Made by a program: the position numbers and the translations under genes
Part shown: one piece after another, positions 1 through 64,000 of the stretch
Layout: every line of letters starts with the position of its first letter
Position numbering within the stretch: the stretch's first letter is position 1
The notes under the pieces: generated by a model
Database searches by the model: none
Told to the model about the DNA's origin: nothing
Seen by the model: the letters and a program-made list of their open reading frames with translations, nothing else
Origin: Siphonodentalium dalli
Taxonomy: Eukaryota; Mollusca; Scaphopoda; Gadilida; Siphonodentaliidae
NCBI GenBank assembly: GCA_032622095.1
Contig: CP136068.1
Coordinates: forward strand, 124,005,989-124,069,988
DNA: 64,000 nucleotides
Direction: 5' to 3'

Positions 1-54
1 TTCATTTTGGTCTAATTCACAGTCATTTCTAATCACAGTTGCTTCAATCGATTT

Positions 55-128
55 TGATATTCTGTTTCTTATCGTCGTGATATGGCTTTGTTGCTAAAAT
101 GACGTTAAACCCAAATCAATCAGTCAAT
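55..128 (+). repeat. Mollusc-type short repeat tail (CAATCA end)
   Basis: The segment ends in TGACGTTAAACCCAAATCAA followed by CAGTCAATCA. This GTTAAACCC(C)AATCAATCA tail also appears at 4812-4860, and related CAATCA runs occur near 9288-9312 and, on the other strand, near 3325. Such tails mark the 3' ends of many molluscan SINE/LINE copies (family knowledge). No clear tRNA-like head is visible upstream. Confidence 0.4.
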
Positions 129-169
129 CACCTTACTGGAGATTGACTGATGCACGCACGGCCATCCAT

Positions 170-671
170 TTAAAGGTACGGTTGGCCTTGGCGGTGGGTA
201 TCCTGTGAAAATATTTACACCCGTCAAAAACCGCCACAAACAGAAAGAACATCAAAATGTAGACAGACTGTGTCCGTATACAAATAAGAAATATCGCATA
301 AACAGTATGTTATTGTCATCTGTTTGACCATTGTTATGTAAACAAAAGCATAAAAAGTTACTTTTTTGGTGTTTGTTTATGTTATGATGGTAAACATAAA
401 GAGCGTTCTTTGTTGGTGAATTCCTGATATGGAACTAATAAAGAGCGTTTATGCCATTTGTGTGTGATTAGCCAGTAGCATTGTGCTGTCTTCAGTAACA
501 CAACCAGGCTCTTGCTTAGGTAAAATATAGTAGGTCTTTGTGATAACATGCTGTTTACGTGATGGTCATGGTATATATGAACGAAACTGTATGCGTTTTA
601 ATGTTTTTCTGTTTACGGTGATTGGAACAAATATGAATATTTTCGACAACTAAGGCCTCACGTGCCTTTAA
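170..671 (+). mobile_element. Non-autonomous TTAA-flanked element, copy A (MITE)
   Basis: The element begins TTAAAGGTACG and ends CACGTGCCTTTAA, so both ends carry TTAA followed by an inverted AGG(T/C)ACG. An inverted copy of the whole ~500-bp unit lies at 18738-19237. The two copies share the segments TTGGCCTTGGCGGTGGGTAT, the ACATTTTGATG/CATCAAAATGT region and the internal AAAGAGCG motifs. A TTAA target is typical of piggyBac-like elements, so this is probably a piggyBac-type MITE. There is no coding capacity. Confidence 0.65.
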
Positions 672-1590
672 TAATACCCATTAACCGGGTCCTATTCAAA
701 TTTAATAATTCGTTATATAATTATACTAATGCTACTATATATGATTAACATTTTACAATTCGATTATAATTATTCATGCAGTTACGTCATAGATGACCAT
801 AACGTCAAAGCTATACAATGAAAGTGTAATTTTCTATATCTTCACTGCTAGCGGTGATAACGATTATCATCTGTTAGCGATTTCTCCTACAATCCACTGA
901 TGAGCGTATCATAAAATAATATATAATCGATATAATATAATATAATAATATACAGTCGATATAATCCTCGTAATTGTATTGTGTTACGGAAATCTTTGAC
1001 GACGAGGTCCGTATTAGGATAACTATTTGAATTGGTATTAACACTCCCAAGTGCACTACTTGTGTATTCCGTTCTTTTCGTATATAATTACACGTTTTAT
1101 TGAGTCACAACTATGTTTTATATCTATAATGGTATTCATGTTGGCTCACGTGAAACAAATTCACTAAAACGTACCATATTACAGTAAGTTCCATTTCACA
1201 TGCATAGCTCACAGTTTCAAGTAGCTATCCTCACGTTTCCTCCATATATTGTATTGTTATTTTAAATAAATTTGAGAAAGTTTTAACTTATTCTTTATTT
1301 AGTTCGGGTTGTCCATGGATCTGGTTCTCCCGTTTCTCTCAGTATTCAGTAGTCACTTACGTTTGCTTTGGGCCATTATGATCTAGCGTCGATTCAGATG
1401 CTATGGCATACCAATTTGTATTATATGTGGAGGAAAGACAGCACATGTGGTTAGTTTCACAGGGAAATCACCCCGCTACGCATAGAAAGTGACGGACAGA
1501 CGTGCCAAGATATGGAATCTGGTTACCTTCCTTGGCCGTAAATCAATAATCGACTCTAACCGCAATTAGTATGTGGCTTAGATTAGCCTA
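672..1590. other. Gene-free AT-rich stretch
   Basis: Upstream flank of the main gene. It contains short AT-rich runs such as the TATAATATAAT series near 915-960. I see no coding frame with splice signals, repeat unit or element end. Confidence 0.5.
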
Positions 1591-1747
1591 ATGGACCATG
1601 CGACTCTTCAAACGAACCACATTATGTCCCAGTTTTCTGTAGATTCATGGGAGCATCGATTGTGTCGTAAATATTGTGCGGACTTAAGAAATGCGTCCAC
1701 AACAACGATTAATATTAATGTTAATTGGAACTGTATAATGGCAGACA

Positions 1748-1868
1748 ATCACACGGATTGTCCAATTATCAACTGAGATATAACTGGGCATATTGTCACG
1801 TCAATATTTGTCGCCGTGACAAGAAACAAGCGAAGGGGGTTTATTCTCACTACGTAGAATACTGCACC
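1748..1868 (+). promoter_or_regulatory. Conserved proximal upstream region of the main gene
   Basis: About 120 bp immediately before the first ATG are conserved with the 120 bp before the second gene copy (about 42590-42714). Shared blocks are GATATAACTGGGCATATTGTCA and GGGTTTATTCTCA followed by CGTAGAATA. A partial third copy occurs at about 42380-42494. Conservation of non-coding sequence next to a duplicated first exon is consistent with a 5'UTR/promoter but may only reflect the age of the duplication. No clear TATA box is seen. Confidence 0.4.
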
Positions 1869-2243
1869 ATGATTCAGATCTGGAAGCCGACAACAATAAG
1901 GTGTGTCATGTGGACACCTGGCATACTATCCAGAGTTGCCATAGGGTCATTCTGTCTAATACTATTAGTTGCATGTGTTTTCGGAGACGGCACCACTTCG
2001 TGGATCGGGAGTGCAAGGGGGCAGAGGAGTTGCAATACATGTGACAAATTAACAAGTATCGCCGCGAGATCTAAACTCGAATGCGTCGTTTTATGCTCAA
2101 CGTACACCGGGTGTAGGTCAGTGAACTTCAACAAGACAGTTGACGGGCCGCTACCATGCACCTTCTTTGCGTGCAGCCAAGCTAACCTAGATGGCGCTGC
2201 GCTGGAGTACACAGATGACGTCAGCTTTGTTGACATGATCAAG
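1869..2243 (+). CDS. Exon 1: signal peptide and PAN/apple-like Cys region
   Basis: 125 codons, ending AAG|GTGAGT in phase 0. The first in-frame ATG of the duplicated unit is 1869; the Met at 1908 (MWTPGILSRVAIGSFCLILL) gives a better signal peptide and is also kept in copy 2. Frame upstream of 1869 is open but not conserved in copy 2. Seven mature cysteines follow (SC, TC, EC, LC, GC, PC, AC) with the spacing LEC-x3-C-x5-C-x13-C, resembling PAN/apple modules that bind proteins or glycans. An exon of the same length lies at 42715-43089, with about 93 of 125 residues identical by my count. Confidence 0.75.
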
Positions 2244-5200
2244 GTGAGTCAAAACGTATGTAGTCAATTGCGGCTGTTCATTTTCCCCTTGTGATAATGA
2301 GCACAATCATAGAAAGCCTCTGTCAAAACATTGATCTATATGTTATGAATACACTCAGATGAATAATGTATGCTGCTTTACTTCGAAATGTGTACAAAAC
2401 GCTAATCGGTGGTTTTGAAAACCTAACATGCTTTGAAAAACTAGAATTATGGTTTTTGAAATTCGCCCTTAAAATGAAAAAATCCACACCCAATGCTTTC
2501 GTTTATGGGGAACTAGGAATATGCCCCATAACGGTGATAATCAAATCCTGTTCCCTCTCGTATTGGGCTAAGCTTATCTGCATGCCAACCAATAGATTGC
2601 CTCTTATTTTGTATTCTGTTATGTATTATTTATATTCTGATAATGTTTTAACAACCCACTGACTATTGGTGTACCGGACACCCTTAACTGCTTAGGTATG
2701 AGTAGTGTCTGGACCAACCAACACGCACCAAGCTTGAAAAGCTTCAATCGCACAACTACCGGTAAGCTACGTGACATATACATTCAAGAGTGGTGGTCAA
2801 CACTATCGAAATAAAGCAAATTCGCATTTTACCGGATTATAAAGTCAAATTTTGAACGAGATAATTACCTATCCCTTGATGATAACAGAGCAGTTAACAA
2901 TATTTGGACGAATACCGATTATTCCGACATAATTTGCACTCTCTGTAATATCGAATTCGGCGATGAATACCACATGGTACTGACGTGTAGCGAACTTAAT
3001 GAACTTAGAATAAAATACCTGAAACCCTACTACTACCAGAGACCGAACACTTACAAACTAGCCGCTCTTTTCAACTCCCGAAATCAAGAGACAGTTAAAA
3101 ATCTATCAGTGTTTATTAAGAAGGTCTTAGAAATATTCAGATCCGCCTGAGGCTTATTACCACCCCGCCTGGCACACTGAAACAACCGAATACGGTCCAA
3201 CTTTTCTATCTTCTATTATTATGCCATATATAATATATACATGTATACCTGTACTGAAATATATTGTATCTTATATCCATACATCTCTGTAATGTCTCAA
3301 CTTGACGATCAGAATAAACTAATTGATTGATTGATTGGACAGTACTAGTTTAGGAAGAAACTCACTACATGCATAGTTGCATAGAGTAAACAATCCAAAA
3401 CGAGAACATGCACATGTGAAACACCCCAAAATAATCCCGGTGTTTTCTCCAAACATTGGCAGTGTTGGTATGAAATTGGTATTATCTATATGAAGAATAA
3501 TCCACACTGCGAATGGTGTTCGTGTGGGTTGTGTTGTGTTTGGGTGAGTACCAGTTAAAGACATAGTATGTACTTGTTCGGGTGCGAGAAACTGGTAAGT
3601 TAGTATTCAGGTGCTGTGTCAACAGGAGGAACGTAGCATTCTAATAACATCACCGAAAATACAAGCAAATCGACCGTACCACTCAATAGAACACATTGTC
3701 TGAACTACGCTAAATTGTAAATATTTACTACTTGAAGCGGGACGCTTCTATCGGCGATAAACTAACGAAAACGATTTCACCATCGGCAGTCACTGCATTT
3801 AATTAATATATAAGAATGACGGTATGTGTTGTCAATTTAGATATAATATTTGTAAAAATAACCACTCTGAACAATATTATTCTCCAATTCTATTTTATCA
3901 CCATACCGGAGTGTTTCAATTTAAATCAAATGTTTTATATCAATCACTTTATGAGAGGTAACTCATAATAACATAGTACGTACATGGATTAAGGAGGCGC
4001 CACATCTCAATTTCAAACAATCAATTTGAAGGGAACAATCATCATCCTTTACATCCAATGTATGGTATAGTATTAAAACAACACGCGTCTATCCTCATGC
4101 TACGAGAGATAAGTTTGTTAAAATTATGTTAAAAAGTGGTTTGAACAAAAACAACAACCATTTTGTATGTAGGTCGATAGACAGTTTGAAGGAAATATTA
4201 AGAAAAGAAAAACACTCTGTATTATCTAGACTATGAACCTAGCTGGGGTACGCGCTTAGTCTACCATCTGAAATCATGACTGTCTGCGTGAAACTCAGAT
4301 AGTTTTCATTGCATATTTTATTATTTTTGGAAGCCATTTGCAGAAATATTGTTTTGAGAAAAAATCATAAAAACTACACAATGTCTGAAATGACGAGTCA
4401 ACATTGAGTGTTTATATCTGCCAGTTTATTGAAAATGTGGTTGAATAATATTTATGTTGTTTTATATTGTTTTGGTCGTTTATCCGATACAATATAGATC
4501 TACAAATGGCTGTAAACAAACTAAAATATGCAACGAATTTTTTTTATTTTTTTTTCTCGCAGACAGTTATGTTTGACGGTAGACTGAGCGCATAGCATAG
4601 TCGAGTTCATAGTCTAGATAATGCAGTGTGTTTTAACCACTTTTTGTTACATAATTCGAACATATCTCTCATATTGTGAGCGTAACAAGTGTTGGTATAA
4701 TAGCAGACATAGGTTATAAAGGATTTCAATTTTAATGTTTGAAATTTTGAGATGGTGGTTTGCCGCACATGGTCGACGAGTTTATCAGCCATTGAAATTA
4801 CTGTTAGATTAGCCATAAGTGTGCGACATTAAACCCCAATCAATTAATCAATCAATCAACAACAACATGATCGGTAACCGTTTTGTGAGGCTTGAATTCT
4901 CAATTGTGATTTGTTTTACATTGACGTTTTTCCACAAAATTTCGCCCATTCAAGAAACAATCCAATGCAATGTTTTGCGTCAACTTATTTATCAAACTGG
5001 TCATAAAGTGTATGTATATGTGAGATTCAATAGAAATCGGAGCATTGTTTTTGGGAGACATGTGCCAATGTATAGTATTATACCAATTCGACTTGGAATG
5101 TGTTATGGACCGCGCCACCATATCCACGAGCATGTGCTTACACATATCAATAACTTAATCATAAGTTGTCAATCCACTGAATACTCTAAAAACATTGGTT

Positions 5201-8200
5201 GTCACACATTTGGCCATTTAGGTTATTTATCGATAACCTAAATTTCGTGATTACTTTCCGGTATAGTAATGACATCAGCACCAAGTGATATGACCACGCC
5301 TATTTATACCATAATTCTAAAACTATTGTGTGTATGACACTTATTTTGCAAACGTCATCTTTACACCCTACTGTGGGTATATAGATTCATACTGTGGGTA
5401 TAAATTTATACTGTGTGTGTAAATATTTAAACGTAATGTCATGTGTTAAACGTATATTGCCATAGTAGAATTACATCGTAGTTAGCTAAATAGTTCCTTT
5501 GTCACATCGATGTAAAATCGGAAGTTGTCATGATATCAATTAGATATGAGGAAAATTGCCTGCATGTCAATCAAATGTGGCTTGCTAGTGTTATACGAAC
5601 AAGGAAACATATGAATGGTAATTCCAAGTGGCTGATCACTCAGAATCAGGCTGACGTCATGACGTAATTGTATGCATCCCTACTCGTGACGTACATTTCT
5701 TTTGCGTCGTGTTTGTGTCTCTTGGTGTGGACACACATTCAAATTAAACAGCGGAGTAGATGAATTCGCGGAACAAATCAAAAATAATAATTATGACATA
5801 AATAAAACACACGCACAGTAGCCGAGAGTACACAATTTTCAACCAAAAGGCTCGTGGATAAATCAACAATTCCACTATTTGTGAAAAATTTGTATTCTCG
5901 GCTTCTTTGTGTATATTGTATATTTATACCATAATTGCCTATTTTGTAAACTTCATCTTTACACACTACTGTTGGTATACAGCTTCCTACTGTGGTATAC
6001 ATTTATACTGTGTGTAAATGTTCAAACGTAATGTCATGTGTTAAACGTTTATAGCCATATTAGAACTATATCGTAGTTAGCAAAATGGTTCATATGTCAC
6101 ATTCATGTAAAATCGAAAGTTGTCATGATATCAATTAGATATGAGGAAAATTGACTGTGTTATAGATGACAACGTGCTATTTTTTAACATAATTCGTATG
6201 ACTGTGAAGTTAACTTAACATAAATTTTTTTAAACAACATAAATATCCAAAAAGCGCGATTTTCGAATCGAAAATCGTTTGTTGTGGTCGCGGAAAACAC
6301 ACCGGGACATATAATAACAGTATAAATTTATACGACAGTAGGAAGCTGTATACCAACAGTATGGTGTAAAGATGAACTTTACAAAATAGGTGTTATACAC
6401 ACAATAATATAGGCACAAAAATAGGAATTGTGGTTTTATCCATGAGTATTTTGGCTGAAAATTGTGTACTCTCGGCTGCTGTGTATTTTATTTATGTCAT
6501 AATTATTATTTTTGATTTGTTCCGCGAATTCAACTACTCCGCTGTTCACTTTGAATGTGTATCCACACTGATAGACACAACCACGACGCTATAAGGAATG
6601 TGCGTCACACGTAGGGATGCATACATTTACGTCATGACGTCAGCCTGTTTCTGAGCGATCAGTCACTTGGAATTACCATTCATATGTTTTCTAGTTCCTA
6701 TAACACTAGCAAGCCACATTTGATTGAAAAGCAGGCAATTTTCCTCATATCTAATTGATATCATGACAACTTCCAATTGTATATGAATGTGACATACCAA
6801 TAACCTTGGTTGGTTAGTGTGTACGTACCTGGAGAGATATACGAGACTCGACGTGTTAACATTTGTAAATAAATGTATTTGGAACTAACAATTCGTGTTA
6901 CAGCCGAACTATATCAGGAACACGCGCTGCTATGGTGGAGCGCACTGACCAGTGCGTGACAACTACCCAACCGCTAATCAAAAGTGATGAATTTATGACG
7001 CCATTTGATCAATCGCTAGTTAGATGTTTGATTGACACCGTGTCTGTTTCAACTTTATGTGTCTTTCGTCGAAGAATTTTTTTTACTCTCGTTTTACTTT
7101 TACCTAATAGTTAAGGTGGTTCTGATGTGAAATGACTGTTTAAATTATTGGAAATTACTCTTGATTCGAGGTTATTAGTTATAAACGACATTTGGAAGAC
7201 AGGTATACTACATGTGTACATACGTTATTCAATTTGTCTTAAAACTGTTCGGTTATAACTGGTATACCTTAATTGAAGCAAGAGTTATTTCTTAAATAGA
7301 GTACAAATGATATCACATGACATAACGTTTCTAGTTGACACATTGCTTGTGATTGGGTCGTTCTGTATAAACTTGATGAACATACAATACATTTAACCTA
7401 ATTTATTAGCTACCTGTAGTTGCGAGAATCGGGAACCAAAAGAAATCGAGGGGGGTTTAGTTAAATGTGTCGTTGTTAGTTTATCTGCTAATGCCGTGGT
7501 AACGAGATTACAGGTTGTCATACATGTATACTGCATAATTGTGTCATGGGACCCGGAAATATTTAAGGTATATTGAATACGGTCACTTATCTGACAGGTG
7601 GCTTAATCAATGTTATAGTTACAGATATGCAAGTCTTGACCATTTATTTACCAAATACGTATTGACGAAAATATCCAGATAATACGTTCAACAGACAGGT
7701 GTTGAACTTAATACCTCAATGATTCCCACTAATAAAAACGAATCCTGCTGTATGTTTGTCTGTATATCGTCTGTGTATATACTTCCTCAACATCTATCCC
7801 GATAAATGTACTCTTGTACAATTCAATGTGGATATATACTCAGTGAATAAAGGGTTAATTTAAATCACAATTTGCAGAACGATGACTACTGCTGGAATGG
7901 CCAACCTCAAGGAGCAGACAAGTGTGAATGTGGACCGGGGTTTGTTGGATCATGCTGTCAGCAGCCACCACCAGGTAAGAATGACATACATGTTATCACG
8001 CTGACACCAACATATTATCATACAAATATATTCATATTTGACCTAAAAATTCACATAGGTTTCCATTGGAATTATTTGATTCAGAGATAAGCCTGTTGTG
8101 GACTTATACTAGTTATGCCGTTGGATGGCGCCGGCCACAGTGAAAACACGTTACAAAGATCGCAAATATCGCAAGTCACGAATTGGTTTATTCGTGTTGG

Positions 8201-11200
8201 ATTGTGGATCAATATTGCCGATATGAACTTTGAAATGAAATAAGTGCATATGGAACTTATCTTTCTTTTAACGTTGGGGTCCATATAGGGCTTATTTCAT
8301 ATCTATATAATGCCAACATGAGGTTCTTTAACCCTTTACCCAACAAACCGGCCAAAACCGGCCAAATAAAGCTTCAACAGCCTAAAATATCTTCGGTCTG
8401 TCTCAATAGAACCATACAAATATGGATATCATTGGAACCGGCTCCTTGACCACATTGTGATGGTTACAGTTATGCCCTGTGCCAATGCATTCTCTTATAT
8501 ATGCGAGTCGACCATAGGTAGCCTCGCATATATAAGAGAATGCATTGGCCTAAACAAAATCTTTTTTTTACGCTTTTTACCATTTTTTCTTACATTCTTT
8601 AGCAATTTTATAATTTTTAATGTGTTAAGCCAATGCATTCTCTTATATATGCGAGGCGACCTATGGTCGACTCGCATATATAAGAGAATGCATTGGCACA
8701 GGGCCATTCTGTTGGGTAAAGGGTTAAGTCCATGAAATAAGTTCACAATGACCTTATGTCCTTATGACACAACGAACTTTACACACGATGACGGCATTTG
8801 AACATAGGATCATGATTTGTACGATGCCAATTTCAATTTCTCTTCGTTTTAGGTGCGTATCCAATTCAATGCATGCGAACCAATAGGTCTTTGCCTAAAC
8901 CCTTTCTAAATGAAATGGCATATCCCATTCAGTTATGAAAGTATACATAGGAATTGTCTAGATTTCGCCCTCAGGGATGTTTATGTAATACAAGCAAACG
9001 ACAAGCAGACACAAAAGATGACATAAGCGCAGACGAGTTCATATTCTTTGGTGGGAAATGTTCAGCTAATAAATTCAATAAACGATATACTTGTCAATGA
9101 GTGTTTAGTATATATATGGTTAAACTTATACATTAGATCATAGAGTGTGCGTGCATTCAATGTTCTTCTCAGTACTGAGTCGCTTGTTTGACGACAAGCC
9201 TTGATATATGTGTAACGTCTGGTTTTTATTTTCAAGTCAGTTTAAAAAGAATAATGAAATGTGTGACAAAAAACTTGTTATTATACGCAATACAATCAAC
9301 CAATCAATCAATGTAATGTTAATGCAATACAATGCCTTAATTTTTCTCGAGCAATGTAAAGTAATTTGTAAAGTGTGTTTTTCGGCATCACATGTAATTC
9401 AAAGTAATGCATAACATCAGAACAATTATAAATCAAAAGCTCTTCCAATGGTGTGCGAACCGCCTTTCCTTACATGATAACAAAACACGCTACATTATGT
9501 TTGACCGTTCGAAGTTGGTCCTGAAAAGCGCACAAATTAACCTTGTAATCAATACTATTCCAGTTGAGCGAGTAGGCGAAGATTTTAGGGAGAAATGTGT
9601 CAAATTCCTAGGCATTGAAATGGATGAAAACCTTAGTTATAATGCACACATCACAAAACTGTACTCTAAAGTAGCGAATGCAAATTTCGCATTTAAAAAA
9701 GTTAAACAATTGTCACATTTATTGCTCTGCAAACACTTTACCTCTCGCTTCTGCATAATTATATCTTATATGCCAATGAAATATGGGAACATAGTAGGCA
9801 CGCCCACAAATTATTCCTACTTCAAAACAGGTCAAATAGAATTATCAACAATAAAACATATAACTCACACACTGACACCCACCCCTTTTCATTACAAATA
9901 TCATATTAAAATTGAGTTATATTTACAAACTTGGAATATCCCTTTTTATGTTAGACTGCAGAAACGATAGACTACCTGAATCGTTTAAATTCTACTTTGC
10001 AATTAATCAAGGGAACACCCGTCAAAAGGGTATGTTTAAAATCACCAAGTCACGAATCAAGTCGCTTGACTCTTTCCCAACTTTTAAATTTACTGCCATA
10101 TGGAATGACTTAAACAGAAAGCTTCGAGAAGAGCCATTTCGGAAGATATTCAGAAGAACATTCATTAGTGAATGTATCAGCTCCTATCCCACTGAAGAAA
10201 CTTATACGCTTCCATATTGCCCGGAATGCGCATAATAGTATCACCATCCTATCACACACATGTCTATATATTGTATAAATATATATGGTTCTAGTGTCGT
10301 ATAGTATTCAACTACGTCAAAGACATTTCCCGTCATATATCGCTTCAGCTAAAGTATGACGTTCTGACTGGATTTCATCCAATGGAACCTCGCGAGTTAT
10401 TCACCTCATTTTACGACCCTGTGTCTTCTAATTAATGGTTGTAAATATAACTAATACATCAAGAGTGTTGCGTGATATGACCAATCGATCATTACATATA
10501 TTTTAAACTCGCGAGGTCACTCATCTGTACGCTACCTTGATTCCGACTTCATTTCCAAATTATTCTAAACATGAAATGCTATATCCTATAATTGACCACA
10601 GGAATTATATATAATATACCAAGGTCCACACAGCTTCCAGACACAGCCAAGTGTTATTTTAATGACTAATTGGGGTGGGCAGTAAGACATCCAATTAATG
10701 GCTATGCCCTCCCCAGGCAAGGAGCACTCAGCCCGTCTGGTGGATAGTTATCCCAGATGGGTTAGCATAGATTTTGTTGTTTTTTTCTCCTTTAATTTAA
10801 CTTAACCTAATTAGTCTTCACTATTATTTGTGCATATTTTGTTGGAGTTGCTCTTTGTCAATAAATCATCTCTCTCTCTATATCTCTCTCTCAAAAATGT
10901 TCATACAATGACATTGTAGACGGTTCCAGTCGCAGCGATATGTCCTTTATAACATCACTTAGATAATCTCGACACACACATACGATGGAAAGACATGTGT
11001 GCCTTGATATCAGTGCGAAATTTGAAACAAAAATATTCTAAAAAATAAAAGTGATTAAAAACAACTAATCTAAAGTAGGAATGGTGGGGGTTTTTATTAA
11101 TGTTATTTGGTTTTGTAAAGAAGCGTCTATTATGAAAATCACTTCAAAATATGTTCTGTTGCAAGTAGTTTTCGGTCGCCCCCTTCGTTTCGCTTGTACT

Positions 11201-14200
11201 ATTATTGGTCGCGGATCCTGGAAATGCAGTTGTGTTATAAATACAGGGTGTGGCCGAACTGTAAAGGAAGAGTTATGTCCCCTGCTGAGCTGCCCTGATC
11301 GCTGACATCACGTGCACAGCATGTGAGGAAATCACACTTTGTTATTTAAGGCTTTTATCGGTTACACTTCATTCTGCATTATTCTGAGAAACCTAACTGT
11401 CCATTCATTTTAAAATTGGCTAGATAAAGTCAGAATGATTTCTAACTGACAAAATACTTAACTAAACAAATTAGATTTAATTACGAAAATATATATGATG
11501 GCAGTGGTCAGACCAGCGTAGCGATTGGGACTGAATTATGCAATCCAGATCAATATACATAAGTGTGTACTGATCGGCATTTGAATTGTATGAATTTGTT
11601 TAGGTCCTTTCGAAAGCATGACATTTTGTTAGATGCGAGGGCATATACATGTACATTTTTTTGATCACCTCGACATGTATTGCCATTAGAGATGCGCACT
11701 TCTTTTCAATGTATATATTTATTTATTTTTCTTATACACTTTAGCGAATATCTAGTTTGCAATAACATTTTCATAATTTGTCATGCCATGTATTATCCCA
11801 GGTACCATCTGTTGCAGGACTAAAGTACGGTGATTATTGTTGGTTAATGTGCCAGGCTGACAAAACACAATGCAATGCGACATCAGCAACTTGTGATTGT
11901 GATCAATACTTCGAGTTTGTCGGTGATCCACTTGGAACATGCAGTGCAAGTGAGTAACTTGTATATTCCGAGACAAACATACATGCGTTGATTTGTGTAC
12001 ATGGCATACCCAGTAACATACCAAAATTATACTAATCATAGTAGTGGATGTATCCGGCGTTGTACGAGTAAACTAATCGAATGAGTATCTGCATCTTTAA
12101 ACGAAGCTTTTGGTGCCAATGTGCCATAGTTGGATATGAAGGACCTGCATGTCGCCTGTTAAAGAATAATGAATTTGGACAATTTACACCCAAGTCAAAA
12201 ATACCAGTATGGTAGACCCATATAAAATCACGTGGCGCACACAGGCTGTTTGATTATCCAAGACGTACGTCAGGTCATGTGACATAGAAGCAGAAGTTGG
12301 AATAAAACCGATACGTCGGACCAGACCGGGGCTTATGTAACTGGTCCGGCTTTTTGGTCAAGGGTGGGACATGTACTCGTTCCATCCCTGTTTTTGATCG
12401 TACGATTCTTGAAGGGACCGAATAGCCCGACAACTGACTTCCAGGCGATATATCTAACTTCCTTGTTCTTATGTGTGTGCTGTAGTATTCTTGATACATA
12501 TATTTGATTCAATACATATTGTGATCACTTAAACTGTGTCCGAAACCAGCGTTAGACAACGTACAATCAACAAGTTACGACCTACTATGGGACACAAATC
12601 GGAGAAATTGATACCATATTTGTTGTGACTGTTAAAGTGGCGCGAAACACTCCGCGGATGTGTTACGAACGGAATGAGACACACACATGCCAATATAAAA
12701 TTATTTGATATCCAAATAGTCATAAAACAGCTTCATTATTACAAACTAAGTATACGCAGTGACAATTATTGTCGCAATCATTGCTGTAATGTTTATGCCG
12801 AGTAAAGTAGTAAATATTAACATCTGTGCGTAGTTCAAACGTTGCGTTCGCTGAACTGTTACAGTCGATTTGGTTGGAACTTTCGACAATCTAAGTTCAT
12901 TGCTACATTCTTCCAATGAGGATAGTGTTCATATACTAACTGATTAGTTGTATTCAATGATATAAGTACATAATATGTCCTTAAGACATAACGGCTACAG
13001 TTAGAACGTACTCATATTTTGATGAGATCCTGCACATAATTGCATTACGTTGTACCCTAAACAGAATCTTAACTCTATCCATATGTTTTGTGAAACCTCC
13101 CTATCTCACTGGACATAACACTTTACGACGACTAATAACTAAACGTAGTGGTACGGTGGCTGCCAACAGTAGATTTGCGAAACCACACTATTACTCAGAT
13201 GTTGCATTGCAAACCTTATATTGTAGTCGTTGGCGCCGCACACGGAGCCGTGTGTTACCAGCTATGTTCGGCATACGGGACAGAATGCGACCTGGCACTG
13301 CACACGTGCCAATGTAAACAGTACCACAAGACGTCTACCGCTGTCCTTGGAACATGTGATTCGAGTAAGTTAATGCGTGCAGACATTAGACAACCACCGA
13401 ACTACTGCTGAAATGAATTGCAATTAGGGCATTATGTCACTGTAATTTGTGTTTTTTCAATCAGTTGAGGTCGTTTATCTGGTCCTCACTGTGGGAGTTG
13501 ACTCTGACTCAACACTATTGAGATATGTGATACCCACAGAACCTAACCCCTCCTAATTTATAAATTACCTAAATCGTTGTCCAGATGTGGTCGCCCTAAC
13601 ATTTATGTCTCCAAAGTCTGTATTCGCATCAACATACAAAGAAAGGGATTGTATTATTATTCCGCTTGTATTGGTTTTTCGTTCCGCTCTATAAACTGTT
13701 GGGTTAAAATGGCCAATCGATCGGTTAATTGCAACTTTTCGGGAACTCAGCTAAGACCGCTGTTTCTCGGGTTATTCATTCTAAACTATATACCACGATA
13801 TACAACATTCTAGCATTCATTTATGCAATGCAAACAACATCTAAGGATACGAATCCATTTCCGCTTGCTGCGCTTTGCACCCACTTAAAAAACAATCAAC
13901 GTCTTGTTATGTAATTGATGGGTATATATAATTGTAACTGGCCGAACAAGATGCTGTATTGTATAATGATGGGAAGTTGTTTAGCCACTTATACGCCCAT
14001 AGTATAACGTCAACAAAAAAGACATATATTGCTTATAATTGCGCCACCGGACCATATAGAGGAGTATTCAGTTCGAACTTTTATTGGCCGATTTCCCCTA
14101 CGACGACACGGCGTGATAAATGAGGTTCAAGTCCGCTCATATCAAGCTGGACAACATGAAATTGACGCGGAGGAAAATCGAACAAGTATGTCATTAAAAT

Positions 14201-17200
14201 CACTTTGCGAATTTTTGAAATATAAATTATATACAATATGAATGTGACATAGAACCACCTGATGCATTGGCATTCTGCGATTTGATGTTATAATATCGAA
14301 TTTTAAATTACGACTGATTATCAGAAAGCTATTATATAACCATCCGGTTATTACAGGGGACGCAAGTTATGATCCCAGAAATGTTATATCGTCGCCATGT
14401 TTTACTTTGAATAGAACACACTCCGATTCCCTGAGCAATGATCGGTAAACAAGCACACACATCAAACATTTCAAGTAAATACGCCCCGGGAAAATCGGCT
14501 TCTACGTCGATGAATCGGCCACTTCCATCTTTATACAAAAATACAAACAAGAAACCAGGGCGTTAATGGGACTTGTCCAATCAGAATTGAGGAAATTAAA
14601 GAGAAGAACATAGGCGTGATAATAATATGAATCGAGAACATCGCGTTATATCAGTAAAATCATGCCAAATCATTACATGTTATATTTCATGTTGTTTCTT
14701 TTGCAGCTCCAAACTTCGACATCTCGGCAAGAGGATTTCAAGTATACGTCTACAGAAACGGCGTGGTAAATATTTGATATAAACATATTTTTATTAGTAA
14801 TTATACATAAATAATACATTACATATAAGGGATCGGAGGACAAGTTCTGTGAAACTTAGATGGACCTCCGCTCCCTACAGATTATACATGAAACATAAAT
14901 ATAAAAATTTATTTTGGATTTATATCAGGTTTTGGTGGGACGGGTAGAATATATATATATTGAGTGCGTGAGTATAACGGATATTTTACATGGGGTGTTA
15001 ACTATTATAAATCGGTGGTGTGGTGGGGGGTAACGAGTATAAGTATACACACATATGACTAGTATGACAACTGGCAGCATATATATGTATATGGTGGGGG
15101 AAAGCGTTAGTAGGTGTGTTTGGGAAATGGTAAATAGGAAGGGGTAGTTTGAGTAAGTAATAGAACGGGGTATTGGGGCAGCCAATTATGGTACAGAGTT
15201 CCGATTTTGTGAGTCTACAGGAGCTCATTCGTTGCACGTCGCAAATCGTCCGGAAGATTTTATGAATTTTAAAGCTGTATCTGTTAGAATGCAATTTTCG
15301 TTGGCGGTTAAAGTTATATCTCCTTTTAGAAGCGCTTCATAGGACGCGACTCGAAAGGATCACATAGCATGTGACCATTCTATGCGTTGTTGTGAATAAA
15401 GGGTGCAATACATGAAAAGGCGTTCTGCATCTTCCACAGGGCTTCCACAAGTACACGTCGGGTTATCACCAATGTGGTTTTCGACTTTGTCATGGTTCAG
15501 ATTACTACACTTATTTCTAATTCGACAGTGTATAATATTTGTTTGTCGGCCACCGAGATATACATGAGATGAATTTTTTCTCTTGGGGAGAATTGTTGAT
15601 TTGAAAGCCTCGTAAAATTTTAGTTTTATGTCGTTTGCCACGCAGTTCCAAACTTCGATTGTTTTCGGAAAGAAAGATTTCTTGAAGGTTTCTAGATGAC
15701 AAAAGTAGTTCTCAAAACCATCCGCGTTGCGCAAAAAGTAACGACTCGTATCACCGACACGAGGTATGAGAAGATCGGATAAAAATTGGGGGGCTTTACG
15801 ATTGACAATTTTGTGCATAAGACATAATTTGTGTGCATCTTGACGAATCTGAAGGGGTTTCCATCCAAGTTCGTTAAGTAAATTGGCGTTCGACGAGGAT
15901 CTAGTTAGGCCAAAAACAACTCGTGCTACAGTTTGTCTAGTGTAAATTTTGTGATGGCAGAGACCCAGACACAACATCCAAATTCTAGTATGGGCAATAA
16001 ATGTGTTTTGAACAGTGTGTCGAGGGTCTTTCGTGGTAACATATACTTTAATTTTCGGAGTTGTGAAAGCACAGTGCAGGCATTCTTATAGATGTGTTCT
16101 ATGGCAAGGTCCCATTGAAGATTGGATTGCAGAACGATTCCGAGATGACAGTGATCTTCGACTATTTCGAGTTTGTTGGAACAGAATATGAGGTCTGCAC
16201 TGCGCGGGAATGTTGATTGGTGGCCTTGAAATATCATTGCTTTCGTTTTTGATGAGTTAAGGGAAACCAACCATGTGCTAGTCCAACTATCAAGGGATTG
16301 AAGGTTGTTATTTATATGAAACACCAGATCTTCGAAAGATTGTAGTGAATAGAATATACATGTGTCATTTGCAAATAGGCGAACATTTGACTTAAGATTG
16401 TCTCCAATGTCATTTGTGAATATTGAGAACAAAAAGGGACCAAGAATATACCCCTGGGGAACCCCAGAGGCTGGTTGTAAGGGATGTGGATACTCCGATC
16501 CAACAAGCACTCGTTGAGATATATTGCTGATATAGTCAGTTATCCAGAAGAGTAATTTGCCGTCAACGCCATAACTATGTATTTTATGAATTAGTCCTTT
16601 ATGCCAAACCCGCTCAAACGCTTTAGAGATATCACAGAATACACCTATGGATGACATCGACTCACTCTTAGTTTTATTAGGCAGTGTATTATTTCTAGTA
16701 ATTGGTGGTGGAATCCGGATAGGTATTTGTACAAAAGGTTGTTCTTCGAAAAATAATCGTACATTTTCTGAAAAACGATCTGTTCAAGAACTTTGCTCAC
16801 ACATGAAAGAAGTGATATTGGCCGGTAATTACATGGGTCTGTTTTCTCGCCTTTCTTGAAGATTGGTAAATATGAATATATGATTCATATATAAGCAGTA
16901 ATAGATCTATCCACATCTATCGATAAAAAATTATTAGCAGATATATTCTACCACTCGGCGGCTAATCATGAGCGGGCCATTTGCTGCATTGAAAATTCTG
17001 ATGCCAGCATTGATCACACTAATGTTTATATAATATTACGTGCATACCTTCAAATTTTTCCACTTATGTTGTTATCAGATCATATTCAGTGGTATGTTTG
17101 ATGATTGCATGCAAGGTTCGCGTGTCTTGCTTGGCATCTCGATGACGTAATCGTAACTGCGAATATGACAAAACGACAACTGATAGAAAGAACACAATAT

Positions 17201-20200
17201 CTAATGACGTGGTACCTTATTCGTAATTATCATCAGTAGTAGTGCTGTGTGCTAAAGGATAGGATATTTTATTTCAATACACATACATATTACATAATAA
17301 TGATAACTAATTATGGATAATTATGTCGTATATTGTGGGGGATGGCATAATCTGGCAAGACTGTCTTCCTGCCATCCATCCCCAGTATGGTAAATATAGA
17401 AAGTAATAACTTATTGTAAGATGGCATTGGGTGAGCCGTGTACATATTGTGTATATGTAATTTATGAGTTTAGGGCTTAGTTTAAGATTGTGTGAAAATG
17501 GATACTACCCGAGGGATGTTCAATACCATGTATAAGACCATCTGCACCAAGAAAACAAATCTTCAAACATAGATGTAATTTGTTCTGACATGTATGTTCA
17601 TTGTAAATAATGTTTGGAAAATGACTTTTCGCCATTTGAAACAATTTGTATGTGATCATTAAATGTTTCAGTTAACGACATTTTATCCAGTGTGGTCCCG
17701 TGTGGCTCATTTTGTTTTTGCATTTAAGTACGAAAACAATGTACGATCTAGTGTATTCTTGTAGAATTAAGTAATGCATATATCCGAGCAGAGGATAATG
17801 GCCATATATATAGTAACAGCCATGCTCCACCAACTACATGTACGACTGGTTTGTGGATTCATCAAATGCAATTGAAATTTAAAAGTATTGGTTGAAAATC
17901 GGTGTGTTGCATGACATCTTGCAATGATCTTGACCTTTACTAAAGTATACCTTCAAGATCTGATAAAATTTTTATAAAGTGTTATTGGATATTGGATAAA
18001 ATGTCGTTAAACTGAAACATTAATGATCACATACAAATTGTTTCAAATGGCGAAAAGTCATTATCCAAACATTATTTACAATGAACATATATGTCAGAAC
18101 AAATTACATCTATGTTTGAAGATTTGTTTTCTTGGTGCAGAGGGTCTTATATACGTCTATGATTGTGCACATGTACACAGAGTGATATACCAAGAAGTAT
18201 GTATTGTCGTCATAATCAGTGATACGCGGATTGTGCTTTTATATCATTTGCACGTATTTGTAGTGAATACGTTAGATATTCAAGGCTGTCAGTGGTCTGC
18301 TGATTTTCTTTCTTGATGAAAATTATTCCGATTATTCCAGTCTGTCTTGGTACAGCATATCCAATAACAAACATAACCAAGAAAATCTAAACACGGACCA
18401 TGTGTTCAACGAATTCCTAATGCTACTTTGTAGTCGTTAATTTTGAGATTCTGGAGACTATTTCTGTTTACTATTTCTGTTTACTATTTCTGTTTACTAT
18501 TTCTGTTTACTGCTTTTGGAAGATTTATCACTAAACAAAAGTAACAACATTAACTTGGAACACGATCCATTTTAAACGTTTTCAAAATATAACGTTGGAA
18601 CCATTACTATTGTGATTCTGGAGAATATGTATAGTTCCTAATATAAACATACTTAATAACTAAGTGTATCGAAACAATGCGCATTTTAAAAACGACTTCC
18701 AAATTTAAACTTGAAATCATAAAATAATCTATTGAGTTTAAAGGCACGTGAGGCCTTAGTTGTCGAAAATATTCATATTTGTTCCAATCACCGTAAACAG
18801 AAAAACATTAAAACGCATAGTTTCGTTCATATATACCATGACCATCACGTAAACAGCATGTTATCATAAAGACCTACTATATTTTACCTAAGCAAGAGCC
18901 TGATTGTGTTACAGAAGACAGCACAATTCTACTGGCTAATCACACACAAATGGCATAAATGCTCTTTATTAGTTCCATATCAGGAATTCACCAACAAAGA
19001 ACGCTCTTTATGTTTACCATCATAATATAAACAAACACCAGAAAAGTAACTTTTTATGCTTTTGTTTACATAACAATTGTCAAATATATGACAATAACAT
19101 ACTGTTTATGCGATATTTCTTATTTGTATACGGACAAAGTCTGTCTACATTTTGATGTTCTTTCTGTTTGTGGCGGTTTTTGACGGGTGGAAATATTTTC
19201 ACAGGATACCCACCGCCAAGGCCAACCGTACCTTTAAGATTCTACCGTATATGTACGTGTAAACATCTTGATCGAGGAAAAATTGTTTTACATGCAACCC
19301 CAATAACTCGATCAGAAATGAGTAATTAATATTGAATCTACTAAATCTGGATATATCTACATGTGTATGACACCGTAACTAAATTACTACATACTCAATA
19401 TATCAACTACATTACAATCCATTTTGTTCAGTCAGAAATCATATATATGCAATAAAGATGACAATGTGTAATATTTTGAAAAGATATCTTGAAATACTTG
19501 TCGCTATTTTTATTGCGTAATATACATAATTATAGGCCCTTGTGTACGTTATATCGGTCCAAAATTGGGCGCCGCGCTTTGCAATGGGAGAACAACTGCT
19601 TCTGATGAATGTATGTCTCTGTATGTTAGACTTTGATTCTACTTCATTATGTGGCCTTTAAGAAGAAACCCTACTCTTACTACACCATACTCTTACTCTT
19701 CACAGTGGCAAGGCGCTCCAGCGCGTGGAGTGGGTATCTACGAATTTGATCAGACTACGGTGAGTACTTGAGGTTTATCTCCAGTTTCAAAGGAAGAGAT
19801 CATTGATATGATTTTCTTTTCTTTCATTCATGTATATTCAAATGATCTCAATATACCGCAAGCTTAGACATTTATATACTAAATATTTATTGACGAGTAG
19901 TTCCCTTAGGAAATGTTCAAATAATAAGTTCAGGTCGTTTGTTGAACCTATTATATGAACATTTCCCACCAATTAATATGAATGATTCTGTTCTAGTATT
20001 ATCTATTTTTCTCTCTGTCACCTGATCATCACTCTAACTGGATAATAGACCGTTCCAATGTACGTTTTATAACTTCATGGGATAATCCATTCAGTATATA
20101 AGGATTAAACAAGAAAACTAAGATGCATGCATCAGGTCGGCCGTGAACTATCTACCATAGAATTGTTGTAGCTATCGATTATACATTTTGGAACACCTGT

Positions 20201-23200
20201 CTGTATGTATGTGTGTATGCATGAATGCATGTGTGTATGTGTTATAGACTCTAACACTGCTCGACTGATCCGACTCGGATTTGGTATTTAACGTGTCAAC
20301 TTGACCTCGCTCATAGGCATGTTTCTGGACCATGACCGATCCGACTAAAAATTTGTGTGTAGGACTACTTCGATCCCGGGAGCAATATTGACGGGTCCAA
20401 TTTCACGTGGGACCATGTTCTCGAACGTGCTGATGTAGGCATGTTTCTGGACTATTTGGACGGGTCAAATCTTGATCCCGACCTGACTTTGACATTCAAA
20501 AAGATCAATTCAAGGTCAAATCTGTTAAAACGAAGTATTTCAACGAAATATAATACCTACTGTTACTTTTGTCCCAGGAGTGTTTCGGGTGGGTCAAATT
20601 ATGACCCTGACCTGATCTTGACATTCAAAATTGTCAATTCAAGGTCAAATCGGGTAAAGCCGGGCGGATTTCGACGGGTACTTTTGTCGTGACTTTTGTC
20701 CGGGGAGTGTTTTGGGCGGGTCAAATCGTGACCCGACATGACGTTCACCTTTAAAATGGTCAATTCAAGGTTAAATCGCGCAATTCTCCGAAAATCAGAG
20801 GGGAACATCCCGGACGAAGTAGGGTCCACCAGCTACTATTATATATTTCTAGATTTAGTTACAAACTAAATACCTGTATATTGTACAAAGAAATGTTTGA
20901 CAAATATATCTGTATCAATATTACCATACGGGTCATTAAAATAGATACGACGAAACAAATTTTGAAGGGTGCATGGTATCAGGTAAATTTTTATATTTCA
21001 AATGATGACAGGAATGCGGAAAGTTGAAGTACCTACGTAATACTGGCTATCCGAATGAGGAGATATACATGTATATAAAAACCAAAATAGAAGATGACTG
21101 CTGGCGACAATGTTTTCCAAAAAAATTCAAAGCATTCGATAGCTCCCATCTAGTTGTCAGCCCGAAGATCAATATAAAGTGTGGTGACTATCAGATGAGG
21201 GATATGACTGTACAGTTGCTAAACAATTCAGTCACGCAAAAGAGGATCAAACAGTAAGATACCAAATTGCTGCCTGTGGTAATGTTTTTTAACGAAATTC
21301 GGGAAAATTAGATTACTCTCCCCCTGGTTATCCAGAAGATCATTGTGGAATCTGGTGACGATCGGACAAGGGGTGTCGTCTGTAGGATCAACCAAATTAT
21401 TTAGCCATAAAAATAGTAAAATTCAAGATCACCGCTGGCAGTGATGTCTTCACAAGGACAGCTTGAGAACAAAACATGGCTCACATCTAGCGGTGACCCA
21501 AACTATCCACGTGAGAAAAAGTTCTCCAATAAAAGCTGGCTGCAGGGTGCGCCAATTGATTCAAATTCGAAATTTAACAGGGTGTACTGCTTGTGGCCAT
21601 GTTTCCCCCGCAAATTTGATAGACTGATGGACAAAACCACTGAATCCGTTGAATCAATATACATGTTTACATGGATTAATGTATATGCATTGTTATACAC
21701 AGTACTGGTATATAAAGGTACTGAAAATAACAATATTACTAGTATACACAAAATAAACCATATATCATGGCTATGGGTTCTAATATCCGAATATGACAGC
21801 TGATAACTTGGTGTGAATTGAAGAGTGGTGGTGTCTCACGCATATCTAACCCTCCATGTTAGAAACATGCCATTAAATGTCATAAGTATAATCTAGCTTG
21901 AGGACAGAAGTTATCCATAAGAAAAACCCTTAATTCAACCAGGTCCTCGCGCGATGTATGGTCGATCACATGATGATCTAGGGGGGATTAGAATTGTTGT
22001 ATAAAAACAGCACTGCATGTAAATATAAAATAAAATAGTGCTACATCTTATTACAGATTATTGCCATATATAATCAGTGACTATACAGACAGTCTGACAA
22101 AATAAAGTTTCAGTGACACTCTATCCGAAGAGGGGAATAATTCCATCTGTTACAGTCAATGGAGCAATTATGAATCTGGAAAGGTGAAATTTCTAAGTAA
22201 TACTAGATATCGGCATGACGCGATAACATATAACGTAAATGCAATATGGCCGCTGGCGACCATTTTTTCCTATAAAATTTAAAAAATATTTGATAGCTCT
22301 CATCTGATAGATCAATATCAAGATAAATATTAAGTTTAGTGATGATCGGATGAGTGAAGTGGACTGTGCTAAACGGTTTAGTAATACTTAAAAAGATTTT
22401 TACCTTAATATTTTTATGTTCACTTTATAAACTTCACTGAGTCATCTTTGTCATGTATTGAGTTTGATATCTGTTGTTAACAGTTTATAAATCATGTATG
22501 TCTCATGTTTGTTATTTTAATTTATGTGTTTATTATCATTAAATAAAGTTGAATTCCTTAAAAAGATTCTTACCTCAATGTTTTTATGTTCACTTTATAA
22601 ACTCCACTGAGTCATCTTTGTCATGTATTGAATTTGATATCTTTTGTTAACAGTTCATAAATTATGTATGTCTCGTGTTCGTTATTATATTATATACACT
22701 TTATAGTGTGTTTCAGAATGAAAACAAAATGAATAAAATCAACAAATTTGTAAATTTAAAAACAATTCAAACGTTGTTGTATTCCATGTCCCAGCCCGGA
22801 CATATACACCAAATTTCAATAATATTCATTGAGAAACAACGGACCAAACGCCATATAACACCCCGTATGCATCTTTTATTCCGAGTTGGCCTTTTATTCC
22901 GAGTTGGCACGCGCCGATTGGGCGAGTTAGCCCATGGGGCGAGTACGCCGATTCCGACACCTTTTCTATTTGCAGCAGGTTAAGTTTACGCGTAATTTAA
23001 TTTACAAAGTTCCCCAATTGGTATCGTAAATAGAGCGACCTTATTTGACAGAGAATGCCTCTGTTATTGATTATAAAGTTGCTATACATTAAAAACGACA
23101 ATTCACATGCTCGTTCAAGCGCAGTAGTCTATTTTCCCCATGTTAAAGGACATCCACAAATACTAAATAACGCTAACTTACTGCCGAATGTTATACACGA

Positions 23201-26200
23201 CAACTGTTAACATATTTGGGCTGAATTCATCTGACGCGGTATTATTCCTCAAAATAAACAACAAAACCATCGTTACTTGGAAATGTAGTTTGGGCTAACA
23301 TTTACATAAATCCTCCATATCATTATTCCGACACACACGTCAGATGAAAAAGTCACATGAAGTAACCGGCCAAATTGGCCGAAATGACAATGCAGTGTCC
23401 ACTCCGACTGACATGGTTGTATAATATATATTGACAAAAGCTCAGACCTTTACTTCCCAGTACCACAAATTACATGTTACTCTGAATGTATTGTCTCACA
23501 TAACGCCTTGGAAGTAATCCCTATCACACCATGTTGCCGTTTACCTAACTGTGTAGAAACATATGCATGTATTCCATAGCCATTGTTGCTGTTACGATGG
23601 TACATATAGGAAACGAACGGCGGTTACAATTTATTTGAGATTTTGAAATCGATAGTTTCCTGAATTTATAATACGGTCAATGGCCACGCTGGGTCCACCG
23701 TTTATTTAATTGTATTATCTTGTATTCTACATTGGCTAATGCAATCGTGGTGACTACATAAGCAATTTATATACGGGTCGATCATGTTCGGCAATCAAGT
23801 GATTTCCCAAGATTATGCCGTTATATTTATTATTTATTATTGGTCATATTTTTATGGACCAATTGGTTAAATAGGCGCTAACGCCATAAAACAACCAGAA
23901 GCTGTATCAGGTGTAAATATAATCATAAAATTTGAGAAAAGTTATGATAGGCACTTGTATGACTATTATGAATACTGCATGTACTATCAACTACATATCT
24001 TTATCATACACATTTCCGCACTACGACCACGAATTTATACATTGTGTATAGCGACACATTTCGCATAATACACTACTTATGATAAGAATTACGAATTACG
24101 TCACTAGAATATGTGTTCTTTACATCAGTTGTCGCTTTTCCATAAACCCGTAGTTACGATTACAGTTTCGAGAAGCGACGCATGGACACGCGAACTTTAT
24201 GTGCAACCATCGAGCCTACCAATAACTATGGTCTGATAACAACATAAATAATTACAAAATAAATATGGCACATAGAACCACATCACCTTACTTCGAGTGG
24301 CAAGAATATTAAATGGCACTATTTGTTCATAAACGGACTCGTAGTCGTGAATTCTGCGACAAGGCTTTTGGACCGTCCGCAAATTGTACGACTACTATTC
24401 GTTATTTGTAATTCTTATCACTAGTAGTAGTAGTTTATACTATGTGAAAGGTGTCCACTGTTACATGGAGTCGTAGTATTTTGGAATATATATGTAAACG
24501 AACAAAGGACTATTCAGTTCATCGGTGGGCGATTGATATTAGCGGCGAGTTAGTGCACCATGCACCAACTAATAATCTACAGATATTATAGCGACGTATT
24601 TAGACAGGCTTCTCAGTGTACCGACGGTTCCGGACCTATCGGTACCGGGACGGTTCCGCGTGTGGTACCGCGGTACCAGTACTGAAAGTCTCAATTGATA
24701 ATATTGTGTGTGGCGAGCTATATACACACTGTGCCAGGTAAGAAATATAGGTTTATAACGGCTGGAAGTAGATAACAATGTGCATTTAGAAGAATTTAAA
24801 TAATGAATTTCGCCAATCGATTGACCAATCAGTTATTTTCAATATAACAAAACACTTCAAAACAAGCATATCAAGCAGATACATATAACACCACGCAAAT
24901 TGAAGTTGGCAATTTGCCGCTTGAACGCGTCTTTGAACAATGATTGTAACGTCCCATCTTACAAAGAGGCATCACTAACTGATCGCTTTGTTTTAGAGAG
25001 GTAAACTGTAAAGCCGACGAGTCGATAAAACATGCGTGATTTGAATTAAGGTGACTGTAAAACATATTGTGATCGAATGGGCGTCGATGACGCAGTCGCC
25101 ATCAATGTAACTGATTTTATACCCAAATTGGTTAAAAGCAACGTCATTCCTATGTACGAGTATGATATGTAGCGAAGATTCAATATAGTTGGCGGGTCAT
25201 GTCAGTAGACTCAGTACTCTGCAAGCTTTTCTACTTTTGGTATGCATGTATGTACAAAGCGGTTGAAACAGCTTCCTCAGCGATCGAATATAATTAATTA
25301 TGAACCGTTTATATTCACGAACACAGGTTAACTTACTTAAAATTGTGCATGTGGATTCCGATTTTAATAAATAAAAATACAATGATATAATACTGAAGCT
25401 GTCTGTATTGACCACTAATTTAAATTATTTCACCATAAAAGAAAAATAAACACAAAACAATCATTCCAATCGAGCTACGAGGACAAGTGCATGTCATTTG
25501 CGGATTGATCGTTTGATGTCGTTGAAATTCGATTGAAGTTTAGAAATATACATGACATATCCATATCAACATTGATTCAGCTGCAATTACGACACGTGAC
25601 GTCAGTCGTGGTCACGTGCACCGTGACTTGTTGCTCAGTCAGAGATTGGTAATTTGTAATTGTCTTTTATGTTTAGGTCACAGTATGTGTATGTTCTGTA
25701 CTCATATAAGTGTTTAGGTCACAGTATGAGTATGTTTCTATACTCTTAGAAGTGTTTAGGTCACAGTATGTGTATGTTTCTATACTCTTAGAAGTGTTTA
25801 GGTCACAGTATGTGTATGTTTATATACTCTTAGAAGTGTTTAGGTCACAGTATGAGTATGTTTCTATACTCATAGAAGCGTCGCTAATTGGTCACTTTGG
25901 GTTGAGGATACCGTGGCACCCGATGATATAAGCATACGATATTGGTAATTTAAATTATCCAATTTCGCGACAATATAAGTACGGCTACCGGCATATCGTA
26001 TTGCCTTCCGTATTGCCTTCCGTTTTGGTCCGGGGAAGTTGTAAATCGCGTTTGCTGCTATGCGATTATTGTCACCATATGTATACAATCACACTTTATT
26101 TAGCAATAACAAACGGTGATTCAAATTTGGTTCTGGCAGCGCTGCAAATAACATCTAGATCAAGTTATCGATAACATATACAACCGTATATAGACTACTA

Positions 26201-29091
26201 ATTCGAGTATCACCTAGTACCGTGTACCGCGATACTCAACACTCAGTACCGGTACCGTGAAAGTTGTCTAAGTACCGACGGTTCCGGTACCGGTACTGGT
26301 ACCGTTGAGAAGCCTGATTCAAGTCTCAGAGTAAATATTAATTGTAACTATACCCGTCATTGTCATGTGTATGGAGATCAATATACAGTTTATTTTAATA
26401 GCACTATATATCGTTCACAATGACCTATTGGAGCGTATTTACTGTTTACGGAGGCATGTGCAAAATGCGTATATAAATAGTTAATTGTTGTTCCTACGTG
26501 ATTCCCTGACTACAACAAAAGGCGTGCAAAACTTTATTTTTGGTCGACTTAAATAAATGGTGATTACACATGGACATACCTTTTCAGGGAGATCGCGTGA
26601 GCTTCGCAACATTTGACACATTCTCTGCGGTACGCTATGACGCGATCGTCGCATTCTGTGACGCGATACAGACTGGCAACTACGTCTTCTTCATTACAAA
26701 GGTTCGTTTGCTTTATCGTAATATCATGTTCCTCATCACGACGACTGCCATCACCAACACAACCATCACCATCATCGCATCCACAGCCATCACCATCATA
26801 ATCACCACTTCCACCACAAACATCACGATCACCATCACCACAACCATCGCCACCATCACTCCACAACCTTTACCAACACAATAATAACCATAGTCACCAC
26901 CACAACCATCACGACCCTCACTACCACACACATCATCACCATCGGCTCACAACCATCACCGTCATCATCACCATCGACAACACAATAATCTCAATCACAC
27001 GGGAACATGGTTGGAGGGTCTCCGTAACGTTGGTGGTGTTAACAATTGAATTCACAAAACGGCACCCGCCCCTTGTACCAGGTCAATGTCCCAAGTTCGC
27101 ATAATTCCATTTGGACCTCTTGGCTTGGGATTTCCTAATCGGTACCTCATATGTCCCCTTATTGTATTTTGAATTGACCAGCCACCACAACCAAAGAGGA
27201 AGTAAAGGCAACTTCAAGAACAACAATACATTTTAATGTGTCTTTTTCATTCTGACAAAATTGTTCAACCACCCTTATCACCCATGTTTGCTCCCAACCA
27301 CCCTTATATAATCCAAAACAAATCGAATGACATAATTATATTCTAATTGACATACATGTAATAATAAATTTAGACATTAACGTTGACAGCATTACGCTAA
27401 TCTCTTGCGTCACTGCGATTGCCGATAATAAATGTGTAATAATATTAGGCCGGGTTTTGGGGCTAATCATGTGATACATGATATATCCTGTATATGCACG
27501 TACATGCGTTCTGTGTGCACCTGTTATGTATATAATGCGTATATACCATGTGTGGTTTTGATTATTCCATATGTATACTGTTGCTTTGCAATACATTATT
27601 TCATTGTAAAACTTTTCTCAAAACCATTGATCTGCGTTTGCATTCCTTCCCTGCAACAATTACATGTGGTTTTCACTTCAATTCAGGACGAACCAAACAA
27701 TCGAATGGGAACTCCTACAAAGGATTTTTTTAACAGCACATATTCTAGCAACTTGATCTACACCTTAGCTTACAGAAGTGTCTGGGGCATGGTCGTCCAA
27801 AAAGGAGGTAAGATGTTTGATAGTGAGTTTCTTTGGCATGGTCGTACAAAAGAGATGTACGATATTTGATGATGTATCCAGTATCATAATGTACAAACAT
27901 GGACATTTGGTATCGCCATTGTTGGACACGAAACGGTACAAATCGCTTAGTTTAAAAGATTTAGACAATTTTGATATTATTTTCGCGTAAACGTTCACAG
28001 AACTACATGTAATCATGGAAACCAATGGACATTTCCACAACTGTCAATCAAGATATTTTTTACCAATCAGCGACTGAGTCGGTCGCTTGTTGTTTTAAAA
28101 TGCTTTAGTTATCACGATTTTTATATTCGGAAAGGATTTCAGTGTTAAATGTCCAATTTTCAAGCAAGTCAAATCATAGTTTACTGAATTGTTGCGTTGA
28201 TGATAGAAATAAATCTACGATTATATAACCAGGGTCCACCCATGGGGGCACAATATTTGATTTGACCAAATATTTAGTCAAAATGAAAATAACATTTGCC
28301 AAATGTTTTTAGAAGTTGCCAACATGCTGTCAGTTTCTGCAACATTGATTCTTATATTTCGACAACAGTTGTTTGATAAAATGTTGATATCGATAGAAAG
28401 AAGTTAGTTATTAATAATTCTCGCGTCTCTACTTTTCTGTCAGATTAACTGCATCTTGATACAATTCAATTCAATTTCAATTTAGTTAATATTCTCATCG
28501 TATGGTAATAAACATCGAGAAGAAAGGTTTTAGAATTCACAATATTATGTATTGTATATATTTATAATATATCACAATTTTCTATATGAATAAAACAGAT
28601 CGGTGTATATCCGCAACCATGCATGTATACAATAGTAGATACTATCAGGTGTGAGGGGGTTGAGTCATGTGTTGTTAGGCATCAGGGGTGGTTTATCTAA
28701 CATATGTTAAAACCGGTGTTAACTGTTCGTAACTTTATAAAACATCACTATTAAAATTACTGAGTTTCATGGAATGAATGTCTCAATACTCATGTTGTAT
28801 TGTGAGTGGAGAGATTGATCGGTAGTGATTGACCGATATGATCTATTGGGGAATTAAAAAGTGACCGGCCAACTAGTGCAACTGGTGCACTTGCCTTGTC
28901 ACATAGCATCCGTAAGATGCCTGATTACTCTTTATATACATTTTTCAGAAGCAGAACCACATTGCGAGACTTTAAAGAGAAAACAGGCTGGACAGAGCTA
29001 CCCAGATAGATTGATCATGGAGTGGGAACTAAGAGTTGTAGCCGGCGTGGCGACTCTGGAATTCTGCACTTTTACATACGAAGTTGTATGA
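1869..29091 (+). CDS. Nine-exon secreted protein: PAN-like + EGF/EB-like + ILEI domain
   Basis: Joining the nine exons gives 1233 nt (410 aa plus TGA) with every splice phase matching: 0, 1, 1, 1, 0, 0, 0, 1. The order is signal peptide (about 14-40, if translation starts at the inner Met), PAN/apple-like Cys region (54-110), EGF-like segment (126-158), two six-Cys modules (158-201, 202-248), ILEI-like domain (about 250-364) and a 46-residue tail with two Cys. ILEI hallmarks seen are ARGVGIYEFDQTTG, TFDTF, FITKDE and YRSVWGMVVQKG, which match the RG-(x)-FDT-DE-(Y/F)R-x-x-W-x-x-x-x-x-KG pattern of FAM3/PANDER domains. The protein is probably extracellular; binding partner and function are unknown. 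ATTAAA follows the stop. The assembly is by eye, so extra small exons cannot be excluded. Confidence 0.78.
2685..3340 (+). mobile_element. Non-LTR retrotransposon 3' fragment
   Basis: The + frame from about 2686 reads LNCLGMSSVW, then LRDIYIQEWW, one in-frame TAA, FYRIIKSNFERDNYLS, the zinc-knuckle-like CTLCNIEFGDEYHMVLTC, and ends VLEIFRSA-stop at about 3150. This is the C-terminal end of a LINE polyprotein. The minus-strand LINE at 47372-50219 carries the same module (CTLCNQGKVGDELRYLIEC). The copy is 5'-truncated and finishes with a TTGATTGATTGATTG tail near 3336. It lies inside intron 1 of the main gene. Confidence 0.75.
3341..4220. other. Intron 1 stretch without recognised features
   Basis: No coding homology, element ends or tandem array recognised. 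The open frames here are short and lack splice context. Confidence 0.45.
4221..4622. mobile_element. Foldback MITE with ~64-bp inverted arms
   Basis: The left end ATTATCTAGACTATGAAC is mirrored by GTTCATAGTCTAGATAAT at the right end. The arms continue imperfectly through CGCTTAGTCTACC / GGTAGACTGAGCG to TGACTGTCTGCG / CGCAGACAGTTA. The spacer is about 270 bp and non-coding. The superfamily is not assigned, since no convincing target duplication was seen. Confidence 0.6.
4812..4860 (+). repeat. CAATCA-type tail
   Basis: GTGTGCGACATTAAACCCCA is followed by ATCAATTAATCAATCAATCA. This is the same tail type as at 55-128. It starts about 190 bp after the right arm of the 4221-4622 foldback. Confidence 0.4.
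5300..6795. mobile_element. Complex foldback element with direct and inverted repeats
   Basis: Large inverted arms span about 5500-6015 and 6317-6795. The segment AGTTGTCATGATATCAATTA at 5523 is mirrored near 6750-6770, and the GCATCCCTAC / GTAGGGATGC, GCGGAGTAG / CTACTCCGC and GAGAGTACACAATTTTC / GAAAATTGTGTACTCTC pairs lie within the arms. In addition a ~250-bp direct repeat (about 5300-5570 and 5917-6155) lies partly in the left arm and spacer. It has no coding capacity and lies in intron 1. It is probably a MITE that underwent internal duplication. Confidence 0.65.
6796..7877. other. End of intron 1, no recognised features
   Basis: About 1.1 kb with no recognised repeat or coding homology. 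The last bases form the AATTTGCAG acceptor of exon 2. Confidence 0.45.
7878..7974 (+). CDS. Exon 2: EGF-like segment
   Basis: The acceptor is TTTGCAG and the donor CCAG|GTAAGA; the exon enters in phase 0 and leaves one base of a Gly codon. It encodes 32 residues containing DDYCWNGQPQ and KCECGPGFVGSCCQ, a classic C-x-C-x-x-G-(F/Y)-x-G-x-C EGF-like end. It is shorter than a full six-Cys EGF domain, so either it pairs with cysteines of exon 1 or exon 3, or part of the domain is missing. Reading past the donor enters the intron and is not coding. Confidence 0.7.
8482..8548. repeat. 67-nt near-perfect palindrome, copy 1a
   Basis: It starts CCAATGCATTCTCTTATATA, ends with the exact complement, and has a short centre around CGACCATAGGTAG. 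It can form a stem of about 26 bp plus an inner stem. Confidence 0.75.
8630..8696. repeat. 67-nt near-perfect palindrome, copy 1b (inverted)
   Basis: Reverse complement of copy 1a except around the centre (GGCGACCTATGGTCGA), lying 81 bp downstream. Confidence 0.75.
8728..9406. other. Intron 2 stretch, no recognised gene
   Basis: It contains a CAATCAACCAATCAATCAATG run (about 9292-9312), another CAATCA-type repeat, just before a LINE fragment. Otherwise nothing is recognised. Confidence 0.4.
9407..10235 (+). mobile_element. Non-LTR retrotransposon fragment (RT thumb and C-terminus)
   Basis: The first frame reads QWCANRLSLHDNKTRYIMF, then VKFLGIEMDENLSYNAHI and KVANANFAFKKVKQLS, the region following the catalytic YADD of LINE reverse transcriptases. 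A frameshift near 9920-9970 moves to a second frame with YIYKLGISLFMLDCRNDRLP, AIWNDLNRKL and FRRTFISECI, ending at 10235. The catalytic core is absent, so the copy is 5'-truncated and dead. It resembles Jockey/CR1-type C-termini; the clade is uncertain. It lies in intron 2. Confidence 0.75.
10236..10639. other. Intron 2 stretch, nothing recognised
   Basis: May include the 3'UTR of the preceding LINE fragment. No clear poly-A or microsatellite tail marks its end. Confidence 0.35.
10640..10893 (+). repeat. Probable retroelement 3'UTR with TCTC tail
   Basis: A CCTCCCCAGGCAAGGAGCAC / GTCTGG / CCCAGATGGG stretch, then an AT-rich end with GTCAATAAATCA and a (TC)n-rich tail at about 10870-10893. 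Terminal simple repeats are usual for CR1-like LINE 3' ends. No coding sequence remains. Confidence 0.35.
10894..11817. other. End of intron 2, nothing recognised
   Basis: Only short unsupported frames. The intron ends in CTGTTGCAG, the acceptor of exon 3. An AG 16 bases earlier (11800-11801) would give an in-frame stop and is rejected. Confidence 0.45.
11818..11949 (+). CDS. Exon 3: six-Cys EGF/EB-like module 1
   Basis: Symmetric phase 1-1 exon with acceptor TTGCAG and donor GCAA|GTGAGT. It encodes GLKYGDYCWLMCQAD, TQCNATSATCDCDQYFEF and GDPLGTCSA. The pattern C-x3-C-x7-C-x6-C-x-C-x12-C matches exon 4, so exons 3 and 4 are an internal duplication. Phase 1-1 exons are the usual class of shuffled extracellular modules. 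It resembles EB/EGF-like domains. Confidence 0.72.
12084..12170 (+). pseudogene. Possible relict EGF-like exon
   Basis: The + frame reads SFWCQCAIVGYEGPACRLLK, a C-x-C-x3-GYEGPAC EGF-like end, between exons 3 and 4. No acceptor AG with a pyrimidine tract precedes it in frame and no GT donor is obvious, so it does not join the transcript as read. It could be a decayed third copy of the module in exons 3/4 or of exon 2. Confidence 0.3.
12171..13226. other. Intron 3, nothing further recognised
   Basis: Contains a GGACCAGACCGGGGC / GTCCGGC stretch near 12318-12350 without a defined unit. No other coding or repeat signal. Confidence 0.4.
13227..13364 (+). CDS. Exon 4: six-Cys EGF/EB-like module 2
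   Basis: Phase 1-1 exon; acceptor ATTGTAG, donor TCGA|GTAAGT. It encodes VGAAHGAVCYQLCSAYGTEC and LALHTCQCKQYHKTS, then VLGTCDSS. The cysteine order and the closing LGTC match exon 3 (PLGTCSA). Such modules sit between adhesive N- and C-terminal domains in many secreted invertebrate proteins. Confidence 0.72.
13365..14706. other. Intron 4, nothing recognised
   Basis: Gene-free 1.3 kb. Open frames near 13577, 14029 and 14332 show no family resemblance, codon bias or splice context. Confidence 0.45.
14707..14765 (+). CDS. Exon 5: start of ILEI-like domain
   Basis: Enters in phase 1 (completing a Thr codon) after TTTTGCAG and ends GTG|GTAAAT in phase 0. It encodes PNFDISARGFQVYVYRNGV, matching the N-terminal strand pattern of ILEI/PANDER domains (I-x-S-x-GF ... 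I-x-VNG). With 59 nt it is one of the smallest exons; its placement rests on phase and on continuity of the domain with exons 6-8. Confidence 0.65.
14785..16905 (-). mobile_element. Degenerate non-LTR retrotransposon (RT to C-terminus)
   Basis: Minus-strand frames give PIFKKGEKTDPCNYRPISLL (about 16870-16810), FCDISKAFERVWHKGL (motif A), SGVPQGYILGPFLFSIFTND (motif B) and the motif C equivalent RLFANDTCIF, where the usual (F/Y)ADD has become FAND. A second frame (15977-15360) holds the C-terminus with TKFTLDKL/ARVVFGLTRSSSNANLLNELGW, WNCVANDIKLKFYEAFKS and CTCGSPVEDAERLFMYC. Frameshifts lie near 16660 and 15950. It is 5'-truncated. The 3'UTR probably reaches about 14785. Jockey/CR1-like; inserted antisense in intron 5. 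Confidence 0.82.
16906..17530. other. Intron 5 stretch, possible LINE 3'UTR debris
   Basis: A GC-containing block near 17335-17400 (GGGGGATGGCATAATCTGGC ... CCATCCATCCCC) lies next to an AT-rich run, resembling a retroelement 3' end in minus orientation. Not assigned. Confidence 0.3.
17531..18151. mobile_element. Foldback MITE with 158-bp inverted arms
   Basis: Arms 17531-17688 and 17994-18151 are near-perfect inverted repeats (TATAAGACC ... TTTTATCC and its complement) around a 305-bp spacer. Both arms encode the same open frame (ITYKLFQMAKSH...), but this is simply the mirrored repeat. TATA at the outermost ends suggests a TA target, as for Tc1/mariner-type MITEs (inference). Confidence 0.65.
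18458..18511 (+). repeat. 13-bp minisatellite, about 4 copies
   Basis: Unit ACTATTTCTGTTT repeated perfectly four times in intron 5. Confidence 0.85.
18738..19237 (-). mobile_element. Non-autonomous TTAA-flanked element, copy B (inverted)
   Basis: Starts TTAAAGGCACGTGAGGCC and ends CCGTACCTTTAA. It is the inverted copy of 170-671 with few differences, so the two insertions are fairly recent or similarly old. It lies in intron 5. Confidence 0.65.
19238..19705. other. End of intron 5, nothing recognised
   Basis: AT-rich; ends CTTACTCTTCACAG, the acceptor of exon 6. Confidence 0.4.
19706..19759 (+). CDS. Exon 6: ILEI-like domain, second part
   Basis: Phase 0-0 exon of 54 nt encoding WQGAPARGVGIYEFDQTT, with a pyrimidine-rich acceptor and donor ACG|GTGAGT. 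The RG followed by a hydrophobic strand and a D-x-x-TG turn (the Gly comes from exon 7) is the hallmark RGxxVxxxDxxTG block of ILEI domains. Short but well supported by both neighbours. Confidence 0.7.
19909..19966. repeat. 58-nt hairpin repeat
   Basis: GGAAATGTTCAAATAATAAG is mirrored by CTATTATATGAACATTTCC around a GGTCGTTT loop. A related hairpin at 60817-60888 lies in inverted orientation, with the shared flank GACGAGTAGTT. Confidence 0.6.
19967..20458. other. Intron 6 stretch with weak TATG/TGTG run
   Basis: A short GTATGTATGTGTGTATGCAT-like run sits near 20203-20240. Otherwise nothing recognised. Confidence 0.35.
20459..20790 (+). repeat. Degenerate ~127-bp tandem repeat, about 2.7 copies
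   Basis: Each unit begins GGGTCAAAT-x-x-TGA-CC, then GACCTGA...TTGACATTCAAAA, TCAATTCAAGGTCAAATC, and ends with ACTTTTGTCC...GGAGTGTTT. The three units are diverged. Non-coding. Confidence 0.65.
20940..22380 (+). repeat. Diverged dispersed repeat units
   Basis: The blocks near 21014-21160 and 22170-22310 share GGAAAG-TGAA-T-CTA-GTAATACT, the CTGGCGAC segment and GATAGCTC-CATCT. A partial third unit lies at about 21345-21400. They look like old copies of one repeat. The open frames in this stretch are not supported as genes. Confidence 0.4.
22389..22695 (+). repeat. Two tandem copies of a ~170-bp AT-rich 3'-end-like unit
   Basis: Starts at 22389 and 22559, sharing TTTTTATGTTCACTTTATAA, CACTGAGTCATCTTTGTCAT and the CATAAAT block. 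The first unit ends ATTAAATAAAGTTGAATTCC, a polyadenylation-like retroelement end. Confidence 0.65.
22696..24604. other. Intron 6 stretch, nothing recognised
   Basis: Only a local doublet TTTTATTCCGAGTTGGC near 22874-22908. No coding homology or element ends. Confidence 0.4.
24605..26316. mobile_element. Non-autonomous hAT-like element
   Basis: Inverted ends CAGGCTTCTCA and TGAGAAGCCTG, each followed inwards by GGTACC/CCGGTACCGG-rich palindromic subterminal sequence (24620-24690 and 26215-26305). CAGG ends with such subterminal palindromes fit hAT elements. A clean 8-bp target duplication was not seen. No transposase frame; it contains the 42-bp minisatellite at 25671-25879. In intron 6. Confidence 0.6.
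25671..25879 (+). repeat. 42-bp minisatellite, 5 copies
   Basis: Unit GTTTAGGTCACAGTATGTGT plus a TATGTTTCTATACTC-TTAGAAGT half, at 25671, 25712, 25754, 25796 and 25838. Because 42 is divisible by 3 it keeps an open frame repeating a 14-residue unit, which is incidental. Confidence 0.85.
26588..26701 (+). CDS. Exon 7: ILEI-like domain, FDT segment
   Basis: Phase 0-0 exon of 38 codons after CTTTTTCAG-type sequence (CCTTTTCAG), with donor AAG|GTTCGT, weaker than the other donors. It encodes GDRVSFATFDTFSAVRYDAI and AFCDAIQTGNYVFFITK. The FDT-F and the buried strand followed by DE at the start of exon 8 are the ILEI core (x-FDT ... G-x-x-V-x-x-x-x-x-DE). Without this exon the domain lacks its centre; with it the domain is continuous. 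Downstream lies an ACC/ATC-rich simple repeat. Confidence 0.72.
26728..26990 (+). repeat. Degenerate ACC/ATC low-complexity repeat
   Basis: CACCATCACC-type triplets with many variants, open in several frames on both strands. Intronic. Confidence 0.85.
26991..27686. other. End of intron 7, nothing recognised
   Basis: Contains a repeated CCACCCTTAT near 27270-27308. The intron ends CTTCAATTCAG. Confidence 0.4.
27687..27807 (+). CDS. Exon 8: end of ILEI-like domain
   Basis: Enters in phase 0, leaves one base (GGAG|GTAAGA). It encodes DEPNNRMGTPTKDFFNSTYS, then SNLIYTLAYRSVWGMVVQKG. The last part matches the ILEI C-terminal signature (S-x-x-I-x-x-L-x-(F/Y)R-x-x-W-x-x-(V/I)-x-x-KG). One N-x-T sequon (NST) is present. 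The strongest single piece of evidence for the domain call. Confidence 0.75.
27808..28239. other. Intron 8 first part, nothing recognised
   Basis: A short local similarity to the end of exon 8 (GGCATGGTCGT-CAAAA at 27836) looks like a tiny duplication. Not spliced as read. Confidence 0.35.
28240..28880 (+). mobile_element. Degraded hAT-like element related to 34142-34703
   Basis: Shares with the 34-kb element the runs TTTGCCAAATG, GATATCGATAGAAAG-AGTTAGTTA, TTAACTGCATCTTGATA, ACTTTATAAAACA-CACTA and TGATTGACC-ATAT. The right end with the terminal inverted repeat is missing. Lies in intron 8, 70 bp before exon 9. Confidence 0.45.
28949..29091 (+). CDS. Exon 9: C-terminal tail and stop
   Basis: After TACATTTTTCAG; the first two bases complete a Glu codon. 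It encodes AEPHCETLKRKQAGQSYPDR, LIMEWELRVVAGVATLEFC and TFTYEVV-stop (TGA 29089-29091). Two cysteines may pair with each other. No domain recognised beyond the ILEI part. ATTAAA begins 8 bases after the stop. Confidence 0.68.
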
Positions 29092-29098
29092 TTGTTCT

Positions 29099-29104
29099 AT
29101 TAAA
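29099..29104 (+). promoter_or_regulatory. Possible polyadenylation signal ATTAAA
   Basis: The common AATAAA variant lies right behind the TGA of the main gene. This would give a very short 3'UTR; a longer UTR running into the MITE at 29199 is also possible. Confidence 0.35.
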
Positions 29105-29198
29105 CATTCAGAGCAAACTTATTTCTCGAACTGTGTTCGTCCCGGAATTATGGTTTAGGGTTTGTTCATGTCTCACAGGTGACTTCACAGGTGAAGAA

Positions 29199-29523
29199 TG
29201 TCTGTCATTTGCAGAATGAGGTCCAAAGCTGTCGAATGGAGACCTCATTATGCTTAGGGCTCATCTTCTGGGAAGTATCTATTGTCCCAAATTAAAATTG
29301 TTTTAGTTACTTTTTCCCTTCTGTTCAGTTTTTGTATCCCCTAATTCGCAGAAGATAAATGCATACTCCAGGTGACTAATTGATGAACATCAACTTACAC
29401 TGGGGAAACTGAATCATTGGTATCTCATAGTAGTTGAAGCCTAAGTAGAATAAGGTCCCCATTGGGTGAATTTTATTTTTCGTTAGCCCCTCTCTGGTGA
29501 CCTCATTATGCAAATGGCAGACA
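29199..29523. mobile_element. 325-bp MITE with 25-bp inverted ends
   Basis: Left TGTCTGTCATTTGCAGAATG, right end the complement of TGTCTGCCATTTGCATAATG, both continuing AGGTC; two mismatches. No target duplication recognised. Immediately downstream of the main gene. Confidence 0.6.
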
Positions 29524-30001
29524 CGCTATTTCAGTGGTTGCTGTAACTATCCATGTACTGTACGTTAATGAATCCTTCCCTTATAGCTGGCCATGCATAA
29601 ATATGCCCTGTCGGATTGGACCCTATAAAACCACCATATGTACGTTCACAATACCGGAAAATAAGTATATGGGACACACACGGCCTTTAGTATGGGAATT
29701 GATAGCCATATGTCGACTTTGAAACACACAGGGTGGTGGTAACAATTTATCTTACAAATCATCCCATAAAAATGCAATAGAATTCAATTTAAATCTCAAC
29801 TATTTTATTACGCGGAACACACAACGTGACTATTCAAATAAGCTTTGGCTGGAGTCCGATTCAATGATGAGTCGACGATATTTACGTTTCGAATGTTCGA
29901 CATAATTGTCACTTTAATAGGATAATTGTAATATTTGATGGTGTAATGTCCTTGGATGGTAATAGTGTTGGCGAGATGCAATGCAGGAGATGACTATCCA
30001 T
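29524..30001. other. Gene-free stretch
   Basis: Nothing recognised. Confidence 0.4.
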
Positions 30002-30932
30002 TCACTGTTTTAACGAATTTCGTACTGTCCGACACTTCAGCAATCGATTTCTGACTTGCCGCATTCGCAGTGTATCAGCAATTCTAGTTGGAGCGGAATT
30101 CGAATTGTCAACATTGGTATCAGAAGTTGGTGTTCGTTTTGGTGCTATGTAGAGGATATCCGACATTTTTCGTTTCATTTCTACAGACGCAACAGAATAC
30201 TTATTCACACTGGCAATATTTATGTGACCTGAAAGCTGTGCAATGGTGTTAGGAGTAATGTCGCTATGAAGAAGTCGAGTGCACGTTGTTTTCCGCACGC
30301 ATTTATTGGTCTTTCTACCAGGAAGTTTACTTTTCTCTGTCATATTCTTCTTTAGTTTGGCCAATGCGTGTTCACCCATAGGTTGAGCCTTATACCAGAA
30401 AGGTGAGTCTGGTTTCTGATTATGCTTAACTTGAATGTAAAATGGTGAATCAGGCTGCAGAGTGTTCAATGGGCACTTTGATTCAAAAAGGTTGTAGGCT
30501 GCAACTGGACATTCTGTAGCTGGAACTCCAGGGATTGCTAATGCTTTCGGATTGAATGCTCGATGGTGAGTATTGACACTTTCTCCTGTTCGGATTGTTG
30601 TCGTCCTTCTCAAGTGCAATGTCACCCCATCGCAAACTATGTTGCTCTTTTCTAGTACGCATGCCGAATAATTTAGCATTATTGTACCACATCAGATTTG
30701 TTAAACCGTAGTGATAGTCAACACTCAGCACTGATCTCTCCCTAAGAAGAACTTCTTCAATTTCCGTTATAGGTTCCGCTGCATTTCGGCGATTGCCGTT
30801 GCCAGCTTCTCTCAACTGCTTCCTCTTGCTTGATAACACCACCCTGGAACCTTCAAGTTGAGGAAAAATAGCTAAAGTGTAAGATACAATGTCATTACCT
30901 TCTCTAATGACGATTTCAGCGACGTCCGTCAT
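30002..30932 (-). pseudogene. Crypton-type tyrosine recombinase remnant
   Basis: The minus strand from ATG 30932 reads LTNLMWYNNAKLFGMRTRKE and HSLRWGDIALEKDD, then a frameshift near 30600 leads to CPVAAYNLFESKCP, DSPFYIQ, W-x-x-x-PMGEHALAKLKKNM, TNKCVRKTTC and QLSGHINIASVNKYSV, ending at 30002. This is the order of the DUF3504/Crypton recombinase domain found in KIAA1958/QRICH1/ZMYM-like proteins and Crypton DNA transposons. Arg, GH and Tyr positions remain, but the His of the HxxR motif appears to be Lys (N-K-C-V-R). Frameshifted and probably inactive. The N-terminal DNA-binding half was not found. Confidence 0.7.
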
Positions 30933-31805
30933 AAATTCCGGACAAACTCCGCGCGCCGATTTCCGACTTGCTTTATATCGTTATCAGCGCTGCTGCAATG
31001 ACGAGTTTCCTGGATATCATGTTTGTGACTCGTACTTAATCACTTAAAGGGTCGTATATGCAGCAAAAATCATGGGATATGCGCCAATGTGAACTGATAA
31101 ATCGCATGATAAATACAGATCGTTTTTATCAGCCCATAAACTATGTAAGAAAATTGGTGCACAGAGGTAACAAGACACGGGGATTGTCACTGGATATGTG
31201 CCGTTCTCAAATGATGTAAAGGCACTAATAATGATCAAGCATGAGCGTTTATTAGTAGCTGTACCGGCATTCCATGCTTATCACCCCTCATGTTGACGGA
31301 AAATATCCTAGTGGAGATAATAAAGATTGTCCTCAATTATAAGCTTTTATGACCATTTCTATGTCTACTATATAATTTGAGACTTCCGTATATATATGTG
31401 TGTGTATATATGTGGGTACTTCATGGAATCGAAAACGCGTGTACAGATTGAGCTCACATTTCGTATATAAGTGTAAAATCCCAACGACACCGCCGTGGTC
31501 GCGTTTTGGAGAAGCTCAGAGCACCCGTTCTCCAATCTCAGTCACAAAAAACGGCACTGCGGTGGTTAATCAAGTGATAATTTAATGAGCGTTTGTTTTT
31601 GACGCATCGCTAGATATACGGGATTTTGAGTGGTTTCCTATGCGGGGAGATTTATTGGATGCCATAGTACTCTTACAAGATTTCTGCAATATAATTGCCT
31701 CAAAGTGTTCAGCATCATTGTTATAGTATGTATGACACTTATGTCAGGGCTTAGGGGGGGGGGGGTAATTAGTGTGGATATAGGCATAATGCTTCTCAGA
31801 AATCC
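30933..31805. other. Gene-free stretch with a short poly-G run
   Basis: A run of G sits at about 31754-31765. Otherwise nothing recognised. Confidence 0.4.
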
Positions 31806-32103
31806 CGGCAGACGAGATCTCGGAAACGGGTGGAGCTATCGACTTAAAATTTGGTATGTGAATGTATCTTGCCCCGGATACGAATTTTATCGGTCGCCGA
31901 GTCCGTGCGACGCCAGCTTCGCGCATGCGCAGACAAGATCTCGGAAACGGGTGGAGCTATCGACTTGAAATTTGGTATGTGAATGTATCTTGCCCCGGAT
32001 ACGAATTTTATCGGGTCGCCGAGCCCGTGCGACGCCAGCTTCGCGCATGCGCAGACCAGATCTCGGAAACGGGTGGAGCTATCGACTTGAAATTTGGTTT
32101 TTG
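31806..32103 (+). repeat. ~121-bp tandem repeat, about 2.4 copies
   Basis: Units start AGATCTCGGAAACGGGTGGA at 31815, 31936 and 32058 and contain CCCCGGATACGAATTTTATC and GCGCATGCGCAGAC. GC-richer than its surroundings. Open frames through it are incidental. Confidence 0.8.
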
Positions 32104-32225
32104 AATAGCCCGGACAACGTCGGGCTCATCATTAACTCATTGAAAAACAAAAAATTAAAAATATTTAAAATTGTCATGTTGCTGACGATTGCCGCCAGTG
32201 GCGGGCTAACCTGCTAGTATTATAT
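32104..32225 (+). repeat. Repeat shared in inverse with 62163-62290
   Basis: CAGTGGCGGGCTAACCTGCTAG at its right end is mirrored by CTAGCAGGTTAGCCCGCCACTG at 62163. Both are followed inwards by a CATGTTnCTGAC / AATTGTCATG stretch and an AT-rich run. A small hairpin GCCCGGACAACGTCGGGC lies at 32109. Confidence 0.5.
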
Positions 32226-32928
32226 AAAGAGAATATTATGAATTTTCGCCATGCCTGTGTGATACGAAGGATGTGACTGAAGTATGTTTTCATGTTTTCC
32301 CACTGTACATAATAACGTGAATATATGTAATGTCAGATTCTTCCTGTTTCACAGTAATGGTTTAGAAATCATCGAAATAGTCTATTTGTGTGCTCCTAGT
32401 CTTCACTCATTTGGTTATTTTGAAGGTCTCATTGATTCCCATATCATAAGTGTGGTGAGCCATCTCTGGCGTCCTGAAAATACAAAATGAGTAGCTAAAC
32501 AATGCATAAACGGATTCGCATTTGAAACAAATGGCTCAAAACTACTTTTATTTAATTTTTCATAACAAATCTGATCATGTATTGATAGCGGTTGGACAAA
32601 TATTCACAGGTTCATCAGACGTCGCACTTCCATCAAATCGATTATAATTCAATTAGATCTGATGAAAGTGTGATAACCATGTTTCGTTACAGACGGACGC
32701 TTTCATCGCATCGAATACAAGTGAAAAGTTGTATTGGCATGCTGATGTCGTCGCGTGAAATGATGTATTTCAAAATTAGACTCTACAAATCCTTCTGGTG
32801 TCATACTGGTGGCAGCAGCTCTACTTGAATGTTGTCTGTGTCATATTTATCTCTACTAATGCTACTGAAATGTGCATATATTTCGCTTCGATCATTTTGG
32901 GTCTATACAAGCAGGACGCTAATTAATT
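32226..32928. other. Gene-free stretch
   Basis: Nothing recognised. Confidence 0.4.
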
Positions 32929-32979
32929 GTGACCCGCCATATCAAATCCAGTCGGAAGTCGGGATTGTTTTACCCTGTG

Positions 32980-33046
32980 CCAATGCATTCTCTTATATAT
33001 GCGAGTCGACCATAGGTCGCCTCGCATATATAAGAGAATGCATTGG
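32980..33046. repeat. 67-nt near-perfect palindrome, copy 2a
   Basis: CCAATGCATTCTCTTATATA ... complement, with ATA at the centre of CGACCATAGGTCG. Confidence 0.8.
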
Positions 33047-33268
33047 CCTAACAATTTTTTACAATTTTAATAATTTGTTCTTGTATTCTTTAACAATTTT
33101 ATAATTTCACCCATACAGAGCCCCAGACAAACATGAGCAGACGACACTCTTCTATATGCTTCTATATATGTGTGGGGCTCCCTGCAGGGTAATGGATGTT
33201 TTTTTTATTTTATGTCCTAAAAATTGTAAGAAACATTTATTTAAAAAACATGATAAAAAATTGTTAGG

Positions 33269-33335
33269 CCAATGCATTCTCTTATATATGCGAGGCGACC
33301 TATGGTCGACTCGCATATATAAGAGAATGCATTGG
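33269..33335. repeat. 67-nt near-perfect palindrome, copy 2b (inverted)
   Basis: Exact inverse of copy 2a; centre CGACCTATGGTCG. Confidence 0.8.
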
Positions 33336-33388
33336 CACATGGTAAAAAAAAATCCCGACTTCCGACTGGATTTGATATGGCGGGTCAC

Positions 33389-34141
33389 AATTAGCCTCTT
33401 AATTTGAAACTAGGAGAATACAGAATCAGTCAAGCAACTTTCTGAAGTTATCGTCAAGAATTATTTAGCAGCTGCGCTATAGCATTTTCTTATTCGGTGG
33501 GCGCATTAATTGCTATCGAGCTCGATCTACATTATATATTCATTAAGAAGAGTATACACTTGGTACTTAACATTTCCTTCGTATAATTTATAATTTGTAT
33601 TTTATCAATTGGTGCATTCTTTGTTATCTGCGTTGAATGCTTACTTGTGTGTGCATTGTTTTATCAATCTACGTTGCGGCTACTCCATCGAATTAAAGCC
33701 ATATGGCGGCTTGCGCTCCAGAATGCAAATAATATTAGTAGCTTTTGAAGTTTTCACTGAATCGAAGTAGGTCGATAAATATCTTAACTACCTTTCTACG
33801 AGCATTCTGTGTCCCAAATATATATACGCACTGACGTAATGAAAAAATGCAACTGTGAACAAGGTGTACGACATGAATCAGAAAAGAGCGTTCCGTGTTA
33901 TTATATTCCTGATATGGTACCAATAAAGAGCCTGTGTTTAACTTCGGGCGAAACATTGAAAACGGCTGGAAAATGTCACATAAAGCCGGCATATCAATAG
34001 TTCGTGTATTGATCGACATACCAAATCAGTCCAATTACGCAGACAAAATTTGGAGGTTCGAATGAGCAATGTCCGTTTAAATCTACAGCACACGTCACGC
34101 ACGATGACAACCGAACGTGTATCGTATGCTCGGGGACCCAT
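33389..34141. other. Gene-free stretch
   Basis: A short segment near 33880-33930 (AAAGAGCGTTCCGTGTTAT ... CCTGATATGGTACCAATAAA) resembles the internal AAAGAGCG/CCTGATATGGAAC part of the 170-671 element. Otherwise nothing recognised. Confidence 0.35.
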
Positions 34142-34703
34142 GCTGGGTCCGCGGCTGGACCGAAATTTACTTTTGCCAAATGAAAATATTTTTTGCCAAA
34201 TTATTTTAGCAGTTGCCAGATGATATCCCTGATAGTATGATTGTCTTTTGTTTCGACACTCGCGGTTTGATATCAATAGAAAAGCAGTTAGTTAATAAGT
34301 AATTATACTCGCATCTCTATTGTGGTTTGTAAAAAACAATAAGCCAATCACCGAACAATCAATGGTAGAAGGGTTGCTTCATCAGAAGGGCACATAACAG
34401 GAGGTTTAGCTATGTAAACACCACCACATTAAATACTAGTAATCACTCCAGCCATCTGTAATAATGCTATGCGATTAACTGCATCTTGATAGAGGTGCTA
34501 ACTTTTCATAAACCTTATAAAACACCACTAATATAATTATGTTGTAAGAGTTTCCTGAAATGAATGGTATTGATTGACCAATATTGTTCAACTTTCTTGA
34601 TGAAAAAGTGACTTACCAAAACTTTTGCCAAATGAAAATATCTTTTGCCAAATGTGAATTATTATTGCCATTGGCAAATTTGGCAAGTGGCAGCGCGAAC
34701 CCG
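34142..34703. mobile_element. Small hAT-like element, relative of 39525-40656
   Basis: The ends (GGGTCCGCGGCTGGACCGAA / GGCAGCGCGAACCC) are inverted and similar to the ends of the 39.5-kb hAT element, including the repeated TTTTGCCAAATGAAAAT subterminal motif. The flanks GGACCCAT (34134-34141) and GTACCCAT (34704-34711) match at 7 of 8 bases, consistent with an 8-bp hAT target duplication. Confidence 0.6.
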
Positions 34704-34896
34704 GTACCCATCCGGTATCAGAAAGACCACCCGATGTCGTGTGTACACTCAACAACAGCCTGTTCACCATTTTTTCTCTCTCAAAATTTGCCGAAAATAT
34801 TTTAATTCACTGAACAATACATATAAATTCACAAGTTAGGTACTTAGTTAACATATACTGATAGCATATTATATGTGTCTTTCCAAATAACGCGTT

Positions 34897-35735
34897 GGTA
34901 ATGTTTACCTCCGAATCATGACCATTCACAATTTAAACATCATTAGTAATGGGTGATAATGTTTACCTCCGGATCAAGACAGCACACAATTTAAACGTCA
35001 TTGGTAATGGTTGATAATGTTTACCTCCGGATCGTGACAGTACACAATTTAAACGTCATTGGCAATGGTTGATAATATTTACCTCCGAATCATGACAGCA
35101 CATAATTTAAACGTCATTGGTAATGGGTGATAATGTTTACCTCCGGATCATGACAGTACACAATTTAAACGTCATTGGCAATGGTTGATAATATTTACCT
35201 CCGAATCATGACAGTACACAATTTAAACATCATTGGTAATGGTTGATAATATTTACCTCCGAATCATGACAGTACACAATTTAAACGTCATTGGTAATGG
35301 TTGATAATATTTACCTCCGAATCATGACAGCACACAATTTAAACGTCATTGGTAATGGTTGATAATGTTTACCTCCGAATCGTGACAGCACACAATTTAA
35401 ACGTCATTGGTAATGGTTGATAATGTTTACCTCCGAATCGTGACAGCACACAATTTAAACGTCATTGGTAATGGTTGATAATGTTTACCTCCGAATCGTG
35501 ACAGCACACAATTTAAACGTCATTGGTAATGGTTGATAATATTTACCTCCGAATCGTGACAGCACACAATTTAAACGTCATTGGTAATGGTTGATAATAT
35601 TTACCTCCGGATCATGACAGTACACAATTTAAACATCATTGGTAATGGTTGATAATATTTACCTCCGAATCATGACAGCACACAATTTAAACGTCATTGG
35701 TAATGGTTGATAATGTTTACCTCCGAATCACGACA
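34897..35735. repeat. 58-bp satellite, about 14.5 copies
   Basis: Unit GATAATGTTTACCTCCGAAT then CGTGACAGCACACAATTTAA then ACGTCATTGGTAATGGTT. The spacing of ACCTCCG is exactly 58 bp over the stretches I counted. Unit variants (GTGACAGC, ATGACAGT, GGATC/GAATC) alternate, suggesting homogenisation by unequal exchange. Confidence 0.9.
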
Positions 35736-36169
35736 TATAATACAAAAAGGTTTTGATATGTGGTTGGCATCTCCCAACTGAGATCCTGCAGCCACAACTC
35801 CCCTGGGATCAGTGCCAAAACCGTTGGCACGAAGATGCTTTAGTGTATAGTCACTGACATATGGGTTCGTACTTGGGTCTACCATATTGCCTTCACTGTG
35901 TAACAATATTCTTTTTCAACTGAAATTAAAACAAAAAATACCATAATGACAGTTGTGCTATGTTACCAACTGCACATAAATGTTGCTTCGAACTTGTTTA
36001 GATGAAATAATATAGCTGTCTCACTACTAAGTGTTTTTTTGCTCGGGGACCCATCCCATCCATATACGTATCACAACGAGCACCCCGATGTCGTGTACAC
36101 ACTCAACAACATTGGGTTGAATATAACAAATGTCCAGTCAGAATCACAGGTGCGACAACCCTATCACGA
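35736..36169. other. Gene-free stretch between satellites
   Basis: A GCTCGGGGACCCAT ... CCGATGTCGTG-ACACTCAACA segment near 36040-36110 repeats part of the sequence around 34130 and 34730. Otherwise nothing recognised. Confidence 0.35.
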
Positions 36170-36485
36170 GTATCCACCGTAATGCATTAATACAAGGTTT
36201 GTATCTATCAGTCTAATATTAACATAGACTCGCTTGCGAACAAAATTCATCAAAATCCCATGTGCATGAAATAATGCCACAAACCCAGTTATTTAGACCA
36301 TATTCGCACCTTTAATGTTATGTATATCCACCTTAATACCTTAATACAATGTTTGTATCTATCGGGTCTGTTTTGAGTACAGACTCACTTGCGATCAAAA
36401 TATATCAAAATCACATGTGCTTAAGATAATGCCACATGACCGTTTCTTTAGACCATATTCGAACCTTTAATGTGATGTTTCTGAC
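36170..36485 (+). repeat. Two tandem copies of a ~157-bp unit
   Basis: Both units share TATCCACC, TTAATACAA-GTTTGTATCTATC, AGACTC-CTTGCGA, CAAAAT-CATGTGC and TTTAGACCATATTCG-ACCTTTAATGT. Confidence 0.7.
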
Positions 36486-36599
36486 ACATCGATCAGTTGA
36501 AGATCACCAAATATATATATGAATATGTGCACACATTGGAAATCAGACAAACCCTTGAACAGATTCCCATCAAATATAGCATAGTAGCACTGCAGAATT

Positions 36600-39054
36600 T
36601 ACTCTGCTCATTGCCTATATATATAAAGTCAACTGGGGAGTAATTTTCAGAATGGGTATAGTCTGAGAGATTACTGACTCAGAAATATGTTTTAATAGCC
36701 ATGGGTGCTGTATAGTTTTATCATGGGTGCTATGGGTGTTGGGCTGTCTCCATACACTTAGATCCCACTGAGGAGCCCAAAAGTTGGCAAATATTCTTAT
36801 AATGATGCAGATCTTTCCAAAAACACTAAGATACCTGGAAGTAGATACCTATAATGGATCACAGGGCCCAATTCAAGTTAAATATACCAACTTGACTATT
36901 AAAAACCAAAATATTCCCCTCCCCCTGACCAAAGCCCAAAATCCCATTCAGATGACCAAATAATTGTTTTCTCATTGCCTATATATATTCTAAAGTCAAC
37001 TGTGGAGTATTTTTTAAAATGGGTATAGTCTGAGAGATCACCGACTCAGAAATATGTTTTCATAGACACAGGTGCTGTGTGGTTTTTTCATGGGTGCTGT
37101 GGGTTTTGGGCTGTCTCCATACCCTTAAAACCCACAGAGGAGCCCAAACTTTGTGCAAACCATTTGTATAGATGAATACCTATCCAAAAACTATAAAAGG
37201 GCTGGAAGTAGATACATATAATGTGTCACAGGGCCCAATTCAAGTTAAATATATCAACTTGACCATTAAAAAACCCAAATATTCCGCTCCCCTTGACCAA
37301 AGCCCAAAATCCTATTCAGATGCCCAAATAATATTTTTCTCATTGCCTATATATATTCTAAAGTCAACTGTGGAGTAATTTTCAGAATGGGTATAGTCTG
37401 AGATATCACTGACTCAGAAATATGCTGTGGGTGTTGGGCTGTCTCCATACCCTTAAAACCCACCGAGGAGCCCAAACTTTGTGCAAACCATTTGTACAGA
37501 TGCATATCTATCCAAAAACTATCAAAGTGCTGGAAAAAGATACATATAATGGGTCACGTGACCCAATTCAAGTCAAGTATACCAACTTGACCATTAAAAA
37601 ACCTAAATATTCCCCTCCCCCTGACCAGAGCCCAAAATCCCATTCAGGTGCCCAAATAATGTTTTCACATTGCCTCTATATATTCTAAAGTCAAATGTGG
37701 AATAATTTCCAGAATGGGTATAGTCTGAGAGATCACTGACCTAGAAATATGTTTTCATAGCCACGGGTGCTGTATTGTTTTTTCATGGGTGCTGTGGGTG
37801 TTGGCCTGTCTCCATACCATTAAAACCCACAGAGGAGCCCAAACTTTGTTCAAACCATTTGTACAGATGCATACCTATCCAAAAACTATCAAAGTGCTGG
37901 AAATATATACCTATAATGGGTCACATGACCCAACTCAATTCAAATATACAAACTTGACCATTAAAAAACATAAATATTCTCCTCCCCCTGACCAAAGCCC
38001 AAAATCCCATTCAGATGCACAAATAAATTTTTTCTCATTGCCTATATATATTCTAAAGTCAACTGTGGAGTAATTTTCAGAATGGGTATAGTCTGAGATA
38101 TCACCGACTCCGAAATATGTTTTCATTGGCACGGGTGCTGTATGGTTTTTTCATGGGTGCTGTGGGTGTTGGGCAGTCTCCATACCCTTAAAACCCACCG
38201 AGGAGCCCAAACTTTGTGCAAACCATTTGTATAGATGCATACCTATCCAAAAACTATAAAAGTGCTGGAAGTAGATACCTATAATGTGTCACAGGGCCCA
38301 ATTCAAGTTAAATATATCAACTTGACCATTAAAAAACCCAAATATTCCCCCCCCCTGACCAAAGCCCAAAATCCCATTCAGATGCCCAAATAATTTTTTT
38401 CTCATTGCCTATATATAGTCTAAAGTCAACTGTGTGTAATTTTCAGAATGGGTATAGTCTGAGAGATCACTGACTCAGAAATGTGTTTTCATAGGCACGG
38501 GTGCTGTGGGTGTTGGGCCCTCTCCATGCCCTTAAACCCCACTGAGGAGCCCAAACTTTTGCAAATCTTCTTATAATGATGCAGATATTTCCAAAAACAC
38601 TAAGATACCTGGAAGTAGGTACCTATAATGGATCACAAGGCCCAATTCAAGTTTTAATTATACCAACTTGACTATTAAAAAACCAAAATATTCCCCTCCC
38701 CGGATCAAAGCCCAAAATCCCATCCAGGTGCCCAAATAATGTTTTCCCATTACCTCCTTATATTCTAAAGTCAAATGTGGAATAATTTTCAGAATGGGTA
38801 TAGTCTGAGAGACCACTGACCTAGAAATATGTTTTCATAGCCACGGGTGCTGTGTGGTATTTTCACGGGTGATGTGGGTGTTGGGCTGTCTCCATACCCT
38901 TAAAACCTACCGAGGAGCCGAAACTTTGTGTAAACCATTTGTATAGCTGCACACCTATCCAAAAACTATAAAAGTGCTGGAAGTAGATACCTATAATGTG
39001 TCACAGGGCCCAATTCAAGTTAAATATATCAACTTGACCATTAAAAAACCCAGC
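36600..39054 (+). repeat. ~365-bp satellite, about 7 copies
   Basis: CATTGCCTATATATATTCTA recurs at 36609, 36973, 37341, 37668, 38036, 38403 and 38748 (with variants). Every unit contains GGGTATAGTCTGAGA, GGGTGCTGT, GGAGCCCAAACTTTG, ATCCAAAAACTAT and CAATTCAAGTTAAATAT. The shorter intervals (327 and 345 bp) lack most of the TTTTCATGGGTGCTGT segment. Open frames of 60-90 codons recur once per unit. Confidence 0.9.
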
Positions 39055-39464
39055 CGATTCAGCCGATCACAATCGCCCAGCTTAAAATATATAGAAATGT
39101 ATGTTCAACACTAAAATGACAATATGACGAATTTTGATTTGTTATGGAAAACTTCTTGGCTGATGCGTTCTGATAAAAATTATGGTAATTGATCATGCAA
39201 ATGGTACACAAGGTCAGTCAAACGTGTGGAAGTCTTCGGTTATATGTGTGCGCCTATTGGATATTCATTCAATTCATGATACCTGTATATACTCTACCTT
39301 GCATTTTTTGAGGACACAGTCCCACATATTTGATGTGAACCCCGCCATCACGTTCGATCAGCCTACAGCCTCTTTGGTGGAAAGGCACTGGACAATATAT
39401 AATCCGAGCCACAGTCTAGTCCACTTCATGTGAGCATCGATTGTATTGTAAATATTTGTGTGGG
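39055..39464. other. Stretch homologous to the upstream flank of the main gene
   Basis: GAGCATCGATTGTATTGTAA at about 39433 matches GAGCATCGATTGTGTCGTAA at about 1650. The homology is then broken by the element at 39465 and resumes at about 42327 (AAGAAATGCGTCC). Confidence 0.5.
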
Positions 39465-42319
39465 CAGGGGGGGGGGGGTCGAATTGTTTTTACGAGACAT
39501 GAGGTGGGGGGGGTGGGTGGGTACCAGTGTTCACGCTGGACCGAAAAAAACTTTAGCCAAAAGTTTAGCCAAATGAAAATTTTATTAGCCAATTGAAAAA
39601 AACTTTAGCCAAATGTTTTTTGGCCAAATTAAAAACAATTTGGCCGAATTAAATCATCGTTTTCTGGTCGGTTCACAGTTAATGACTAAAATATTTGTTT
39701 TAAACTTTATTTGTTATACTCAGAATGAAAACATAATTAAAACAACACAAAAACAACTTTAAAATCAATAGCATACGAACATATCATCACATAACACACA
39801 GGAAGATCAATTTATAAAACATTAATATAAAATACGACGGGATTTCACGTCGGACCATGCGCACGGACCACGGCCGCTAACAATGGCTTATTATTATTGT
39901 TAACTGATGAATATCTATTGTACTCAAATCTTTTATGAAATTAAGACAGGGATACATTTAATGACACAGATTGCGTAACCACTGAGTTAAGAACTGCTCT
40001 TCTATCACGAACAAAGCAGACGGCTTAATTAATTACATAACCAGTATACAGCTTATACGTTTTGATGATTAGATGATGATGGAAATTGTGAATGATGGAT
40101 CTATTCCGATCCGCCTATTTATTGGGCATTACAAAAACACCTTAAAACAGCAGCGGTATCACTAGTTAAGCACCTATTCATTGTGCTCACTGATGACAAC
40201 TCTCTTCAAAGCATACATGTTTCGTATTGTTTACATAGTCGGTGTCATCGACGGCGTATAAACAAAAAATCACTCTTTAAAACAACAGCGTCACCACTAG
40301 GTATTCGCCTATGAATTGTGCTCACTGATAACAACTCTCTTCAAAGCATATATATAAACAAAAATACTGATCAGATGTCAATCAGTTGTATAATGTTCCC
40401 TTTGTACAGCCGCCACACGGAACGATATTGCATAAGTACGAAAATAACGAAATACCGGTACTTTCGTCACCTAACTTCGTCTTGAATGTCGATCTATTGA
40501 GCGCTTTTATTAATTAGCTTTCTGACTCCATGATTTCCGTCTCCATTTTGGGTCAAAAAAAGTTTAGCCAAAAGTTTAGCAAAATGAAATTGTTATTAGC
40601 CAAATTCGAAAAAGATTAGCCATTGGCTAATTTGGCTACCGACAGCGTGAACACTGGTGGGTACCCGAGGCTGGAAACAGTTTTTGACCACCTTTTTTGC
40701 AATTGTTTTTCATTGACATATTTTCAACTGTTTTAAACATATTTGTTGATATGTTGTGGCTTGTTGCAATATGAGAAGCACTAATACATTCAATATTGTT
40801 ATAATTACCCCCATAAGTTGATATAAAATGGAAAAATAGTGAATATTGTGGGGGTGGGTCCCAAAATTTTCATTGATTGTTTTGGCGCGCAATTTTTTTT
40901 TATTGTGTCTGTTTCAGCTTGCTTGGCAGTTTTTATATTGAAAATTGTCTAGTTCACGGTGTAGATCAATAAAAAAATACTTCAGATAGCTCTAGGGTAG
41001 GGTGAACTTACTTAATGCAGTCTGACAATATCAGCTAACAACTCATGACAGAATATTACAATAATTCTTATACTTCATGACAGTCTCTTTACTCATACAG
41101 TTAGTTGATGCATGAGTGTAATGTATGAACTAAATATTTGTATCAGTGTTTGTATACTAAATTGATTTTTAAATATACTTTTGTCAAATAATTATTTGAA
41201 TTGTCAAATTATTTGTTTCGGTGTTGTTGACAACCATCAATAAGTAAATAAGTAGACATGAAATAAAGTTTTAATAACATTTAGTGAAAGAAACCAAAAT
41301 ATAACCTTCCTTGGATAGTCTTCTGAAAAGTATAAAAATATTATTTAAATAGATGTGAAGAGGGGCCAGGACACATTACAGTTTTGTTCACATTGTAATT
41401 ATTATATCCCATAATTACCTGCATATACTAGTATGTAAATGACACTTAATGTCTAGTTCAGGCTAATTTGAAAATTATCAAAGAAGAAAAATTAATTTAC
41501 TTAAAATTATTGTATATTTGTAAGATGATATGCATGCAAGGAGGTCTAGTTTGAAGGCACACATAAAGGTCATGTACAGAATGTGTGTGAATTTCTTATT
41601 GCATATGAACTCCATCCAGTACATAACCGAAGTTCAGCTCTGGTTGTCCAAATTAATCTCAGTAATATAGATCCGTGTATATGGATTTGGCACTAAATTG
41701 ACCATCAACGTTCAAACTCAAAGGGTTAAGCATTATTTTAGGCCTAGTTCTAAGTCGTAATGCTAGGTCGGGTCGGTGGTCATGCAGGCATACATAAAAG
41801 CTAATTCGTACACTGGTTCATATGCACATTTTCCTTTTTGGTATTACTATAGGCTCTAGGCCTATTAGTTGATGTCTGAAAAAAAGATAAATTTAATTTT
41901 GTGTAATTTTTTATTCTACTATAAGCCCTAACACTGACCCTAGTTATTTTTTGTTGTCATTCCAGGGGATTCAACATATTTTTCACCTACTCACACCAGC
42001 TGTACTCACACAGATGAATAGGCTGGGTTATAAATTTACCAATATAATCACATAATATTCTACCTTTGTTGATTACTTAGAGTTCAATTTTGCACATGTT
42101 TGTTAACAGGAAGTAACATTTAATTTGGTCTTTCAAAGAAGGGACCAATACAGAGCGGTTGGTCATTTTTGCAGAGGGGACCAACATAAAGCTTTGTCGT
42201 TTTGGGGTGGGTGTCTAAAATTTTATGAAAAAAAATGCAAGAAAGGGTGGGTGGGTGTAAACAAATGGAAATGTAAAAAAAAGACCCCCACGTCTCGCAA
42301 CTTTTTTACGGCCCCCCTG
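39465..42319. mobile_element. 2.86-kb hAT-like element interrupting duplicated flank
   Basis: The left end CAGGGGGGGG...TCG and right end CGGCCCCCCTG are inverted. Further in, TACGAGACATG / CACGTCTCGCA also pair. The flanks GTGTGGG (39458-39464) and GTGCGGG (42320-42326) match at 6 of 7. Copy 1 of the gene has a single GTGCGGA at the equivalent site, so this is an insertion. No transposase frame found. Carries a nested hAT element at 39525-40656. Confidence 0.6.
39525..40656. mobile_element. 1.13-kb non-autonomous hAT element (nested)
   Basis: Inverted ends CAGTGTTCACGCTG / CAGCGTGAACACTG and a perfect 8-bp target duplication GTGGGTAC (39517-39524 and 40657-40664), the signature of hAT elements. 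Subterminal TTTAGCCAAA repeats lie near both ends. No transposase frame. Inserted about 60 bp inside the left end of the larger element. Confidence 0.85.
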
Positions 42320-42494
42320 GTGCGGGTATAAGAAATGCGTCCGCAACAACGATTAATATTAATGTTAATTGGTTGCAATTATGTTGACAATCAACAAAGA
42401 TGCAAGAGGACATATTTCCACGTCAATAGTTTGTCGATGTGACAAGAAACAAGCGAAGAGGGTTTATTATCACCACGTATGATTTGAATTCCTG

Positions 42495-42578
42495 ATGCAG
42501 ATCTGGAAACCGATAGCAATAAAGTGTGTCCTGTGGACACCTGGCATAATATCCAGTGTTGCCACAGGGTCATTCTGA
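42495..42578 (+). pseudogene. Truncated copy of exon 1 of the main gene
   Basis: ATG at 42495 opens MQIWKPIAIKCVLWTPGII then SSVATGSF and a TGA where copy 1 reads Cys (TGT). Beyond the stop the homology ends and the sequence re-enters the upstream flank of the next copy, so this is a broken tandem duplicate of promoter plus signal-peptide start. Its upstream part (about 42330-42494) matches 1688-1868. Confidence 0.7.
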
Positions 42579-42714
42579 TGTCTGGTGGACAATCACATGG
42601 AGTGACTAATTATCAACTGTGATATAACTGGGCATATTGTCATGTGAACATTTGTCGCTGTGATAAGACACACGCGGAAGGGGGGTTTATTCTCAACGCG
42701 TAGAATATTACACA

Positions 42715-43089
42715 ATGATGCCGATCTGGAACCTGACACCAATAAAGTGTGTCATGTGGACACCTGGCATAATGTCCAGAATTGCCATAGGGTCATTCTG
42801 TCTGATACTAATAGTTTCGGGTGCTTTCGGAAACGGCATCACTTCGGGGATCGGGAATGCCAGGGGGCACAGGAGTTGCAATACATGTGACACATTAACA
42901 ACTATCGCCGAGAGATCTAAACTCGAATGCGTAGTTGTATGCTCAACGTACGCTGGATGCAGGTCAGTCAATTTCAAAAAGACAGCTGGCGAGCCGCTAC
43001 CATGCACCTTATTTGCGTGCAGCCAGTCGAACCTAGATGGCGCTGTGCTGGACGACACAGAAGACGTCAGCTTTGTTGACATGATCAAG
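42715..43089 (+). CDS. Second complete exon 1 (PAN-like secreted protein paralogue)
   Basis: 125 codons like 1869-2243, ending ATC AAG|GTGAGT in the same phase. Two adjacent ATGs (42715, 42718) and a conserved inner Met (42754; MWTPGIMSRIAIGSFCLILI) offer starts. All seven mature cysteines are kept, while a Cys inside the signal peptide is lost; differences spread evenly (about 74% identity by my count), with no stop or frameshift. This suggests a functional paralogue, but no exon matching exons 2-9 is visible in the next 21 kb, so the rest lies outside the window, has diverged, or is lost. Confidence 0.65.
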
Positions 43090-43832
43090 GTGAGTCAAAA
43101 CGTATGTAGTCAATTGTGACTGTTCCGATTCGTCTCGTGATCGCCGCACGCTTTTGTGGTGGACCACAGTGAACATAATCACAAAAAAACTTAGCCCAAG
43201 TCATCATTACACACAGACATACTTGAGTTGGGTTGGCACATGCTCATTATAATGGTGGCATTATAGAATTACTCTATGACATAATGCGGGTATTGTGTTT
43301 ATTTAATTTAAGTTATCAAATCAAAACAAATGTACAGGTTGGTTTGTAGCGTACGTACTCACGTTATGAACGAAACACAGGTTCTGTTTTAAGCTCATCG
43401 GCACCATTATGTCCCATAGTCTAGTGGTGAATGTAGACTTGGTCGTGAACGGGAACAATGAAGTATCCAGCCGGTTTGATATTTGTATATTTTAAATAAG
43501 TCTTTGCCGATAAGCACAATAGGTAGATGAACAGATGAGTAGGTTGTTCGATGGTCTAAGCGGGAGTATCTATATTTCTGGACATGATTAGTTATTCCAA
43601 CGTTTGGTGTATCATGCGTCCAAATAAGGTCTGAGCTACCATGATACCCTTGTCTAGGATGTGTACCATACTATTGTTTGCTATATAATTGTACTGGTTT
43701 GACCCTTCCTCACCTCTAAAATGGTTGCTACCAGTCATAACCAATTAAGAATATGATCTTGTTAAGTATTCTTGTGTGTTCTTATACTATATCATTTACA
43801 TCTCCCACGTACTGCGCACGTACACGTACTAT
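43090..43832. other. Gene-free stretch (intron 1 of copy 2 if expressed)
   Basis: ACACAATCACAAAAA-CTTAGC-CAAGTCATCATTACAC near 43176-43226 recurs near 43989-44030, an isolated ~45-bp direct repeat. Otherwise nothing recognised. Confidence 0.4.
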
Positions 43833-43910
43833 ACAATTAACCATAGCATTACAATCAACCATAGCATTACAATCAACCATAGCATTACAATTAACCATAG
43901 CATTACAATC
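43833..43910 (+). repeat. 18-bp minisatellite, about 4 copies
   Basis: Unit ACAATCAACCATAGCATT, the C/T after AAT varying between units. Confidence 0.85.
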
Positions 43911-44155
43911 ACTGGGGAAAGGAAGTTTATCCTAGATCCGGGAACACATCTTACAATAACTATACCATCTTTTGAACTATCGGACAGAACACAATCACAA
44001 AAACTTAGCTCAAGTCATCATTACACAGACATACTTCAACAAAAAAAGGAAGAAACATTCAGTGAAGTGCAAACATGTTAGGAAGACGTCCATTGGCCGC
44101 ATCAGTTCGGTCTTTGTTTGAGTAAAATGCCACGCGTGGGAAATATGGACGGTGT

Positions 44156-44177
44156 GGGGGGGGGGGGGGGGGGGGGG
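44156..44177 (+). repeat. Poly-G run of 22
   Basis: Uninterrupted G run. Such runs are error-prone in sequencing, so the length is uncertain. Confidence 0.85.
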
Positions 44178-47100
44178 CTACAAAGCTGTAAGGGAAAGAA
44201 TTTTACAAAACATGTCTCGAATTTAGGTTTTGGTTTGAAGACGACCAATGGACTTCAGACATGTGGTAATAACAGTATTAATTTGAATTACAAACATATA
44301 GATGACATCAGGTACACCAGTATTGAAAATGAATGTTTATCGGGTGCCGATGAAATGTTAAATAACCCGGGTGCCGTGAATACTGATTGATAAGAGCCGG
44401 TGTCGTGAAGGAAATATTTGAGGTCCATGGGCTGGTTGCACCCCATGTGCACCCCCATAACTTAACTTCTTTGATATTGTCATGTACCCTAACGTGTATT
44501 GTTCATGAAACATGATGTTATAGTGTGGGTCACATTGTACCTTCTGGGTCAAAGTTAAGCCTTTCTCAGTTTCCATTTTTGTCCGATTATGGTTTTTTCG
44601 AAAAGGAATCCCTTATACGTGATGTCGTAGTGATTGGATTTTAACAGGTAATCTGTCCTGGTGTATGTATTATAATACTCTACCCACTGATAACAAATGT
44701 ATGATGTTGTCATTGTTGAAGTCACCAGAGGTCAAAAGGTCAGGCGACGGCAGTGAGCACGCAAATGTAATAGTCTGAAAGCTGATAAGGTACCCCTACA
44801 CCCCACATCACAGGATTTAACTTCATCTGACTCATTTTTTTCCTTATTATGTCACTCAAAATTTAAGTAATGTTAACACGAAACAAAAGTGGCCGCGTAG
44901 ACACGAAATAAGATGGCGTCCAACATGGCCGCCGTGTTTTAAGACGAGACACTATAAGTCAGTTTGATGCAAATTATAGAGAGAAAACCTTGACAAATGT
45001 TTAATATTCTTGTGAATTCGTGTGAAGCTAAGACACAATGCTGGCGTTTTAGAACAAAATTGGAACTCTCCGGTCCGAGATGGCCACCAAAATGGCCACC
45101 ATAAGTGAAAAATGTGACTAATTTTCACTAATATTATCTAGATAAGTTTCTGCTGTTTTGGAACTCGCTAAAATTGCGACTTTATTTCGTATTGTTCATG
45201 TTAGCTGATCGATCATTTGATCAATATAATATGCCATTTTGTGGGTCCCAGACCCTTCCGATTTCTCAACATTTTGATTTAAAAAAAACCCGGTATAAAA
45301 TTTCACAAAAAATCACCATGTATATGAGTTATTCGAGTTCCATATGTATGACGCTTCTTGTGTTCATGCACTAACAAAATGTCAGGTATAAAACAGACTT
45401 GATTCTTTTCGGTATCCATGAGAGAAGACAAGATTATGACTGGCCTAAACTTTTCTGATAGCAATAAGATTGACAATCGCCTGTAACTACTAACGTGTCT
45501 CGCATGTTGACGACGAACCGCTCGCGCGCATGTTGATGCTATCAATGATTGGTGTGATCATGTAACTACATAATTTAGATACAGAAATTACACACAAGTG
45601 TGTATCCACCCTGATATCAATATGCATACCTGAAGAAGATTGAAGTTTATGTAGAGAGAAATTTAAACAGACATCCACCATTAGATCCTGTAAATACTGA
45701 GCAGTACGCAAAAATATATGAAATGTTGGTTCAGTGCCAGTAACATCAATTGCACGGAATGCTAAGCATGGTCCGAAAGTTGAAACGGCGAATTCTAAAC
45801 TGGCTCTGAAACGGAATACAATGAAAATTTTGCAATGATTTGTGGCACAATATTAAACGTTCAAATGGCAAAATCCTGAACAAAAGTGCTTGTAGCAATG
45901 CCCAACATCGGTCATCAACACTGTTTATATTAAATTATTCGTACCCGCATCATAAAATATCTGGAACACTTCTGGACATCGTTTATTCTTCGGGTTGATT
46001 TCCTGACGCTTGGTTGCATAGAGTTATACTGTTGATGCATAATAGTGGATTTCTGACAATGGTTTCATGACAACAATCTAAATAAGGTCCAAAAACAGAC
46101 CCTTATATCACAACAAACAGACATTCTATATTTTATGAATTTAATGCAACGATGAGGCATGTGCTTTAAAGTGACGAGTAATCAGATACCTGCGAACTGC
46201 GCTATGTGTTATTTGCAAATATGACAACTGAATAATTTGTATATGATTGATGTAGCTGATAATATTGTGATTCATCACTGCAGATCCATTACATAAGCAT
46301 GACCTATTTCATATTGCAACATATAGTCTTTCTTAATCATTTCCTTGATGTTCGGGATATAAATTACCATTGGATCTAAAAGTTCCAAGGGTTTTATAGC
46401 TTCTAAATCACATAAAATTATGATCGCTAATCTATATCCCATTTCGCTCTATCTCTTTCAATTACAATTACAATTATCTCAGCCGGTGAGATATGGCGAG
46501 ATCTGCGGAATAGACAGCCAAGGCACAACTTTGGCGAAAAGAATGCGCGATTGTGCGATGATTCTTTACCAAACTGTTAACTGAGATTTTATAATTAAAT
46601 ACAATCCGTTACATGTTCGTAAAATACTGCTTCCGTCCGTTTTATATAATAACGCCGTTCGCAGGACAATCATACTTGTTCAACGGAACTATATTTTTGA
46701 CGCGCACGAACAATCAAGCGACGAATTAAGTAAATAACTCCCTATAGTTTTTTTTCAAGAGGTGCGAAAACAAAAGGTATATTCTTGACAAACTGTTTAA
46801 CCACCTGCCGCCTTACAACCACCTTCGCTCAGTCTGATCCAAAATATTTTATTGTTCCTCCGCCTACCAGTTGGTTATATTCTCAATGCTCCATTTGGGA
46901 GTCACCCTAAAAATATATACATCTGTCAGTTGCATCAACCGCTCTTTCATTTCACTTATTAAGTATATCCGATTACATAACTGACGGGCGGGGACCTTAC
47001 AATATATGTTCACGTCGGTCCGGCTTACATTTCCATATAGATAGATAGATAAGTTTAATCTTCCAACCAAGATATACATGGTACGAAGAAAAGAAAAAAA

Positions 47101-47371
47101 CAAACAAAACTGAATGACAATAAACAATACCTATCCTTAGCCACGCGCGGAGAAGTGGAGTCTCGATTCTTATTGTTGCTTTTGGGGGTGGGGGGGGGGG
47201 TAGTGGAGTAGACCAAATTATTGGCACTGGCTAAATTTGACAATTTGATTAGTCTTTTCCCGCTTATATAGGGACCCACTTGTCGGCGCATGGCATAGGA
47301 TTTAACAAACTAGTATATGGAACTGTATGAAATGGCAGATTGACAGGTTGCCAGCCTGGTCCGTCCGTTGG
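44178..47371. other. Long stretch without recognised genes
   Basis: Contains an AGATGGC-CC / ATGGCCACC repeat-like patch near 44910-45105 and a GTGGGGGGGGGG run near 47190. Frames in this part show no family resemblance. CTTAATCATTTCCTTGATGT near 46335 recurs near 50420, on the other side of the LINE. Confidence 0.4.
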
Positions 47372-50219
47372 CTAATCAGGAGAGGTTCCAACGGTCTGTT
47401 GAATGTATTTAAGGAAACGACAAGTTCTTTTCATGACTGATGGTCGAGAATTTTGTAAAATTGTTCTCAGTTTCAATAAAGAATATAGTGATTTATTAAA
47501 CATTGGAAATAGAGCCTCGCGTTCTGTGTCAAAGGTAATACACTCTATGAGGTAACGCAGTTCATCGCCCACCTTTCCTTGATTACAAAGGGTGCAAAAT
47601 CTTTCTTCTTTTGGTACATTTAGCCAAGTTCCGCTCTCAATGGGAAGGGTGTAATTTCGGGTTCTGAATCGAGCGAGTATGAACACAAACGTTTGATTTT
47701 TAGACGATAAGTACCGTTCAAATTGAAAATTGGTCTTGATTATGGAATAAAATGAGCCTTTTCTAGAGTTGAGGATATCAGTATGCCATTTCTGAATAAA
47801 TTGATTTTTCAGCACATTTTTAACACGTGAATGTATTGTGTTCAAATTGAAATAAAATTGGTTTTTCCATACATTTGACATTCCACAGTTGTCAAGGGTT
47901 TCCTTTACTAACGATAGCCAAGAGGGACTGGATCGTCCTTCAGAATGAAATTTATGCAATAAACAATATATTATGTACGAAAGTTTAACAGTTTCAGTGG
48001 ATAATAATATCATACATGGCTCTATATGCCTTAGAACATACATGTTTCCTTGCTTTTATGAAGGACCCAGTTCTGAAAAACAGAACAACTAGATAATTAA
48101 ATTCATCAACAAATTCTAACGGTTTTCCATCATAAACAACATTGGGATACTGCTTTGGTTTGCGTTTAGAAAAACACATCAATTTAGTTTTTTGGACATT
48201 CACTTTCAGTCGCCATATGTCGCAGTAATCTGAGAATAAATCAAGCTGATATTGCAAGTCTCGTGGTGATTCGGCAAATAGGACAGCACCGTCTGCGTAA
48301 AGAATAATGAAGAGTTTCATGTATATTTGCAAATTAGTTTCTACTTCAGCAGATACTTTTTCCATACCTTTCGCGTGTGTGTTCGATATAAAACTTTCCA
48401 GATCATTGAGGTAGAGAGAAAATAAGAAGGGTGGAAGGTTCCCCCCTTGTCTAACCCCTATATATGAGTTGAATGTGGTTGAGATTTCACCATTGAAAGT
48501 TATCCTTGATTTTATATTGTTATACATATTTTTTATTACACGTAACATCTTCCCCCTATGCCACTAAGTTCTGCCTTGAACCATAGCCCATCGCGCCATA
48601 CCGAATCAAACGCCTTTTGAAGGTCTATAAAGGCACAGTATAGTTTATATCCGAGTAGAGATGAAAGTTCTATAAGAGAATTAATAATTATTAGATTATC
48701 ACTGGTTGAGAAGCCTTCTCTGAAGCCACTTTGGTTATCTTTAATCAAAGAAAACGTTTCGGAATATTTTTTCAGACGATTATTAATTACATCAGTGAAT
48801 AACTTACCGAAGCAGCTAAGTATGGTGATGCCGCGGTAGTTACTTGCATCTTTCTTAGAACCTTTATTTTTATATATAGGGACAATATCACCCATGAGCC
48901 AATGTCTGGGTATATGGCCAGTATTGAGTATAATGTTGAATAGTGCAACATATATTGGCAACATGACATCACGTGATGCCTTCATATATTCGTTAATAAT
49001 AGAATCATTTGATGACGCTTTATTATTCTTCAAATGTTTAATACATACCTCTAGCTCATCTGATGTAATTGGTAAATCTAAATCACGATTGTTTTCTATA
49101 CATACCTTTGGTAGTGGGTTATCAGTGGACTTTGGTGGGTTATTCAGTTCGTGAAAATGGGAATACAGGGCATCAATAGAGATATTGCATTGTATGTGTC
49201 TATCTTTTGCTTGGAGCAATTTCCAAAATTTTCGCGTGTCATTGCGGCGCAGGGAATCCATTTTACATTGGATATTTTTTCTATGACTTTGTATTGACTT
49301 GCTAAGTGTCTGTTTATACATTTTTTCAAGCCGTTTCACTTCTGCCTTGTTATATGCGGTAAGATTGTTTTTGCGACATTGTTTGGCTTTACGTAGATTT
49401 CTCCGGCACACTTTACATTCAGAATTGAACCACGGATTGCCACTTTTCTTTTCTTACCTTTTCTTACCTCTGATGCCAAATGTTGTTCGTGCTGCGTCCT
49501 TTAGCACCCCAGATATTTCCACAACTACATCGCTAACAAACTCTTCTGATGACTCGTTATAATTCTCCAATTTTTCAGTTATTATTTTCATCTTACCTTG
49601 GTTTAAATTAGATACAAATTCATATGCTTTATCCGGGTTCCATTTATTGATGGCATTTTCATCCACTTTTATGAGTGGCGTATGCTTGTCATTTTCGGAT
49701 TATCTCACACTGAGTTTCAATGTTAAGGGGTTATGGGCGTCGGAATACATGGAACTGAAACTAAGCACATCGAAATCGATTACAAGACCGAGCGCATTTA
49801 AATTACAAATTGTATAGTCCACAACTGATGCATTTTTACAAGTATATGATCCGTTTCCTTTATCATGACCCACTCTGCCGTTTAAAATAACAAATTCATT
49901 ATATTTGCAGAAATCTAAAAGTTTTTTTCAAAAACTGTGTTTTTATCATATCCATGCTAACCCGTTCTGCGGCATGTCAATATTCAATAAGTTCGGCTTC
50001 AACATCTGTAAACTTAACATTGCTATCATTTAGTTTTTCGGTTTCATCGATTGTTGGATAATCCTTGTCAGTTGCCGTACGGGCATTGAAACCCCCTGTT
50101 AATAAAATTTCGCTAAATCTACTTGCGAGCCCAAGATATTCGCATTCAAGCTGCTGGTATGGGTCATTTACGGAATATCTGGAACTGTGTGGTGGGATAT
50201 AGACAATGCCCATAATCAA
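47372..50219 (-). mobile_element. Degenerate non-LTR retrotransposon (endonuclease + RT)
   Basis: On the minus strand, endonuclease remains at 50219-49700 include MGIVYIPPHSSRYS, LLTGGFNARTATDK (the GDFNAR motif with Asp changed to Gly), NGRVGHDKGNGS and YSDAHNPL. RT follows (49411-48040): DASNYRGITILSCFGKLF, FIDLQKAFDSVW, GVRQGGNLPPFLFSLYLND and ILYADGAVLFAES, in which the catalytic YADD has become YADG. The C-terminal module has CTLCNQGKVGDELRYLIEC and ends near 47372. Frameshifts near 48540, 48040, 49450 and 49700. Inactive; the 5' end of the endonuclease is missing. Confidence 0.85.
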
Positions 50220-51835
50220 ATAGTATCGTGCTACCCGGTCCTTTTATTTCAGGTTTTTGTACTGTGTTATTATTTTATTTGTTATGGGCGTTTTCGGACC
50301 CACTGTATATACGTTTTAAAAACAAAATCTTGTTCGGCTAACTACATGACTTGTTCAGATGTTATAGATATTATATTTTTATATAGAATATAGGTAGTCC
50401 ATAACGCAACACCTAGTCATTCTTAATAATTTCCTTGATGTTGGGGATATCAAATATATGAAATCGGATCTGTTCAGATGGATCCGCTGCACCAAATAAA
50501 ATATGTATTAGCTCAATTGATCAAGTTAGGATTTCATCAGAACATGTACGTTGCATCCGCGTATTGACAAACCACGCGTAACAAGATAAAATCCATTCAC
50601 TTGCGTCATCCATAATATATTCCTGGCATAACGAGATAGCTTCTAGAATGGATAACATGTCTGTCTGTCATTATTATATAACTTTTATGTTGTGATCAAA
50701 CCACTGCGTTGTGTTCTGCCTTCTGCGTAGAGTCCCCACCCGGGATGGGATATATTATTAATTTATAAACTATCCTCAACTGGTTTGGACACTTATGATA
50801 TTAGAGGTGTCCAACAGGTAGTAATTGCTATCGCTAATTTTGTCGAGAATTAATAACAAATCATTTGAGTAAAGTTCATTCCTAAACCTAACGGATTGCT
50901 ATGGCTAATCCATCCCATATATAGTCTAGTCCAACTGCTACGAGATTTTATCAGCGATAATTTTTCATAGTTGCTCTACTTTTATTATCTTAAAACATCG
51001 ATAGAGATACAAAGGATAGAATACGATAGGATAGAGTTTGCATTAAATGTAAATGCTACACTTCAGAATTTGCCTCTATTTCAAAGCACCATGAGCTGAA
51101 CTGGAAGAGGGGTGCGCAGATAGTAACGGTTTCCACTTCCGGTCATATTTTGGAAGGAGGCTACAATTATATTATTATGGAATGGTTGGTTTCCTCTGTT
51201 GCCAGCGTTCCCGTCGTAACATAAGAAATATTGAACAAAAAATAAACACATAGTGTAATACCTGTCCCAGTTTGCTTCGTGATGTTTCTACTGATTCAAC
51301 TTAAATAAAATTGCTTCTGAATCTTAATATATTTAGGGCATGGTTTGTCTCTTATGTTTCCAGCGATTCCATCGTAACATAGGAGATATAAAACAAATAT
51401 ATATATATTTCGAATTCCTAGCGATAATGGTAATGTCAATAGCCCCTATGTGAAAGGAAAATGGTGACCATGTTTTTTTCTGCTCATTAATAAATTGGAA
51501 ATATCATTTCAGGAGGAATAATTACTTTCAAATGCATACATTTTAATCTGAATATGATAAATATATAGAAGGCCCTTTAACAGGGCATTAATGGAAAAAC
51601 GAGATGTTTAATAATTAATAAGAGTCACCCCGTTGAGATTGGTTTTAAAATTTATGCAGTAGAACTGGAAGCAAGTTAACACCACTCGGGCATAGCTCTT
51701 GTGATATTCCTAACAACCATGCCCCACTGCAGCAATCGCCAATCGTATTGTGAAACCAGCATTTTCTGCAATTATACAAAATAGAAATTGAAAAAAGAAC
51801 AAGTCTTTATATTTATCTGTTCATATGCAGTTCAG
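50220..51835. other. Gene-free stretch with a weak direct repeat
   Basis: GGTT-CCTCTGTTGCCAGCG and CGTCGTAACATA-GA-ATA near 51188-51240 recur diverged at about 51340-51390. Otherwise nothing recognised. Confidence 0.4.
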
Positions 51836-51964
51836 TCTGCCACTGGTTTCTTTGATCCTAACTTCAAGAACGGCTCCTTCTTGAGATATACAAGTTTTGT
51901 CTTCTTCTCAGCTGGAGAAAGTTCAGCCCTCGCTTTCATATGGAATCCTATTACGACCACTTGC
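51836..51964 (+). CDS. Coding-like segment of unknown family
   Basis: The + frame reads SATGFFDPNFKNGSFLRYTS, then FVFFSAGESSALAFIWNP and ITTTC before TAA at the border of the CGCCGAAA array. Residue composition looks protein-like (alternating hydrophobic strand pattern, few rare codons), and ATATGCAG or TTCAG just upstream could be a 3' splice site. Part of it (from about 51870) is copied at 53298-53397. Possibly an exon broken by, or captured into, the palindromic array. No family recognised, and no partner exon found. Confidence 0.35.
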
Positions 51965-54582
51965 TAATGGCGCTTTCGGCGCACTTTTTGTCGGTTTCGG
52001 CGCATCGCGCCGAAAGCGACAAAATGTGCGCCATTTAGCGTTGTTTCGGCGCGCGCCGAAAGCGCCGAAAGCGCCGAAAGCGCCGAAAGCGCCGAAAGCG
52101 ACAAAACATGCGCCATTACGGCGCACTTTTTGTCGCTTTCGGCGCATTCGGCGCTTTCGGCGCACCGCGCCGAAAGCGACAAAATATGCGCCATTAGTGC
52201 AATCGACGCGGTGCGCCATTAGTGCATTCGGCGCGGTGCGCCATTAGCGCGGTGCGCCGAAAGCGACAAAATATGCGCCATTAGCGCATGTACAATTAAG
52301 TATGTGATCACCCCAGCAGGGGTGCCGGAAGAGGGGGCAGACTGGGCAGCTGACCCAAGCTTCAGTTGAGGCCAGTCTAGATGCTAGGATTTGTGATTTT
52401 CTTGTACAGTTTTCAAAAACATTTCTCACACTGCGTTGAACAACAATGGTCAGCCCGGTGTGTCCTGGTCTCTTGTCCATAGCCGTGTGCATTTGTCTGG
52501 ATTTAGACCACTAGATGTTAGGATATTAGGCATGAGCACTAAGGTGCAAGGGGGGGGGGGGATGCAAATGGAATTATGTAAAATTTGTGTTTTGTCTGAT
52601 TCTGATTCAAGGAGGTGCAGTTGGAATTTCACAAGGTGGCCACCCCCAACGGAGACCCTCTAGCCACATCCATGGGACCGTCTGATCGGATTGAGTACCT
52701 TTAACTACCCACAAAGGAGGGACCAGGACCACACGGCCACAATAATTTTAAATCTGAATAATGACAAATTATAGCATTTGGAGGTCTATCTACAGCAAAA
52801 TTCAGCCCCTCCCTTTTAAAATTGATACATAGGCCTATACATTGTACATATGGCCATGCCCGATCTGTGCAGGGGCACCGGAAGCATCCAAGGGCATGGG
52901 GGGGGGGGGGGTAGAGCCTACAAAAAGGGCACTTTTCTGCAAAAAAGGGCATTTTCTCCGCAAAATCGGAAAAATAACCATAAATTCATTGTGGCAAAAA
53001 TCCCTATTTTAAAGGTATTTGTCGGTTTTTATGGCCGTTTTGTAACAAAATTGACAAAAAATTTATATTCCTTGTGAAATTGGTGGTATTTGGACAAAAA
53101 AAGTCACATTTTACTGTAAAAACATGAGATTAAACACACAAAAAGCATTTTCTTTCTCCAGAAAAAGGGCAAGTCCTGCCCCCGCTCGCCCCCTTGGTCA
53201 AGGGCAGGGGGTCAGCTGCCCCATCTGCCCCCTCTTCCGGCACCCCTGCTGGGGTGATCACATACTTAATTGTACATGCGCTAATGGCGCATATTTTGTC
53301 GCTTCTTGAGATATACAAGTTTTGTCTTCTTCTCAGCTGGAGAAAGTTCAGCCCTCGCTTTCATATGGAATCCTATTACGGCCACTTGCTAATGGCGCTT
53401 TCGGCGCACTTTTTGTCGCTTTCGGCGCTTTCGGCGCGCGCGCCGAAAGCGACAAAATGTGCGCCATTAGCGTTGTTTCGGCGCGCGCCGAAAGCGCCGA
53501 AAGCGACAAAACATGCGCCATTACGGCGCACTTTTTGTCGCTTTCGGCGCACCGCGCCGAAAGCGACAAAATCTGAATAATGACAAATTATAGCATTTGG
53601 AGGTCTATCTACAGCAAAATTCAGCCCCTCCCTTTTAAAATTGATACATAGGCCTATACATTGTACATATGGCCATGCCCGATCTGTGCAGGGGCACCGG
53701 AAGCATCCAAGGGCAGGGGGGGGGGGCAGAGCCTACAAAAAGGGCACTTTTCTGCAAAAAAAGGGCATTTTCTCCGCAAAATCGGAAAAATAACCATAAA
53801 TTCATTGTGGCAAAAATCCCTATTTTAAAGGTATTTGTCGGTTTTTATGGCCGTTTTGTGACAAAATTGACAAAAAATTTATATTCCTTGTGAAATTGGT
53901 GGTATTTGGACAAAAAAAGTCACATTTTACTGTAAAAACATGAGATTAAACACACAAAAAGCATTTTCTTTCTCCAGAAAAAGGGCAAGTCCTGCCCCCG
54001 CTCGCCCCCTTGGTCAAGGGCAGGGGGTCAGCTGCCCCATCTGCCCCCTCTTCCGGCACCCCTGCTGGGGTGATCACATACTTAATTGTACATGCGCTAA
54101 TGGCGCATATTTTGTCGCTTTCGGCGCACCGCGCTAATGGCGCACCGCGCCGAATGCACTAATGGCGCACCGCGCCGATTGCACTAATGGCGCATATTTT
54201 GTCGCTTTCGGCGCGGTGCGCCGAAAGCGCCGAAAGCGACAAAAAGTGCGCCGTAATGGCGCATGTTTTGTCGCTTTCAGCGGTTTCGGCGGTTTCGGCG
54301 CTTTCGGCGCTTTCGGCGCGCGCCGAAACAACGCTTATGGCGCACATTTTGTCGCTTTCGGCGCACCGCGCTAATGGCGCACCGCGCCGAATGCACTAAT
54401 GGCGCACCGCGCCGATTGCACTAATGGCGCATATTTTGTCGCTTTCGGCGCTTTCGGCGCGCGCCGAAACAACGCTAATGGCGCACATTTTGTCGCTTTC
54501 GGCGCTTTCGGCGCATCGCGCCAAAAGCGACAAAAAGTGCGCCGAAAGCGCCATTAGCAAGTGGCCGTAATAGGATTCCATA
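51940..54582. repeat. Palindromic CGCCGAAAG-rich complex array
   Basis: The left boundary TGGAATCCTATTACG-CCAC then TTGCTAATGGCGC is mirrored at the right boundary (GCGCCATTAGCAAGTGG to ATTCCA). Inside, GCGCCGAAAGCGACAAAA and its complement alternate as a 9-bp GCGCCGAAA array with GCGCCATTA spacers (51960-52290, 53395-53572, 54095-54560). Two ~560-bp direct copies (about 52748-53300 and 53573-54130) contain AGCATTTGGAGGTCTATCTA and GGGGTGATCACATACTTAAT. CpG-dense in an AT-rich genome. Frames giving SALSALSAL-type repeats are products of the 9-mer, not genes. Confidence 0.75.
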
Positions 54583-55511
54583 CTTTCAGGAGTTTTCCCC
54601 TCAGTTTTGAAAGTATAGGTGGAAGATCAATCGACACACCATAATTTGAACCAGGTTTCAACCTTTTCGCACTGTCAAGAATACAATCTCTATCGTGTAG
54701 GGACACCAATCGAACAATGACATTTGAAACATTTTACAAAATAAAAAGTGAGTCTGAAATAAGTTACCACAAAAGGCAAGACAACTGGAACCGTTAAACG
54801 AATATAAATCATTTTAACTGCGAGCCAGACTGAGATATCACCATTTAACGAAATTGCATACACAAGTAAAACGTTAGGTATATCTATGTATATGTCTGGT
54901 CGGCATCAACTTTATTTTGACACGTATCGTGATCACATAATAGCCCATGTGTATTGGTGTCGATAAGTTGTAGCACACTTCCTGTTTACTGTGGAATGTT
55001 ACATGTGCATCAATAGTATGAGTTGGATTCAACAAACTGCATTATTCCTCGGGTAAATCCCACCAAATCTAGATGAATATGTAGAGGATATAGTCGCATT
55101 TTTTCGTTTCTTCATCTTCTCAACATAGTCGGATTCCTTATGTCGCAAAAAATGGTCGCGCGTTTTCGGAATGTTAAAAGCGATATTAGAACAGTTTCTA
55201 TACCACCAGTGTGTCTATTTTCAGAATCTACCTGTTTCCAGATTGATATTTTAGTGGAAACAGGTTTGTGCGGGGCTTTTGTTTGTGTACCCCTCTATTT
55301 ATTTCCCGTCCACCTGGTAATAAAAACATGCTATTACGCATAGCAAGTTCGGTAAGTGGCTTTCTTTGTTCTTGGAAATCGAAAAACATGGGGAGATCTT
55401 GCCACAAATTACTTAATTACATATCTTAATGTGGAATTTTATCAAAAATCATCAGACGAATTGCATTTATGACTGCATTTTCAATTTTCTTTCCCAAATA
55501 TTAAGGTATTG
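54583..55511. other. Gene-free stretch
   Basis: A segment near 55125-55260 (GATTCCTTATGTCGCAAAA, GTGTCTATTTTCAGAATCTA) is repeated diverged near 55735-55850. Nothing else recognised. Confidence 0.4.
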
Positions 55512-55640
55512 AATATTCTTAAAATGAGCTATATCACATATGGACGAACATGAACAATCTACAAGATATCTGATTGTATATTCTTAAAATAAGCTATATC
55601 ACATATGGACGAACATGAACAATCTACAAGATATCTTGAT
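55512..55640 (+). repeat. Two tandem copies of a 65-bp unit
   Basis: ATATTCTTAAAAT-AGCTATA then TCACATATGGACGAACATGA and ACAATCTACAAGATATC, repeated almost perfectly. Confidence 0.8.
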
Positions 55641-55729
55641 CATATGCCACAAACAAAAATTCGATACATCGATTTTTGGTAAAGATATCGGAGAAAAGCT
55701 ACCCCTACCCCCACCCTCGCTGATTTCAC

Positions 55730-56110
55730 AAGTCAGATTCCTTTGGTCGAAAACAACGGTCGCGCCATTTTGGATTGTCTAAGACGACGTGCGAACGGTT
55801 TATTTATCAATATCGTGTCTACTTTCAGAGTTTACCTGTGTCCAGTTGAAATTTAAGAATTTAAAGAGCGTTTGCTTATTATACGAATATTAATCCTCAT
55901 AACTAACCTTCTGGTGGACTGTGCGTGTTGAAATTAACTAAAGTATCAAATATGGCGGTCTACTTGTTCCAGTCTGACATTTTAGTTGAAACAAATTGTT
56001 TGGACGGTTTAAAAAATTTAAAGAGCGTTTCCTGATTATACAGATATTAACTAACACGATTAGCCTTTTCATGAATTGTGCAAGTTGAAATTGTGCACAT
56101 ATGTCAAGTA
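55730..56110 (+). repeat. Diverged ~165-bp duplicated unit
   Basis: AATTTAAAGAGCGTTT-CT-ATTATAC, GTGC-TGTTGAAATT and TCCAGT-TGA-ATTT occur twice (about 55830-55950 and 55965-56100). Confidence 0.45.
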
Positions 56111-56589
56111 TGACTCTGAAATGTATTTTTGAGAATGGTGTCGTCAGATAAGTCTCCGCTGGTACAGTACCCCAGTTGCGAACAAAACTAACGTTGGATC
56201 ATATAGAGAGTTTGACAATTTTCTCAAACGTTCACAGTGGTGGAACTTAATGGCTATCATATATGCATGGCTCTTACGTGTAATCTATCGTAACTACATG
56301 TGATTTTACAAAATTAACATGCAATATAGTCAGATACAGTAGTTGAAAAAATGTGGTTCACATCAATCATATACATCACAATCACGTGCTTCAGTGATAA
56401 TGTCCACTATTATACAAATGCAATGTTTATCAAGATTAAAGTTTCAGGATGCCGTTGTAAAATTGATTGATGGTGTTTTTTCATCAATTGACAAAATTAA
56501 TGTTTATTGCCAGGACGAAGTACCGCATAATACAGAGTTGTGTGCTAACAAATATGGGAGTCATATTTATGTAAGTGTCAGTCAAAACT
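56111..56589. other. Gene-free stretch
   Basis: An 83-codon open frame (56343-56594) has no recognisable family. Confidence 0.35.
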
Positions 56590-57848
56590 TTTAGGACATG
56601 GGAATATTTTTTAATTGCGTGGCCATGAAATACTAATTCGTGGCCACGAAATAACTAATTCGTATCCACGAAATAACTAATTCGTGGCCATGAAATAACT
56701 AATTCGTGGTAACGAAATAAATAATTCGTGGCCACTAAATAACTAATTGTGATATACGATCGTCAGTCACTGTTGTAACGGAAGCGGATAGAGATTATCA
56801 GGTTGCAGTTGTCCACCATCTTGGCATGAGCCACGGCGATTTGAGATAAAGCGTGTTGCGTGGTGGCCCGTAAAACAAATTAAGTAATCACCCCTTTCAC
56901 CAACCCGATCCAAAGTTGCCGCCGTCCTGGGGGTGGGTTACATGGGCACCCACGACATTCAGTATATCTTGGGGGCCACCCTACAGCACCAATTATACCA
57001 CATCAAACGGTCGAGAAATTGTATAGGTGTCATATTTGAACCCTTCTGGGGGTGGCCATTTTGGATCGGGGATGGTGAAAGCGGGTGTACATTTAGTTTG
57101 TCTCAGGGGTCACCCTACATTCTCAATCTTTTGTATATATCTTCTAATTGTATCTCAATATCTATTTGATAAGAGAATAAACGTATTACATTACAACACA
57201 CTTATTCGACCTAAAATGGGGAGGGGATTCCATGGTACCATATATGGACCCCTCTGATCAGTTATCATTTTCGCTCGAGTGGGCTGAGGGTGTGAAAATT
57301 TAGCTTTCTTTGTGAACCACGGTACAACACTCTTTATTTGATCTATATCGGTCAAGTAACCGAGAAATAATGTGTACCCCATTTGACCCCTTCTGAGCGG
57401 CGACCATTTTGGATCGGGTTTGGTTGAAAGGGGTCAATATTTATAAGCTTGTTTTGGGCCCACCCTAAAACAAAACCTTATTTTACTTAAATCGGCCAAT
57501 ATGCCGAGAGAAATGGCATTCCCATTCGATCCCTTGTGGTAAAAACTAATGAATAGTCCGTTTGTCTTGGAGCCACCTGACCCGTGTTTCCCCGTTCTCT
57601 CTAGGATAGTTTATATATGACGTCCATACCCCCATAGAGCCCGGGTACCACGCCATAAGGGGTTTATAGTAGCTAATCTGCGATCGTACGTATTGTTTCT
57701 AAAACATCGTCAAGTCAGTGTAACCATACCATAAAGGTATCTGGATATATATGCAAACGTTAATCAGTTATTTCGTGGCCACGAATTAGTATTTCGTGAC
57801 CACGAATTAGTATTTCGTGAAATAAAAAAACAATTCTCATGTCCTAAA
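56590..57848. mobile_element. 1.26-kb inverted-repeat element with TTCGTGGCCACGAA arrays
   Basis: Ends TTTAGGACATGGGAATA / complement of TTTAGGACATGAGAATT. Next to each end lie tandem ~24-bp units built on the perfect palindrome TTCGTGGCCACGAA (56617-56755; 57770-57822). The interior holds 2-3 diverged copies of a CC-TTCTG-G-GGC-ACCATTTTGGATCGGG unit (57035-57440). TA flanks the GGACATG core on both sides. Non-coding. Confidence 0.65.
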
Positions 57849-58997
57849 CCAGCCACCGTAGCTTATGGAACATTCTGTTTTAGTATTAAATTTGGAGAAA
57901 CCCGACCAGCATCAACGTAACAACTACAACAACTCATCTATATGCCAATGATATATTTAGCCAAATAGATGTGGATAGGGTGGTATTGTTAAAAAATGTT
58001 AAACAATGTTATCATGTCCATGTTTATTGCTAAATATTGCTGGGCTTATATAGATGGTTGTTCTATAATTCCTGGTCGGGTTTATCCAAATTGGGAGTTT
58101 AAATTATGTTCATTAGAGTATAAAGAAAACACTTTCCCCGTCCACTCGATACCCCCCCCCCCCCGGGATACATGTTTCACATACTAAATTAACATCTTTG
58201 TCAACATAACAAATCTCTCCCTCAAATACTTTTCCACAAGAATAAAAATAAATTGTCAGTATAAATAGGCAAGACATCTCTGGACACTTTCTAAGAGATA
58301 ATTTATTTATAAGAAGATATATATGTGCATTATGTGCTTGGTCTTATATATATATAGTACAACACAGTAAGATACACGTGACACAGTGCGGGGACAATAC
58401 TGTGTCGAAGAACATAGTTAAGGGGACCCTTCCATCATCCTTCATAATGTATCATGAATCCATCTGTTGTGATAAACCATCGACTTAGGCATAATGGATC
58501 GTTCTCCCCAATAACATACTTGGCTTTGAACCGGCCATGGTATTTTCCCGTTAATGATATAGTGTCTATAGTCAGATGGTATTGGTTATGTTCAAATGGT
58601 GACACAGATATGAAACTGTACATGTACATGATCATTATAAGATCGAGAAACTTAGTCTAGGAAATTACCAGGAATTCACTGGAAATTGCAATTATAGCTT
58701 ATAGTGTCGTAATTCAACGTTTGCGTTTCCGATACAGTTACTAGTAATACCCAAATGTGAAATTTGAAATATACCTGGTCGTCAAAGTGAACTAGATGTC
58801 TTATTTGAGGTTAGCAACGGTTGCTAATCAAATACCACAATTGTGTACTAATCATTTATTGGTATTGCCTTAATTTAGTCAGTGTCTAATCACATGGTGC
58901 TGGCTTTATTCCAAGTTGGGCACATGCATGTCTAAACCTATATATTCAGCCATGTTCTGCATAGGCCACTGATCATTATAAGATCGGGAGACTTTGC
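57849..58997. other. Gene-free stretch with a 13-C run
   Basis: Poly-C at about 58152-58164 and a TATATATATA patch near 58345. Nothing else recognised. Confidence 0.4.
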
Positions 58998-59075
58998 CAC
59001 CGGACCCGATAGCTCATTAGTAGCGGTTACCTACTCGGAATGCAGGAACATGCATCTATGGTTGATACATATTTT
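58998..59075 (+). repeat. Possible tRNA-derived SINE head
   Basis: GACCCGATAGCTCATTAGTA is followed by GCGGTTACCTACTCGGAATG, and later by GGTTGATAC. This resembles a decayed tRNA (A box TAGCTC-x-TTAG; degenerate B box), as in tRNA-derived SINEs. Confidence 0.35.
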
Positions 59076-59114
59076 ACTCATTAAGCTCTACTCTAGTGGA
59101 AATTCGAATTTACT

Positions 59115-59343
59115 TGATTTTCACAGCTATTCACGAAGCGTGGAGATTAACTGTGGTCAGAATATTGATGGTGAATGTTGGGTTTCAGTCGCTGCACTGA
59201 AGTTGGTCAAATGTAACTGGCGTGGGAAGCGTGAAAGCAAAGCCTATACAGCTATAGTAAAGATCTCAGCTGCATCGAAATGTCCGTTTATCAGTAGCAC
59301 AAATCCTGCGAAAACACAGATTCTCTCAGTGCATGTGGGATAG
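59115..59343 (+). CDS. Unassigned open frame with possible acceptor
   Basis: After CTTGATTTTCACAG the frame reads YSRSVEINCGQNIDGECWVS, VAALKLVKCNWRGKRESKAY, then TAIVKISAASKCPF and ends VHVG-stop at 59343. Four cysteines and a reasonable acceptor suggest a possible terminal exon. No family recognised and no upstream exon found; it may equally be chance or part of a repeat. Confidence 0.22.
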
Positions 59344-60816
59344 ACTCATATGCCAACGATTGAGTTAATGACAGCGAACAACTACCATCTATACCTGTGT
59401 ATTTGTGACACTACATCCCGTTATGATCAACGATGTGGTTTTAAAACTAGTCAGTGGACAACAATACAGACAAGTATCAAATAAAACAATGATATAATAT
59501 GTAATCACATCGTGAACAGTCTTGTTGTGAATATTTTCATTTGATTGAACAGGCTGCATATTATCGAAACTACAAAACCATTCGACACTTACTTTTGCCA
59601 ATTACTGTATCTTGAGGCATAACTATATCATATGTTGCAACTATTAAATCACGGATAGTTACAGTGGGTCAAACACGAATTTCACTCGTGTTAAACTTCA
59701 TATATTTGCGCACGATTGCCAATAAGTGATATTACAATCAACGTTTGAGCATAACACGAAATTCTCCATAGGGTTAAGTGTTAAATTTGTATCGCAACTG
59801 TAGCCAGCAAGAATCATCTGATCACATCCATTCCTTTTAAAACTACGTCTGTGTTTCATACTTAGAATTTTTTAGTAATATCAGTACGCACATATCATCA
59901 TACGCGAAATGGCGCCATCTATCCAAAGTACTAGAATCTCCAACGATTTATGTTGGGGATATAAGATATTATGAAACGAGGTTGATAAATTTGATTGATA
60001 ACGTGTCGTAGACGAGTTGTGAATCAAATTTATGAAACGAATTCAACAAAATGTTATATCCCAACATAACGAGTTGAAGATCTTGTATATCAAATGAAAA
60101 AAGACCTAAGCTTTATGCCTTTTTAGCAAATCAAAATATTAAAAGAATCTGCAAAACGCATGCAAACTGTGTACATTTACACCGTTGACTGAGACGCTTC
60201 ACAACCGTCGCACACGACAGTATTTCGCGCTCTGGCTGGCGACGGAAAATATAGTCCCCCTCCTCAATTTGCCTCTTTGTTTTTGTGTAATTTCATTTAG
60301 AAACAACTATTTTTTTTTACAAGAATTTAACTTTAATGAACAAAGCAATCATTTTGCATTTTCTGGTGTTGGTGTCATGCGCTGCGTTTCGAAATAGTAT
60401 TAATCCGCCTGAATCACTGTAAAGATGCGCGATCATTTTTTTTTGGCGCGATGCTAAGTGATCCCGGGAAACACGTGTCTATCATAACTAGTGAGAGATA
60501 AGGAAATATGTAATGGTTTTTTTATATGATATAATAGGGGTTCCATGTGATATATATATAAATATGTCGTTCTATTCTTCCTATTTGTATACAACATTTA
60601 TGGCAATAACAGCTTTGGGCAGGATTATTCGCTATTCACTTCTGAACATCCTAGCCGAGTGTTCCACATCATTTTAACCCTTTCTATGCTAAATGTAGTC
60701 TCCCAGTCAGTTAAAAGTTTACACCAGAATGGTTTATTATTGAGTTGGAGGAATGTTAAGATGATAAAAGCAGACGACAGATAGATAAAAGTGCTAAAGG
60801 AGCTCTATTTATTGAA
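59344..60816. other. Gene-free stretch
   Basis: Near 59968-60050 AATTTGATTGATAACG / ATCAAATTTATGAAACGA forms a short inverted/direct mixture. Nothing else recognised. Confidence 0.35.
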
Positions 60817-60888
60817 GGAAATGTTTAGATACCTGTAATAAGCCCACAAAACGACCTCGTTTGTTGAACTTATTATTTGAACATTTCC
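60817..60888. repeat. Hairpin repeat related to 19909-19966
   Basis: GGAAATGTTTAGATA ... TATTATTTGAACATTTCC with the flank AACTACTCGTCAATGATG, inverted with respect to the first copy. Confidence 0.55.
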
Positions 60889-61053
60889 TATGGGATAACT
60901 ACTCGTCAATGATGCTTTAGTATAGAAAGTGTCAAATACGGCTATTATGTTTTTCGAGTCAAGTTTCATGTAAACATATAATCAATCTTATTTTTGGTGA
61001 ATATCCATTTTTAATTATTCAAACAACGCCCTAGTTTCTTCCTTGTTACTTAC

Positions 61054-61254
61054 CGGGGTATTTTTCTGCAACGTCGTTGATTAAGTTATACATGTGTTCG
61101 GTGTCCACCTTGACTAGGTCGTATCCCAGTTCCCGACATCGAGTGCTTGCAGCAGCATGTGTCCTCTGCTCCCTGTAGAAAATCAGCAGCTCAGTCCCAG
61201 TCACCCGATCGAACACTTGGATGTGTGATGACGTCACACGAGCCACTAGCCAGG
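61054..61254 (-). CDS. C-type lectin domain exon (N-terminal half)
   Basis: Minus strand: acceptor ATTAATCTCAG, donor CCCCG|GTAAGT, symmetric phase 1-1. It encodes VFDRVTGTELLIFYREQRTH, then AAASTRCRELGYDLVKVDTE and HMYNLINDVAEKYPG. This fits the first half of a CTLD: aromatic strand, A-x-x-x-C-x-x-x-G-x-x-L-x-x-(V/I)-x-(T/S)-x-E and the second helix. The WxG/WIG and terminal Cys half should lie in a further minus-strand exon below 61054 but was not found, nor was a signal peptide exon above. Secreted or membrane lectin-like function is presumed from the family only. Confidence 0.65.
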
Positions 61255-62162
61255 CTGAGATTAATATAACAAAAAAAAATTAAAATATTCACATTGTAGT
61301 CGATCAATAAAAAAACCGCAATAAAAAACAAAAACAAAAACATAAAGCAAAAGGAAACATACAAATCAAAACAGAGAAACAACAAAACATTTACCAGGAA
61401 ATGGCAGGAAATGTTCCGATTATTGAGGATTTTTACTGAAAGTATGAAAATATTATACTTTTGGTATGAAAACCTTATTTTATAATAAATGGGAATAAAA
61501 TAAAGTAACACCATTTAACACTCATTTGAGTTTTTATATTAGATATTGGATTGTGGTATATGACATGTCCAACTGGTATAGAGTGGGGAAGTGGGGGAGT
61601 GAGACACCAAACAGCAAACCACATGAGGCCGCGTCTCTGAATATATGTTGTTGTCCGTATGTTCTTGATCAAGCGCTAAAGCATTTAGACGTCGGTTGGT
61701 TGGAATCACGTCACGTGACATCACTCAAAATATCGAAATCCATTTTTTCAATGGAATATCGCCCACTAGAAAAATCAGTGTAAGTAGCATAACACCACTT
61801 CAGTTTTGTTTTGTCTAAAGCTAATCCCAGCTTCAAGTATGATCCAAGGTTTAAAGGCCCACTTAATTTTCGAACCCCCAGATCACATTGTATAAAATTT
61901 ATACCATATTATATACCATTTGAAAGAGGAAGCTTTCATACATTGTATTATCAACTTATCAACTGTGCTTAAGATTCATCTAGACTGTTCTGCAAAGTTA
62001 ATTATTTTCAATGGAAGGTGAATAACTCTATATCTTACTTTGAATTATGTTGCATTCTTGGAGCGAAACGGGTGAAATGTTTCTATATGATTTCAGCTAT
62101 TTTCTATTACACTATGGGAACCTTCTGAGACACCGACGTTCAAATGCTGATGAATAAGAGTA
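61255..62162. other. Gene-free stretch
   Basis: Would be intronic for a minus-strand lectin gene. The hydrophobic minus frame at 61191-61514 is in A-rich intronic sequence and is not a gene. Confidence 0.4.
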
Positions 62163-62400
62163 TACTAGCAGGTTAGCCCGCCACTGGTGGCGTTTGTCAG
62201 AAACATGACAATTTTCAAGTTTTTAAATTAATTTTTTAATTAATTTTTTAATTAATGTTTTAAATTATTTTAGTTTTTTCAATGAGTTAATATTAATTTT
62301 TTGTTAATGAGTTAATTGTGCATTTTTAATTTACTGGATTTTTTAATTAATTTTTTTGATGAATTTTTTAATTAAATTTTTGGTTTTTCAATATTTTACC
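62163..62400 (-). repeat. Inverse copy of the 32104-32225 repeat plus TTAATTTTT run
   Basis: CTAGCAGGTTAGCCCGCCAC is followed by an AATTTTTTAATTAATTTTTT run of about 180 bp. Confidence 0.55.
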
Positions 62401-62607
62401 CGATTAGACCTTATTTTACCCGATTAAGGTGAAGAAGACATACGAATCAGACAGCACGCAGTACCCGTCCCTAAAAGAGTCCGATGAAAATGTCCCCCGT
62501 TCCTAGGAACGACAGACATAACAATGAGACAACACGCATTTTTCTGCCTTTTTTAATCAAGATAAATGCATTTGGCCGTTGCGGTAAAGAGAACATAGCA
62601 TATGTCG

Positions 62608-62760
62608 TTTTTGGCATTCACGGCTATATTAACTAATGGTACCCGTCCCTAAAAGAGTCGTTGTTGTTGGCATTATGCCGTTGTTGTTGGCATTCACGGC
62701 TATATTAACTAATGTTACCCGTCCCTAAAAGAGTCATTGTTGTTGGCATTCACGGCTTGT
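62608..62760 (+). repeat. ~100-bp tandem repeat, about 1.5 copies, around CCCGTCCCTAAAAGAGTC
   Basis: GGCATTCACGGCTATATTAA CTAATG-TACCCGTCCCTAAA is seen twice and starts a third time. A further CCCGTCCCTAAAAGAGTC lies at 62466. Confidence 0.65.
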
Positions 62761-63076
62761 GGGCCATTTTCTCGCCAACAAAGTTCCCGTCATACAGATA
62801 TAAAAAATGTAGAGTTGAGTTACACCTCTAGGATCGGTCGTGAATCGATAGCGATGACTATAAAGAGCGTTAACCGGTTAAATCTCCCAATATGGAAGAT
62901 ATACGGAGCGTTGGTGTGTTAACCCCCAGTGCCATTTTTTGTGACTGGAAAGGGAGAAGCGGTTCTCTGAGCTTGTCCAAAATGCGACGTGGACGATACT
63001 CGTGGGTTTTTACCCTTATATACGAAATTTGAGCTCGATCCGCGCAACCGTTTTCGATTCTATGAAGTACCCACAT

Positions 63077-63079
<3 letters not shown>

Positions 63080-63157
<78 letters not shown>
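63080..63157. repeat. (AT)n microsatellite, ~38 units
   Basis: Uninterrupted AT dinucleotides following CACATACAC. The length is probably polymorphic. Confidence 0.95.
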
Positions 63158-63159
<2 letters not shown>

Positions 63160-63416
63160 GACCGTATATCAAGGCACTATAAAAAATAATCGGTGACTCA
63201 AAGATTAAATGGGCATTTAAAGGCCTTTGCGACAAGTGCTAGGCCAATAGAAAGTCAAATCGGATATGTGACATCTTTAAGATTGTTAAAGATGAGATGC
63301 GTCATAAGACACAGAGTATCGTGCCTGGCAAAACATTAGTTGGACATTTTATACAACATAATAATGTGACCCGCCATATCAAATCCAGTCGTAAGTCGGG
63401 ATTTTTTTACCCTGTG

Positions 63417-63483
63417 CCAATGCATTCTCTTATATATGCGAGTCGACCATAGGTCGCCTCGCATATATAAGAGAATGCATTGG
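63417..63483. repeat. 67-nt near-perfect palindrome, copy 3a
   Basis: Same sequence as copy 2a. Confidence 0.8.
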
Positions 63484-63693
63484 CCTAACAATTTTTTACA
63501 ATTTTAATAATTTGTTCTTGTATTCTTTAACAATTTTATTATTTCACCCATACAGAGCCCCAGACAAACATGAGCAGACGACACTCTTCTATATGCTTCT
63601 TTATATGTGTGGGGATCCCTGCAGGGTAATGGATGTTTTTTATTTTATGTCCTAAAAATTGTAAGAAACATTTATTTTTTAAAAATTGTTAGG

Positions 63694-63760
63694 CCAATGC
63701 ATTCTCTTATATATGCGAGGCGACCTATGGTCGACTCGCATATATAAGAGAATGCATTGG
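63694..63760. repeat. 67-nt near-perfect palindrome, copy 3b (inverted)
   Basis: Same sequence as copy 2b. Confidence 0.8.
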
Positions 63761-64000
63761 CACAGGGTAAAACAAATCCCGACTTACGACTGGATTTGCT
63801 ATGGCGGGTCACATATGGGTAGAATATTTCCCATTGCTTGATATTCCAATCAGTAATTAGTGGATCATTTGTTTTTAGACAACAGTAGCATATTTTTCTA
63901 CTTTTGGTCCAAATTTTGGTTTGAAATGGCTGTCAGTTGGACTTTTTTTAACAATAGGGAGTGTTCGGTTGGAAATATACAACTTCAGTTTGTGTGATCA

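Follow-up and report, generated by a model that had tools for sequence, protein, structure and literature searches.

A clustered PAN-ILEI gene family in Siphonodentalium dalli as a possible secreted recognition family

We describe a gene from the scaphopod Siphonodentalium dalli that joins a PAN-like domain and Cys-rich segments to a C-terminal ILEI domain, and that is a member of a clustered family with at least nine loci carrying exons 1-4 and 7-9. The reading we favor, with belief and doubt about evenly balanced, is that the PAN-ILEI genes encode a secreted, lectin-like recognition family, in which a conserved scaffold carries a diversifying rim of a putative binding site. The term window denotes the whole stretch of 64,000 nucleotides analyzed here (contig CP136068.1), and coordinates in nucleotides refer to it.

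Gene model and domain content

The initial annotation had proposed that nine short exons spread over 27 kb form a 410-codon frame, and this model held up. When spliced, the exons at 1869-29091 on the plus strand give one continuous frame of 410 codons followed by a stop codon. All introns are GT-AG, the phases fit (entry phases of exons 2-9: 0,1,1,1,0,0,0,1) and the length agrees. Exon 1 (1869..2243) contains the start codon, a long signal-peptide-like N-terminus (aa 1-39) and a PAN-like domain with Cys at positions 55, 58, 72, 76, 82, 97 and 102; its donor is gtgagt. Exon 2 (7878..7974) encodes a short Cys segment (C130, C141, C143, C151, C152), which is EGF-like by motif only. It is followed by six-Cys module 1 in exon 3 (11818..11949; paralogues 81-98% identical) and six-Cys module 2 in exon 4 (13227..13364). 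With 36% identity between these two exons, the doubled module that had been noted before is real. Strand 1 of the ILEI/FAM3-type domain (PNFDISARGFQVYVYRNGV) was assigned by inspection to exon 5 (14707..14765), which is identical in the 103.7 Mb copy described below. The domain continues through exons 6 (19706..19759), 7 (26588..26701) and 8 (27687..27807), and exon 9 (28949..29091) encodes the C-terminal domain part with the Cys pair C369/C403 and the stop codon. All nine exons are on the plus strand.

Two alternatives to this model were discarded. An acceptor of exon 3 at 11802, paired with an exon 2 donor at 7973, was rejected because this donor is not GT; with a proper GT donor the same acceptor is out of frame, and acceptor 11818 and donor 7974 fit together. 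We also omitted a further exon at 19541 since exons 5 and 6 already join in phase.

Residues 23-37 are hydrophobic, precede a Gly-Asp and resemble a signal peptide by their hydropathy peak and by inspection. The hydropathy analysis found no second hydrophobic stretch of comparable strength in the 410-aa protein. This signal sequence makes secretion of the protein most likely. The splice sites, the frame and the recurrence across loci exceed chance; this is a real multidomain gene.

ILEI (PF15711) is the single domain over the Pfam cut-off in the 410-aa protein. The match covers aa 274-363 (model positions 1-89 of 90) with 47.8 bits versus a cut-off of 27 and an E value of 2.2e-12. The HMM search suggested by the initial annotation thus bore out its ILEI call and found the domain where exons 5-8 had been expected to hold it. 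The ILEI part is confined to about aa 248-410, and exons 1-4 encode other domains. Among proteins of solved structure, the closest in sequence are the POMGNT1 stem (5ggj; E 4.8e-5) and FAM3A/FAM3B (E 1.6e-4 to 2e-4). A profile of four family members searched against the PDB matched the POMGNT1 stem (7.1e-8) and FAM3A/B (7.6e-8), and also TMEM2 and FAM3C, in agreement with the FAM3 and POMGNT1/TMEM2 proteins named earlier as ILEI relatives.

The assignment of exon 1 as PAN-like stands at the level of the family, where all nine exon-1 paralogues match PAN_1 (best E 1.5e-7); taken singly, the window copy falls below the cut-off (17.1 bits versus 21.4; E 0.0049). In a genome-wide PAN_1 search, exon 1 of the members at 106.71 and 107.35 Mb was above the cut-off. 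This domain is very numerous in the genome: scoring 150 of 1852 candidates gave at least 147 exon matches. A profile search of the PDB returned no PAN/apple structure for exon 1 (best E 4). For the PAN exon, a structure prediction that had only the other window copy as companion sequence reached a pLDDT of 32 and was unusable. Exons 2, 3 and 4 gave no match to Pfam models at E<=10, EGF and EB included. The EB and EGF names proposed for these exons are therefore unsupported, and the label is a motif reading only. A partial literature search did not find a published description of a protein with PAN and ILEI domains, which may be annotated elsewhere.

Other elements in the window include a reverse transcriptase ORF (RVT_1) at 15926-16657 (minus strand), within the intron that separates exons 5 and 6, and a second one at 47994-49411 (minus strand). 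Directly downstream of the PAN-ILEI gene, the region 30002-30932 (minus strand) is probably a Crypton-like recombinase remnant. Two ORFs overlap there, both matching DUF3504 (one below threshold), and one ORF also has a sub-threshold match to a phage integrase. Tandem arrays occupy 34894-35735 (58-bp unit, 14.5 copies) and 37423-39050 (368-bp unit, 4.5 copies). On impression the repeats have a molluscan look; a search for haemocyanin gave no match, which does not mean that the gene is absent.

Paralogues on two chromosomes

We searched the genome (2.23 Gb in nine contigs) for family members. The exon queries produced 102 matches and a query with ILEI only produced 75. Nine loci on two chromosomes have exons 1, 2, 3, 4, 7, 8 and 9, each locus with the exon order unchanged and all exons on a single strand. 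On C8 these are the window gene and the loci at 103.68, 106.23 (minus strand), 106.26 and 106.39 Mb; on C5 they are at 251.99, 251.88 and 253.62 Mb (all on the minus strand) and at 253.66 Mb. At a tenth locus (C8 107.35 Mb) exon 3 alone was undetected. The genome-wide exon search could not pick up exons as short as 5 and 6, and short stretches around three further members did not reveal their exon 6.

The gene structure is well conserved. Splice positions and phase of exon 8 are identical in about 15 loci; those of exons 6, 7 and 9 are kept in distant paralogues, where read, and the exon 1 donor is kept in intact copies. In distant paralogues the exons are about 80-91% identical, and the introns align at about 72-76%. 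The copy at C8 103.68 Mb, which is 20 Mb away from the window gene, retains all nine exons, the splice sites and the frame without an indel. It differs from the window gene by 3 synonymous and 9 nonsynonymous changes in 1233 coding nucleotides and by about 2-3% in the introns. This copy could have arisen by recent duplication or could represent an unmerged haplotype.

A second, intact copy of exon 1 is located in the window at 42715..43089 (plus strand; 74% aa identity), with no later exons found in the window or in the next 9 kb. Its counterpart at C8:103.72 Mb is followed by later exons at 103.76-103.78 Mb. Other copies are broken. The third exon-1 copy in the window is a 5' fragment (42492..42587, plus strand) interrupted by a stop codon, exon 1 at C8:106.575 Mb has a stop codon and a frameshift, and exon 1 is truncated at C8:123.9996 Mb and C5:148.376 Mb. 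No ILEI exon was detected near the loci with PAN and Cys modules at C8:103.72, C5:148.38, C5:92.86 and C8:124.00 Mb (the last on the minus strand); these loci may be truncated or may end in another domain.

The broken exon-1 copies would be expected if the family consisted of partly decaying duplicates, in which relaxed constraint and gene conversion raise omega without any adaptive change. The splice sites and frames kept in the intact copies, where read, argue against such a decay, and further evidence on it comes from the selection analysis below.

Predicted sugar contacts and selection in the ILEI domain

In the POMGnT1 stem, the residues R129, D179 and R207 contact beta-linked GlcNAc (PMC9802357). 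GlcNAc is also bound by FAM3A, FAM3C and Fam3L2 of C. elegans FAMP-1; Fam3L1 of FAMP-1, in which the D and the second R are missing, shows no such binding (PMC9802357). An alignment relative to the PDB entry places R274 (exon 6), D324 and R353 (both exon 8) of the window gene on R129, D179 and R207. The equivalent chain positions in 5ggj are 43, 93 and 121; their spacings of 50 and 28 are the same as in POMGnT1, and the residue numbering is therefore checked.

The Asp and the second Arg occur likewise at 103.68, 106.6 and 107.7 Mb, as well as at three other ILEI loci (C5 24.28, C5 24.60 and C8 10.18 Mb). In about ten other copies of exon 8 they are replaced by Asn and by Ala, Gly or Met, respectively. 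The two residues change together, and no exon-8 copy read shows just one of the two replacements. The Arg in exon 6 that is equivalent to R274 is kept in four further loci, and one exon 6 of the Asn group retains it. For the window gene, glycan binding is a fair prediction from the aligned residues; the same prediction is unwarranted for the Asn group. Sugar binding cannot be general in the family because most members are without two of the three contact residues.

The PAN and ILEI parts of these genes differ in their constraint. Across five gene pairs pN/pS was 0.14 for the PAN exon versus 0.83 for ILEI exons 7+8 (Fisher p 0.003; 0.0006 without the window pair). Codon models were run with our own program and not with PAML, using GY94, F3x4 and a FastTree topology and leaving gene conversion out. 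Under M0, omega was 0.476 for ILEI and 0.185 for the PAN exon; the latter is under purifying selection and gave no sign of positive selection in the comparison of M2a with M1a (2dlnL 0.06). For ILEI the same comparison favored M2a (2dlnL 28.1), with a posterior of 1.00 for codons 328 and 329 and of 0.89 for codon 288. The signal was retained without the 106.6 copy (2dlnL 27.8), in the Asn group alone (17.5) and in exon 8 with 16 sequences (34.7), and it was weak in the Asp/Arg group alone (2dlnL 6.1, p 0.048). None of 53 simulations under M1a reached the observed value; their maximum was 3.8.

Codons 328-329 (27699-27704, plus strand) are located within exon 8, and their residues follow D324 by four and five positions. 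By this distance in the sequence they appear to adjoin the predicted sugar pocket. A constrained PAN domain together with an ILEI domain that changes beside a predicted contact is the pattern of a recognition protein with its binding specificity under tuning.

Codon models can mistake gene conversion and multi-base mutations among tandem paralogues for positive selection, and at codons 328-329 several of the changes involve two or more bases of a codon. That these codons change by several bases together, and that pN/pS of ILEI averages near 1, would again be consistent with decaying duplicates. Decay is nevertheless the least probable explanation considered here: the PAN exon in the same genes has its low omega, many ILEI codons are invariant within pairs, M1a, which permits neutral sites, is rejected, and the signal does not depend on the 106.6 copy.

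Gamete and secretion proteins, too, typically show positive selection and tandem duplication. The PAN-ILEI proteins could accordingly be reproductive or structural glycoproteins, with roles in gamete recognition, egg coat, mucus, adhesive or shell matrix, and the variable residues would then track mating or material needs instead of immunity. The abundance of PAN domains in this genome fits such a role. The evidence presented here favors no particular tissue, and we consider this explanation unlikely.

Relation to known ILEI proteins and to recognition families

By sequence the closest solved relative of the PAN-ILEI protein is the POMGnT1 stem (PDB 5ggj). Both belong to the same ILEI fold family, and all three GlcNAc-contact residues of the stem are conserved in the window gene. 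In POMGnT1, however, the stem is connected to a Golgi glycosyltransferase, whereas the window protein has no catalytic domain and instead carries N-terminal PAN and Cys-rich domains behind a secretion-like signal. FAMP-1 of C. elegans and the tandem FAM3-like proteins of amphioxus are likewise multidomain proteins with FAM3-like domains. The split within FAMP-1, in which Fam3L2 keeps the triad and Fam3L1 lost D and R (PMC9802357), is the same as that between the two PAN-ILEI branches. FAMP-1 differs by its GNT-I-like C-terminus. Pfam gave no match to a GNT-I domain in the 410-aa protein, and the PAN-ILEI protein is not of the POMGnT1/FAMP-1 type. Separate genes of the latter type are present in this genome on C1: an uninterrupted 859-aa frame at C1:56.14 Mb (484-3060 of the stretch read) is FAMP-1-like, with two ILEI domains and GNT-I, and is closest to POMGNT1 and FAM3C. 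Another uninterrupted frame, of 842 aa at C1:56.75 Mb, has two ILEI matches.

The FAM3 proteins (FAM3A/B/C, including ILEI and PANDER) resemble the window protein in that the ILEI domain is part of a secreted protein. This likeness, together with the finding that human FAM3C restores thermotaxis in C. elegans (PMC9802357), would suit a FAM3-like secreted signal, in which ILEI engages a receptor protein, with localization left to the PAN and Cys-rich parts; the fast change at two sites is compatible with co-evolution with a receptor. However, FAM3 proteins are single-domain, whereas the window protein adds four modules to the ILEI domain and comes from a clustered multigene family; it is thus outside the strict FAM3 family. 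Moreover, the sugar-contact residues are retained here and the change adjoins them, and an expanded, diversifying family fits recognition better than one ligand-receptor pair. We therefore regard the signaling explanation as improbable, about to the same degree as a reproductive or structural role. Recognition and signaling are both putative functions, and extracellular recognition fits better than signaling.

Expanded recognition families of invertebrates of the FREP type are secreted and clustered, and they combine a conserved part with a diversifying binding domain. The PAN-ILEI family is similarly clustered and probably secreted, and has a conserved part and a diversifying domain. It differs in having PAN and ILEI in place of fibrinogen or immunoglobulin domains.

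In the recognition mechanism that we propose, the conserved N-terminal PAN domain and the Cys-rich spacers would present the C-terminal ILEI domain, which may serve as a small recognition module of a lectin-like type. The window copy would hold a GlcNAc-type sugar through its POMGnT1-like triad, and repeated selected change of the two residues just past the contact Asp would tune the ligand. In the second branch, the replacement of Asp by Asn and of Arg by Ala, Gly or Met points, in our reading, to a new ligand and not to lost binding, because the PAN exons of this branch stay strongly constrained. The window protein would bind a sugar, and the family may serve in non-self or other recognition. 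The full version of this proposal, an invertebrate recognition repertoire on the ILEI fold with a PAN scaffold, a lectin rim diversifying at 328-329 and an Asn branch with another ligand, is more tentative than recognition as such, and we lean somewhat against it.

These results bear on the question of whether ILEI/FAM3 domains are cytokines or sugar-binding modules. Branches that keep or lose the sugar contacts, with selection beside the site, amount to a natural experiment in which binding is directly comparable. Because PAN is joined to ILEI and the selected residues lie beside a predicted sugar site, the PAN-ILEI genes are possibly a new secreted recognition family. If this is true, ILEI would be a further domain among the recognition repertoires of invertebrates.
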